A stretch of DNA of 64,000 nucleotides from Loxodes magnus. Taxonomy: Eukaryota; Ciliophora; Karyorelictea; Loxodida; Loxodidae. A model generated the notes under the pieces. That model did not search any database and had not been told where the DNA came from. It saw only the letters and a program-made list of their open reading frames with translations. The DNA lies in NCBI GenBank assembly GCA_946699065.1, contig CAMPDV010001554.1, positions 1 through 64,000 of the forward strand. Direction: 5' to 3'. The translations under genes and the position numbers were made by a program. Of this stretch, positions 1 to 64,000 are shown piece by piece; position 1 is the stretch's first letter; each line of letters begins with the position of its first letter.

Positions 1-354
1 ACCTGAGTTTATTATTAAATTTAAAGAATTCTTTGTTCCAGTTTGTTTTCCTATTTCTTATGATTATTAATATTGTTTCTCAAGTAAAGACGTTATTAGT
101 TTTTCTAATTTTTCTACTTTATCAGTGAGGTATCTATTTTTTAAACAAAAACTTTTTTTATGACTTAGATAATATTTATATTTGAGTTTGTGTCTGAAGC
201 TTTTTTAATTCTGGATTTCCAAGTGGTTAATGTTCGTCATATCAATCATATTTCTCACTTTCACTCATTGTAATTATTTCGTTTTTTTTATTTTTTAGAG
301 AATTTTCCCTGTTTAAATGTTTTGTTCAAAGTTCTGTTATTTCTTAGAAGCCAT
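1..354 (-). CDS. KGF/ADxA family coiled-coil ORF, N-terminal part, runs off the window
   Basis: Reading the minus strand from an ATG at 354 with TAA/TAG as Gln and TGA as Trp gives a product starting MASKKQQNFEQN and continuing through a charged, Gln-rich stretch that includes LTDKVEKLEKLITSL, a likely coiled coil. The start was chosen because other family copies begin the same way (MASKKQKTFQQN at 25017). The motif TDKVExLE also occurs in the copy at 12.5-13.3 kb. No enzymatic motif is visible. The ORF leaves the window at base 1, so its C-terminal part with the ADxA motif is not seen. Function is unknown; the multicopy occurrence points to a mobile or repeat-borne gene rather than a single-copy host gene. 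Confidence 0.45.
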
Positions 355-371
355 TTTATATAATCATATAA

Positions 372-1610
372 TAATAATAAAATATTAAAGTGACAACACT
401 TTTTATTAGGATGCCAATAATTAGAGTTTTTAAAGGTTATTATTCTCATTAGATTTCATAGATGAATTCTTCTGAATTCTCTGGGTTATAAATTCTTATT
501 ATTTCCTAAATTTTTCATCTAGCTAAGGATTAGAAATCAAAATTGTACTATCATTTCCCAGATTTTCTTAGTGATTCCATAATCTTTGATCTTTCTAAAT
601 ATGAACTAAAATTTTTTCTCTAATTAGTCTTCCGTTTGGTATGCAGTAATTCCTAAATAATTTGTAAATATATCTTTCTATTTTTAAGTCTTACTTTGAT
701 TAAAGTATGTTGCAATTTCTTTTCTTGTGTCTATATTTTTTGCAGTGTCAGCATTCAAGTTTTCTTTATATGCAAAGACCTGAAGAAGAATTCTGTTTTT
801 CTCTTAACTCTGAATTAGTTAATTTTCTGATAAAAGTTTTATAATTCTCCTTTCAATAGTATTTAATTACGATTCCATATATTAGAAGAGACTAATATTA
901 AATTTTTATTTAGGTTCTATTCATTGATCAACTTGTTGATAGTTATCATAAAAGATTAAGTTTTTTATTTTAAATCTTAAACTTCTTTTGTTAGTTCTAA
1001 TTGTCCAATTTTAGCATGAAGAAATCATTACTTAAGTCTTGCTAATTATTAGGTTTTGTTGGAGAGATCAGTTATTTCTTAGGAGCATTTTATTTTATAA
1101 TTAATAATAAAATTTAAATTAAAAAAGGATATCTAAAGAAGAGAGAAAAGGTTTAGTCTCTTAATAACTTATAAATAAAACTTTGTAAAGAATTTATTTT
1201 ATGAAATGTTAATTTAAATAGATTCATTATAAGTTATAACTATTTTGAGAGAAGATAATACTCTTAATAAGCATTAATTTTAAATTTTTCTATTTATTAT
1301 TATTTTTATTTAAATATAAGTAATCTTAAAAATGTTATATAAATCATTTTTATTATTTAATTAATTTTAAATTATCATGCTATGTGCATTCAAACTGATT
1401 AAGCATTTTAATAATATTTAAGATCAAAATATTAAATATCTTGCTTTATTTTCATTTATAGAGATTAAAATTTAAAATAAAGTATAATATTTAAGAAGTA
1501 AATTACTTTAAAACTAAAATACAGTCTTTAAATTCTTTTAAAGGATATTAAATTTAGAGTAATAATATATTAAAGTAAGTAGAGTTAATAAAAGCTTTTT
1601 AAATTAGAAC
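372..1610. repeat. About 1.2-kb dispersed repeat, copy 1 (partner at 44205-45445)
   Basis: The segment aligns by eye, with few substitutions and small indels, to 44205-45445 in the same orientation. Both start near 'aatattaaagtgac' and end near 'attaaatttaga' followed by divergent sequence. It contains a minus-strand KGF/ADxA ORF and an AT-rich 3' half. The near identity implies a recent copy. Confidence 0.85.
400..1088 (-). CDS. KGF/ADxA family coiled-coil ORF, copy 2
   Basis: The minus-strand ORF from the ATG at 1088 starts MLLRNNWSLQQNL, like the 25017 copy after its first residues, and contains the family core NADTAKNIDTRKEIATYF, a charged segment, then a tail with DSTILISNPQLDEKFRK. The reading appears to change frame between the ADxA core and the tail, so this copy may be broken or need a tiny intron. 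A near-identical copy is at 44240-44926. It lies inside the 1.2-kb dispersed repeat. No function is recognised; family membership is the only supported statement. Confidence 0.45.
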
Positions 1611-2690
1611 AATTAAATTATCTTATTTATAAAATTTAATTTGTAAGAAATGTAGCTTAAATGTTTTAAATTATTAACTAAATCTTTTAACGTACTCTTT
1701 AATATATTTCCTAGTATAAGAAGTTGATAATAAGACTTAAAAGATAGAAAATAATTATAAAATAATATTAAAATAGTTTTTTATTTAATAGGGTATTTGA
1801 CATTCTAAACCTAATAAAAAGAGTTCTTCAATATAAAAAAATAAATAAAAAATTTAGTTAAATTTTAAACTAAAAGAGCTTTTAACACCTTTATTTGCAA
1901 GGATTGGTTCTTTCAATTATAGAAAATAGTAAATGTTATTTAAATCTCATCTTAATATCATCGTTTTCATTACTTTTGCTATATTCTCATCTTTATTTCT
2001 CCCTTTTTTTTCTAAAATTATTGCTTAATTTTTCTATTACTAAAAAAATAAATAAATATTAAAAATAAAATAAAATAAAATTCTAAGAGAGATATTAATA
2101 TTTGCAAAAGTTAAAAAAATAAGAATATAGCATAAAAGACAAAAATATTAAAGTTATTACTAAAGATAGAAATTTATATATATATCTAAGAAGTAAAAAA
2201 AATTTAGTTAAGCAAAACAAAATTAAGAGAATATAGTTCGAATATTTACAGTTAATAGAGAAGATATTATATAAATAAAAGCTTAAATAAGTAAATAGTA
2301 TGATAGAAATAAAAAATAAAATGTATTTAAAGAATAGTTATAATTAATTAAAGACATTTTTAGTAAATATCTATTTATTCAAATTAGCTTAAAAATTAAA
2401 AGTGCTTTATTCTAAGTTGTTAATAAGTTCTCAAGAATTTTGGCTTCCAGAATTTGCTAAAAAAGTTTAATTTTTTGATTCTTGACTTGACTATTATTAA
2501 ATTTGAAATGTTTTATTCAGGAATAATCTCAAGATAATTTTCGTTCTAACTTAAATTTTATTTTTCTTGATTGCTGTTTAAAATAATTTCTAGTACTTTT
2601 TCTTTTAAATTTATTAAATCAATTACTCTGTCAATATTTGGTCTCTCGTTCGGATTTTGATGCCAACATTTACAAATTAAACCCGAAAAT
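1330..2690. repeat. Left arm of a large inverted duplication (partner 18290-20730)
   Basis: The sequence is matched in reverse complement by 18290-18989 plus 20025-20730. The match covers the 3' end and C-terminal tail of a kinase copy, its AT-rich downstream flank, a LINE-like 3' tail at about 1865-1995 and the block containing 'tcatgctatgtgcattcaaact'. The left arm lacks the 1.03-kb insertion present in the right arm and so preserves its empty target site near 1990-2000. Confidence 0.8.
1865..1995 (-). repeat. Shared retroelement 3'-end sequence, copy 1
   Basis: The stretch with 'ctaaaagag', 'tgcaaggattg' and 'ttcaattatag' recurs at 20030-20160 (opposite orientation), 20880-21030 and, as the 3' untranslated part of the intact LINE, at 45477-45600. 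This makes it a probable LINE-recognised 3' end. A stem-loop role is possible but not demonstrated. Confidence 0.6.
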
Positions 2691-3420
2691 CATTTTGGAC
2701 AATTCTAAGGAATATCTTCTCTCTATCCCTATTGAACTTTTGCTATTACCACTTCATCTAGAGTTTCTTCCCAAGGAATCTTTCTCGAAGCTATTTCTCA
2801 AAACACCATCCCTAATGAATAAATATCTGATTATTTACTATATCTAGGGTTTTTCTCTAATATCTCTGGAGCCTTAAATCTTAAAGTCCCCACTTATTCT
2901 TAGTTGTTTAATGTTTTGGATTCTCTCTTAAGATATGAAAAACCCAAAATCACAAATCATAGCTCTATTTTATTAATCCAAAATAACATTCTTACTCTTT
3001 AAATCTCTATGTAAAATATTTTTATTATGAAGATACTAAAGACCTTAAGTTATATCGTAAGCAATTTAAAATCTTGTATTTCATAAAATTTCTTAGTTAC
3101 TTTATAAAAATTCAACAAGAGAACATTTTCCCATCTCAAGTATCAATGAATAAGGCGAAAGACGGAATCCATAAAGCTTTAATATGTTTTCATGATATAG
3201 CTCTGATAATAATTAAACTTCTCTTAAAATTCTTCTATGCTTTTATACTTAATTCTGGTTAAATAATTCTTTTATAGCTACATCTTATTAGTTCTTTTTC
3301 CTTTTCAAACAGTTCCAAATGTTCCTTTTCCTAATTTTTCTAAAGTAACAATATTTTGATTATAATTTTTTTTGATTCTCATAAAAAGGTCTTTAGCTCT
3401 TCATTATATTTTCCTTTAGC
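2600..3420 (-). pseudogene. TKL-like protein kinase copy A, broken
   Basis: On the minus strand the kinase signatures appear in order: a glycine-rich loop (GKGTFGTVWKG, near 3330), the lysine region, HRDLKS near 3010, SDFGLS and the C-terminal end CKCWHQNPNERPNID near 2640. Gln codons are TAA/TAG and the Trp of the loop is TGA. One base is missing just after the glycine loop relative to copies B and C, so N-lobe and C-lobe are in different frames. The downstream tail (IDLINLKEK and a Gln/Asn-rich stretch) is almost the same as in copy E at 18.4 kb because both lie in the inverted duplication. It is first of three tandem minus-strand copies. Probably a pseudogene. Confidence 0.75.
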
Positions 3421-3439
3421 CTCTTATAATTTAGTTATA

Positions 3440-4175
3440 ATTTTCTTCTATATTTGGTCTCTCTTTTGGAATTTGATGCCAACAGTTTTTAAATTAATCT
3501 AGAAAATAATTATGGACATACCCCAGGAATATCTTCTCTTTCTCCTTACTTTACTTATTTTATTATCTTTTATTCTTACATGTTTTCTCAGGGTATTTTT
3601 CTTGAAGCTATTTCTCAAAATAATATCCCTAGTGAATATATGTCTGACTCTTTGCTATATCTAGGGTTTTTCTCTAATATTTCTGGAGCCATATATTTTG
3701 TAGTTCCTACTTATCTTTAATCACGTAACAGATTTTTATTCATTCTTGATATATGAAAGGCCAAAATCACAAAGCATAGCTCTATTTTCTTGACTCAAAA
3801 TAACGTTTTTACTTTTTTAAATCTCTATGCAGAATGTTTTTATTATGTAAGTACTAAAGACCTTAAGTAATATCATAAGCTATTTAGAATCTAGTATTTC
3901 AAGTAATTTCTTCTTTACTTTATAAAAATTCAAATAGAGAACATTTTCCAAGCTCAAGTATCAAACAGTAAGGAGAAACACAAATTCCATAAAGCTTTAT
4001 TATATTTTAATTCTTTAGTTTAGAACAAATTTCAAACTCTTATAGAAAAGTTTGAGTTGCTTCTTTACTTAAAACCTTATTAATATAATTCTTTTATAGC
4101 TACTTCTTATTAGTTCCATTTTCCTTTTCAAACTATTCCAAAAGCTCCTTATCCAATTCTATCACTTTTAGAAAA
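3440..4175 (-). pseudogene. TKL-like protein kinase copy B, broken
   Basis: Minus-strand kinase domain in tandem with copies A and C. A full N-lobe start is readable (GQGAFGIVWKGKW, then QEVAIKE with the catalytic Lys) near 4170-4090, followed by a C-lobe with HRDLK near 3830 and CWHQNP-type residues near 3480. Several small indels separate these blocks, including an extra A after the HRD motif, and the C-terminal part is the most diverged of the three tandem copies. It should be regarded as a decayed copy. The spacing between copies A, B and C is about 0.8 kb, which fits unequal crossing over or gene-cluster expansion. Confidence 0.7.
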
Positions 4176-4259
4176 ATCTTTATTATTAATTACTTTAATT
4201 TATTATTAGTTTAATATTGGTCTATTACTATTTATTGCCATCTCTAATATTTCAATTAT

Positions 4260-4995
4260 TATTTCTTCAATATTTGGTCTCTCTTTTGGATTTTGATGCC
4301 AACATTTACAAATTAAATCCGAAAATTATTGAGGACAATCCTAAGGAATTTCTTATCTCTATCCCTTTTGAACTAATACTATTACCACTTCATCTAGATA
4401 TTCTTCCCAAGGAATCTTTCTCGAAGCTATTTCTCAAAACACCATCCCTAATGAATAAATATCTGATTATTTACTATATCTAGGATTTTTCTCTAATATC
4501 TCTGGAGCCTTAAATATTAAAGTCCCCACTTATTCTTAATAACTTGATGTTTTAGATTCTCTCTTAAGATATGAAAAACCAAAATCACAAATCATAGCTC
4601 TATTTTATTAATCCAAAATAATGTTCTTACTCTTTAAGTCTCTATGTAAAATATTTTTATTATGAAGATACTAAAGACCTTGAGTTATATCGTAAGCAAT
4701 TTAAAATCTTGTATTTCATAAAATTTCTTAGTTACTTTATAAAAGATCAAATAGAGAATATTTTCCCAGCTCAAGTATCAATGAATAAGGAGAAATACAA
4801 AATCCATATAGCTTTACTATGTTTTCATGATTTAAACCTTACATAATTTATACTTCTTTAATGAATTCTTCTTAAGGCATTCTAACTTAAATTTTGGTTA
4901 AATAATTCTTTTATAGCTACTTCTCTGTTATTTCACTCTCCTTTTCAAATTTCTCCATACGCTCCTAAACCAACTATCTATTTTTTAACAAAACT
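4260..4995 (-). pseudogene. TKL-like protein kinase copy C, broken
   Basis: Minus-strand kinase domain: glycine loop GLGAYGEIWKGEW near 4985-4940, EVAIKELF with the catalytic Lys, helix C (EEFIKEVQIM), NHENIVKLYGF, HRDLKS near 4655, the APEI segment near 4505 and CWHQNPKERP near 4290. At least one frame change lies between the catalytic Lys strand and helix C. The family looks TKL-like (Raf/Dictyostelium-type, 'IVKLYGF' and 'ERPNI' ends), a judgement from motifs only. A detached N-terminal piece of the same protein type lies just upstream at 5150-5375. Confidence 0.7.
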
Positions 4996-5149
4996 TAGAG
5001 TTTTATCTAATTAGATATTTTTATTGCTTGGTAATGCTTCATTAATTATGTTTTACTAGGTATTAGGCATTATTTAAGGTTATGGTTAGAAACTTTAATA
5101 TATTAGGGATTGATTATAAACACTAATTTTATTAGCAACTTTCGCAGCA

Positions 5150-5375
5150 AAAAAAAACGATAAAAATCTTTAGTGGTTCCACAAATACCACTGTTACCTT
5201 TTTATGAGGGGTTTGTGATATTCTCTATTTTTATAGAATCCTGTCGTTTTCTATCTACAAAAATATCCTATTTCCTATCTAAATTCTTGTATTTCTTTTT
5301 CCAAAGGAAGATTAGATTTAAGCATCTATCACAAGTCATTCATTTTAAGAGATTTAAATTTTATTTGTTTAAGTA
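5150..5375 (-). pseudogene. Kinase-family N-terminal zinc-binding segment, fragment
   Basis: On the minus strand this reads LKSNLPLEKEIQEFRQEIG, then FC, a TTGFYKNREY block, WNH and, one base out of frame, FCCESC. It matches the N-terminal part of kinase copy E (residues about 10-69). The shared Cys/His spacing (one C, then H, then CC-x2-C) suggests a zinc-binding module specific to this kinase family. A run of nine or more T bases marks the frame change. It may belong to copy C, separated by about 150 bases of diverged sequence. Confidence 0.6.
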
Positions 5376-5379
5376 AATA

Positions 5380-7380
5380 ATTTTAAAACTAAATGTTTCA
5401 ATTAAGACTTAAAAGCTATCTAAGATAAACTGCAGCTGAAGATAATTTGTATTATAAGTTTTATTGTAATGTCTTTCAGTTGCTGAATATACTTTTGATT
5501 GGTATTTTTGTTTATATAATTTCTAGATGCTTATTAAATATTTTATACTTAAAGAATTAAGCTTTATAGTTATATAGCTATATGTGTTTTTTTACATAAA
5601 CGAAGAGCTATCTTAATTACTAAAGGCTTAACATAATATTTTTAGCTTATAATTTTTCTTTTATTCTAATATTTCCTTTTTAAGGAACCAAATAGTTACT
5701 AAGGATTTTATCTGAATCTCTAGTTTTATAATTTAATTTATAGTTCTGAACAAAGGCTTAATTAATAATTAATAGTCTTTATTTGTTTTTACCATTTTCT
5801 ATATAGCTAATAAAGATGCTTTTAGAACCTCCCAACTGATTAATCTTGGTTCACAGCCTTTTTCTTTTCATATTTCTATTTATAGTTTGATTTGTTTGCT
5901 AGCATTATTAGAAAGTACTAACTAGATAAATAATATAGATATATTGCTAACAATTTAGCTTATTTTCCTTTTATTGATATACACTAAAGTTGAATAGTCT
6001 CCTTTAATATCTACTTATCTTACATATCTCAAATTATTTATTTCAGTCATAAACAGATTCAGTCATTCAAAAGCTCTTCCTAAAGACGATATTTACTAAC
6101 TTTTTTGAGTCTAAATTATATAAAATATGCAAAGGCTGTAAATCAAGCAAATCAACGCTTCAAAGGTGAAGGTAGTTTTAATTATATACTAAAAGACTTT
6201 AAATAAACAGGGCCAAAATATCTCCTTTATTCTAAGGTTAAAGAAAAAGAGAGAAATTTGAACATCTAATTAAGTTATTTTTCCAAACTAAGCAGTCTTA
6301 AATACTCTCTAACAAAGTTAAAAGTATACTAAAGATAGAAATTAAACTAAGATTTAAATTATGCTTTCAAGTTTTTAATAAGAGGGGTAAGGTAGTAAAA
6401 TTATAAAGTTAAGTGTTAAATAATAAGGAAATTAGTTGATAGCATTAAGAGGCACTATGAAAGGTTTAATAATAGTTAAAGCTTTAAATCTAAAAATTGG
6501 ATTTTAGAAGATATATAAAAAAGAATAATATGATTATAATGAGATGCTTATAAGTGAAGTAATTTTAATGCTAAAACTCTCCATTTTTTATAATTAAATC
6601 CAAAGAAGAAAAAGTTAAATTTAAGTTTAGCTTTCATTGCTTCTAGTAAATTTGATTCTGTAATATTTTAATTTTATTAAATGAAGTTAGATATAAAAAA
6701 GATCTTCAGATTTCGAAAAAGGCTAAGCTTTATGAAGTAAATTTAATAAATAATTTAAATAGAAATGAGCATACTTATCTATCTTTATTCTGAAAGCTAA
6801 TTAACTCAAGAACGCTAAAATAATTCAATCATAAAAGGATTAAACTGTCTCTGAATCACACTAGATGGATATAATATAAGAAAAGATATTCAATAAATAA
6901 ATCATAAAATCAGGAAACCTAAAAGTGACTTAAAAATTAGTATAATATAATACAATCAAAAACTACCGAATGCATCTAGTTAAACTGAAAAGGAGAGATT
7001 AAGTTAAAAAATTTTAAAGAAGAGTAACTATAAAAATTATATAACTTAATAGTAGGGAAAAACTAGCATCACTTGGCTACGAATTTAAGCAGAAACATAA
7101 ATAATATACCTTTTACAGCAAGCCTTTCAAAAATAAACTTGAAGAAAGCTTAAGCAAGAGGAAAAAATGAAATTCCATCCAATTAAATAATATGAACATA
7201 TCATTTATTTAAATTGCTTATTTAACTCAAGATTGTATCTTAAGAAAATTGAAGCAGAATAATTTGAGTTCCATATAAAAGGATAATAAATTAAATAATT
7301 GTTGATAATTTTATCTCAGATTCACAAAAATAAGGAAAAAGATGTTACGAAAGCTGTTCTTTAATGGTAACTGTATTTAA
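5380..7380. other. No gene recognised
   Basis: AT-rich sequence between kinase copies. Some Gln/Lys-rich translations exist in the plus direction near 6.8-7.3 kb and could be the decayed N-terminal part of kinase copy D, but no conserved motif supports this. Confidence 0.4.
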
Positions 7381-7389
7381 AAGTAGAAT

Positions 7390-8110
7390 TTTAGTAAAAA
7401 TGATATTAGCCTAAGAGTAGCTATAAAAGAATTATATTAATAAGGTTTAAGTTAGTAAGTTAAAGAAGAATTTTTAAGAGAAGTTTAATTATTATCAGAG
7501 CTATATCATGAAAACATAGTAAAGCTATATGGATTTTGTATTTCACCTTATTCATTGATACTTGAGCTGGGAAAATGTTCTCTATTTTAATTTTTATAAA
7601 GTAAAGAAGAAATTACTTGAACTACAAGACTTTAAATTGCTTACGATATAGCTTAAGGTCTTTAGTATCTTCATAATAAAAATATTTTAGATAGAGATTT
7701 GAAAAGTAAGAACATTATTTTGGATCAAGAAAATAGAGCTATGATTAGTGATTTTGGTCTTTCACGAATTAAGAGAGAATCTAAAACATCAAGTTATTAA
7801 GAATAAGTGGGGACTTTAGGATTTAAGGCTCCAGAGATATTAGAGAAAAACCCTAGATATAGTATATAATCAGATATTTATTCATTAGGGATGGTGTTTT
7901 GAGAAATAGCTTCGAGAAAGATTCCTTGGGAAGAAACTCTAGATTAAGTGGTAATATTATAAGTTCAATAGGGATGGAGAGAAGATATCCCTTAGGATTG
8001 TCCTCAATTATTTTCGGATTTAATTTGTAAATGTTGACATCAAAATCCAAAAGAGAGACCCAAATATTGAGTAAATTATTATGATTTTATTAGATGCAAT
8101 AATATAATTA
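7390..8110 (+). pseudogene. TKL-like protein kinase copy D, catalytic His lost
   Basis: A plus-strand kinase domain begins at LRVAIKELYQQG (catalytic Lys present, glycine loop not recognisable), then helix C EEFLREVQLLSEL, ENIVKLYGF, GLQYLHNKNI, DRDLKSKN where family members have HRDLKSKN, SDFGLSRIK, KAPEILEKNPRY, GMVFWEIASRKIPW (W from TGA) and CKCWHQNPKERP. An extra base near 8058 breaks the frame at the conserved RPNIE end. Loss of the HRD histidine, loss of the glycine loop and the frameshift argue for a pseudogene, although HRD-His substitutions do occur in real pseudokinases. The spacing to neighbours does not suggest an operon. Confidence 0.72.
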
Positions 8111-9069
8111 AAGGAAGTAAGACCACAGGAAGAATAAAATTTTAGTTAAAACTAAAGTTACTTTTAAAACTAGAATATTCAATAATAGTTAAACTGAGGA
8201 TAACAACAAAATGAATCAGAAATCCTTTAATTTTAGCCAAGTTATAAAAATATATATAAATAGTGAAGCTAAAGCACTTATTTACATTTTAGAATTAAAA
8301 TAAAAATATTTAAGTTTAGATATATTAAAAGGCTTTTTCTATTAGCTTTCTTGGTATTGTTATATGCTAAAGGCATATTTCATAATTAAAATTATTCTAA
8401 GTTTTATAACTAAATTATTTAAATTTTGGCTATTAAAGATCTCCTAAATGATGTTTCTTAAGCTACTAACTATCCTTATAAGCATTTATTTTAAGAAAAG
8501 ATATGAAGTCACAATTGGTTCAAATAGATAATAAAATTCTTAATTGTAATCATTTGAATATTTTTATCTTCATTTATGCCTTTTAAGCTTTAATCACCCC
8601 AAAAACTAAATATTTCTCTTACATTCATTTCTGAAACTGTGAAACCTAATAATAGAATGGAATGATAATACACTATTTATTTTCTAGGTTATCATTAAAG
8701 AAGCCTTTTTAATTAAGAGAGTGGATTCTGAGTAGTGTCAACATTCATCATTCATAAAAATAAAGTATATTCTTAAATATTTTTTAGTAGCTTATGATGC
8801 TTATTGAGTAATTGAGATTTAACTAAAATTAATTTAGAATCTAATACAATAAGTTTATAATAAAAGCTAAGATACACACATATTTCAATTATTTAAAGTA
8901 AGCTATTTTCCCTAAGAGTATTAAAAGATTGCTATAAGTATTACAATCTTAAATAAATTAAAGCATTTTAAATGTATTTTTCATTCCTTTTTCTCTAAAA
9001 AGAAGAATTAATATAAATCCTCAATGAATATAGAAGAGCTATTATTTTTTTAGTGCATTGCTCAATTTT

Positions 9070-9345
9070 TCATATCTCAAGCAGAAAACTTTCCAAGTTA
9101 AAGTATTAAGCAGTAACAACTTAAGAAAACTTCATAAAGATTAATTACATTTTCATGATTTAAGTTTTACATAATTTAAGCTTATCTAGTGGATTCTCCA
9201 TGTGTTTCATTACTAAAATTTACGTTAAATAATTCTTTTATCGCTACTTCTTATTAGTTCCATTCTTCTTTTCAAACTTCTCCGTATCCTCCTTAACCAA
9301 TTTAATCTTCTTTAATAATTATCTTTTAATTGCTTACACGTTTAT
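9070..9345 (-). pseudogene. TKL-like protein kinase N-lobe fragment
   Basis: The minus strand encodes IGQGGYGEVWKEEWNQQ and EVAIKELFN, a textbook glycine loop and catalytic-Lys strand with TGA as Trp, then QIMQNLNHENVINLY. The similarity ends near 9070 and no C-lobe follows. It is the best preserved glycine loop in the window but a truncated copy. Confidence 0.7.
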
Positions 9346-9745
9346 AAAATTATATTATATTTCCTGTACAAAAAAAATTGAAAAAACCCGGGAATCTAAA
9401 CCTTAAATTCTAGCCTAATAGATAAATCTTAAGTCTCAATTAACAAACAAGAACCAAGAATTCAAAAAGATAACTCTACTCCTGTTTAGGATAGGGAAAT
9501 ACTGAATTTCCTAACAAACTTAAAAAACTTGAGAAACCCCATGAGCAAGACATTATTTAACTTTATTCCTTAATTAATAAAATTAATACAGAAATTTAAA
9601 CTCTCAAGGTAGTAAACTAGTATCTTAAGCTTCTTTTGTAAGATAAAAAAAGAAAGATAAAGGCTAGGTAAAATTAATTTTTGCTTTAAATTGAAGCATT
9701 ATCTTCCAATTTTGTATTGATAGAAAATAATCAAGCAGCAAATCC

Positions 9746-10227
9746 ATGGAAAATTGAAGAAAATGTTCAATTACTAATAAAAAACACTAACCTCAAATAG
9801 ATAAGATGGAAATTGATTAAAAAATTTAAACACAATAAAAACTTTACTTCAAACTATTAAAAAACGTTACTATTGTTGTCAAAAGACTAGACATTAATGG
9901 AGATAATGTCTAAAGTGAAGAAGAGTACTTGAGCAGCACCGAAAATAATTTGGAACATCAAGGAGACTATATTGGAACTGATTTGGAGGTATTTATAGAA
10001 AGAAGCCTGTATTAATAGACTCAAGTGTGACATTATTTAAACAGGATCTTGGTAATTAATAATATCAAAATAAATAACTACAAAAGGACAACGATGACCT
10101 TAGAATTTATTTAGAGAAGCTGGAGAAAAATTACAAGAAGAGGGAAGAACAATTCTATTAGCTTATTGGGGATAAAGAAGAATTATCTCGGTTTGAGATT
10201 GATTCAGATGAAGATATGTACAATTGA
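9746..10227 (+). CDS. Hypothetical acidic coiled-coil protein, one 20-nt intron
   Basis: From the ATG at 9746 (MENWRKCSITNKK) the frame runs through LLKNVTIVVKRLDINGD and an acidic Ser/Glu region to 10024. Removing a 20-nt segment 10025-10044 (GTGTGA...AAACAG) joins it exactly to the frame that continues DLGNQQYQNKQLQKDNDD, LEKLEKNYKKREEQF and ends FEIDSDEDMYN followed by TGA at 10225-10227. The spliced length is 153 codons plus stop. The intron is inferred only from the GT..AG ends and frame restoration; the donor is not the usual GTAAGT type. No domain is recognised. The middle is probably coiled coil and the C-terminus is strongly acidic. It is not obviously repeated in the window, so it may be a real host gene. 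Confidence 0.5.
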
Positions 10228-10683
10228 GTGATGAATATAAAAACTTTTATTGCCTTAATTTTAGGAAGTGTTTCCTCTAATTAAAGATGATCCTAACCCT
10301 TTTAGTTAAATTAATTAATATTTTCTTACGATTCTTAACTAATATTAAACTCTTGTTTGCTCTAGATTTTAAATATTTTACTATTAATTTAAGATTTTTA
10401 TGCTCATAATTTTGTTAGCCCTTCTCACACAGACTTAAAAAGATATATCGAAGACAAAGTACTTAACTTTTTTACGTTAATTATAATAATTTTATAAAAT
10501 TAAAATACCCATTATTTAATCATTTTTCTAAGTTATATTTTTAAGTGCTACTTAAAAGCTTTACTCTTTTCTTAATTTACTTATTTTTGATAGGAGAATT
10601 GTTTATTTTATATCCTTTTATATATATATAAAGTCTATAATAAAAACATTAAGAAAAGCAATTTAAAATTTCAGATAAAAAAT

Positions 10684-11720
10684 ATGTCAGGGTTCAAAAA
10701 AGGATTTTACGCGGCTCCCAAAAAGGCACGAGTTAACGACATACTAGAAAGGCTAGAACCAAGAAAAGGATACAAAAAAGATCACCTATCAGGATAAATT
10801 TCCCATATCTGAAGAAAAACCTAGGAAATAAGCTAAAAATCTAATGCGGAAATTTCGAATCTAATCACATAATAGTACATAAGCTACGATTAGTTGATTA
10901 AAGTGGCGCTGGACCTCCATGAAGAGGCCAAAAAGCCGAAGAAAGACAATAAGAAGTTAATGGAAAAACTTGAACTTGCAGAGGAAATAGAATCAAGAGT
11001 CATGACCTGAGAAAGAGACCTTAACGCATTTTGAAATATTTTGCAAGACCAGAACAATTAATCATAACACTAACAATAGAAGCAGAAAGAACTAGTCAAG
11101 AAAATAAAAGAAAATAAAAAAAATAAAAAACTAGAAGAAAATTGCAGCGTTAAATGGACCTAAAAGTATAGAAAAAATGCCCCAATGATTATCTAAGGAG
11201 AAACGAAATCAAGATTAAAACCTAAAAGAGAATCAAAAAGATGCTATTAAAGTAACTCTTGAATGCATCTATGGAAAAGATGCTAGAAATTTCAAAAGTT
11301 TAAATAAGAATACTGAAACTACTAGAAGAAGTTGGAAAATAGAAAGAAGATACAATTAAAACTAAAAAGAGAATGATTATATTGCAATATTTTTGGAAAA
11401 ATATGCAAGATTAAAGATACTCTATAGTCGAATGGATACCTCAGTGATTTTATATAGCAAGGATAATAGTTATAGAAGCATTTAAACATTTATATTTAGA
11501 CTCTAAAGTAATCTAGAGATTGGCGGGAAAGAGGATGAAATACCTCCAAGAACGCCAAACATTTAATTTTTTATTTGTAAAATTTTCAGTTAAATACAAC
11601 GGCCAAAGGCCGCTTAAAAAATTGACAAAATCACATTTGGGTAGATTCAAAACACGGTAATCTTTAGTAAAAGGCGAAAGATTAAAGCGTTATGCTATGA
11701 ATCTTGTGATATGTTAATTA
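10684..11720 (+). CDS. KGF/ADxA family coiled-coil ORF, copy 3
   Basis: The plus-strand ORF starts MSGFKKGFYAAPKKARV at 10684, sharing the KKGF start with copies at 20.0 kb and 13.3 kb. A long charged coiled-coil region (LDLHEEAKKPKKDNKKL, EEIESRVMTWERDLNAFW with TGA as Trp) follows. From about 11260 the better reading is in another frame (MEKMLEISKVQIRILKLL, YSIVEW), which aligns with VVEW in the 40-kb copy. One frame change therefore lies near 11150-11260. The ORF ends around a perfect GC hairpin CGGCCAAAGGCCG at 11600-11612. Function unknown. Confidence 0.5.
11600..11612. other. Perfect GC hairpin at the 3' end of a family unit
   Basis: CGGCC AAA GGCCG is a 5-bp perfect stem with a 3-nt loop in otherwise AT-rich DNA. 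Comparable small GC hairpins lie at the 3' ends of other copies (19018-19027, 24147-24159). Confidence 0.5.
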
Positions 11721-11729
11721 AAACTCTTT

Positions 11730-12450
11730 AAATTTAAGTCTCTTTCTTTTTATTTTCTTAAGGTTTCTTGAACATTAATAAATAGGATAGTTAATATTAG
11801 CTAATCATATCTCTATTAATAAAGTCTTGCTTAAAAACTAATTCCCCTTTTTTTCTTAATTTACATATATGCTTTTAATAAGTATTTAATAAAATATATT
11901 CAGCTATTTATTATATAATTCGAGTTCTCACATATTGCCTTAGTAGATACTTCATTAATTTCACTTCAAACTAACTTAAACCTAAATTAATCTAATTTTA
12001 GATAAGCATAGAAAGAGTTTTTTAGCTTCTCTTAAAAAATTAATAATATAAAGATTCTAGTTAAATCAATCTTGATTGCTAGTATAATAAAGTTTAGTAC
12101 CTTTATCTCAGACATCCGTGGTTTGCATATCTTCAACAGAAGCATTCTTAACATAGGAATCTATTTCTTTAGGATGAAATTATTTCTTAATCCATATAAA
12201 CTATTAGTCACTTACATCTAGATTAAAAAGTTGATTAATAAAAATTACAGTTAGATATCTAAACTCATCGATAAAGATTTTTGAATATAAGTTTAAATTT
12301 AACTCTATGTTTAAGCAAAAAAATCTATATTTAGCATTAGCTTTAATTAAAAAATTAAATTAATTCCTAATTCCTTTATCTTAATTTTTTGTACAATGGA
12401 CAAACATTAATTTTCAAATTTATGATTTAAAACTTTCACTTTTAGACTTA
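11730..12450. other. No gene recognised
   Basis: AT-rich sequence with no motif-supported reading in either strand. Confidence 0.4.
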
Positions 12451-12451
12451 T

Positions 12452-12478
12452 TTATATTAAATTAAATTAAATTAAAAA
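12452..12478 (-). repeat. (TTAAA)n pentanucleotide tail
   Basis: Several copies of a TTAAA/AAATT pentamer directly follow the 3' end of the minus-strand ORF at 12490-13270. The same type of tail follows the intact minus-strand LINE at 45427-45475. This fits target-primed retroposition with a microsatellite 3' tail. Confidence 0.6.
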
Positions 12479-12489
12479 TTTTAAGGTTA

Positions 12490-13270
12490 ATGGAGTGTTC
12501 CCTTAAAAGATCCATAACCCTCTGTATTACCTTTTACAGGGTCTCGGACTCCCCGTGTCTCCACCCAAATTCACTTCGAGCTTTCCGAACGGTCTTAGAG
12601 TTATCTTCTTACGTCATAATTAACCATCCGAAGAAGGATAAAACATGGTCAATTAATTTCAAATCTTTTTTCTAATTCCTTATTTCCCTAGCATCTTCTT
12701 AAAAGATGATATTGACTGCCACATATGTAGCACTTTTTTTGAAGTATTTTTCTTAAGTCATGGGTTGTTCTTCTTTTATCATTGAATCTTGATTTTTTAT
12801 GGTTATTAGCTCTCTAATTTCTCTAACCTTTGCTTAATTTCTTTAACTTGCTAAAAGGCATTTCATATTTTTAAAAGTCTATTCCCATTTATTCATCTAG
12901 GTCTAACAATATCGCATTCTATTTCTTGATATCTGTTATTAATATCCTAATTTGTAACAAATTCAGTTTGTGGCTTCTCATCGTCCACATGATCTTATAA
13001 ATCTTGTTATAAACTGATAACATAATGCTCGAGATTCTCGACTTTATCAGTGTAGTCGAAAATAATCTCCACGAGTTATTCCTTTTCTAAATTAATTAAT
13101 TGATTAAATGTATGCCTCTTTTTGGATCTTTGGAGGTAGTTATTTTTCTTCTGATATTTAGGAATATTTTTCTTTTAAATCTTAGTTGGTGTTTGTTAAT
13201 TTTAGAAAGATTGATCAGTATTATTACGAGTAATCTTTTCGATAAGAAAACCTTTGTTCCAACTCTGCAT
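12490..13270 (-). CDS. KGF/ADxA family coiled-coil ORF, copy 4
   Basis: The minus-strand ORF from the ATG at 13270 reads MQSWNKGFLIEKITRN (family KGF start), then HTFNQLINLEKEQLVEII, YTDKVENLEHYVISL (coiled coil; matches TDKVEKLE in the copy at the window start), DINNRYQEIECDIVRPR and VKEIKQRLEKLESQQ. The C-terminal 150 bases are clearly GC-richer than the surroundings. A (TTAAA)n run follows the end. No enzyme motif is visible. The whole unit of roughly 0.8-0.9 kb looks like one mobile copy with the tail at its 3' end. Confidence 0.5.
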
Positions 13271-13309
13271 TTTTTTGTTTTAGACTTATTTATAATTAAT
13301 TAATTTTAA

Positions 13310-14320
13310 CTTCCTTTGCTTATACCTTAAGAAATAAGGTAAAATTAAACAAATATAACTAAAATTTTATGTTTAGAGTTTATTAAAAAATAATTTTTGT
13401 TGTTTTAATTTAGATTTTAATCCTTTTCTAGATTAAGTACAGATATAAAAATAGTTTTAGAGAACAAGGTTAATAACTTTAAATTTTGCATATTCTCTAA
13501 TGAAAAATATAAGCTGATTAAAATGTCACCCACTTCTACCTAAAACTACTATTAAGTTTGAGTTACAAAATATTTAAATTAAAAGGATTTTTGTTAATTA
13601 ATTATATACCGAAGTTTTCTTAGTTAACTGCTATTGATTTCTAAAATAATTTTAAAAAGAATGCTAAGACTTTAAATAAGATAAAGATATAAAGATTTTA
13701 GAGTCTAGTTACTATTAGTTATTTTATCATTTTATATGTATATTTACCACTAAAGTTTATTTAAATGTTTAGACTGATAAAGACTCTTCTGTAGCTTTTA
13801 ATTATTTATCTAATTGTTCATTTCTAGCTTTTACAACCATAAGCTAAATTCACTTTTTAATCTTATTTGTAAATTATACTCTTATGCATTCTTTACTTTC
13901 AAAACCATTCTTTTAAAAGTGGATTTGAAACAGTCGATACAGAGCTTTTTAAATTAAATATTTGGCATTTTACTATTAATTTCATTAAAGGCTGAGCTTT
14001 TATTATACAAATAATTACATTAAATGTTAATCAAACTAAGAATTTATTTCACCTAGAAGAGACAAAAGATACTTTAATATATGTAAAGCACTAAGTATTC
14101 AAAGAGCAAATTAAAAGCTTTAAAAAAGCTTTATAATTATAGCTGCCCAATGAATCACGTCAGCTACTCCAAATGGAGAGTCTGCTTATTAAAAAATATT
14201 ATTGAGTTTGAATAAAATGTTCCATTCTTCTTGAATAAGTCTAAATAAAAATTAATTATTAAATCATTGTCAATCAAACTTTCATACTGCTAGTGAGAGC
14301 CCTTGAGCGAATAAAGTTTG
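13310..14320. other. No gene recognised
   Basis: AT-rich spacer between two minus-strand repeat units; no motif-supported reading. Confidence 0.4.
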
Positions 14321-14329
14321 TCTCTTCTG

Positions 14330-15090
14330 AGCTTGTCCCACTCTTCCCCTTAATGGTATCTAGTACGAAATTACTCGCAATGCAGTATACACTACATCAG
14401 ATTACCTATTATTTCTCCTGAACCGCGACCGACATCCATTTTTATATAAAAATAATGAATATAGAGATTCTACTTTTCAATCAGAATTAATCACTGTAAG
14501 TTTTATTAATTTTGTTAAATATTCCATTTCAAATCTTCTTTATGATCACTCCCATTAAATGTATATCCTGATTTATTATGTTAATCCTTTTTATAAAGAT
14601 ATTTTGCTTCAGTAGAGTTCAATTCAAATCATACTTAAGTTTCTTCTTTGCTGAGCAAGAGTAAAGTCCTTCAAGATTTATCTCTCTTTGTACATTTTTC
14701 CTGTATAATAGTTCTTTTAGAGTGCAGTGTAAATTACCAAAAAAATTATCATAATTTTAAGTTTTCTTGTTATTGTTTTCGTTTTAAATATTAGCAGTAT
14801 CTTAATGCAGATCCAAATATCCTGCAATATCAGCATTTTTTAATCTCTTATATAAAAAAAAATTTCCGGCTGATTTTTAGGTTCTGCATCCACCAAATAA
14901 TTCAACGACATATTTTAAAGAAGTATACTTGTGGTAAGCTATACAAATTGTTTTAATTATTTTCTAATTATTCGATTCTTGTTTCTGTGAATTATTATTT
15001 GAAGCTTTTTATTCTTATGTGTAAGACATTAGGTATAGGATTTTTCCTTAAAGTTCTTACGCCCTTTAAAATAGTTCTTTTTCATAATAT
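14330..15090 (-). CDS. KGF/ADxA family coiled-coil ORF, copy 5
   Basis: The reverse complement aligns in DNA and protein with the plus-strand copy at about 39.95-40.55 kb. The core reads KRLKNADIAGYLDLHQDTAN followed by QNYDNF, against NVDIAGDLDLYQDTAD in the partner. The part near 14330-14440 is GC-richer. Frame changes occur after the core. It defines the ADxA motif together with the 40-kb copy. No function is recognised. Confidence 0.5.
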
Positions 15091-15385
15091 TGATTTTTAA
15101 AAGTATATTAGTTAATAGTAATTAGATTGGAAGTATGGTTTTAAAAGAGAGTTTTAGTAATAAATTTAGAATAATTTGATATAATAACTTAGATAAATAA
15201 ATGGTTATATTTATTTTGATTAAGTTAATCTATTTAAGAACTTAAACTAATTATTTATTTTATTATTGTTCCTTGAAAAGCTAAATCAGATTTTTTAGTT
15301 AGGATTTTTAAGTATTAAAGTACTTTAATTTTATATATTTTTAAATAATTTTTGTTTATAAAGACTCAATAATAGTAAATATAAG

Positions 15386-15460
15386 GCAGTTTGTCCGAGT
15401 CAAGGAGACAGACTTATCTGTTGCACACTAGTGCGCGTGGGTTGGAATCCCACAGGTGGC
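15386..15460 (+). tRNA. Class II (Ser/Leu-type) tRNA-like sequence, anticodon loop short; probable pseudogene
   Basis: An A-box-like TTGTCCGAGTC, an anticodon stem ACAGA/TCTGT, a variable-arm hairpin GCAC-ACTA-GTGC and a T-arm GTGGG-TTGGAAT-CCCAC are all present. The anticodon loop has only four bases (CTTA) instead of seven, the D-loop is short, and the acceptor stem pairs poorly. The V-arm identifies a class II tRNA. It is more likely a remnant than a functional gene. Confidence 0.55.
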
Positions 15461-15464
15461 ATTT

Positions 15465-17280
15465 TACTTATAACATCTTATGTTTGATTGATTAAAATAA
15501 AGATCTATTCAATAATAATAAAGATATTAGGCTATTATAATAAAAAGTCTAAAAATTGATTTATTTATATTTTTAGTTTCATTTAAGAAAATTTTAATTG
15601 TTCAAGTTATAAAGTTTCTTTATCTCTAATGTACTTATAATTATAGTAGCTTCATTATAATCTTAAGCACAGAAAACTTACAAATAGTAATTATTACTTT
15701 TAAATGATCTAACTAGCATAATAATTTGATTAAGACTCAATTTTTTAAAATTAATAGAGTCATAATTGTTATCTATAATTTTCAAACTAGGAATAACTTG
15801 ATAGAATGTTGTATCCTAGTTTAATTATAAGAATTAATAAAAACAATCTATATCTCCCCTCTTATAATCAATTCTTTTAAGCAAATCACATCTTCTATTT
15901 TTTCGATGCAATTTTGCTTTAAAATGCTGATTTATAAAATAAAGAAAAAGTTTTTGATCAAAATTAAAGATTAAGACTTCTGAATTTGAGTATGAGCCAG
16001 AGAAAAATATGAAAGTAAATGCTAGAAAATAGAAAATTTAAGAAGGAAGTTTCGTTAAAGCGACTAAACTATTAATATACTTTTAATCATTTAGAATTAT
16101 AATTAGAGCTATAAGTATAAAATATAAGGAAAATTTACTTATATATCAACTGATTTTCTTTTTTCGTTTAAACTTTATAAAAGCAAATTTAGTCTCATTC
16201 TTTGTAGTCTAATTAACCCTTCTATTTTCAACTTTCAGTAACTTAAATTAATAAAAATAAATTATAAAACCTTAAGATACATTTCAGAATTGATTGCTAG
16301 GAAGTAAAAAGATATAAGACTTTGCTTGTAAGGTAAAGTGTAAATGTTTTATTTCAGTTTGCTTGTAGTAGCAATATAGTAGAATAACTACAACTAATAT
16401 ATCTAGATATTGCTTGAATTAAATAAGCCAGATCTTAAGAATTAACTAAGTGAATGAAGTAAATATAAAAGAGCTATTCTTCTATCTAAATGTTCAATTA
16501 TTTATGGCATGCTTAATTTCTTTTTTGATAAGAGCTATTTTAATTAATTTTTTGCTTGCCCTTAAATTAACTATTTTGAACTAGTTTGCAATAAAGGTTA
16601 ATCTTACAAGAAATGACTGAAAAATAACTGTTTATTTGATAAATGAACCATAAGAGCTAGTATCTAATGAAGACGTTGAATAATTTTAAGATAGCTTACT
16701 ACTATTAAGCATTCAATCTCTAAATTATGAATAAAATGAAAATATTAAAGATATAGCATCTAAGAGTAAAAATAGATTATATTAGTATAAAAAATACTTA
16801 ATTGAGTAAACTAATTATAATATAAAAGCTTGTGGTTTGTGCAAAGGATTTATTAGTTTAGCTTCTAAAATAAACTATATCTCAGATACTTAGAAGAAGG
16901 CTATTTGGTTTAATTTATATTATAAAATTAATCAAAATAAGCTTATATATAAACAATAAATCACATATTAATATTATATCTAATGGAGACTCAAAACTAT
17001 CAAGTAAATTAAATTACCAAGTTAATAGTTAAACTTAATAAGCACATTAAAATAAATATGCTATACATCTTAGTTTGTAAAATACAAATATTATATAAAT
17101 ATCTAGAAATGCTATAAATAAAAACAATCAAAAGTATATTTCTAGAAACTAAATATAAATTACAATATAACTTATAATATAAATTATGCTGAAATAGAGC
17201 TTATTAAAGAATATTTGCACTTTATAATAAAAAACTTAATTTATAAAATAATTTAGTTTAAATTAACAGAATATTAAATC
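15465..17280. other. No gene recognised
   Basis: AT-rich DNA with many short AT words, similar in texture to 53.2-57.3 kb. No motif-supported reading. Confidence 0.45.
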
Positions 17281-17287
17281 TGTAAAA

Positions 17288-18655
17288 ATGAATGCCTTAT
17301 GATAGAAGCTAAAATCTAACCTTCCTCTGGAAAAAGAAGTAGAAGAATTCAGATAAGAAATAGGCTAATTTTGTGAGAAGGAAACGAATGGATTTTATAA
17401 AAAAAGGGAATATAACGAACCCCTCAAAAAAGGGTAACGAAGGTATATGTGGAAACACAAAAGATAAAATCCGATTTTTTGTTGTAATAAGTGCTCTCAG
17501 AATTATGAGTAGAAAAAAGCGCAAGGATAGCAATAGAATATCTAGTATTAGCAATAAATAAAAGCTTAAGAGTAGTAAAAAATTTCAAACGAAGAATTAT
17601 TAAATAATTTGAATATATAAGAAATTGAAGAATGAGATTATAATAAAGAAATTAAAATTGGCTAAGGAGGATATGGAAAAGTTTGAAAAGGAAATGAAAC
17701 AATCAAGAGGTAGCAATAAAAGAATTATTGAATCAAAATTTATGTGAAGAAACGTAAAAGGAATTTTATAAAGAAATACAAATAATGTAAGATCTAAATC
17801 ATAAAAACATAATAAAGTTTTATGGATTTTGTCGTTCTCCTTAATGCTTAATATTTGAGCTTGGTAAATGCTCCCTATTTGAACTTTTATAAAGTAACTA
17901 AGAAATTTCTTGAAATACAAGACTTTAAATTGCTTATGATATAGCTCGAGGACTTTAGTATCTTCATAATAAAAATATTCTGCATAGAGACCTGAAGAGT
18001 AAGAACATAATCTTGAATAATTTAAATAGAGCTATGCTTATTGATTTTGGACTTTCACGTGTAAAGAGTGAATCTAAATCCTTAAGTGACAAAAGTTAAG
18101 TAGGAACTACAAGTTGAATGGCTCCAGAGATATTAGAGAAAAATCCTAGATATAGCATATATTCAGATATTTTTGCATTAGGAATGGTATTTTGAGAAAT
18201 AGCTACAAAAAAGATTCCTTGGAAACAAACTCAAGAAAATGTAATTTTATTGCTTGTTAAGAATGGATAAAGAGAAGAAATTCCTAAGAATTGTCCATAT
18301 TGATTTTCGGACCTAATTTGTAAATGTTGGCATCAAAATCCAAAAGAGAGACCAAATATTGACAGGACTAATTGATTTAATAAATTTAAAAGAAAATGGC
18401 CAAGAAATTATTTTAAACAGCAATCAAGAAAAATAAAATTTAAGTTAGAACGAAAATTATCTTGAGATTATTCCTGAATAAACATTTCAAATTTAATAAT
18501 AGTCAAGTCAAGAATCGAAAAATTAAACTTTTTTAGCAAATTCTGGAAGCCAAAATTCTTGGGAACTTATTAACAACTTAGAATAAAACACTTTTAATTT
18601 TAACGATAATTTGAATAAATAGATATTTACTAAAAGTGTCTTTAAATAATTATAA
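17288..18655 (+). pseudogene. TKL-like protein kinase copy E with N-terminal Cys/His module, most complete copy
   Basis: From the ATG at 17288 one frame gives MNALWQKLKSNLPLEKEVEE, a Cys/His module (C29, H57, C65-C66-x2-C69), a Gln-rich linker and glycine loop G125-QGGYGKVWK. One base is missing just after this; the next frame carries EVAIKELLNQ, helix C, NIIKFYGF, HRDLKSKN (17993), IDFGLS (18043), SWMAPEILEKN, GMVFWEIATKK (Trp from TGA) and CKCWHQNPKERPNID. One extra base near 18362 precedes a third frame with an Asn/Gln-rich tail to about 18.65 kb. All catalytic motifs survive, so the two frame breaks are either recent inactivation or assembly error. The predicted kinase would be Ser/Thr or dual-specific and cytosolic (no membrane segment seen). 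Confidence 0.7.
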
Positions 18656-18982
18656 TTATTCTTTAAATACATTTTGTTTTTTCTTTCTATCATACTATTT
18701 ACTTATTTAAGCTTTTATTTATATAATATCTACTTTATTAACTGTAAATATTCGATTTATCTTCTCTTAATTTGTTTTGCTTAACTACAATATTTTTGCT
18801 TCTTAGATATATATAAAATTTCTAACTTTAGTAATAACTTTAATATTTTTATCTTTTATGCTATATTCTTATTTTTTTAACTTTTGCAAACATTAATATC
18901 TCTCTTAGAATTTCATTTTTCTTTTTAATATTTACTTATTTTCAAATTAATAGACAAATTAAGCAATAATTTAGAAAAAAAG

Positions 18983-20031
18983 GAGAAATTAATCATTAAT
19001 CATTAAAATAGCTGTTCGCCTTCCGGCTTAATTAAAATTTTAAATGTATAAAATCTCCATTCCATCATGTTTGTTCCTTGAATTACTCTTTTTCCTTGAC
19101 TTCTCTCTTTTGAATAGGCTGAGTTGAGAATTTTTTATTCAGATTTTCCCATTTCCCGATGGGAAAAATTCCGTCGCTCGTTACTTCATATACTATTAGT
19201 TAACATTTTTCCAGATATTCATTATTATTTTTTCTATTAGGGACATTTCCGCCATAAATATCAAGTGTTGTTACTAATGTAGCATCTTTTTTTTGCTCTA
19301 AGAAATGTCTTTTCTTTCTCTATTTCCATTGGAGTTCCTTATGAAGGCTTCTACAGGTTTTTTTATGTTAATTTGGGTCTTGAATCTAATTTCACTCAGT
19401 TTTTCTCGGTCTTTATCTTGCATTACTCAAATATCATTCTCTAAACTTGCAATTTGCTCATAAACTCCGATTTTAGCTCTTCATTCAACCATATGGGCTT
19501 CATCAGCATCTTTATGATTTATCAAATCCTGACTTATTATAATAATTTAATTCCTCTTCGAGTTTTTTATGCTTTAATAAGTTGGTGAATCAACTGTTTC
19601 ATCTTCTCAGATTCCATTTGTTCTTTTCAGTATTGTCTAAATCAAAGGTAATAGGATCTATATGAATTATCGTACTTTACCTTCTTCGTTTATTTTTATT
19701 TTTCGTTATCATTTTATCAATTCAATTGAGCTGTCTCTTTTTTCAGTTTTCAATGGTGTTGAGAGGTATGTTAACTTTTCTGTTCTGAATTTAAATCTCA
19801 GTTCTTAATCGTCCTTTGATGGAAGAGATTCGCTTTATTTTAATTTGTAGGAGTTAGAATTTTTTATAAGTTCTTCTAATCTATTAGATAGTTCTGGCTA
19901 ATTTTATTAAGAAGAGCGTTAAGGTTGAAGAAAACGTGGTGAGAATAAGTGCTTCTGGTTTTCTTTTTTGTTCTGAGAAGGTGGTATAAAACCCTTCTTT
20001 AAGCCAGGTATTTTATAAAAAATAGAGAAAT
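18983..20031 (-). mobile_element. TSD-flanked 1.03-kb single-ORF element of the KGF/ADxA family
   Basis: The right arm of the inverted duplication contains a 1035-bp segment absent from the left arm. It is bounded by GAGAAAT at 18983-18989 and 20025-20031, while the empty site in the left arm has this heptamer once. On the minus strand the ORF begins within about 30 bases of one end (LKKGF), and the other end carries two copies of a TGATTAA-type repeat like a short retroposon tail. This is the cleanest full unit of the family in the window. Transposition was probably by a LINE in trans. Confidence 0.7.
19010..20015 (-). CDS. KGF/ADxA family coiled-coil ORF inside the TSD-flanked element
   Basis: Minus-strand reading: GLKKGFIPPSQNKKENQ near 20000, LEELIKNSNSYKLKQ, DDQELRFKFRTEKLTYL, SSIELIKWQRKIKINEEG (Trp from TGA), AHMVEWRAKIGVYEQIA and LENDIWVMQDKDREKL. 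The composition is charged and heptad-like, so a coiled coil is likely. No ATG was found at the exact element end, so the start is uncertain. The 3' end has a GC-rich inverted motif GCC-TTCC-GGC at 19018-19027. No enzyme motif; possible RNA-binding ORF1-like role is inference only. Confidence 0.5.
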
Positions 20032-20160
20032 AAAGATGAGAATATAACAAAAGTAATTGAGAAATGATGATATTAAGATGATATTTAAATAACATTTACT
20101 ATTGTCCTATAATTGAAAGAACCAATCCTTGCAAATAAAGGTGTTAAAAGTTCTTTTATT
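20025..20160 (+). repeat. Shared retroelement 3'-end sequence, copy 2
   Basis: Reverse-complement partner of 1865-1995 within the inverted duplication; carries 'caatccttgcaaataaagg'. Confidence 0.6.
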
Positions 20161-20879
20161 TTAAAATTTTAATTAAATTTTTTATTTATTTTTATGTTAA
20201 AAACTCTTTTTATTAAGGTTTAGAATGTCATGATCCCTATTAAATAAAAAACAATTTAATATTATTTTATAATTTTTTCTATTTTTAAGTCTTTTATCAA
20301 CTTCTTATACTAGAAAATATATTAAAGAGTAGGTTAAAAGATTTAGTTAATAATTTAAAACATTTAAGCTACTTTTCTTACAAATTAAATTTTATAAATA
20401 AGTTAATTTTATTGTTCTAATTTAAAAATATTTCATTTACTTTACTCATTTTAATATATTATTAATCTAAAATAATATCCTTTAAAAGAAATCAAAGACT
20501 GTAATTTAGTTTTAAAGTAATTTACTTCTTAAATATTATGCTTTATTTTAAATTTTAATCTCTATAAATTAAAATAAGGTAAGATATTTTAATTTTAATC
20601 TTAAATATTAAACAATTAAAATGCTTAATCTGTTTCAATGCACATAGCATGATTATTTAAAATTAATTAAATATATAAAAATTATTTATGAAGCATTTTT
20701 TTATTTAATATAAATAAAATGGGTTTCTAAGAAATAAATCACTAAAAACTAGCAGGACATCAATTAGAAAAATCTCTCTCATTGAAATTACTCTTTAGAA
20801 ACAGAAAGCAAAAGATGTAGCAGTATCTCTAAGACTTAAATTAACAAATGATTTTCTAACTTAAACTATAAAATTAATT

Positions 20880-21030
20880 ATAAACTAAAAAAGTTTTTTG
20901 ACATTTATAACTGCAAGGATTGCTTCCTTCATTTATAGATATTAATAAATATTTTTAATGGCTTTTAATTATAATATTGATTTCATCAATTATGTATTAT
21001 CCTTGCTATATTATCATCTTTTATTTAATT
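20880..21030 (-). repeat. Shared retroelement 3'-end sequence, copy 3
   Basis: Contains 'gttttttgacatttataact', 'gcaaggattgcttcc' and 'ttatagat', aligning with the 3' untranslated part of the intact LINE (45477-45600). Confidence 0.55.
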
Positions 21031-21507
21031 CATTAGCTCCCGGATTTTTTCTCCTTGATTAAAAAATATCTCTTTATATTTAAATTTTTTCTTTTATTTT
21101 TTCAATTTAATCTTGAAGAAATTTGTTACTCTAAATTTGTGGATAACTGACTCAACTGGACCAACCATTAGTTTTCCCTCTGAAGAAGAGCTAGATTGTT
21201 ATGATAGTTTTAATTTTTTTAGTTCCTCTTTCGTCGCTTGGTTTCGTTATTTAGTTTTTTGAGGAATGTTGTTCTCGATTAGTTGAATATAATAAATTAA
21301 AAGTAATTAGTTTGAGTATAATTAAGATTAGCTGGTAGTAATATATGGTAAATGACTATAAAATAAATGTTAGGAAATAAATGGTAATAAAGGAAATAAG
21401 AATTTAGGTTCTTTAGCTAGCATATTAGAAGATTAAAATTTATATCTAATTATAAAGTGATTTAATTAAGTTATTTTATTTAACATTTTATCTTTAAAAC
21501 TTTATAA

Positions 21508-22520
21508 ATGAAGACATAATTACAGCAAGGATAGAACAATTCAGTCATAAAAATATTATATTTGAGAAAATTGATCAAGCAAAACAGAGAATTAGAAGGA
21601 AACTAACTATTTGCTAAGTTTGGGATTGGTTTAACTAGATACGAGATTATATCTAATTTTCGATTATATAGACAATTTTCGTTTGTTTCTACTGTAAGCT
21701 CTAATTCTAATATGAAAATACATTACTAAATTAATGAAAAAAGATTTGATTGAGGACACATTAAAATAAAGAAAACTGATTAATGTTTTACTTAAATAGA
21801 GTAAATCTTTAGTAAATGTCTAGTTATTTCAGGAGGTAGAGATTTTAATTAGACTCGTTTTACTATTTACTACTATACGAAAAACAAAGCCTTTGAGCTC
21901 TAAATGTAATTTTCAAGATTTTAGCATCGAACCATTTTCAACAGGGATGATTTAATCTTACATTATATCAGGAAATTAGAGCAGTATGAATTAAGATATA
22001 GACGTTTAAGAATGTGAGCTCTTAGCTTTAATAGCTAAAAACTACACAGAATGCAATAAATAATAATACCAGTCAAAATAGTTTGGCTGTGACTAGCATT
22101 CTTCAAAAGTTTATGTCTTTGGTGGATACAATAGCTAGTAGAACTCTTGCAAAGATGAACTTTAACTATACGACAGCTTGAAAAAACTAATGATTAGTAT
22201 TAGAACAAAAATTATTAAATAAAGCTACTACATCAGCTATCTTTATTCCTTAAAAAAAACATTTTTTTATTTACAAAAACGGAACTGAAAATGTAAAGAC
22301 TTAAGTATTTGATTTGAAGTCAATAATAGGATAAAAAAGATAATGCCCTTTAAATAATTACTGTTTTTACTCAACCTATTTTAAGTAAATCAGTAATCTT
22401 CCAATTTGATGAGGAAGATAATCTATTTAGCTAAAACATTATTAATTTGGACTGGAAGTTAATAAAGAGATGAGATACTAATAAGTTGTCATAGTAACTT
22501 AAAATAAAAAGTTAATTTCT
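21508..22520 (+). pseudogene. Kelch-repeat protein gene, in several frames (broken, or with unrecognised tiny introns)
   Basis: The plus strand from the ATG at 21508 encodes KCLVISGGRDFNQTRFTIY and NKAFEL near 21820-21890, then in a second frame SSKVYVFGGYN, CKDELQLYDSLKKL (about 22105-22190), KCKDLSIWFEVNN near 22300, and again in the first frame SKSVIFQFDEEDNLF. The paired Gly before a hydrophobic strand (SGG, FGG) and the following Y/D-containing strand are kelch-repeat hallmarks, so the product would be a beta-propeller. Frame changes near 21990 and 22210-22350 mean either a decayed gene or small introns that I could not place convincingly. A SINE-like repeat shared with 42.6-42.85 kb lies downstream. 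Confidence 0.5.
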
Positions 22521-23094
22521 TTTAATTTAAAATTTAATTTAAGTATTTATACAACTTAAAATATTTTAGTAGCTTTTATTTTATTTAATATCTTAAATGA
22601 GAAAAACAATATTTCACCAAGTTAATTTTATAGTCAAAAAGAAAATAATTGTAAAAGATATTCAATCATTCCAATTCATTTAAGAAAGGAATCAGATTCC
22701 GATAGAAGTAAAAAACTCTCTTTTTTATATTTATTTTTACTCTTGAAGATGACAAATAAATTGGTTATTAAATAAATTTAGAAAAAAAGCATCTTATTTG
22801 GTTTATTTAAAGAATAAATTAGCTTAAAATAGAAAAATAATGTTTATAAATAATTATAATTGCTAAGAGCTCTAAAAATAATTAAGTAATCATTATATTA
22901 TATATAAATCAAATGGCCCTTTAAAAATACCAAACCTCTATATTGAATCTATAAGAAAATTAAAACATTAATCTAACTTTATTGAAAATTTAATAAGATA
23001 CCAACAACAATCTTCCAAATTTTTAAAATTATCAAGGCATTAAATAATATAAACCTACAATAATAATAATTTATTAAACTATAAATAAATAGGG

Positions 23095-23290
23095 AGGAAT
23101 AATCCTCCAACTGAGATTGACTTAAGATCTGATACCAAGAAATACCCATAGGCGAATAACCGAACAAGAATCTTAGTAAGAGTCAAGAGAACAAGACTGA
23201 AAAAGTATCAAGTAACGTTAATGATGAAAGATGCCAGATACTAAGGTCTCTTTGGGAGCATTCCGATAACATCTCTATATTTTATAAGTT
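23095..23290. repeat. About 200-bp dispersed repeat, copy 1 (SINE-like or structured RNA candidate)
   Basis: Contains 'aaccgaacaagaatctt', 'gtaagagtcaagaga', 'aagactgaa', 'atcaagtaacg', 'gatgccagatact' and 'agcatt', all found in the same order at 42628-42850. It also has a hairpin GGAGGAATAATCCTCC at 23094-23109. It is not recognisably coding. Confidence 0.55.
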
Positions 23291-23329
23291 ATGCTTAGAA
23301 TGGAAAAAAAAATTTCTTATTCTTTATAA

Positions 23330-24170
23330 TGATGCTCTTCTATAACATAGTGACTTGAGCATATTAATCTTTCTTGATTACAAGAATCTTATTCCAGTCC
23401 CAGCTTGTCCCTAGCATTAATCTTGTCTTTCTCTTTTACGCGATTGCAATTTCTTAGAGTAAGTAATCTCCATCATAAAATTTTTTTCTGAAAATTTTCC
23501 ATCCTAAGTACAGTAAATTTTACTTAGATTTTTCATTTTTTTTCTTTTTCCTAATCTTATTTCTTTTAAGAGACCAACATTTTAATGATATTTGTCCCAA
23601 CTTTTAGCAATGTCAACATCTTATTCTATATTTTCTTTAAATATTACCTATTTTTTTACAATATCAAAATTTAATTGTACTATATTGTATCTTTTAAGAA
23701 TTCTCCATCTTCTCATCTTTGATATTCATCAAGTCATTTTGAGGATTAAGAAGGGATTAATTATTAACTTTATCGTTTTTTAATTTATCAATTTTTGTTC
23801 CGTCTCTTCAATCGTTTAATTAAACTGGATTATTGAGAGATTCAATTAAATTTCAGTTTTAATCTATAAGTTTTCATTTTTGGCTAAGAAACAGTATTAG
23901 CTAGCTAGTTTATTTTTAAGCTAAGTTCTTCAACAGATTCTTTCACCTTTTTGTTTTCTTCTGTCCAAATCAATTTCAAGGAGCATTTCTTATTGTTAGG
24001 TTAGCTAATAGATTTAAGAGACTTTTTTAGAGCAATTTTAAAATTTATTAAAACCTAAAATAAGAATCGAAACTAAAAAAAGATTAAAATTAAAAAAATT
24101 AGAATAGTAGCTAAATTAAATAAATTAAAATATAAGCCTTAATTACGTCTCAGGGAGACAACCAAATTCA
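23330..24170 (-). CDS. KGF/ADxA family coiled-coil ORF, copy 6
   Basis: The minus strand carries VDIAKSWDKYHQNVGLL (family core) near 23610, then FRKKFYDGDYLLQEIAIA and KTRLMLGTSWDWNK, which align with YYSEKMYKRSQILKDITLA and RNLNMIGIKLDRK in the 40-kb copy. Upstream (23.7-24.0 kb) is a charged, Gln-rich stretch including EENKKVKESVEELSLK. The DNA identity to other copies is low, but the protein pattern is kept, which supports past selection on the protein. Boundaries are approximate. A GC hairpin GTCTCAGGGAGAC is at 24147-24159. Confidence 0.45.
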
Positions 24171-24399
24171 TGAAATGTAATTAAGCAATTCAGATATATA
24201 TATCAAAAATATAGAATAAACGTATTCATTTATATATTATTAGATAAGATCATCAAAAATAAAAACCTCAAATGGGATATTAACTAGATGAGATTTACGA
24301 AAATTTAATTAAATCTCTCAAATCTACTAATTTTAATTTTTCTCAATTCCAGTATTCATTAAAAAAACTTAAAGAAAATTAAACAATATAGCATAAATT

Positions 24400-25017
24400 T
24401 ATTATTGTGGTGTCACCTTTATTTGATTTACCACTTATTAGTTTAAAATAAATTCTTCACTTAAATTTTGCTTGTCATTGTCATGTTTCTTGATAATTTT
24501 AGATTATTTTCCCCGATTTTTACTACACGATGAATCTCAATCATTTTCTATTGAAATCATTTACTGTATTTTAGATATAAGGAGCTTCTTTTTTTAGTTA
24601 TCGTATTTTTTTTCCGAAATAGTTAAGCTTTCATTTGCAGTATGTTCTAAAAATATCTTACCATTTATTTTATATTATTTACTTTTATTTTTGTCAGCCT
24701 GCAACAAAATATATTCCCTATCGAAAAATAATGACATACTGGTATTTCAAAACTTCAGTACATAAAGTAAGAAACGTCTACCAAGTTTAACCTTAAATTT
24801 GTTGCAAGCGGGTTTACAACTAATCCCTATCATAGCGTTGAATTTTTAAATTTTATAATTTCCATAGAGTTTAATAATTAATTATCTAGTTGATAAAGAT
24901 CTTTAATAGCTTTTGCTAATTCTTAATTCTCTATCTTCATAAGGTAGATATCATTGGTTACATTCTGCTAAGTGCTATTAGGTTTTGTTGGAAAGTCTTT
25001 TATTTCTTAGATGCCAT
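24400..25017 (-). CDS. KGF/ADxA family ORF, copy 7
   Basis: From the ATG at 25017 the minus strand reads MASKKQKTFQQNLIAL, a Gln-rich middle, then RTYCKWKLNYFGKKIRQLKK, EAPYIQNTVNDFNRKWLRF and ends near SNKGDTTIIN. The C-terminal block aligns residue by residue with the copy at 37.56-37.99 kb (YIQ, RKWLKFDVQ). This frame is continuous to the end with TAA/TAG as Gln and TGA as Trp. Function unknown. Confidence 0.45.
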
Positions 25018-25129
25018 TTTATATATAATAAACAATTATTAAAAGAATCAATGGATATCAAAGAAATATATTTATGGTCTCTGAAGCAAGTGATTAATAA
25101 AAAATTTTAAATCTAAAAAAATTCTGATT

Positions 25130-25425
25130 AAAGTGCGCATAGCACTCAATGGTGCACAGCACTGTAATAAATTTAAATTATTAAAGTTCTCTATAACTAA
25201 TTTTTTCTGTGGAGGCTCTTCATCTAATTGTGGGCAGGATTGCATCTCTTTGTCACCAAAGCACAGGATGTCTTCAAGTGATTATAGGTTAATTTACAAT
25301 CTATAAGGAAGTGATTAGTCCAGTTTAACATTTAGATTCTTAAGTCCTCACTCAGATTTATCATTGGAGATTTCTTTTCGGTCTCCTCTAGAGTCAAATT
25401 CCACCCTATTTTAAATTAAAATAAT
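25130..25425 (-). CDS. Hypothetical protein segment, possible exon
   Basis: A GC-richer island whose minus strand reads VEFDSRGDRKEISNDKSEW, GLKNLNVKLDQSLPYRL, SLEDILCFGDKEMQSCPQL and DEEPPQKKLVIENFNNLN. The composition is balanced and protein-like, unlike its AT-rich surroundings. No ATG precedes it in frame; an 'aaaatag' just upstream could be a splice acceptor. I do not recognise the product. Confidence 0.35.
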
Positions 25426-25449
25426 AATAATAAATTATAAGAAAGAAAC

Positions 25450-28320
25450 ATATGGTGTTATTGTATCAAAAGCAGTATTTTAAAAAAGATATTGCTAGAA
25501 CCTAAAATATGAAACATAATAAAAAAAGCATAATAAATATCTATTATAAATAAGACAAACTAAGCAGATTTAATTATAAGATAAACTATATAATAGTAAA
25601 CTTAGCATTTTTAAAAATTATTTTTAGATATAACAGCTAAGCTGAAAATTCAAAATTATAATTAATTATGAAGGATTAATCATTTCTTAAGCCAACTTTT
25701 AGGTGAAGATATAGATGTATATCAACCTTAAAAATTATACTTTCGTTTTATTTTTTATTATTTTAAAAGTATTAATTTGACTAAAAAGTCATATTAACAT
25801 AATATTAAAAAATAAAATACATATATAATATTTATTTGATGAAGGGGGTTATTATTAGGTTAAATATTTTTTATCTTTTTGCTATCTTTTTAATTCTAAA
25901 TTTAACTATATTCATATGTGAATCCAACAGAAAATATTTTTTCCATTTTTAAATATCTTATAATTAATTTATATTTTACATGCTTTTTAACTTCTCAAAA
26001 ATAGTTATTTTCTTTTATTCATGAATCAATCTATTTTTGTATCATCATTATAGCTTATAAGATTTTTTTATACTAATCTTAGAAATTAAATGCATTTATG
26101 CCATGAAGTTCTAATTTTAATTTAAAAGTTTAATTTTATTTCTGATAATTGCATAATGACTAATAAACATCCTAAGTAAAATGAAAATTTTAATATTTCA
26201 TATGTCTTTCTCAAGTTTACCTATTTAAATTTAAGAGTCAAAATTATAGAAATATTTTGACATAAAAAATGCATTTTTGCCCTTTGATTATAGAAATAGG
26301 CTAAGATATTAAAAAAACTAAAAGGTTCTTTTTATTTTTTAAAGATAAAGTTATTAAAAAAAACTTAATAGCAAAGGAAATACTTTTTGTGCTTTATAAT
26401 TTTGTTAATTTAATATTAAAATAATAATGCCAAAAAGGATAATTTATAATTTATCTTATGTACTTTATTATATTTATTATCTTTAATTAAACAAGGAACA
26501 GCACTAATTTTTATATACATTTTATATAAACATTTTATTTTTTAGCATAATTAACTAAAACAAGAATAAACATTCTCTTTCATAAATTTTTAACTAATTA
26601 AATCATACTCAAAAATAAGGAAGATTAAAAAATTATCAATCAATTATTATTTACTTTACCTAAAAAAAATGTATTTAAATATAGATGTTTTATTTTTTAA
26701 TCCAATTAAAAAAGATATAATACCATATATCTTGATAAAAAGAAGGAAATGCTTATTTTAATTCTAAAACAGAGTTTAAAATTTTAAACACATAATATTA
26801 AACCAAACTTTAATTTTTTTATATATAATAAAATTTTATAAAAGCAGAATTAAAATTAATAAAATTATAATTTAATTTTGATAAAAAGCATGAAACGCTT
26901 CATAAACAAATTTATATTTAAATTAAATATTTTATCTAAAGAAAAAAATTATAATTTAGCTAATTTTATATCATTTTTTAACTTAAATTAAGAGACATTC
27001 AAATTATTTAGGCGATTTATCAAAATTTTATTTGTTCCTTAGAAATAATTTGTTTTGCATATTTTGAAAGATAAATCGTAAACGAAATCCTAAGTTATTT
27101 GATATTTTAATAAAGGTATTTTTAAGCAAAACAATTTTTTTAATTATCCTAGTTTGTTTTGTTAATTTTTTAAAACAATTATATTTTAATTTTTAATTAT
27201 AATTTATTTAGTTTCCAAATTAATTGACTTAGCTTTTAAAATTTTTTAATTTAAAACTAATACAAATAAAAATGTTTCTTATTCTTTTGTTTAGTTAAAA
27301 AAATAAACATTTCTTTTATACTTCATTCCTCACAATTTTTTGGTTTATTTAATCTAAAAAATTATTTTTAGTCAAATAAAATAGTTAATTTATCTTTAAA
27401 CATAAATAAGATATATCTTCTTAATTATATAGCTTTAATGTAAAATATTTATTTCAAATATAACTTATATTCTTCTAACTTTTTTATTTAACATGCTGTA
27501 ATCATACAATTATAAATCTTAATCATTCTTAATTTTTACTTTTTACTTTTTTTAATTTAAAAAGCATTCAAATTATAATATGAATCAAATAATAAAGGAC
27601 TATAAAAGCATTAGTAAAATGTTATCAAAAAAGCTATTTTGTTGGTTTTATCAATAAAATTTAAGTTTTGATTTCTTAAATCTTTGATTTTATAAAAAAT
27701 TATTTTAAGTTAAAAAAGGATAAAAGATTCTATTTAAATTAATTTTGTTAAAACTTTTATTTATTAAAATAATTTTAAATGCTGCTAAATTTTTGGAAAA
27801 TCATATTTAATTTTTAAAAATAAAATAATGATAAAAAACTTGCTTAATTTGCACAATATTCTATTTTTTATTATTTTAAAATATAAAAAAATGAAATTAA
27901 TATAAAAGGAGACACTTTTAAGCTTTTAGATTAAATCTAAAAATTCTTATTAAATGATTAAAATATAAAAGCAAATAGTAAAAATTATAAAAGCTTATAA
28001 AATAATAATTTTTAATAAAAGCAATAATCAATAAATTGTCTATAAATATTTGTCATCTAAAACCCAAAGTAGCAAAAAATAAAGCAGAAAGTTCAAAGTT
28101 TAAAGTAAATTTGAACTAATTATAATTATTTTTCTTCTAAATATTTCTATTTATCATTTTCTTATTAATTGCTTTTAAAGGATTTCTTATTATTATTAAA
28201 GATTATAATCAAACTTTATAAAAATGACAATGCATTTAATCTCTTTTAAAATAAAAAATTGTAAAATAATAGATATATATTTAATATAAATTAATTATAT
28301 ATAAATTAAACAACCAAAAA
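25450..28320. other. No gene recognised, very AT-rich
   Basis: Nearly 3 kb of A/T homopolymer-rich DNA with scattered short palindromes. No motif-supported reading in either strand. Confidence 0.5.
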
Positions 28321-28361
28321 TATAAGCTACCGGGTTGAATAAGTCAAACTGGAAAACTATG

Positions 28362-28925
28362 GATTAAAGTAAAGATATCGTAAGTAGTCCTTCTGATCGG
28401 CAAATATACTCATTAATACAGGAGACTAAAGAAAAATTACAAAGAATAAATTATGAAAAGAATCAGGAACTGCAAAATAAGATAAACTATGATACCATAT
28501 GAATGTAGAGGCAGAGAGAAATAAAAAATTAAGCACTAATTTATACATAAAGAAAATCAATAATAAGATGCTGATACTGTAAGAAGCATGATAAGAAACT
28601 GTTGGAATTTTTAGGAAAAAAGAAAAAAAGAAGAACGAAATGCATGAAATAAAATGTTTAGAATATTCTGCACAAAAGAAGTCAAATTTTATAGAAGAAA
28701 AGAACAATAAATAATCCAAGCAATACCTCTAATATAATGGAAGCAAGAGAACGGAATAAAAGACAATATGGATTTGATGTAGGAAAACTTATAAATACAA
28801 GTCTTAGTAGAAACAAGGGAAAGCGAGAAATAATTCAATTCTACTCCGAAGAAAATTTCATATGATAAAAAACTTATACAAACCCTTATTCTGTGATTAA
28901 CCAAAAAAAGGTGAAATCACTTTAA
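28362..28925 (+). CDS. KGF/ADxA family-like coiled-coil ORF, copy 8
   Basis: The plus-strand ORF from the ATG at 28362 starts MDQSKDIVSSPSDRQIYSL and continues IQETKEKLQRINYEKNQE, a heptad-rich stretch. In another frame, DADTVRSMIRNCWNF near 28570 resembles the family core NADTA. A short GC-richer leader (28320-28345) precedes the start. Assignment to the family is tentative. Confidence 0.35.
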
Positions 28926-29535
28926 TGAATTATGTTATATAATTATTTTTCTTTTAAATGAATTTTAATAATAAAATCTTATATAGCAAGATAAAAAATT
29001 AATTTAATATACCTTTTTAATTATCCTAATAAACGTTTTAATTTGATTAATTAACTTAGAAAATATCAAAGACATTTATAAGTTTTAATCTTATAAAAAT
29101 AAAAAATTGAAGAAGCTTCTAAATTTAAAATAATTTAATAGTTTTATATTTAAAATTTTATTTTTTAGTTTAAAGCAATTTTAAATATAATAGTATTTGC
29201 TTTTTTATTTAATTTCTTTATCTAAATTTGCAAAGCATGTTTATAGATATAAATCACTAAAAACTACAATAAACATATCATTAACTTAATATGGAATTTA
29301 TTTTAAATATCTAGAATAACTTAGAAAACTAGAAGAAATTATATTAAGAAAATAAGAAATTAACATCTAGTACAATCAAAATTTAATAATCAAATCAATT
29401 TTGCTAGACAAGTTTGCTTGATGAGAATTATATAAAACTCCAGTAATTCTTTCATTAGCTAAATATGAACTTCATTTGTAACAATTAAAAGTTTAGTAAA
29501 ACTTAAGAAAATAGTAAGAAATTAATGAATAATTA

Positions 29536-30948
29536 ATGAAAGAATTATTTATTCTAAAAACCAAGCCTTTATAAAAAGATTAAATTAGCTAAACAAACAT
29601 TAATTATATTGAAAACTAGAATCGCACTGTTATAAAATAATATAATCCTTTCAAAAGAAAACATGAAGAAGATGGAATTTAATATCCTCCAGCTAAACGC
29701 ACTATTAAATATGAAAGAGAAAGTGAAAAGATAATACGATAATAAAATTTTTAATCTCCTCAACTATAAAACTTTATCAGACAAGGTTTGTGAAGGAGGA
29801 ACTAATATTAAATGAGCAATGTTCGAGGAAGGTATATAACAATTAATGAAGAATTAACTCAAGGCACTATAGATAGTACCTAAAATGTTATTAAAATAGA
29901 TAATAAACTACTAGAATCTAATTCGATTTAAGTAATTTACATTTTGATCTAATATTTCCACCAGCACCCTGAGTATAAAAAAGAACTGGTACTTATTTAA
30001 AGAGATTCATAAGGGACTAAATATATTTGCATATATTAGGGAGGGCTCCCTGGTGGAGCGCAAGAATCTAAGAAAATAAAAATAGGACATGTAAATATAA
30101 GCTCAATAGCTAGTAAACAAACGGCATTATAATAATTCATCCTTGATAATGAATTTGACATTTTTTCAATAAACGAAACATGAACGTAATAAACATATTG
30201 CCCAATTGTTATAGAATAATATCGTACCTATTACTAAAACGCAAATAAACGTGCAGGTGGAATATGTCTATTAGTGAAAAAGTAACTTGATTCTTGTTAA
30301 AAAGAATTTGATTTCTCAAATCTTCCTGGACATTTTATAAGCGTGAGAGCTAGAAATTTAATAATAGCATCATGCTATTTGCCTACAAACGAAAAGTCAA
30401 ATATTTATAAGGACATTGCATATGAATACCTTAATAATATCATAAATAATAGTGACCAAAACCCTACTATCCTTTATGGTGACTTTAATGCCTTAATTCC
30501 TAACTACGGTAATAATTGATCACAAATCAATAATAATACTTAAAGATTACTAGACTTTATAGAAGCAAATGAATTAATAATTTTAAATGATAATGAGTCC
30601 AACACATTTATTCATAGAGCGAATAATTAATGCTATTGTAATGACTACTTCTTGGCAATTTAACATTTAAATTCTGATGATTTCGTTTACTATAAAGTTA
30701 TCCAAGGGTTTGCATACTGATCATTTCCCATTAAGTATTACATTAAATTATAATTTAAAAAGAAGTGAATAAGATTAACAATAACGATTACTCTTTAAAA
30801 TTTCTAAACTATAGGATTTGGAAACGAGAAGCTATTATTAAAATCTATTTTTGGGATAATTTTATCAATTCTAGTAACTTGATTAAAACGATGTTCAAAA
30901 TTAGTACTAATTCATCTGCGATCTTATTAGTTATAATTTCGAAAAGCA
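29536..30948 (+). pseudogene. LINE N-terminal region and APE-type endonuclease (5' part)
   Basis: The frame from an internal ATG at 29536 (an upstream start near 29.27 kb is possible) runs through NPFKRKHEEDGIQYPPAK, GGLPGGAQESKKIKIGHVN and the endonuclease: FDIFSINETWTQQ (TGA as Trp), AGGICLLVKK, LYGDFNALIP and YCNDYF. The conserved TDHFPLSI end is one frame away, so a frameshift lies near 30715. After it the linker YQNLFLGQFYQFQQLDQ, which matches the other LINE, runs to about 30948 where a foreign segment begins. The endonuclease would nick the chromosomal target in target-primed reverse transcription. Confidence 0.75.
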
Positions 30949-31540
30949 GCTGCCAGTGAGCTCCATCGCTATGGGCAGCCAGGCTTCAAGCCCCTACCAG
31001 GAGTGGATAATCAAAAGGAAGGCGTTCCCTTGCAAAGGTTGACTTTGACCAGGGACTTTCTCAGCGACAGGAAAGGAACTTGTTCCTAGCCATAAAACCA
31101 GAAAGTATAATTCAGAAGGTCAATCTCAGCTCCCACCATCTTTTTAATTATATTTTTTCTTTTTTGAATATAATGATTACAAGCTGTTGCTCTCCACTTA
31201 TAAATTTTTTTGATTTAGTTGTTTTTTTCTCAAATTAATTCTATTATTTGCTTATATTTGATCTGGAATGACTTTCTCAGATATTATGATCTGAATGCCA
31301 GGAGGAAACTTTCTCCCTCATAGGTCGGGGAATGTACCCGTAATCGCATATTCATCCTATGCTTTGGAAGGAAAAATTACAGGGACGTACTGCAGGAAGA
31401 GAAAACAAGGATAGAGAGAATCATAAAAAAATGTTCGACAGTAAATAAAATTAATTTAAAGAGAAGCGAACCAACGAGAGTGTTACGCTCTCTATAATCA
31501 TATTTATTTATTTATAAGATATACTTTTTTTCTTTAGTGC
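30949..31540. mobile_element. About 590-bp GC-richer insertion inside the plus-strand LINE
   Basis: The LINE protein alignment stops at SYNFEK (30948) and resumes at LGSQNQRKNYYQLP (31547 on), where the other LINE has TLGSFIPDSNYNKLP. The segment between has two GC-richer blocks (30955-31140 and 31261-31400) around an AT-rich middle, small hairpins (AGGAACTTGTTCCT; AGAGTGTTACGCTCT), and an inverted pair CAATCTCAGC near 31121 against GCTGAGATTG at its right edge. No tRNA promoter boxes or ORF are evident. It may be a SINE or small non-autonomous element; family unknown. Confidence 0.6.
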
Positions 31541-34094
31541 TGAGATTGCGCTTGGATCTTAAAATCAAAGGAAAAACTATTATCAATTGCCAAGCTACTT
31601 AGCTACGTTATTTATTCAAGCAAAAAAGGATAATATTGCATATTAGAACGCCTTAACTTTGTATGGACGTCATAATTAAGAAGTTACCAAACTTTACTAG
31701 CTTAAAATTTAATCTTATAAGAGTTATCTTCACAAATTTTGGAACTGAATAAAATAAAAAGCTAAGGAAAAACATAAAGATCTTAACAAAAATGCTTAAA
31801 TAATGTTTAAACAAGCTAAAAATCTAATAAACCCTAAAATTCGTAATTAGATTAATTTTAACTTTAACTAACAATAGCAATTTATTGAAAATTGGGAAAC
31901 TAACGTTTTTGATAAACATTCGAAAATAAATAAGATAGAATTTGACTTCTCAAATAGAAAAATAGAGGGAATATTTAGAAATAAATCTTTTATCTTAAAT
32001 TAGAAATTAAGTCATTTATAAAATATAACTCTTTTTACGTGATTTGAAATTAAAAAAATTATATCTTAACTTGCAAATAATAAAGCTACAGGTAATGATG
32101 GTCTAAAAGCTGAACTTATTAAATATGGAGGTTAAGATTTGCATCAAATCATTACAAGTTTCATTAATAGCATGGTTAGAACATTTAAAATACCTAATGC
32201 AATGAAAAAAATAAACATTCTTCCGATTTTCAAAAAAGGAAGCAAAAGTAATTGATGTAATTGACGGCCTATAGCTTTATTGAACTGTCTACTTAAAATT
32301 TATGATAAAGCACTAACATAACGACTTTATAATTATATTTATGAACGAAACATTTTACATCCAACCTAATTTAGATTTATTCGTAAACGCTCCACTACTT
32401 AGCAAATTTGAACTATTTAGTAAATTATAGACTTGCATCGTAGATGGTCCCATAAAAAGTAATTAATTGCTACTTTAATAGATGTAGAAAAAATGTTTGA
32501 TAGCATATCTAGGAAATTACTTTTTAATCATCTTAGAAGACTTAGACTACCTTTGGACCTAATATTGGCACTAGAATCTTTTTACGATAATGTTGATGCT
32601 AAGTTTATAATTGATGGATATCTTACAAGAATAATTAAATATAGCAATGATTACTATAAGGAAGTAGCCATGCACCTGTACTTGCAATTTTATACTATGA
32701 TATTGTTATAAGATATTTAGAAGATAATCAGAAGAAATTAGGATTTCAAATATTATCTAAAACTTTCGTAGTACGAGCCTTTGCTGACGAATTAATCCAA
32801 ATATCCTCTTCCTAGAAAAATGCCTAAAAATTATTACAAGCTACATCTACAGTTTTTGATTTAATAAAATTTACAATTAATGTAGCCAAATTTGAAGTAA
32901 TAGAATTCTTGAAAAAAAATAAATTAAAAGAAAGCTAACCTTCTATTAATATAAAGTTCAATGGGATTCCAATTGCTTAAAAAGATGAAGTTATCTATTT
33001 AGGATATTAGTTAGGAATAAAGTAAAATTACAAATTACATTGTACAGCAGTAGCTAACAAATATAGAGTAGCTATTTAAAAAGCTACGGCAATACTTTCT
33101 AAATATGGATTAGTATCCCATCTCAGCTTCAAAACTCTTTGTAGAACTTTTATTTTGCCTAAAGTTGAATATGGAAGTGATATACTCCGTGAGCTACTAT
33201 TTCTGGAATTAAAGGAATAAAAAACAAGATAACAAAATCGTAAAGACTTATCTCAAGATAGGCGTTTAGATCTTAAGAATTCACATTCAATGAGTCATGC
33301 ATAATTGACCTAAACTGGCTTCCTTTTACACATATAGCAACTAAAAATTTAATGCACTTTTATTGAAAATTAATGTAATATATCAAAGAAAATCCTAACT
33401 CAGATACTGCTTTTTTATTAGAAAAATGTACTAAATTTAATTTACCATACTAGAAGCATATAAAGAAATGTATCGATTTGTATAATTTTGACATGTCACA
33501 TGTTTAGAGTAAGATGAATTTTTATAAGCTCACAGAATAAAAAATAAAACATAAATTCTTAATGGAATGTCTCTCTAGGAATACACTTATGCCAACAGCA
33601 AAAAGAATTATAGACTAAATAGAAAATAATTAAAGTGTATTTCCTGAAATTACTTATACCAAATATAATAAACACTATATTAGAGAGACTATTTCTATCT
33701 ATAAACTGAGGATTTTTTTTATAATTTTCAATAAGAACTTAGTAATCGCCACATTAACGTTAGATATAGCATTATTTGCTTATGTGGCTAAGACTTTGAT
33801 GAAACTGATCATATTTTTGATTGCTAATACTATGCAGACATTATTGAGGAACTTGAAAATCATAAAGCTTTTAAAGAAAAAGACAAGAAGAAACTAATTC
33901 TTTATGACTAAAACTATATAAACAAACATTTAAAAAAAAATCAAATTCCTAAAATAGACAAATTAATCAAAAATTTTCATTCTAAATTACTAAAAAAGCG
34001 TATTGAAATGTTTAAACTACAAGATGAGCTTTTAGAAGAGTTTCTAAAAGGAAAAAAGACAAATTTCATCAAGACAATAAATAAAAATATATGA
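31541..34094 (+). pseudogene. LINE reverse transcriptase and C-terminal region (3' part)
   Basis: Readable blocks include FIENWETNVFDKHS, ANNKATGNDGLKAELIKYGG, WRPIALLNCLLKIYDKALT, ATLIDVEKMFDSISRKLLF, then after a frame change near 32640 SHAPVLAILYYDIVIRYL, RAFADELIQISSS, QKDEVIYLGYQLG and LCRTFILPKVEYG. Motif C is FADE instead of FADD, so a catalytic Asp is replaced by Glu. A frame change near 33200 precedes NESCIIDLNWLPF-like sequence. The knuckle is C-x-C-x8-H-x3-C (CLCGQDFDETDHIFDC) and the ORF ends KTNFIKTINKNI with TGA at 34092. Confidence 0.8.
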
Positions 34095-34369
34095 TAGAGA
34101 AAGAACAAGATGAGCTTGATTGACATTTACAAACTTTTATCTTTCAACATATTTGTAATATTTATATTCTAAGCTATATTTATTGCAACTATGTCTCAAT
34201 ATTCTTAAATATTGAAACTATTATATTTTAATTAATTAATAATTAAAACCTGAAATAAGTGAAATAAATCTATAAGGTTTACTTGTAAATAAGAAAGATA
34301 AATTTTTATTTCAGATCTTATTTGTAATCTATAATTATTAACGTTAAAATAAAGTAAGAATGTGTTTAA

Positions 34370-35480
34370 ATTAAAAAAATGATTAAATTAAAAAAATGGA
34401 ATAAAGTAAAAGAAAAAAAAATTGAATCTTGATAAAAGAAACTTAAAAAATGAAAAATAAAAATAAAATAATAAGATAATTTATAAACAAAAAGCCAACA
34501 AAATAAAAAACACTTCACCTCTAAAAAAATAATCCTATGAAATAAATCTTTGTAAAAAGGATTAACAGCATACAAAATACAACAACAAAAATAAAATTAA
34601 AGATTAATATTTGAGAGTATTCAATGCAAAAATGGATTAAGAAAAGTAAAAAAATTTCAAATCAGTATTTAAATCTTATTAAAAGAGCAGCAAAATTCAT
34701 CTAAGCAAAAATTTCTTTAAAATGAAGTTTTAATATAAAACTAAAAATAAAAATAAAAAAATTCTACAAGATTAAAAAATATTATACAGAAGAAAACTAT
34801 AACATTAAAAAAGAATTTCAAAAAGAAAAATCTGTTAAAAAAGCTTTAATGAGTGAAAGAAAAATTTGTCTATCAAGTATTTTGAAAATTAAAAAAAACT
34901 TTTTTAAAAGAAAAAGTGTAAAAAATAAATAAAAATGCATTTAATCAATGAATAAATTATCTAAGAAAGCAATGTAAGTAAAAAAAGTGTTAGTTTGACA
35001 ATACGTGAAGAAAAAATACTTTTGTAGTAAAGTTGAGTAGCTACAAGTGTAAAAAAGGTTTTCTTTTGAGATAAATGTAATGAAAAAAATAAAGAATTTT
35101 ATCAATCTGATAAAGTGAAAGATAATGTTGAAAAAAAATTGTAACCCATTTTTTTGTTTTTTTAGCAAGCATAAAAAAGACAATCCAGAAGTAAACTTTA
35201 GTTAAAAAGTAAGTGAAAAGAATATTATCGAAAAAAGAGAATAAAAAAAAAAAAGAAATAAAGTCTTTTGAAAAGAGAAATTCGAGAGACTCGAGTCTCT
35301 GAACTTATAATCTTGTATTAAGCAAGAGATAACACTTTTCCTTGAAAAGTAAAGCGAAGAAGAAAAGTTAGAAAAGAAGTAAGAAAATTAGTTTTAAGGA
35401 AGTTTTAACAGCCTTCCTTCATTTATAATAACTTTTATAATTACGAAATTAGAAGTGGAATAAGGGAAGAAATTTAAAGA
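34370..35480. other. Purine-rich plus-strand block with palindromes; no gene recognised
   Basis: About 1.1 kb in which the plus strand is dominated by A and G. It contains a perfect 16-bp palindrome AGAGACTCGAGTCTCT at 35285-35300 and a hairpin AAGGAAG/CTTCCTT at 35396-35419. No credible coding frame. The strand skew is the opposite of the T-rich block at 59.5-60.8 kb. Confidence 0.5.
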
Positions 35481-35489
35481 ATTGACTAA

Positions 35490-36000
35490 AACTTTTTAAT
35501 TTAATTTAGAAAATACATTAAATTATTTATTTTTATTTCAGCCTTTTTATCAAAATTAAATTCTAAAAATGTTAAATTTTATTCTACAAAAAATGGCTGG
35601 AAAAATAAAATAATTTATAATTAATCAATTAATAATGAAGGAAATTTTAAAATTCATTTTATATTAAATTATTTAAAAAAAATTATTAAGATGGTAATAA
35701 TGAAGATATAATGCTGAATTGAACATATTTTGATTTAAAAAATATTTTAGATTTAAAAGCACACATAAATTAAGAAAAAAATGTATAAGTAAAGAAAAAT
35801 AAATGAAATTAAATAATTTTTCAAAAATTAAAAAAGTTAAAAATTCTTCAGTGAATTAAATAAAAAAATTCTGTTAAATTAATATTTTATTTAAAAATTA
35901 AAAAGTATAAATTTAAATTAATTACCGCAAAAAAAATTAAATCATTAATTTAAAAATTTTAATTAAAAGAATGAAGGAAGTAAAATTTTGAAATGTATGA
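35490..36000. other. No gene recognised
   Basis: AT-rich sequence without motif-supported reading. Confidence 0.4.
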
Positions 36001-36003
36001 TTA

Positions 36004-36237
36004 TACCTCCAATCCTTAAGGAGATAACTGATTAAATCCAAAATCTTTAAGGGAAAGCATCTAAGATTATCTGGCTTTAGTAGAGGTTTTAAGTCTATGA
36101 CGTTGGATTATATATTCGATACACATGAGGATCCCTACTTGCAGAAAATGATAAATAGAATATCCCTGTCATATTAGTAAAGAGGTCATTCAGAGTTTGC
36201 ACCAGGGCTATATATTTAAGCTGTATTAAAACTCTGA
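36004..36237 (+). CDS. Hypothetical protein segment ending at TGA
   Basis: A GC-richer island reads LQSLRRQLIKSKIFKGKH, LRLSGFSRGFKSMTLDYIF, DTHEDPYLQKMINRISLS and RGHSEFAPGLYIQAVLKL followed by TGA at 36235-36237. Residue use is balanced and unlike random AT-rich DNA. No ATG precedes it in frame nearby, so it is either a last exon or a gene fragment. I do not recognise it. An inverted pair CAGAGTTT/AAACTCTG overlaps its end (36191-36236). Confidence 0.35.
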
Positions 36238-36244
36238 CAGTTAA

Positions 36245-37550
36245 TAAATAATGAAGTAATATAAAAATATAAATGAGTAATTTTTTAAATATGATTTATA
36301 TAAATAAAATGTCTGGTTTATTTAAACTAATCTATTATACAAGTGATTTATAAAATTTTGAAAAAGAAAGGAACTAAATGAGTGAATATATTTAACTGAT
36401 ATTAACTTTACATATTTTATAAATTATTTTGTATACATTTTGATATTATTTATCTTTTTTATTTATTAGCATTCCTTAGATGATCTGTATGCAACACGAT
36501 TTATTATTTAAAGATAGATTTGTATTTAATTATAATTAAAGTTATTTATCATAAAAATGTATATATTTAATCAATATTACCAAGTCCCTTGTTAGTGCGA
36601 AACTCAATATTAATATTAAAAAAAGTGTTCTCATGCTTCTTGTATATATTTCAATAAGATAAAGACTAAAAATAATATGATTTATATTTAAAAAATGATT
36701 AAATAATAAATTAAAAAGGAAAATAATAAATTATATTAACTAATTTTAAATGCTTAAAAGTAAATCACTATTCATTAAGCTTTTTAAACATTTTATGAAT
36801 AAGAATCAATTTATAAATTAATGCAATTTTAAGTTTTCTAAAAATCAACTAAAATTTAAAATAGCAAGCTTTAATTTTAAAAAATAAATAGTCAAATTAT
36901 TATTTGTTTGATAATCTTTAAGAAATTTAAAAATTTAAATAAAAAGCTTTTAAACCTATTAATCATCTAGCAATATTAAAAAAGGCTAAGCCTCAAAATT
37001 CTGGTAATATTTTTAAAATATTAGATAAATTTAATTTAAACTAAATAACTAGTTTTAGTTATTTATTAAGTTATATAAAAGCAAATTAACTTTATTATTT
37101 CCTATAAATGCAAAGATAAACTGAAATACAAACATAAAATAAATATAAAGCATCTAATTTATACTGCTATATTATAAATATTATATCTATTTTTATATTC
37201 TATAGTTGCTTTAGAAAACTAATATTTTAATTTTATTTAAATGCCAAATTAACATTTATTTACTTAACTATTTCATATGTTATGAATATCAAATCCCAAG
37301 TATTTAAAATGTATTCAATTATTAATTTAAAAATTACTCTATCAATTATTTTAATTAACTCATTTCAAATTATTTTAGTTAATTAAAAAAATTAACAAAA
37401 TCTAAATAAGTAATCAAAAATTATTTAAACTATTTATTAGAAATTTTGCTTATTAATTAACTTCAAATTTCATCATTTATGTATAAACTATAATAATCAT
37501 TAAAAAACCTCCTACCATCATTAATACAATCACCACGATTAATCTTTAAA
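36245..37550. other. No gene recognised
   Basis: AT-rich spacer; no motif-supported reading. Confidence 0.45.
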
Positions 37551-37559
37551 AAATTATTT

Positions 37560-37990
37560 TGAACTTCCTTGAATATTTCCTGTCATAAATCTTGATTATC
37601 TTAAAGTTACTTTTCTAGATTTATTCCTATACGTCAAATTTCAATCATTTTCTTTTGGATTCGTTAATTGCCCATTAGATATAGAAATTTTCTTTTTTGT
37701 TTTAGTATTTATTCCTGTAAAATAAACCTTCTTAATTGCAATAAATCTTAATATATTTTATTATTCATTTATTTTTTCTCTTTTTTCATCTAAATTGGTA
37801 ACAACTTTGCATTCTATATCCAGTTGCTTGCAATATCAGCATATCGTTACTCTTCAATAGGGAATATATTTTTATAGGTAAATGTTCTATTTCCATTGAG
37901 TAGTTTAGTATTTAGGATTGTTCTTGCTTACTACTTCTAGTATCTTAAATCTCTTACTAACAGTTCTGTTTATGAAATTGACTGCAATGA
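37560..37990 (-). CDS. KGF/ADxA family ORF C-terminal part, copy 9
   Basis: The minus strand reads RYADIASNWIQNAKLLP (family core) near 37840, then YRNKYQNKKENFYIQ and NESKRKWLKFDVQEQI, aligning with the copy at 24.4-25.0 kb. Further upstream (38.0-38.35 kb) the sequence becomes simple TA-rich repeats. No start was identified. Conservation of the protein pattern despite DNA divergence is the main evidence. Confidence 0.4.
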
Positions 37991-38389
37991 TTAATTTGGA
38001 GGAAGTTGGTTTCTATATAGTTGATTTTTGAATTTGCATATAGTTGATTATTAAGTTGGTGATTTAAAAATGAGTAATAGGTTTGATAATAGTTAATTTT
38101 GATACTATAGGTTGATGATAGGTTAAGTTGATATTGTGGTGTATTATTTGTGGTATTTGAATAATAATAAAGTAATTTAGTGAATTAGGCTTATTTATTA
38201 GATACATTTTAAATAAGCACTTTAATTTGTAATTATAAATGTATATAACTAAATGCTAATAGTATTAATAGTAGTAACTAATTAGTTTTTAGTTTATTAA
38301 CTAAATTAGATTAGTCTAAGAATGTAAAATAATTTAAATATAATAAATTTATTATTATTATTATTATTTTAACTAAATGTAAAATTAAA

Positions 38390-39205
38390 GTTTGCATATC
38401 CTGGGTTTTCAACCAGGTTTCTGCTTACAAGTTTTTTTCCGTGGTTGTTCTCCACGACCTTTTTTTAAAGTGGACGGCTACCACGAAGGATTCTCTTAGT
38501 TTCTTGTTCATAGTTTCCATTTATATATGCCTTACTCAGTAATCCAAAGTTTGTTTAAGTTTCTTCAGGTCCTTTATTCTTCATTGTAGTTGAGTTATCT
38601 TAATTTCTTACAATGTCTTAGTAAATGATACCAAGATTAGCAGTACCAACAATTTTTATATCGTTTTTCTAATTTCTATTTTTAAAAAACTTTTTTCTTC
38701 AGCATCTCAATTCTTTTGTTTATGTTTGTATCATTTTTTTCTTAATTTTACTTTTCTTAATGTTGTATTTTGTGCTAATCTTCTTCTATGATCATTCTTT
38801 GTGATTAATTGAAGTTAGTTTACGACATTTCATAAAGTTAATTTTATGTTACTACTGAGTTTTTAATCAGTTAACTTTTGAGAATTAGCAGTTCGTTATT
38901 TTAGTCTTCTATGTATTCCTTTTTTGCTTTTTCCATTTCTAATAATTCTAGTCTTCTTAACATCATTTTCTGGTGAAATATTTTCATTTATAAATCTAAA
39001 TATCCCAAATAAGACTTTGGAAAGTATTTTATAAGTCCTTAATCATATAATATAAGGCGTCTTAAGTCATAATTCCCAATCTTTTAGGATAGTCAATCAT
39101 TATATTATAATAATATATATTTAAAAATGTGCTCGAATGTATCATGCTCTTCCCACATACAGTAGGGATTATAAATAGGATAGTGTCGATCTTAAAGATC
39201 TTTTT
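38390..39205 (-). mobile_element. LINE 3' fragment running in frame into a coiled-coil ORF
   Basis: From 39205 downward the minus strand encodes DLQDRHYPIYNPYCM, HDTFEHIFK, NYDLRRLILYDQ and LRRLELLEMEKAKKEYIED, aligning with the C-terminal end of the LINE at 45.5 kb, but the knuckle has lost Cys residues. Where that LINE stops at TGA TGA, this copy continues in the same frame (NNELLILKSQLIKNSVV, NKRIEMLKKKVF), then, in another frame, ANLGIIYQDIV, SKAYINGNYEQETKRIL and VENNHGKKLVSRNLVE. It is 5' truncated near 39205. The extension resembles the KGF/ADxA family ORFs. Confidence 0.55.
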
Positions 39206-39273
39206 GATTTTCTATAAAATAATAATAAAATACAAATCTATTATTAAAAATGGAATTAAGCATCAAGGCCTCA

Positions 39274-40590
39274 ATGGATCGTACAAACTAAGAATTGGAA
39301 AGAATGGAGCAAAAAATAAAAGAAATTAATAATCATAATAATTCTTAGTAACTTCTTTTCCTTCACAATGATCCTATGGTCATAGAATAACAGAAATCTA
39401 AAAATTTTTCGAATCAAAAACATTAAAAAATGATATAAATGTCGAAAAATAGGTACGATTCAAAATACTGCAAGATAAGACGCTTCAACTGTTTTAAGAT
39501 GAGATATATAAATAGAAATTACAGATTATTCTAAAATATGAAATTATGGAAAAAAATTACCGAATTGTACTGTACTGTAAACAGGAAAGTATTCAGAAGT
39601 AACTATATAATGGAAATTAGCTTCTAGAAGGAATTGCTAATACTTAAGAGAGAAGGACTAGATCAATTTTTGGAAAAACTGAAACTGGAGCATTATTCCA
39701 ATCGAAAAGAAGAGATAAGTCGCAACAATTAGATTTTTAATTAAAGAAATAAGCTCTGAAGAAGAAAATACTGAAATAATTATTAAAAACATTTAGGTTA
39801 ATCAAGAAAAACCAAATAAAGGTAGATAATACGCTAATCAATTATTTTTATAATATAAAATAATGGAAATAATTTCTTGCAAAAATTCTCTTTGAAAAGG
39901 ATCCATCCAACCTAATTATAATTAGCAAAGTATGCTTTAAAAAACAAAATTATGCAATAGGAAAATTATAAACTTTTAAGAGGTGTAAGAACTTAAAGAA
40001 AAAATCACATACCTGATGTCTAGCGCATAAGAATAAAGAGCTGAAAATAAGTATTCAGCAAAAATCATAATTAAATAACTAGAAAAAAAATTAAACTAAT
40101 CTCAGAGCTTACTAAAAGTATATTCCTTTAAAATATGTCGTTGAATGATTTGATGGATGTAGAGCCTAAAGATCAACCGGAAAACAATTCCTATATAAGA
40201 GATTAAAAAATGTTGATATTGCAGGAGATTTGGACCTGTATTAAGATACTGCTGATATTACAACCAAAAATAGCAACAAAATTTAAAATTATGATAATCT
40301 TTTAGTAATATACACTGCACTCCAAAAGAACTATTATTCAGAAAAAATGTACAAAAGAAGTTAAATCTTGAAGGACATTACTCTTGCTCGGCAAAGAAGA
40401 AACTTAAATATGATTGGAATTAAGCTTGACAGAAAGCTTGATACCTTAAAATAAAAGGATTAACGTAAGACACCGCGATATATATTGAATGAAAATGATT
40501 TTAAAAAACTTGAAATAGAATATTTAGCAAAGCTAATAAACTTTACAGTGATTAATCTGATTGATAGGTAGAATCACTATAATAAATTAT
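39274..40590 (+). CDS. KGF/ADxA family coiled-coil ORF, copy 10
   Basis: The plus strand from an ATG at 39274 begins MDRTNQELERMEQKIKEIN, a coiled-coil start. The conserved part is at 40130-40560: QYVVEWFDGCRAQRS, KRLKNVDIAGDLDLYQDTAD, YYSEKMYKRSQILKDITLA and RNLNMIGIKLDRKLD, ending IEYLAKLINF. It aligns with the inverted copy at 14.33-15.09 kb at DNA level and with the 23.3-kb copy at protein level. The N-terminal and core blocks are not in one frame, so the copy is broken or spliced. Function unknown. Confidence 0.45.
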
Positions 40591-40860
40591 TATTATTATT
40601 ATTTATTATTTTTTAAATAAAAAATAAGAATAAATAGAATAATTTAAAATTAATACTTATTAAGAGTATTATCTTCTCTCAAAATAGTATAACTTTTAAA
40701 TTAAAATATTTAAATTAGCATTTCATCAAATAAAGTGAATAGCAAAGTTTATTTTTTAATTATAAAGAAATATTATCTTTTTATTCTGCTTTAGATATCA
40801 TTTTTAAGTAGATTGCATTAAAAGCACTCTTGTTATAGAAGCCACAACAACTAAATAAGG

Positions 40861-41290
40861 ATGTGCTTTTCATGTGATAAGCCTTATTTATTTAAGGGTT
40901 CTCTCTATCGGTACGAGAATCTGACTAAAAAGCTCTTAAGTTTAGGTCATAGAGTTATTTTGCTTTTACATGTCATTAAACTGGTCGGGAATTGGAAAAA
41001 ACCTAAAGAAAAAACTGAGATCAGAAATAGTTTTTATTTAGAAAAATTTAACTAAACTGGGGCATTTAACACTAGTATCGAATTATCCTCTAACTCTTAC
41101 CTTTGGACTAAATAATAAGAAACTAGAGAAAGAAGGTAATCAGTTTTGATTTGAAAAACGGAGAAAAGAAGAAAATAAGAATAAAGATACCAGGTGAAGC
41201 TAGAACATTACTAGACTTTTATAAGAATAAAAATTGGTTTCTTTTATTAATAGTGGTGAATTTAATAAAGGGGGATCCACGGTAAGTAAT
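40861..41290 (+). CDS. Hypothetical ORF, possible beta-propeller fragment
   Basis: The ATG at 40861 gives MCFSCDKPYLFKGSLYRY and continues to about 41055. In another frame, 41130-41280 reads KKVISFDLKNGEKKKIRIK, IPGEARTLLDFYKNKNW and FLL, a strand pattern that recalls kelch-like propellers ('FDLKNG...W'). A GTAAGT at 41281 could be an intron donor. The two blocks are not in one frame. The locus shares its downstream 200-bp repeat with the kelch locus at 21.5 kb, which weakly supports paralogy. Low confidence. Confidence 0.3.
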
Positions 41291-41859
41291 TAATTTATAT
41301 AAATTTTGAATTTTTAAATTATTAACCTTATAAAAATAATTTCTATTTAGATATTAAATTTTCATTAAGAATCTCATAAAAGTTACATATTTTAATTCAT
41401 TTAAATGAAATAAACTTTCCGAAATATTTTTGATTTTAAAGAAATTTTATATTTAGAAAATAAAGAAAATGATATGAAGAAATAATTGAATAATCAATAA
41501 AAATTAATTAGGATACCTCATAATTACTTTTTAAGTCTAAAATTTAGTCTTTGTTTTTTATTTGAAATCAATATTTCTGATATTTTTAGTATTTGTCATT
41601 TAATAATTTTATTTATATGATTTGTTATATATTTTATAGAAGTATTATTTTACATAAATGTAAATATTTTTTATGTTTAAGATTTTTAATATTTAACTAA
41701 CAGTTTTTTAATAAAAAGCCTTTTTTTAATTTCTTCTTTTATATTTAGTAAACTACACTAAAATTTAAAGCATATGATAAAAATAAAAATAACTAAATAC
41801 TTTTATTTTCGTATTTTATTAATATAAAAACAGGATTTAACCTCTTCTAAAACCCTTAG

Positions 41860-42460
41860 ATGAGCAACCTTAAATATGAATTATGAAAAAGAAATATAGC
41901 AAATAATCTCGAAAAATAATACCCAAAATCTTAAGTCTCTGAATTAAAAGAATAAATTAGGTTTCCGTTATTAACTGCAGTAAAGATATATTAAGAAAAT
42001 AGCTAATTAAAAAAATAATTAAGCAACAAATAGGAAAAAGAAGAAATAAATTTTCAGCTATAGAAATAGAAGAAAGAATCAACTAGTTTACTGCACATTA
42101 ATAGTTACCAATTTAGAAAAACTAAAACAACATTGACCCTAAAATATTGAGAAAGAATAAAAATTTAATTATACATATAAAGAAATATATTAAGACATTG
42201 ATTCTGCAAGAGGAAATAACATCTAGTGAGATATTACTTATACTCTAGGATTAAGTGAAGAATAGGAGAAAATAGTATTTTAAGAAAACTGAATCTATTT
42301 CATTGCCCTCTAGAAGGTTAAATCGATATTTTATCAAGGAATGGAACTTCATGAATCAATAACGGAAGCGAGCAATAAATTGATAAAGAAAATACAATAA
42401 GGAACTACAGGACATATAGAATTAAGAGGGGAAGAAGGATTTACCTTTAAAATAAGATGA
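41860..42460 (+). CDS. Hypothetical coiled-coil protein
   Basis: From the ATG at 41860: MSNLKYELWKRNIANNLEK, a coiled-coil stretch with KEQIRFPLLTAVKIYQENS, then, after a frame change near 42090, TNLEKLKQHWPQNIEKEQK, KEIYQDIDSARGNNIQWD, ITYTLGLSEEQEKIVFQ, MELHESITEASNKLIKKI and GHIELRGEEGFTFKIR followed by TGA at 42458. The second block has balanced residue use and is probably truly coding. The frame change may be a tiny intron or a mutation. I do not recognise a domain. Confidence 0.4.
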
Positions 42461-42627
42461 ATACTGAGCTAAAGACTAAGAATAATTAAAATTTTATGAA
42501 GAATTTCAAAGGAAAAAGAAAACATTTTATAGGAAGAAATATAATTGAATTTAAAATGTTTTATTTAGTAATGGTGGGTCCATTATAATTAATTATTATT
42601 GAGCATAATATTTTAAATAGGTTGGTG

Positions 42628-42850
42628 TAATCTTTAACTGAGTATGACTTAAATTTAAGGACTAGAAATTACTTTATGGTGAAGAACCGAACAAGAATCT
42701 TGGTAGGAGTCAAGAGAAGACAAGACTGAAGAAGCATCAAGTAACGCTATTGATGAAAAATGCCAGATACTTAGTCTCTTAAGAAGCATTTTGATCACGA
42801 CCTATATAAGACAAGATTCATAAGTGAATGCTAGCACTGTGGAAGACTTC
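42628..42850. repeat. About 200-bp dispersed repeat, copy 2 (SINE-like or structured RNA candidate)
   Basis: Aligns with 23095-23290: 'gaaccgaacaagaatcttgg', 'aggagtcaagaga', 'caagactgaa', 'catcaagtaacgct', 'aatgccagatact'. It lies downstream of the unrecognised ORF at 41.9-42.5 kb, as copy 1 lies downstream of the kelch gene. Confidence 0.55.
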
Positions 42851-42899
42851 AACAAAGAATTTTTTTAACTTTAAAAATCTTTATTAAAGAGCTGAGTGT

Positions 42900-44200
42900 C
42901 ATTGAGACGTTAAGTATTCTATAATTATATTTATAATTTATTATTATTATTTATAAGTATAAATATTTTATTTTCTTAATATTTTTATAGTTTGAATAAC
43001 CTAAATATATTAATATTTTGCTTTAGTATAATTTTTAAATTTAATTATGATATTTTAACTAAATGCAAGTTTTATTTATATATTAATAAAATAAATTTAA
43101 ATAAACAATTTTTCATACTAAATGAAGAACATTAAAATTTCATATTTGGAGATTAGTTACTCTTGAATAAAGCGATTGATTAAGAAGAATAACAACGAGA
43201 AGTTTTTAAATAACTTTAATATTGCAAATGCTTACAGGAAAGGAATTTAAATTTATAAAAAACTCTAAAGTTCTTAACTATTGATATAAACAAATACGTT
43301 AATCATTTATTTCAATTATTGTTATATTTTTTATATCACTCATCCTAATTGTTCAGTAATAAAATATACATGTAAACTTTATTCCGAAAAAATTTGTTAG
43401 AATCTTTTTCAGAATCTTCAATTAATAAAGGGAATTTATTTTCATTAAGTTTGAATCTGTGAATTACTTTTAAAATATCTATCTGATATAATAACTTTAT
43501 TATCTAATAGATTTTACGTTTAAAAATATTTTAATTTTACGTGAATAAAAACATTTGAGATTTAAAAAAATAATATAGTTCAAAGAATGTTCTTAATCAA
43601 AAAGAATTGATTTACCATTTGTTTATTGCAATTAAATTGATATCTTTGAAATAAAAAATAACATAATTACTTTATTTTAAATTTATTTATTTCTATATTA
43701 TTATTTGCTTATTCATTTACTTTAATAGAAGAGTTAGAATTTTTTTAAATATTTAAAAATATTTCATTTACTAAACTAAAATTAGAAAAAAAAGTATCAA
43801 AATTAAAAAAATTAAAAAAAGGCATTAAAAATAAAAGTACGTAAATTCTAAATAATTTAATATTTAAAATTTATTTAAATCTTTTTAAATAAAATAAAAA
43901 TTTAAACAAAAAGGCTAAAAATATCAGCAATATCATTTTCAAATAAAAAAATTACTAAATTTTAGAATTATAAAATAGATATAATTATATTAACTAGTTT
44001 TTATCGATAATTCAATTATATTTCTCATCATTTTCTTTATTTTAAAAAATATTACATTTTTTTATTTCAAATTTTAAAATATTTTGGAAAAATTATCTTC
44101 ATCTAAATAAATTGAAATACTTAACTTATTTATGTGATTATTAATGAAAATTTAATATTTTAAATTATTTTATACTGCTTAATCATTTAAAATTCCATAT
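42900..44200. other. No gene recognised
   Basis: AT-rich spacer; no motif-supported reading. Confidence 0.45.
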
Positions 44201-44204
44201 TTAT

Positions 44205-45445
44205 ATAATAGTAATAAAATATTAAAGTGACGACACCTTTTATTAGGATGCCAATAATTAGAGTTTTTAAAAGGTTATTATCCTCATTAGGTTTCATAGA
44301 TGAATTCTTCTGAATTCTCTGGGTCATAAATTCTTATTATTTCCTAAATTTTTCATTTAGCTAAGGATTGGAAATAAAAACTGTACTATCATTTCCCAGA
44401 TTTTCTTAGTGATTCCATAATCTTTGGTCTTTCTAAATATGAACTAAAATTTTTTCTCTAATTAGTCTTCCGTTTGGTATGCAGTAATTCCTAAATAATT
44501 TGTAAATATCTCTTTCTATTTTTAAGTCTTACTTTGATTAAAGTATGTTGCAATTTCTTTTCTTGTGTCCATATTTTTTGCAGTGTCATCATTCAAGCTT
44601 TCTTTTATATGTAAAGACTGAAGAAGAATTCTGTTTTTCTCTTAACTCTGAATTAGTTAATTCTCTGATAAAAGTTTTTTTATTCTCCTTTCAATAGTAT
44701 TTAATTAAGATTCCATATATTAGAAGAGACTAATAGTAAATTTTTATTTAGGTTCTATTCATTGATCAACTTGTTGATAGTTATCATAAAAGATTAAGTT
44801 TTTTATTTTAAATCTTAAACTTCTTTTTTTAGTTCTAATTGTCCAATTTTAGCATGAAGAAATAATTACTTAAGTCTTGCTAATTATTAGGTTTTGTAGG
44901 AGAGATTAGTTATTCCTTAGGAGCATTTTATTTTATAATTAATAATAAAATTTAAATTAAAAAAAGGATATTCTAAAGAAGAGAGAAAAGGTTTAGTCGC
45001 TTAATAACTTATAAATAAAACTTTTAAAGAATTTATTTTATGAAATGTTAATTTAAATAGATTCATTATAAGTTATAACTATTTTGAGAGAAGATAATAC
45101 TCTTAATAAGCATTAATTTTAAATTTTTCTATTTATTATTATTTTTATTTAAATATAAGTAATCTTAAAAATGTTATATAAATCATTTTTATTATTTAAT
45201 TAATTTTAAATTATCATGTTATGTGCATTCAAACTGATTAACCATTTTAATAATATTTAAGATAAAAATATTAAATATCTTGATTTATTTTCATTTATAG
45301 AGATTAAAATTTAAATAAAGTATAATATTTAAGAAGTAAATTACTTTAAAACTAAAATACAGTCTTTAAATTATTTTAAAGGATATTAAATTTAGATTAA
45401 TAATGTATTAAAGTGAGTAAAGTGAATGAAAGATTTTTAAATTAA
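44205..45445. repeat. About 1.2-kb dispersed repeat, copy 2
   Basis: Same orientation and nearly the same sequence as 372-1610, with scattered substitutions. It abuts the 3' tail of the minus-strand LINE, so the LINE inserted at or next to its edge. Confidence 0.85.
44240..44926 (-). CDS. KGF/ADxA family coiled-coil ORF, copy 11
   Basis: Minus-strand ORF from the ATG at 44926, nearly identical to the copy at 400-1088, including the ADxA core region (near 44590) and the tail with DSTILISNPQLDEKFRK-type sequence. Same apparent frame change after the core as in the partner, which suggests that the change predates the duplication or that a tiny intron exists there. Confidence 0.45.
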
Positions 45446-45475
45446 ATTAAATTAAATTAAATTAAATTAAATTTA
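45427..45475 (-). repeat. Pentanucleotide (AAATT)n tail of the LINE
   Basis: Eight or so perfect AAATT units directly at the 3' end of the minus-strand LINE. Such microsatellite tails replace poly(A) in several LINE clades. Confidence 0.75.
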
Positions 45476-45579
45476 AACTAAAAGAGTTTTTTGACGTCTT
45501 TAATTGCAAGAATTGCTTCTTTCAATTATAGACGTTAGTAAATGTTTTTAAATTGTTTTTTAATCTTGTTTACATTTCA

Positions 45580-48500
45580 TCATTTTTCTTTAATTAGTTC
45601 TTCTTTCTATTCATCTTTAGCTTCTTCCTTTTTTGCTTTCTCCATTTCTAGAATCTCAAGTCTCCTTGTCATTAGCTTCTTATGAAATATTTTGATCTAT
45701 AAGTCTAAATACTCCAATTTAGACCTTGAAAATGAGTTTAGATATTCTTGATCGTATAGTATAAGGCGCCTTAAGTCATAATTTCCGATTTTTTCCGATA
45801 ATCAATTCATTATATTAGAATAGTACACACATTTAAAGATATGCTCGAAAGTTTCATACTCTCCACACATACAATAGGGATTATCAATGGGGTAATGACG
45901 ATCTTAAAGATCCTTACGGAAATTATAAGTTTAGGTTCTAAGTTTATATATACTGATAATTTCTCGTCTATACTATTTGTTTAATTTAGTATAAGTAATT
46001 TGTGGAAATTGTTAAAGATTACCAAATTATTCAGTATATACTTTAGCTGTTTTCATTCTCATAAATTTTTTAGTAGCTACTTTGTAGAAATATTGTTGTA
46101 TTTTTTCTCTTACATGTTTAGTAAAAATTTTAAGATTGGTATTATTCTATTAATTCTGCAAATCGATATTATAAAGGTCTGATAATTGCTACACTTAATC
46201 GTAGTATTGAAATCCTTTTTTCCATATATTAATGAAAAGAGAGCCTATTGCTGATCTTGGAAAATCAATACTTTCTTATTTAATTTTATGGTAGAATCTG
46301 AAGAATTTTATAGCCATAATGTGCTTAAATGGTAATCAATTAAGGTCTATATAACATGATTCATTAAATGTTGAAGTTGCTACTTAAAAAGCTTTTCTTG
46401 AAATTAATCTCATGCTTGATTCTATTCTGTTCAGAACTCCAGTTACTCCTTTTTGAATACTTCATGGTACTAAGTCTCCTCCATATTCTGCTTTAGGTAA
46501 TGTAAAAAGTCTACATAAAGTTTTAAAATATCAAGGAGTTACATTCTTATATCTCATCAGTTAAAAAACAGCTTTCTTCATTGAAGCTATATATTTGAAT
46601 GCAGCTTCTTTGCAATGGGGATTTAAGTTCTTCTTCTAATGTAGAATAACTCCTAAATATGTTACTTGTTCTTTTTAAGCAATTGGTTAATTTCCTAATT
46701 ATAAATTTAAAATTTATTATTTCTGATTCTTCTTTAGAAATTAGATGCATTCGGATTTGGTAACATTGATCTTTAAATGTGTTCATGCAAAAACTTTATT
46801 TGCTTCATTTATTAAATTCTACATCTACTTTGCAGATTTGGAAAGAAGAATAAGATCATCTGCCCATCCTCTACAAGCGAAGCTAATACTTGAATCCTGG
46901 CATTTAAATCCCAATTAGTTACTTTTACTTTCCAGATATCTAATTACTATGTCATAATATAATAATACTAAAACTGGTCCATGAGAACTTCCTTACATAA
47001 CTCCATTGTTGAATTATAAAGTTCTGGTGCTCTTACCATCTATAATAAATGAAGAATTTAGGTTTTTATAAAACGATTCTAAGGCTATTATTATTCCAAG
47101 TGGTAGTTTAACTCTCTTAAGATAATCAAACAAGAGTCTTCTTTCTATTGAGTTAAACATTTTTTCAACGTCTATCAGTGTTGCTATCAATTTAGTCTTA
47201 CCTTTAGCACATTTCCGATAGTTATCAATTATTTGTTATATTATTCAAATTTATTAAGTTGTTTATCTGTTTTTCATAAATCCCATTTATGAAGGATGAA
47301 TCAAATTTCTCTAATAAATCAGATTGTATAGTATTTTTGTTAAAGCTTTATCATATAGTTTTAGAATAGTATTAATAAGAGAAATAGGTCGTCAGTTTTT
47401 CCAATCATCTTTATTTCCTTTTTTAAATATTGGAATTATCACCGATATATTTAATTCCTAAGGGATTCTTCCAAGTCTTAGCATATTATTCAGAAAAGAA
47501 TGAAGAATTATTAATAAATATTATCCACCATATTTCAGAAGTTCGCCTTTTATTCCATCTGGACCAGCTGCTTTTCCATTCGGAATTTCTTTTATAATTT
47601 CTTATATTTCTTTTATGGTAAAAAGATCAAATCCTTACAAATACGAGAGTGGATAATCTTTAATTTCTTAAATATTATCGTATATTTTATCTATCTTTTA
47701 ATTACTAAGATTTATCTATTCTTGAGTTAGATTAGAATGCTTGTTAAAAACACAATTTTCCCATGATTCAATGAATTTATTTTTGATTTCTTAATTAAAG
47801 TTCATAGTATTTCTCTTCAAAGGATTTAGAATTTTCTTAGCTTGTGAAAAAATTTCCTTAGAATCTCCATTAAGAAGTAGAAATTTCTTTTTTGCTTTGT
47901 TTTTTTTTAATTTTCATAGATTATACTTGAAGTCTTTCCAAAGTCGTTTTGCTTCCTCGTGAAGATTAGTTACTTGCTAGTTTATTCTTCCAAATTTTAC
48001 GTGAGCTTCCTTATATTCTGAGTTAGCTCTTTTTGCCTCTATATATTTCTTTGTGAGAGCTCGAGGAAGTTTGTTATAATTTGAATCTGGAATAAACGAA
48101 CCTAATGTTTGATCAGCATTGTCTTAAATATTACTTTTGATGCATTCATATTAATCTTCAAGATTATCTTAATCTATTTAAAAGAATTCTAGATAAGTTT
48201 GTAGGAAAGATTCTTAATATTTTTACCTATCTATTGCATCTTATAACCTATTTATTTTATATTTTCTCTGACTTATCTTTTCCCAATATACTATAGAATT
48301 ATTGATAAAGTCGACAGTGATTGGAATATGATCAGAAAATAAACTATTATTATGAGCAGTGAAATTTGCAAACTAGTTAACGTTCAAATGGTTGTTTATA
48401 ATGATATAATCATTACAATACGTTTTTCCTGTTCCTTTGTGAATACATGTATTAATGTTGCTATCATTCACTATCTCAAGATCGTTTTATAGTAAGAATT

Positions 48501-48969
48501 CTTATAGTCTAATGTTATTATCATAAGCATTTTCAGGATTATCACCGAAGCCTTATAAAAGAGCATTGAAATCTCCCATTAGTATATGTGGATTATCATT
48601 ATATAAATTCAGAAATGTATTTAGTTGTTCATAAGCTAAATCTTTAACATCTTAACTTTTTCCATTATCAGACATGTAACAAGACGTGATTAAAATATTA
48701 TCCAGTTTAATTGTTATGAATCTATTTATTTCTTTTTCAACTTATATATGTATTTCTGTACTATTAAATTCTTCTCCTACAATTAAGCATACACCTCCTC
48801 CTTTTCCTGAGTTCTTAAAATATGTTTTAAATCCATTTATCAATATTGGAGGAAAGTCATCTTTTTATCAGGTTTCGTTTATTGATAAAATATCTATACT
48901 GTTATCTCTGATAAATTCTTCAATATTCAAGCCCTTGCTCGCTATTCCATTAATATTTATATGTCCCAT
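45580..48969 (-). CDS. LINE ORF2: APE-type endonuclease, reverse transcriptase, C-terminal zinc knuckle; appears intact
   Basis: 1129 codons from ATG 48969 (MGHININGIASK) to tandem TGA TGA at 45582-45577. Endonuclease: ILSINETW (E32), MGDFNA (132-136), SDHIPITVDF. Reverse transcriptase: GKAAGPDG (G469), NWRPISLINTILKLYDKALT, IDVEKMFNSIERRLLF (catalytic D600), MQGSSHGPVLVLLYYD, GWADDLILLS (D704, D705), VTYLGVIL. C-terminal knuckle C1033-x-C1035-x7-H1043-x3-C1047 in the motif CMCGEYETFEHIFKC. TGA encodes conserved Trp in INETW and NWRP. The start was chosen because KIKxGHxN opens the endonuclease in both LINEs. It nicks chromosomal DNA and reverse transcribes its RNA there. No frame break was found, so it may be active. 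Confidence 0.88.
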
Positions 48970-48974
48970 CTTTA

Positions 48975-50247
48975 TTTTTTAAATCTTAAGTAATTGTGAC
49001 ATATCTACCTTATATATTGTACATTTCGTACTATGGACGTCTTCAAGTTTCGGATTTAATAAACTTTTAAAGTTATAAACTAATCAGATTGAAATAACAT
49101 ATTATTTAATCGCACTACATATTTTGGGTACTTTAAATGAATTTTAAGTTGAGTTAGTGATATTAATGCTATAGTAAAACAAAATCTTTATTACTATTAA
49201 TTACTGAATTCTTTTGTATGTTAGATTTAATTCTAAAATAGTTCTTTATACATTTGAATTTCCTTATTTTTTAATAGAATTTAATTTTGAAAAGCTATAT
49301 TTATTTCATAGTTTTATTATCTTTACTTATCTAATTCGATTTTAAAAGTTAAAATTTCCATTTAAGCTTTCTATTCTTATTCTATAAATTACTTATTTTA
49401 GTTTTATAATTTTTAATATTAAGAATATAACTCTTGGAGTTAAATTTCGTTTATTATTTTTTATTAGGTAATTTGTTGAAATAAATATTAGTTCTATTCT
49501 AATATAGTCTATTGATATCCTTGCTAAATTTTATTTAGAAAGTTATCTATTTCAATTTAAGTAAAATTTCTAATTTTATTAAAGTTTTGGCATATTGTGA
49601 TATTGCTATATATCAGATTTGATTGACGAAAAATAGTTCTATAATAGTTTATATTTCTAATAAATTTTATTTATATAATTTTTATAATATATTTTGGATA
49701 TTTCTTAGTTACTTATCAATGTTTCAATATCTCGTTCATATTTTGCTTTTATATTAATTAGCATTTCATTTAATTATTGGTTCTTATCTATAAGTCTTTA
49801 TATATTATGTTTAAGTTCTTTTATTTCTAAGGTAAATAAGTTCTCATTAGACTAATTAATTATTTGATTTTATATTACATTTCTTAAATCAGCAGTTTAA
49901 TTTTAAGGTTGTTTGCTCTGAAGATAAGGTAAATAATGATTATTTGAATTATCAGGATTAGTAATATTATTTTATTTCTGATTAATTTCGTTATTTGAAA
50001 TTTAATAGAATTGATAATTAGTATTATTCAAAAATGAATCTTAAGTTTATGTTATTTTTGACTAACATAAAAGGATATCTTTATTTGAATTTTAATTAGG
50101 ATTTGAAGGTATATCTTTTGAATTCTAACCATCTAAGATAATATCTTATTTTTGGAAAGATTTCTTAGGTAATTGTTTCGTATCTTTCGCGGTATTATTT
50201 TAGGCGGTTAATCTGTTCATCTATTTATAGGTTGATTTCACTTTCAT
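48975..50247 (-). CDS. LINE ORF1-like coiled-coil region
   Basis: From the ATG at 50247 (MKVKSTYKQMNRLTAQ) the product is Asn/Gln/Ser-rich, then coiled-coil (LFTLEIKELKHNIQRLIDK, NQQLNEMLINIKAKYERDIE). Near 49.65 kb the best reading shifts frame to NFLNKIQQGYQQTILEQN, ELYSQYQKLQNQNKQFIEQ and LTFKIELDKQRQQNYEIN, again coiled coil, and appears to overlap the start of ORF2. A single-strand nucleic-acid-binding ORF1 role is expected from other LINEs but no RRM or CCHC motif was seen. Whether the shift is a mutation, an intron or a programmed event cannot be told. Confidence 0.5.
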
Positions 50248-50499
50248 AATAAGCTACAATTAATATCCGTGTTGAAGAGAGTTCCTAAGTAGTTTTAATG
50301 GAACGCATAAGAATTTGTTTTAAGGTTTTTGACTAAAATTTCTAAGTAGTTGTCTTAATAAATTCATTATTAGGTTTACTTATTTAATTTGTAATTACTA
50401 CAAATCTTTTGTTTGGAGATTTTAATGCACCTACCTGTGCTTTACATATGAATTTGCAGCTTCTTTGAAATTAATTAAAGAAGAGTCACAATTAAAAAC

Positions 50500-50825
50500 A
50501 CGTCTAACTATTTTTAATTTACTTAAAATTAAATATAAGTCTAACTATTTTTAATTTACTTAAAATTAAATTTAAGTCTAACTATTTTTAATTTACTTAA
50601 ATTTAAGTCTAACTATTTTTAATTTACTTAAAATTAAGTCTAACTATTTTTAATTTACTTAAAATTAAGTCTAACTATTTTTAATTTACTTAAAATTAAG
50701 TCTAACTATTTTTAATTTACTTAAAATTAAGTCTAACTATTTTTAATTTACTTAAAATTAAGTCTAACTATTTTTAATTTACTTAAATTTAAGTCTAACT
50801 ATTTTTAATTTACTTAAAATTAAAT
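50500..50825. repeat. 31-bp tandem repeat array, about ten units
   Basis: The unit 'gtctaactatttttaattta' plus 'cttaaaattaa' repeats with starts such as 50638, 50669 and 50700 (31-bp period). The first units differ slightly in length. It sits directly upstream of the LINE 5' end and could be a LINE 5' promoter array or a simple satellite. Confidence 0.9.
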
Positions 50826-50829
50826 TTTT

Positions 50830-53130
50830 TTTTTTTAATATTCATGTTTTTTTTTGCATTTGCAATAGGTCCTAGATAAATTTATTTCGTATTTTATTAT
50901 CATTTATTACATTTTATATCATATTAATTTTATAATTCTTCAACTTGTACTTTTTTATCTCATATACGTTTTTTAAAATATTAATTTATTACTTTTCTTT
51001 TTTAAGTCTTTTTATTTTTATTCACTTTTTTCTTTTAGTTGTATAGTTATTTTTTCATTCAAGATTTTTTTTTTCTTCAATTTTTGAAAGAAACAATGGT
51101 TACTGTTAAGAAAAAAGTTTACTTTCTCATTATTTTTCAAATAATCTAAATCATTAGACGATATTAGCTTTATCTATTATTAAAACATTATATTTTCTTT
51201 AAAAGACACCTTATTGATTGATATTTTAAGTTAATCTTTTGTTGATTTAATTAAAACATTTCAATTATGTTATTATTTTATAAAAAATTTCTATTTAAAA
51301 TTTTTATTTTATTTTATTTTTTAATTTCTATACAAAATTAAAAAAAAAAAATTTCTAAAATAGGAAACTATCATCTCTTATATTTATATATAAATTCTTC
51401 TATTTTGTATATTTATAATTTAATATTTCAAGAAGCATTTACAAATTATAGTGCATGCTTATATCACGAAGTTGAAAGAACATTTTTGTTTTTATTTTAA
51501 GTTATATAAGAAAAAGACTTGATAATTTTTTTAAAAATTTATTAAAGACATATAAAGTTCTAAAACTAGATTAAGCTATTAAGGAAACAACTTAATTGAT
51601 ATTATTTATACTTTGGAAAATAAAAAATAAAACTAAAAGCTTAAAGATATATTCTTGATTATTATAATTTAACTAATGTTCTAGATAAAACAAAAGAATT
51701 TTTCAAATATAATTTAATTAAAGATACTTACTTTTTGATTATAGCAATAAAAATTCATTTTCTTTAGAGTTTTAAATAGAGTATACCTGCATCCCTAAGT
51801 TAAACTTTAGCAATAACTATTATTTATAATAATTAAAATAATTAAGGATTATATAATTTTTTAATTCAGAAGAAGTTTAAGCATCATAAAATAAGGTTGA
51901 AAGTCAGCTATATGAAGTTGTTTTAATATTCTAATTATTCTGTTAACTTAATCATAATTATATCTAAAAAGCAATAAGAGAATTATAATTCTAAAGAAAT
52001 AATAGAGCTATATTAATCTATTAAGAAAGCTAAATTTAAAATCGTAAGAGTTACTTTAAAAGATAACAACTAAAAGTTATTTTGCTAAATTCTTATTTTT
52101 ATCTAAGTAAAAATAAATAAATTAACCATTTATCCTAAAATAATTTTTACTAATGCCTCTTATGAAATATATCTTCGCTTTACAATTATTTCAATTTTAA
52201 GTATTCTATAAATAAAAATAGAATACTTGGCAAACCATATATGAATTTAATTGAATAAAAGTATTTTAATTAATTAAAATTATGAATTCTAGATATTAAA
52301 GAATAATTCAAACTTCATAAATTATTAAATAAAAAACTAAATTTTAGTAGTAAAATTTAAAATTGCTTCTATAAAGATAAATATAAAAAAGCAAGTTAAA
52401 TATGCTTTAATTTTAAAATTTATGAATTTTAGAATGAATCTAGTGATTTAAATAGCATTACTGAAAGAAAATGCAATCAGCTCACGTTTTTATATTTCTC
52501 TTACGTAAATTTTATAATTTACTTTAATTATTCAATAAATTCCTTAATCATTTATTTAATGAAAAAAAATTTAGTATAGTTTGAATATTTAGTTTTATAA
52601 TTAATCTAAGAATCCTTATTTTATGAAATTTTTCAAACTCTAAATTATTTTATAAAGTTTTTAACTTATTTCGTAATCAATTTAAAATACATTTGTATTT
52701 ATATATTTTAACGAATTTAACTATTAAAAATTAAAAAATTATTAATAATGCATAACTATAATGTATTTTAAATAGATAGAATATCCATTTAAATTAAAAT
52801 AATATACTCTTAAAGAGAAATAGTTTGAATGCTTTATAGATAATAATTTTATTTTTAATTATCTAGTAATTTTAGAAATAATAGCATTATTTAATTATTA
52901 AACTTATTTTTCTTCATTTATTTAATACTACTATTATAACTAAAAATATTCTTTCTATAGAAGATCCATAATCTAAGTATTTAAGTTAAGTTAATTAATC
53001 ATAAAGTTTCATTTTATGTTCTTAATAAATAATAGAGGTTTTGCTTAAATGATGATACTATTTTATGTAAGTTATTACTTATGCTTGGTAGCTTATTTAA
53101 TTATTATCATTTTAATACTCTATTTTTTTA
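50830..53130. other. No gene recognised; T-rich start, then AT-rich
   Basis: The first 500 bases are T-rich on the plus strand. No motif-supported reading in the rest. Confidence 0.45.
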
Positions 53131-53138
53131 TTAAAAGT

Positions 53139-53204
53139 GACAGCGGTGGGATTTTAACCCACGCCCCAAAAGACTAGCGCCTTAGACCACTCGGTCACAC
53201 TGTC
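53139..53204 (-). tRNA. tRNA-Leu-like sequence lacking the anticodon arm; probable pseudogene
   Basis: The minus strand has a 7-bp acceptor pairing (GACAGTG with CGCTGTC, one G-U), a Leu-type A-box region TGACCGAGTGGTCTAAGGCGCT, and a variable/T-arm region GGGGCGTGGGTTAAAATCCCAC. In a normal tRNA-Leu about 13 bases of anticodon stem and loop stand between GCGCT and AGTC; here they are missing (66 nt in total). The T-loop is TTAAAAT rather than TTCGAAT, which weakens the B box. Confidence 0.6.
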
Positions 53205-53209
53205 TGTTA

Positions 53210-56200
53210 TTAATAGGATATTAGTTTCTTTAAATATTCTAACTTTGAAACTAATTAATTATATACAAGGTTACTTATATTTTGTTATTATTATAATAAG
53301 CATTCATTTCTTTCTTAAAAACTTAAACCTTTATGCTTATCAAGTTAGTAAATAAATAGTTTAATTAAATAAAATTTTTAATTGATAGCACTTAAATCTA
53401 AAAGCTATTTTACTCTAAAAAGTTTGAGCATCCTTATATTTTAATTCTTCTTTGAAATTAAGCGAATAACCTTAATTAGTTTTTTAAATGCTAATATAAT
53501 AATATTGCTAATTTAATAATTATTAAGTTTCTTATTCTATTAGAGTATATATCATTAAGCTGCTAAATAGATATTTTAATAGTTAAATTATTATATAGAA
53601 GCTACTTCAACTGCTTATTTTTAACGATTCTTATGAACTAAATTTCAAATTTATTTAATCTTATTAAAGTATTCTATTCATTAATTAAAAATCACTTTAA
53701 TTTAAAAAGAAAGCCTGTTTCTCTAATTTAAGCAGATACTTCCCTAAAATGAAGTTCTAAATATAAGTGTATTAATTAATATATTAAATTTGTTTAATGT
53801 TTAAGTTATATATATAGATATCTAAATCTTAAGCTTATTAAATTAATTACTAACTTATTAATAATTATTTAGAGCATATTTTATTTTAATAGCGCACTAT
53901 TTCTTAAAATTATAAAATAAATAGACTCTTAAATAAAAATTTCCTTTTACTTTTAGTTTTTACAGTTTGATAGATTAAGTTTTTTTATAGTAGAATAAAT
54001 ATAATAAAAGCTTAGAAAGAATTAAAATATTAGATATAATATAATATAATATTAATCTATTAATTATTGAGTTAGGAGATTTATAGCTTTATTATTATAT
54101 TTTATTTAAAATAAACAATTATGCAATTATTATATCTACTAATAAACATCTAACTAACAAAATTACATTTAACTATTATTTCAGCTAAAACTTTAATAGA
54201 CTTATAAAAAGCAAGATTATTTAACTTTTTACTAGAACTAATTATTTTAAAATCTTATAACTATATTATATTCTAACTGTAATAAATCAAATAGTTAATA
54301 TGATATTTAATAACTTTACATCTAATTAAATGTTAATTTAATAAAGGATAGCTAAATTAAATTATATAATCTTAGTTGTATTGTAAATTAAAAATAATAA
54401 TTATACATTTCTATTCGTTAACTTTATGAGATAAATATCTCTTTCATTTACAAATTATTAGACAATGCTTGCTAGTTATATTTAAGATTTTATTAATTTA
54501 AATTTTATCTATAATTAAAGATATTTCTTAGTTTTATCTAATTTTAGTTTAAAAGTCTATCAAAGTTATCAATATACCTTATAATGATAATTCTATTGAT
54601 TAAGGTTTAGAAATAAATTTATTTAATTAAGCATATCATTTATAAATTCTATTTTTTGTAAGAGAGTTATAAATAGATAAAGAGCTTTATCTTATTAGAA
54701 AAAGTTTATATTAAAAAAGAGATAACCACTAAATCATTATATCTATACTAGATGTTTATTATAAATTGTTTTTATTTAAAAATAAATATATTTTTACATT
54801 TTAAGCTATATAAAATAGATTATGCAATTTTATAGCTTCTTTTTATTAAGAAAAAGTGATTTTTATTCTTAAAGTAAAAATGCTATTATGAAAGATATAA
54901 TTTCAACTTATCTGAAACATTTCATTAATTTTATTTAAAATTTTAACTTTAATCTTTTCAATGAAAAATCAGATACCTTACATTCAGGAAATACTTTAAT
55001 TTAATAATCTTTATAAATTATTCATAAAATATCTATTATAAGATTCATTAATATTTATTTCAACTAATTTGATAATGCTTTATCTTTTATTTAAGTTAAA
55101 TCTAAATTATAAAATTTAAATTAAATTATTTTAAAATATGATTTAATTAAATATTCTGGTTATTGGCATATCATTACTAATATTTTAAATAATTAAAATA
55201 TTAGTAAAAATTAAGTCTAATTATATTTGTGTTTCATGTAAATAAATTTATAATTCATTTCTTTAATCTATTAGTTAATATTACCTAATAATTTATTATC
55301 TAAAATCTTTATAAACCTATTTATTTGTACCATCTATTAAATGCTTATTTCTTCTTCTAATATATTATGATTCTCATTAAAATTAAAGTTAAAATAAATA
55401 TATTGCGAACATAACTATTAAATGATTAATAAATCTTTTTGTTGTCATTTTTTAAATAAATGATTTAACTTTTAGATATAGTTTAAAGAAAACTAAGCGT
55501 TCTTAAAATTAAAGTGAATAAAGTGAATAAAGTGAGGAGAATAAAAAATTATAATATTAAATAGTAATTTAAAAATGTATATTTATTCTAAGAATTTGGG
55601 GATGAAATGGTTCTGTTCACTTATAGAATACCTCTAAAAAATAGTTAACTTTATATATATCTTTTATTTACCAAATATTTGGAAAGATTGTTGTCTTATC
55701 TACATAGTTTTGAATTTGAATAAAATTAAAAAAAGCACTAATTTCTAATTTATTTAAATCTAGATTAGATTCTGCTTTAGGTATTAAATATTTGCAAATA
55801 GATTATTAATATCTTCTAATTAAAAATGCTTCAAAGTTATTTGCAAAGAAATGATGAATCAAAATATTAATTAAAGAGATGTTTAAAGTTTAAAATGATA
55901 TATGCTTAGAATTAAATATAATTTAGTAAAAGACCTAATGAAGTAGACACTAATATATAATAATTCATAACTCTAGCTTTAGTTGATTGATTATTTTATA
56001 TTTTATAAAATATAATAATTTCTTAATCTTCTTAGTTAATTTATAATAAATCTTAAAGCTTGCTTATTCCTATTGCTATAATTTATTAATTTAAATCTTT
56101 TAAGTTATTATTCTGCTTTATAAATTCTAATATAATGCATAATTAAATATGTTTTTTGTCTATTTAAGGCTAAAAGGATAAAATATAAGAGTCATTAAGA

Positions 56201-57300
56201 ATTAAGTTTAGCTATTTTCTAATTTTTATCTAAATAGGATGATCCTAATTGTATTATATCTTGGTATTTTTAATTTCCCTCTTTTAAACTTAAAATTCTT
56301 AAATAAATGTAAAGAGTAGATTTTCTTAATGAGATACATACTTAAAAGAATTGAATTACATTCTAAATAAAAATGAAGCAATTAAGTAAATAAATTCTAA
56401 ATAGGTAGTAGTTTCTAAAGGTTAGATAATATTAGATAACTCTATGAATTATAGGTAACTATAAGTAGCATTGTATATAATAACTAATAATATCTAAATA
56501 GTTTAGATATCTACTTTATATAATAATAGAATTAGCTTTAGAAGTAAATTAGATAAATGTATATAATATTAAGAATTTAATATAAATGCAAGTATATTCA
56601 ATAAACCATTTCATTATTCTCTTTATTAGAAATCTTTAAAACTTAACTTATAACTATTTACTATCTTATAAGCACAAGCTCTTAGATTCTAATATCAATG
56701 TAAGTACTAATTTAAGAAATTAGCTAGACACTATTAAATTAGTAGTTATAATATTAAATTAATGTTAAGCTTTATTTTTATTATCTATTTCCAAAGCTAG
56801 TTATATTATTAATATTATACTATTTATTACTTAAATCTAATTATATTCAACAATAAATTAAATACTACTATCTTTCTTAGGAATTAAAGATAGTAACTAA
56901 AGAAGCTTAGTTAATTATACCAAAATGCCATACTAGCAATATTAAAACAAATCCTACTTACTTTTGCATAATTTCCTTAATTAAAATATAAAGATATTAT
57001 ACTAGGAATAATTAAGGCTAATACTTTTATACTATTAGTTTAATCATAAGAGATATAGCTTATTAAAATGAAGGCTACTAGCATAATTATTATTAAGTTA
57101 AGGTTATTTTGACTATAATATATAAATTAAATATATCAAATGAATAATTATTTTACAAATAAACCATAGAGTACAAATGCTTAAGATATATAAACATTTA
57201 GCAAATCTTTAAATTTAAATTATATTCCTTAAGCAATATTTAATTATTAACTTAGGCTTTTTATTTAATTTGTACTTAAAAGATAGGATTTAATTAAAGC
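53210..57300. other. No gene recognised
   Basis: Four kilobases of AT-rich sequence made of short recurring words (ttaatta, tataat, aagctt-like). No motif-supported reading in either strand. Confidence 0.5.
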
Positions 57301-57309
57301 AAATTAAGT

Positions 57310-58075
57310 TCATTGCCTAATTTCTACCTAAAAGAAAATTGAACATGTTAAAGGATCTTTAACTAAAGCCTATGTAATTATCGTCATATTTCTGTCTAAA
57401 TGAATATAATGTCTGAAAAATCCTTCCGTACTTACTTTTATCAAGCCTGCTTCTGGGTAACCTATGAACTTATTATTATAAGAATTTTTATCGAAAGGTT
57501 TATACCAACTCTAAGAGTAAACTGAAACTTAATCTGCACAGAAACTTATTTCTTAAACTAAGTACGAATTCCCTTTTCCTGTAGAAAGTTACGCTTTTAA
57601 AATGTAGTTTTTTCGATAAATCAGTTATCAGTTCTTAATCCAGCTAGAACTGAAACTTTAGGACCTCCTCCTGAACCCTAACTATCAAAAATAAATCCTG
57701 AAAAAGCACCAATCATAACTGATTTTTTGGTGATATATCCTGCATCATATGAGCCTCCATCAATCGAAAACGCTGCATATGGTCTATCATTGCTGTCTAA
57801 AGTCAATGTTAAACCTCTATAATCAGCTGGGCTTGAATCTAAGAAAGTTTTGTACAGTTCAACTTCTTAACTATCTACTTTCCTAATTCAGCAATCTTAA
57901 TTATTAGAACTAATTTATGAATACCCTACTTCATAAACATTTCCATTTGTATCTCTCATAGATTTGTACTAAGTCTTTCTTGAGTATAGCTTTACTTTTC
58001 CATAAAGAACTTATCTATTCTGTGACTTTGAGAAAACGCTATAATAGTCAATATCAGTAAGAAGGAAATTTTCAT
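57310..58075 (-). CDS. Hypothetical secreted protein, two very short introns inferred
   Basis: The ATG at 58075 opens a signal peptide (MKISFLLILTIIAFSQ). Removing 17 nt at 58026-58010 (GTCACA...ATAAG) and 14 nt at 57592-57579 (GTAACTTTCTACAG) joins three frames into one 244-residue product ending at TGA 57312-57310; the lengths agree exactly with frame restoration. Readable blocks: ILYGKVKLYSRKTQYKSM, DYRGLTLTLDSNDRPYAAF, SIDGGSYDAGYITKKSVM, IGAFSGFIFDSQGSGGGP, KVSVLAGLRTDNWFIEK and FIGYPEAGLIKVSTEGFF. The pattern suggests an all-beta extracellular domain, possibly lectin-like, but I do not recognise a family. The first intron's GTCACA donor is unusual, so that splice is uncertain. Confidence 0.6.
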
Positions 58076-58079
58076 TTAT

Positions 58080-60825
58080 ATAAGTTAAGTACCAAAGGGA
58101 ATTTATATGGTTTGGAGTAATTTTAAATAACTACTTAAGCTATTAAAAGAGTAACTTTAAATAATAAAAGAATAATTGAAATTATTTGAAAATTAACTCT
58201 ATTATTAAATTAAAATATTAATTTGCTTGATAGATAATTAAATTGTAATATTAAGGATCTTTTTTTAACTTTAATATCGAAACGTTAATTTAATAGCGAA
58301 GCATATATCTATCAGTGCATAATAAAGAAATAAAATAAAATAAATATTACTAAGTATTTTCGTAATATCGAAAAGAAACTTTAAAATAATAAATTTAGTT
58401 AATAAAATAAAATTTTTGCTTTATTTATTATTTGTTGCCAAATAGCTCTAATAAATTTTTAGAGTATAAATATTACCTAATTATCTATTTTTATCTTGCT
58501 TATAAACACTTTCTTTATATTTTCACTATTTGATCCTCTTTTCTTACTTTCTTTACTTTCCATTCTTCAAAAAGATCTTGAAATTTCAATTTTAGTTGTT
58601 AAATTATTATGCATTTTCACTATTAATAACATCACTCTCTTAGGAATATAAACCTTTAAAATAATTTAATTAAAGTTTTATCTAAATAGTATTAATAAAT
58701 TTAGATAAATAAATTTCCCATCTATAACTAAACATTATTATTATGTTTTTAAAATTTAAAAATAAAATAAATCATTAAGCCAATCACAAGCCTTCCATAA
58801 TAAATAATTATCACATTTAAAAGTAGCTAAAATATAAAAAAATAAATAAGGAATAGATATAACTTTATGAATTTAATTAATTTAAGCTACTATATATAAG
58901 CTTAATATTTATTTATCAATCTGATTATTTATAATTTCTATAATTTTAGTTCTCCTTATTTATTTAAGTCTATGTAGATTTAATTATTTTCTTATGAAAG
59001 CTAGTCTTAAAACAGATTGTAAATATCGTCTGCTTTATATTATCATTATAATCCTCATACACTTTGTTTCGTAGCTTAAATAAGGTATATAAATAAAATA
59101 TATTGATTGATAATGTTAGTTGTAAATAAAACATGCAAGCTAAATTAGATAATTAAGAAAACCAAATAAAATGAATCATATTTTTATATTTTCTTCCAAT
59201 ATATCTTAAAATAAGCTTAATAATAAATTATTCTAAATTTCTATGCTAAATTTAGGATTTTATTAATTAAAAAAAATCTATATAAAATGAGAAATTTATA
59301 TTAATAGATTCAAATAGCATTCTGATATAGAATAAATGTAGAAATTTATATTCCGATTTAATTGAAAAAATCTAAATTTATTATAAAATAACTATGCTTA
59401 GTTTTTTTTTTTAAAGAAATTAAGCAATAGAATTAAGAAAATTTCATAAAGATAAAATATAAAGCATACTTAGTAGAATTTTATAAACTACCAAGAAGGT
59501 ATTTAAAATGCTTATAAAGCTAATAAATATTATTATATATATTTTTTTAAATTAATTATTATATGGCTTTATTAGTCTTATATGTTTTTCTTATTTTAAT
59601 TAAAACTTTTATATTCATTCAGTTAAATTAAATTTTAATTTTTTGTTTATTTTTTTAATCTTTTTAATCATATTGAATAATTTTTTAAATTTTAATTGAT
59701 CTTTATTTTATTATAATTTAATAGTTTTTTTTTATATTTTCCATTTTTTTAAGTAAATTTTTATTTATTATTTTCCTTTTTATATTTATTAGCATAATTT
59801 TTTATCTTTTGTTTTATTTTTTCTTTTAATATTAATTAATTTTTTTATTATTTTTTTAAATTATGTCATTTTGAGTTTACTTCTTAGGATGTTTTAATTT
59901 CATTAATATAAGGAATTTTTTTTCAAATTGTATCTTAGTTTATTTCTTTAATTTTTTTAAATAAATTATATTTTATAGATTTTAATATTATTTGAAGTTT
60001 CAAACAAATAAATTTAACTATCTAATTTTAGATAATATATATCATTATTGGGTGATAATGAATAATTTCCAGGTATTAAATAAAAAATTTTATGTAATTA
60101 TTTTTTTTTGTAAATTAGGTTTAAGTATACAAGTTTTTTTCAGATGAATAAAGATTTTATATTCTATTTTTTTTAATAATTTACGTTATTTATTAATAAA
60201 AAAAATTTTACTTTTGATTATTAAATTCGAAATAATAAGATTTTTTTTAATAATTTAATTTAATTTTATATTATATACATATCTTATATATTTTCATTCT
60301 TTTAAAATTATAAAAAATTAATTTGTATTTAATTAATATAAAATTTTTTTTTTTATTTATAAAATTTTTTTTTAATTATGATTAAAGTATATTTTTATTA
60401 TAATAGTTTTATTATTTTTTATTTTTTCATTAGTAGTTTTATTTTTAAATAATTTTTTATATTAAAATAAAAGTTTTTGTAATTGTATTTATCTCAAAAT
60501 ATATTTAAATTTTTTTAAAAATTTATAATTTTTATTAAAATTTAAATATATTTTTTTTAAATTTTATTTAAAAATTTTTGTTTTTTTTAAAGAAATAGAT
60601 TTTGATATTTAATTTTATTATTTATGTAAAATTTTAGTGTTCGCGTTTAATATTTTTATCTAATAGTTATCTTGTGTTTTATTTTTCTTATCAAATATAT
60701 TTTAACCAAAATTAAATATTAATTTTGATAAATTCTTATTTTTAATTAATATTTATTTTTTATCAATTTTATTTTCATTGTAATATATGGTATTTATTGA
60801 GAAACTTTTTTTTAAATAAATTATA
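58080..60825. other. No gene recognised; strongly T-skewed block before the WD40 gene
   Basis: 58.1-59.4 kb is AT-rich without skew. From about 59.5 to 60.8 kb the plus strand is dominated by T with long T runs, ending 5' of the WD40 gene. It may hold the promoter of that gene, but no element is recognisable. Confidence 0.45.
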
Positions 60826-60829
60826 AGTA

Positions 60830-63206
60830 ATGGATTTAACTATCTGTTCATTTTGTAAAAAAGTTTTTGACTAAAATCAAAGATAACCAAAAGAATTATA
60901 ATGTGGATGTGTTCGTTGCACTAAATGTCTTTAAAAGTTACAAGAAACTGATACAATTAAATGTCAGATTCACAACAAGAAAGTAAGTATAGAGGAACAA
61001 AATTTAAAGAATTTCGACATAAAAGAAAACTTTAAGTAGGAAATCAATAATTTCGAACAACAAATCAATTTTAAGTAATTGATTAAAGACGTATAAAGTG
61101 AATTAAGTTCATAAAAGAAAAAAATGATAGGGATCATGAACGTATGTATAGATTTCTAAAAGATATTTAGTTAAGTAGTGAAGCAAGTCACTTCGATGTA
61201 ATATCAAAAAGAATTAAAAGATTTTTAGACGAGTTCATTTTATTTTGAGGGCTTCTTAAAGAAAATCAATACAATTAATGTGAAGTTTTGCTAAATAAAG
61301 TCACTTAAGACAGTAACTAGTTAAGAATATAATCGATGTATAAATGTTTTACAAAACTTAGTAAAAGAGTTCGCAGAATTGTAAAACGAGATTAAGAGAG
61401 TGATTGAGTCAAATTCTAATGACAGTAATTAGAATTGCAAAATCATTTAAGAAGTGTCATTTTAAGTTTTAAAAGAAATCATGAGTATGAATTCAGAATA
61501 AAGAGCAAATATGTAAGATCTTTCAGTTGTAATAAGAAAGTTCTTAGATCAATAAAACCAACTCAAGTAAAACCAGGCAAAAGAAGTGAGACAACCTTAA
61601 GAAGAAGTAAAAAAATAAATCTAAGGAAAGCAAGCCACAAAATTAATTAAACCTAAAGTTCCAGAAAAAATAAAAGCAGCTTAAATCGTAAAGTAGCCAA
61701 TTTAGGAGTTCAAAATTGAAAGCATTCAAAACATTTAGAATATTCTTAACGAGTTTCAAAATAAACAAATTGACATGAATTCCATTTCGTAAAATCCTTT
61801 GAACATAATCAACATCTGCAAGAAATAAATGATTCTTTACGATTTAATTCAAATAAAATCTGAGAAGAACTAACAATTTATGTTGTAGATTCTGAATTTA
61901 TCTAAGAACAACTCAAAGCTATAATTAGCAGCTGTAAACGCTTTATCAATTTTGAATTACATGAACTATAATTTCGCAAATTAAAATCTCCAGAACACTG
62001 AATTAACTAACTCTGATTTATCGGACACAACCTTCACCGACTGCAATTTCTCCAACTCTAACCTAACATCAACTAACCTCCGTAACACTAAATTCATTAA
62101 CTGTGACCTATCCAACGCTAACCTTACCTCAATATCATCCGAACTCCCTCACACTTTCACTGGACATTCATCCTCAGTCACATCCGTGGCCATCTCCTCA
62201 GATGCCAACTTAATAGTATCTGGATCACTTGACACTACTCTTAGACTCTACAACATAGCTGAAGGTACCTGTAAGACCATGAGTGGTCACACACATTATG
62301 TATCATCTGTGGCTATATCCAGTGATTCAGAGTTCATCGTATCGGGAAGTGTAGATAATACGGTGAGACTATGGGACGTCAAGACAGGTATCTGTAAGAG
62401 CATGAGTGGTCACACAAATTCTGTATGATCTGTGGCTATATCCAGTGATTCAGAGTTCATCGTATCGGGAAGTGCAGATTATACGGTGAGACTATGGGAC
62501 GTCAAGACAGGTACCTGTAAGACCATTAGTGGTCACACTAATGTTGTATATGCTTTGGCTATATCCAGTGATTCAGAGTTCATCGTATCGGGAAGTGTTG
62601 ATACTACTCTTAGACTTTACAATATCAAGACAGGTACCTGTAAGACCATGAGTGGTCACACTAATTATGTATATGCTGTGGCTATATCTAGTGATTCCAC
62701 TTACATCATATCTGGATCGTTTGACAAAACTATTCGTGTATGGAACTCTCGAACTCTGTCTTGTACAAAGGTCTTATCGGGTCACACTGCTTATATCACT
62801 TCGGTAATATTCTCGAGTAACAACAAGTATATCTTATCAGGATCTGAGGACAAGACCATAAGAATATGAAATATCAATAATGGATAGTGTGAATATGTAC
62901 TATTGGGTCATACAGACAGTGTAGGTAGTTTATCATTATAAAAGGACAACCAATGGTTGGTATCAAGCAATGGATGCAAGTTTTCTTTATATAACTAATC
63001 CAAAGACTACAACATTCGTAGATGGAACTTAGGAAGGATATTGAATGGAGAACAGTCTAATAACCAATAATAGGTAAGTTCAAATCTACCACATTTAGTA
63101 GACTGACTGGAACAAAGTATATGCTGACTATGGTTTGAGATTTTACAATAGTACTATGGATAACATCATTATGAGTGTGGAGGACAAGTAGAGATACATC
63201 AGGTGA
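60830..63206 (+). CDS. RING-like zinc finger / coiled coil / pentapeptide / WD40 protein
   Basis: 783 codons from ATG 60830 to TGA 63204, with one 25-nt intron at 63074-63098 (GTAAGT...TTTAG) inferred from frame and residue quality. N-terminus: RING-like Cys/His cluster C6-x2-C9-x15-C25-x-C27-x2-C30-x2-C33-x11-C45-x2-H48. Residues about 50-370: Gln/Lys-rich coiled coil. About 381-435: ten pentapeptide-like units (NSDLSDTTFTDCNFS). About 441 to the end: seven WD40 repeats, each with GH..., SGS.D.T.RLW/Y. In-frame TGA encodes conserved Trp at 62426 (SVWSVAI) and 62867 (IRIWNIN). A ubiquitin-ligase scaffold is a reasonable inference, not shown. An alternative end is TAA at 63219 if TGA 63204 is read as Trp. 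Confidence 0.88.
63074..63098 (+). other. Candidate 25-nt intron in the WD40 gene
   Basis: GTAAGT donor and TTTAG acceptor, 25 nt, phase 0. Removal gives TDWNKVYADYGLRFYNST with WD-like residues; retention gives a Trp- and Gln-rich tail unlike the domain. Confidence 0.6.
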
Positions 63207-63419
63207 TCTATTGGGAGTTAAACTATTTAAACTATTTATTTTTTTAAAATTAAGAATTTGAATTTTTCTAAGTCTTTAAGTTAATTAATTATGTTCACTT
63301 TCTTCTTAATATCATAATTGCAATTAAATTTAAAAAACATTTAAAGTTCGTAATTTTTCTTAAGTATTTCTTTGAATTAATTTATTTTTATTATTAAAGT
63401 TTTAATTTAAAATAAAGTG

Positions 63420-63650
63420 TTAGAGGTTAAAAATTTTTTAATTTTTCAAGTATTAAAATTTTTTGAAGTATGTATTAGATTTAAAAATTTAATTTTTCAA
63501 GTTTGAAAAATTTTCGAAGTACATACTAGACTAGAAAATTTTTGAATTTTCCAGTGTTAGAAAATTTTTGAGGTATATACTCAGCTAAAAAATTTTAATT
63601 TTCTAGTGTAAAAAAATTTTTGAGTTATATACTAGAGTTAAAATTTTTAA
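63420..63650. repeat. Imperfect tandem repeat, about 52-bp unit, four to five copies
   Basis: The element 'gaagtatgtattagat' and its variants begin at 63465, 63516, 63570 and 63622 (spacings 51, 54, 52), each followed by 'aaaatttttgaattt'-like sequence. It lies in the 3' flank of the WD40 gene. Confidence 0.75.
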
Positions 63651-63779
63651 AATTTTATATAATAGTCTTAGGATTTTTGAGTTGCGTGATAGCGCAAAGT
63701 TTTTTAATTTGTTATAAAATTTAATTACGTTTGTTATAATTTTTAAGTTGCAAAATGTGTTTTTACGATAGGAAAAATG

Positions 63780-63870
63780 TAGGATACTGCATTTGAAGTG
63801 CAGCAGAGTAAATTTTCATGGGTTAGAAGCCCTGAAAATGGCAAAAAGTGTGAAAGCCTTTTTTTGCTCA
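63780..63870 (+). ncRNA. Candidate structured RNA: three consecutive hairpins
   Basis: Hairpin 1 at 63787-63803 (CTGCA / TGCAG, loop TTTGAAG), hairpin 2 at 63812-63839 (ATTTTCA-t-GGG / CCC-TGAAAAT, loop TTAGAAG), hairpin 3 at 63841-63867 (GCAAAAA / TTTTTGC, loop including GTGTGAAAG). The first two loops are both seven bases and end GAAG. GC is higher than in the flanks up to about 63940. No match to U1-U6, 5S, RNase P or SRP was recognised. The strand is a guess. Confidence 0.35.
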
Positions 63871-64000
63871 GCGTTTTCCACTATAGGGGTGAGTTGGGAC
63901 GGAACAAGTTGGGAGAATTCGGGATTGAAATGAGGTCAGAAAGGAATAAATTTTTTTAAGAAAAAGTTTTAAAGTATAAAAGGTTTTTGAAAAAAATGTG

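Follow-up and report, generated by a model that had tools for sequence, protein, structure and literature searches.

Most non-autonomous retroposons encode nothing. The HAL1 (half-L1) elements of mammals are non-autonomous and LINE-dependent and encode only an ORF1-type protein, as set out in the passages cited here (PMC5753468). The ORF1 proteins of LINEs (ORF1p) comprise type I, with RRM and CCHC knuckle, and type II, with coiled coil, RRM and CTD (PMC4120745). For the ciliate Loxodes magnus, the paper on the MAC assembly gives 757 k unclassified repeat copies and describes two or more LINE families as complete (PMC11441545); a word search of its main text returned no CCHC, zinc, ORF1, SINE or nonautonomous, and we found no published account of the elements described here in the open-licence PMC literature.

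The window analysed here, a stretch of 64,000 nucleotides of L. magnus DNA, carries such elements on both strands, as the first-pass annotation had reported. With a probability of about 75%, we read them as retroposons of a karyorelict ciliate that are non-autonomous and depend on a LINE, with a single ORF1p/nucleocapsid-like protein encoded and no RT. Three families, represented by elements A, B and C, carry the argument:

10679 to 11577, + strand: element A, window copy; ATG at 10684, TGA at 11536-11538, 284 codons, likely coiled coil
11242 to 11283, + strand: degenerate knuckle of element A
about 11500 to 11518, + strand: hairpin region of element A, then a short (TTTGTA)-type tail
10664 to 10674, + strand: 5' target-site duplication (TSD) of element A, TAAAATTTCAG
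11578 to 11589, + strand: 3' TSD of element A, TAAAATTTTCAG, one base longer than the 5' repeat
18989 to 20009, - strand: element B; PGLKKGF start, PMEIE, frames broken
19284 to 19243, - strand: degenerate knuckle of element B, CYISNNTWYLWRKC
20010 to 20031, - strand: 5' TSD of element B, imperfect
18969 to 18989, - strand: 3' TSD of element B, imperfect, one base common with the tail
12457 to 13277, - strand: element C; start codon ATG 13270, TDKVENLE within the coil, (TTTAA)n tail
12732 to 12691, - strand: knuckle of element C, CYICGSQYHLLRRC
13278 to 13294, - strand: 5' TSD of element C, exact, 17 nt
12440 to 12456, - strand: 3' TSD of element C, exact, 17 nt

The proteins of all three families open with [KN]-[KP]-GF, a start for which little structure is predicted, and also have a long stretch of likely coiled coil, the linker M-x-IE and a knuckle of CCHC type, an architecture that appears ORF1p-like or nucleocapsid-like. 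The GF start noticed in the first pass recurs as MSGFKKGF at 10684 (+) in A, PGLKKGF at 20009 (-) in B and MQSWNKGF at 13270 (-) in C, and the TDKVExLE motif lies in the coding frame of C at 13051 (-) and again at 126 (-). The profile of A matches that of C with an E value of 1.6e-9, and the modules of A, B, C, L046 and L058 score z values of 5.9-13.6 (200 shuffles each). At the level of sequence, these comparisons establish the A, B and C families as homologous and the repeat-borne protein superfamily as real. No RT, endonuclease, nuclease or transposase family was matched by A or C in Pfam, in agreement with the earlier reading, nor was any LINE ORF1 family of Pfam; a profile search of the PDB gave a single match (E 0.65), and the AlphaFold2 model is weak (pLDDT 67, pTM 0.20), containing only helices, with helix drawn through the knuckle.

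The unit of element A measures 911 bp, and its best copy has a 288-codon ORF. We collected 37 copies that each match at least 700 bp of this one unit and are distinct over a 200-nt tag, some being segmental duplicates of one insertion. Eight 8-kb loci have about 930 bp around A in common and beyond that share only scattered other repeats. An exception among the eight is the pair L036/L038, which are duplicates. Frameshifts are present in many copies, and 16 of the 37 (L052 included) align in one frame to L052 over at least 274 of 288 codons; the count of 1 in 37 copies without a frameshifting indel is too strict, the reference L037 itself lacking one base near codon 251. In the window copy, position 10684 is the true start codon, as first proposed; two indels put roughly codons 15-53 outside the family frame, which is regained after about codon 53 and stays open through the coil and degenerate knuckle to the TGA. 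The ORF of both A and C starts within a few bases of the element's 5' end. The window copy of B has ATA as its start codon and a tail of two (ATGATTA)n units, and the host repeat that received it is present as an empty site at 1995-2018. The window copy of C has indels relative to L072 of the same family, in which the last in-frame TGA lies roughly 160 nt upstream of the tail; all 150 scored hits match the C family, with no TGA listed for most.

Genes in the window read TAA and TAG as Gln and internal TGA as Trp. With L037 as reference, element A has TGA as Trp at codon 118 in 31 of 36 copies and at codon 209 in 34 of 36. Its stop is a TGA about 45 nt from the 3' end, and 30 of 37 copies have a TGA at that place. 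Judged from these copies, TGA is both Trp and stop within element A, and these parasites would obey the ambiguous code of their host. Element A is a natural test of that code because it must be read with TGA in both senses.

The reassigned code also decides what the protein contains. The first-pass annotation had proposed an undescribed protein family with, among other features, an ADxA core. The five strings given for it all exist (755 -, 14837 -, 23620 -, 37846 - and 40209 +), yet each overlaps C-W-[YH]-C, with TGA as Trp, one frame over: TGT-TGA-TAT-TGC encodes Cys-Trp-Tyr-Cys, which makes up the first half of a CCHC knuckle, and reads VDIA when shifted by one frame. The supposed core is a CCHC zinc knuckle seen out of frame, and the knuckle was missed because TGA was taken as stop; we reject a family with such a core, and the protein does contain a known motif. 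The RKWL[RK]F block described for the C-terminus has no match in six frames under either the standard or the ciliate code, TGA being a stop in both. The strict pattern C-x2-C-x4-H-x4-C occurs at three window sites (753 -, 12732 - and 38651 -) and is absent from all 20 Markov simulations, and among A copies, again referred to L037, the ligands are retained as Cys 33/37, Cys 27/37, His 34/37 and Cys 27/37. No Pfam knuckle model reached the cut-off, the best E values of 0.03-0.08 coming from 4 of 10 short peptides; full-length Pfam scans gave no knuckle and chance-level names only, the best being Peptidase_U49 (E 0.008, 3 of 20 members). A reassigned code can thus disguise a known motif as a new one.

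Selection was examined between copies of A, with L052 as reference for the frame-wise analysis. Between subfamilies, the coding frame has a dN/dS of 0.37 (0.29-0.48), where the other frames give 0.82 and 0.81, and its value falls to 0.14 (0.05-0.35) at the knuckle, where frame 2 gives 0.52 (0.28-1.12), some regional contrasts between frames overlapping. Purifying selection therefore acts in one frame of A, most strongly at the knuckle, and the proposal that the protein was under selection during spread is borne out. Within the main subfamily the contrast is modest (0.51 in the coding frame vs 0.67 and 0.73), and in the coil frame 1 (0.53) is matched by no lower value in the coding frame (0.64); much of the divergence of A is consequently neutral decay. 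In the analysis referenced to L037, one antisense frame reaches 0.55 when the coding frame stands at 0.42. Protein constraint is absent over the last 37 codons of A.

The elements form units that carry TSDs, a 3' hairpin and a microsatellite tail. Exact repeats of at least 11 nt flank A at 9 of 26 insertion sites (35 rows grouped by hand) vs 1.4% of mismatched flank pairs, and TSD lengths vary from about 11 to 27 nt; at L037, A is inserted in a LINE whose two parts overlap by 5 nt. The 3' ends of A (z -4.8), C (z -3.1) and a LINE (z -4.1) fold better than shuffles, and the tail units are (TTTGTA)n in A, (ATGATTA)n in B and (TTTAA)n in C. TSDs, hairpins and tails point to LINE-type retroposition. 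As suggested earlier, the protein sits on a retroposon, one for which a LINE is probably required; the dN/dS values, TSDs, tails and empty sites agree with this. A possible partner lies in the window:

45445 to 49930, - strand: LINE copy with endonuclease, RT and (TTTAA)n tail; may extend further 5'

The family of this LINE has many near-identical RT copies and is young. It shares the (TTTAA)n unit with C, the match being a short AT-rich unit, and is a candidate driver of C. Among the few LINE families covered, none with the tail of A or B was found. A 3' end common to A and the LINEs covered was considered and rejected: in a blastn search with the last 110 nt of A, non-A matches were short, with E values of at least 0.028.

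Under the preferred reading, a LINE would supply endonuclease and RT in trans, its machinery recognising the element's 3' hairpin and tail. The element's own protein would multimerise through the coil, bind element RNA and chaperone target-primed reverse transcription in favour of that RNA, a role that fits a predicted coiled coil and knuckle; the ORF would be kept under selection because its product prefers its own RNA. We hold more tentatively, at slightly less than even odds, that a large, old superfamily of ORF1-only retroposons keeps a selected nucleocapsid-like protein while changing LINE partners, as the three different tail units of its three families would suggest. The protein may be independent in origin of the ORF1 of its drivers.

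The remaining units in the window bear on origin and extent:

38520 to 38921, - strand: element E (part, probable); MIIEE, coil-like stretch, boundary from genome hits
38651 to 38610, - strand: knuckle of element E, CWYCQSWYHLLRHC; W encoded by TGG here
14401 to 15110, - strand: D1, decayed unit with NADIAGYLDL; knuckle-frame image KCWYC at 14835
39936 to 40596, + strand: D2, second D copy with NVDIAGDLDL; knuckle-frame image at 40211
23547 to 23648, - strand: F, knuckle-like, RCWHCQKLGQISLKC beneath DVDIAKSWD
44197 to 45474, - strand: G, 95% identical to 360-1642; degenerate knuckle at 44591 (-)
753, - strand: knuckle of the second copy of G, CWHCKKYRHKKRNC

Two more knuckle-like units, at 28.57k (+) and 37.84k (-), were spotted by eye. 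Distant relatives of D were found with the first-queried frame and with the knuckle frame alike, and dN/dS is 0.61 and 0.56 in these frames and 1.04 in the third (8 sequences, mostly segmental duplicates). Element E is probably a fourth member of the superfamily in the window, whereas D (twice), F, G (twice) and the units seen by eye are decayed, their kinship to A, B and C weak or indirect. Of the roughly dozen copies of one family counted in the first pass, A, B and C are well supported and E is probable; beyond these the count is not confirmed.

Plain deletion derivatives of autonomous Loxodes LINEs (half-LINEs), whose protein would be the parental ORF1 with no special role, offer the most durable of the alternatives, which we consider unlikely. 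Mammalian HAL1 is exactly such a case in the account cited (PMC5753468), and element E stands in frame behind the end of a LINE ORF2 (38883-39206, -), its hits overlapping the LINE-similar stretch by about 13 residues. However, 140 of the 150 scored E hits begin between query residues 77 and 111, close to the E boundary and not at the start of the LINE part. Among the few LINE families covered, the local young LINE, followed as far 5' as the comparison reached, has an ORF1 region that neither resembles the A profile (E 0.68, probability 0.1%) nor contains the strict knuckle. A host zinc-knuckle gene that LINEs had turned into processed pseudogenes would explain TSDs and an ORF that begins at the 5' end, but this is quite improbable given several diverged families, all multi-copy, selection visible between copied subfamilies, and tails made of family-specific microsatellites instead of poly(A). 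Because TAA and TAG are read as Gln, long open frames come about readily, the ten longest TGA-only frames of a base-shuffled window spanning 311-583 codons, and the contrasts within the subfamily are modest; non-coding SINE-like repeats with chance frames are nevertheless scarcely credible when dN/dS between subfamilies is frame-specific and lowest at the knuckle, and protein homology extends across families that differ in tails and 3' ends. Coiled coil plus CCHC is an arrangement that also fits Gag, but Gag-only remnants of LTR retrotransposons, with their LTRs and fixed short TSDs, are hardly tenable where the window copies of A, B and C have no flanking direct repeat of at least 60 nt, TSD length is variable and tails are microsatellites.

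ORF1-only retroposons, as we prefer to read these elements, would form a packaging-protein-only family, which lets the effect of ORF1p on its own RNA be asked apart from endonuclease and RT and bears on why selection can act on a parasite protein in trans systems. The superfamily may also put a name to some of the Loxodes repeats in the large fraction now unclassified.

By analogy, the Loxodes elements seem to work like mammalian HAL1 and to depend on a LINE: they encode only an ORF1-type protein, no endonuclease or RT was detected, and hallmarks of retroposition are present. Unlike HAL1, whose proper fold is CC, RRM and CTD, their protein is a likely coiled coil with CCHC in which no RRM or CTD was detected (no Pfam ORF1 match, and helices only in the low-confidence model), the A protein does not detectably resemble the local young LINE in its ORF1 region, the units measure about 0.8-1.0 kb with microsatellite tails, and the host is a ciliate in which TGA is both Trp and stop. 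Among the standard parts of ORF1p are the coiled coil, in type II, and the CCHC knuckle, in type I (PMC4120745), whereas the Loxodes protein combines the two in a unit without endonuclease or RT. Like LINE-mobilised SINEs, the elements are non-autonomous and have TSDs, a 3' hairpin and, in C only, the tail unit of a LINE; unlike SINEs, which are non-coding, they encode a protein under selection.

The window carries copies of retroposon families encoding a protein with a likely coiled coil and a CCHC zinc knuckle, for which discrete units, TSDs, empty sites, tails, 3' folds and selection were observed. Three of these families are represented as follows.

Start at 10684, TGA at 11536-11538, + strand: window copy of element A, open for 284 codons
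12457-13277, - strand: element C, with an exact 17-nt TSD
18989-20009, - strand: element B; the host repeat is present without B at 1304-3338

The genome searched comprised 7,843 contigs and 705,730,643 bases. A protein search with 10672-11400 (+) listed 152 matches, with 150 of 13,662 loose candidates scored, a figure that is not a copy number. The copies of A define one 911-bp unit, which begins a few bases upstream of the ATG; its 3' end carries a hairpin and a (TTTGTA)n tail. About 930 bp around A are common to eight 8-kb loci, which otherwise share only scattered other repeats, the exception being a duplicated pair (L036 and L038). When 35 rows of flanking sequence were grouped by flank, 26 insertion sites emerged, nine of them bordered by exact repeats of 11 nt or longer, a length reached in 1.4% of mismatched flank pairs. 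At one locus (L037) A splits a LINE into two parts, which share a 5-nt overlap. At another (L034) a LINE reading frame lies ~1.6 kb downstream on the same strand, and despite this frame A is still delimited there by its own tail and unit length.

The best copy of A (L052) has an ORF of 288 codons that closes with TGA ~45 nt before the unit end. TGA occupies the stop position in 30 of 37 copies, and it is also found at codon 118 (31 of 36) and codon 209 (34 of 36). In the window copy, two indels shift the frame over codons ~15-53 relative to the family, with coil and knuckle back in frame; its knuckle is degenerate, the second Cys being replaced by Ser and the first Cys, the His and the last Cys being kept.

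The first-pass annotation held that the protein pattern had been retained by selection, and comparison between copies of A upheld this. Nei-Gojobori estimates, pooled and bootstrapped by codon, contrasting six copies with 29 (L019 and the duplicate L007 excluded; four of the six being segmental duplicates of the insertion in the window), gave a dN/dS of 0.37 [0.29-0.48] in the coding frame vs 0.82 and 0.81 in the other frames. By region, the coding frame gave 0.37 for the start, 0.30 for the coil, 0.39 for the linker, 0.14 for the knuckle, 0.22 for the next 35 codons and 0.87 for the last 37; in the other frames, regional values lay between 0.43 and 1.73, and their intervals were wide. For copies of the main subfamily, dN/dS was 0.51 (coding), 0.67 and 0.73, and in the coil the coding frame was no lower than frame 1, the pattern expected with drift of dead copies. 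An earlier run on all copies gave 0.42 for the coding frame and 0.55 for one antisense frame. For C, the coding frame gave 0.46 and the others 0.77 and 3.11, from two copies only, 96.5% identical and with few changes.

In the karyorelict code, which PMC11441545 also cites, TAA and TAG are expected at Gln and TGA at Trp. A WD40-repeat gene at 60.2-63 kb agrees, with TAA and TAG at Gln positions and TGA at conserved Trp positions; the gene (60217-63000, +) also shows a RING-like start and pentapeptide-like repeats, named by eye like its WD40 repeats. A tRNA match at 53138-53204 (-) scores 37.7 bits with Rfam and is not reported by ARAGORN. The GC content of the window is 16-33% in 2-kb steps, and the ten longest TGA-only frames of the shuffled window span 311-583 codons, so that long open frames alone are no evidence.

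The core motif first proposed for the protein, ADxA (NADIAGYLDL, NVDIAGDLDL and others), was rejected as a frame artefact: all five strings are present, yet at each the neighbouring frame reads C-W-[YH]-C with TGA as Trp. For example, AA TGT TGA TAT TGC AGG reads K-C-W-Y-C-R, and AAT GTT GAT ATT GCA GGA reads N-V-D-I-A-G. A strict C-x2-C-x4-H-x4-C scan found three sites in the window (753 -, 12732 - and 38651 -) and none in 20 Markov simulations. A looser pattern found ten, where the simulations averaged 2.6 and never exceeded 6; four of the ten (732 +, 11084 -, 32247 + and 46148 +) are unlike knuckles. Pfam knuckle models were the top match for four of ten knuckle peptides, all below cut-off, and the knuckle call is therefore based on spacing, conservation and cross-family homology. 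Profiles of A and C match at E 1.6e-9, and knuckle-module alignments among A, B, C and two further loci (L046, L058) reach z 5.9-13.6. The module of element E scores z 2.6-8.8 against these five and 11.3 against another locus (L068); the decayed units G, D and F show few links above z 5. The G units sit in a 95% identical repeat pair (360-1642 and 44197-45474).

A second copy of C (L072) has a 27-nt flank repeat, and all 150 scored candidates of 1,231 in the family C search match, most listing no TGA. The tail unit of C, (TTTAA)n, is also that of the young LINE, which has 119 scored RT copies, the window's included, at 90-93% (window copy 93%, stops counted as mismatches). E lies in frame downstream of a LINE ORF2 end (38883-39206, -) that reads into its knuckle protein, possibly as a fused reading frame. 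Of 150 scored E matches, 140 begin at query residues 77-111, mostly near residue 96; the remaining ten fall on contigs belonging to the segmental-duplicate set that includes parts of the window. The LINE-similar stretch of the query (residues 1-108) overlaps these starts, so the boundary of E is not clean. No TSD was found at E, which is graded a probable element of this kind.

That segmental-duplicate set, which is diverged, includes about 10.6-15.1k and 38-41k of the window; its other members are on contigs C214, C1030, C1251, C2686 and C2782 and at 79-84k and 107-109k of the window's own contig, C1554. A U5 spliceosomal RNA gene (11599-11711, -) lies directly downstream of A. U5 has 16 matches in the genome, nine at 98-100% identity; C1030 and C1251 carry two copies in opposite orientation, and the two on C1554 point the same way. 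Each LINE family seems to have a short repeat of its own at its end. One LINE end (45445-45545, -) has a hairpin followed by (TTTAA)n, and an (AAGAT)n-like run was seen by eye near the LINE end at the left of L034. The window LINE at 48977-49930 (-) lacks four stretches (242, 246, 244 and 225 nt) present at another locus (L071), with short overlaps and no GT-AG at the junctions.

No RT was detectable in the elements. LINEs would supply EN and RT in trans, acting via the element 3' end, and the element protein may be a multimeric RNA-binding chaperone working on its own RNA. A structure model (pLDDT 67, pTM 0.20) supports only a predicted unstructured start and long helices. The ORF1 region of the young LINE, as far as covered, shows no similarity to the A protein. 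Among known LINE proteins, PMC4120745 describes ORF1 type I as RRM plus CCHC and type II as CC, RRM and CTD. HAL1, according to PMC5753468, is a non-autonomous L1 derivative of several origins with ORF1p as its sole product. The Loxodes elements would work like HAL1, a likeness of operation that does not imply descent from a LINE.
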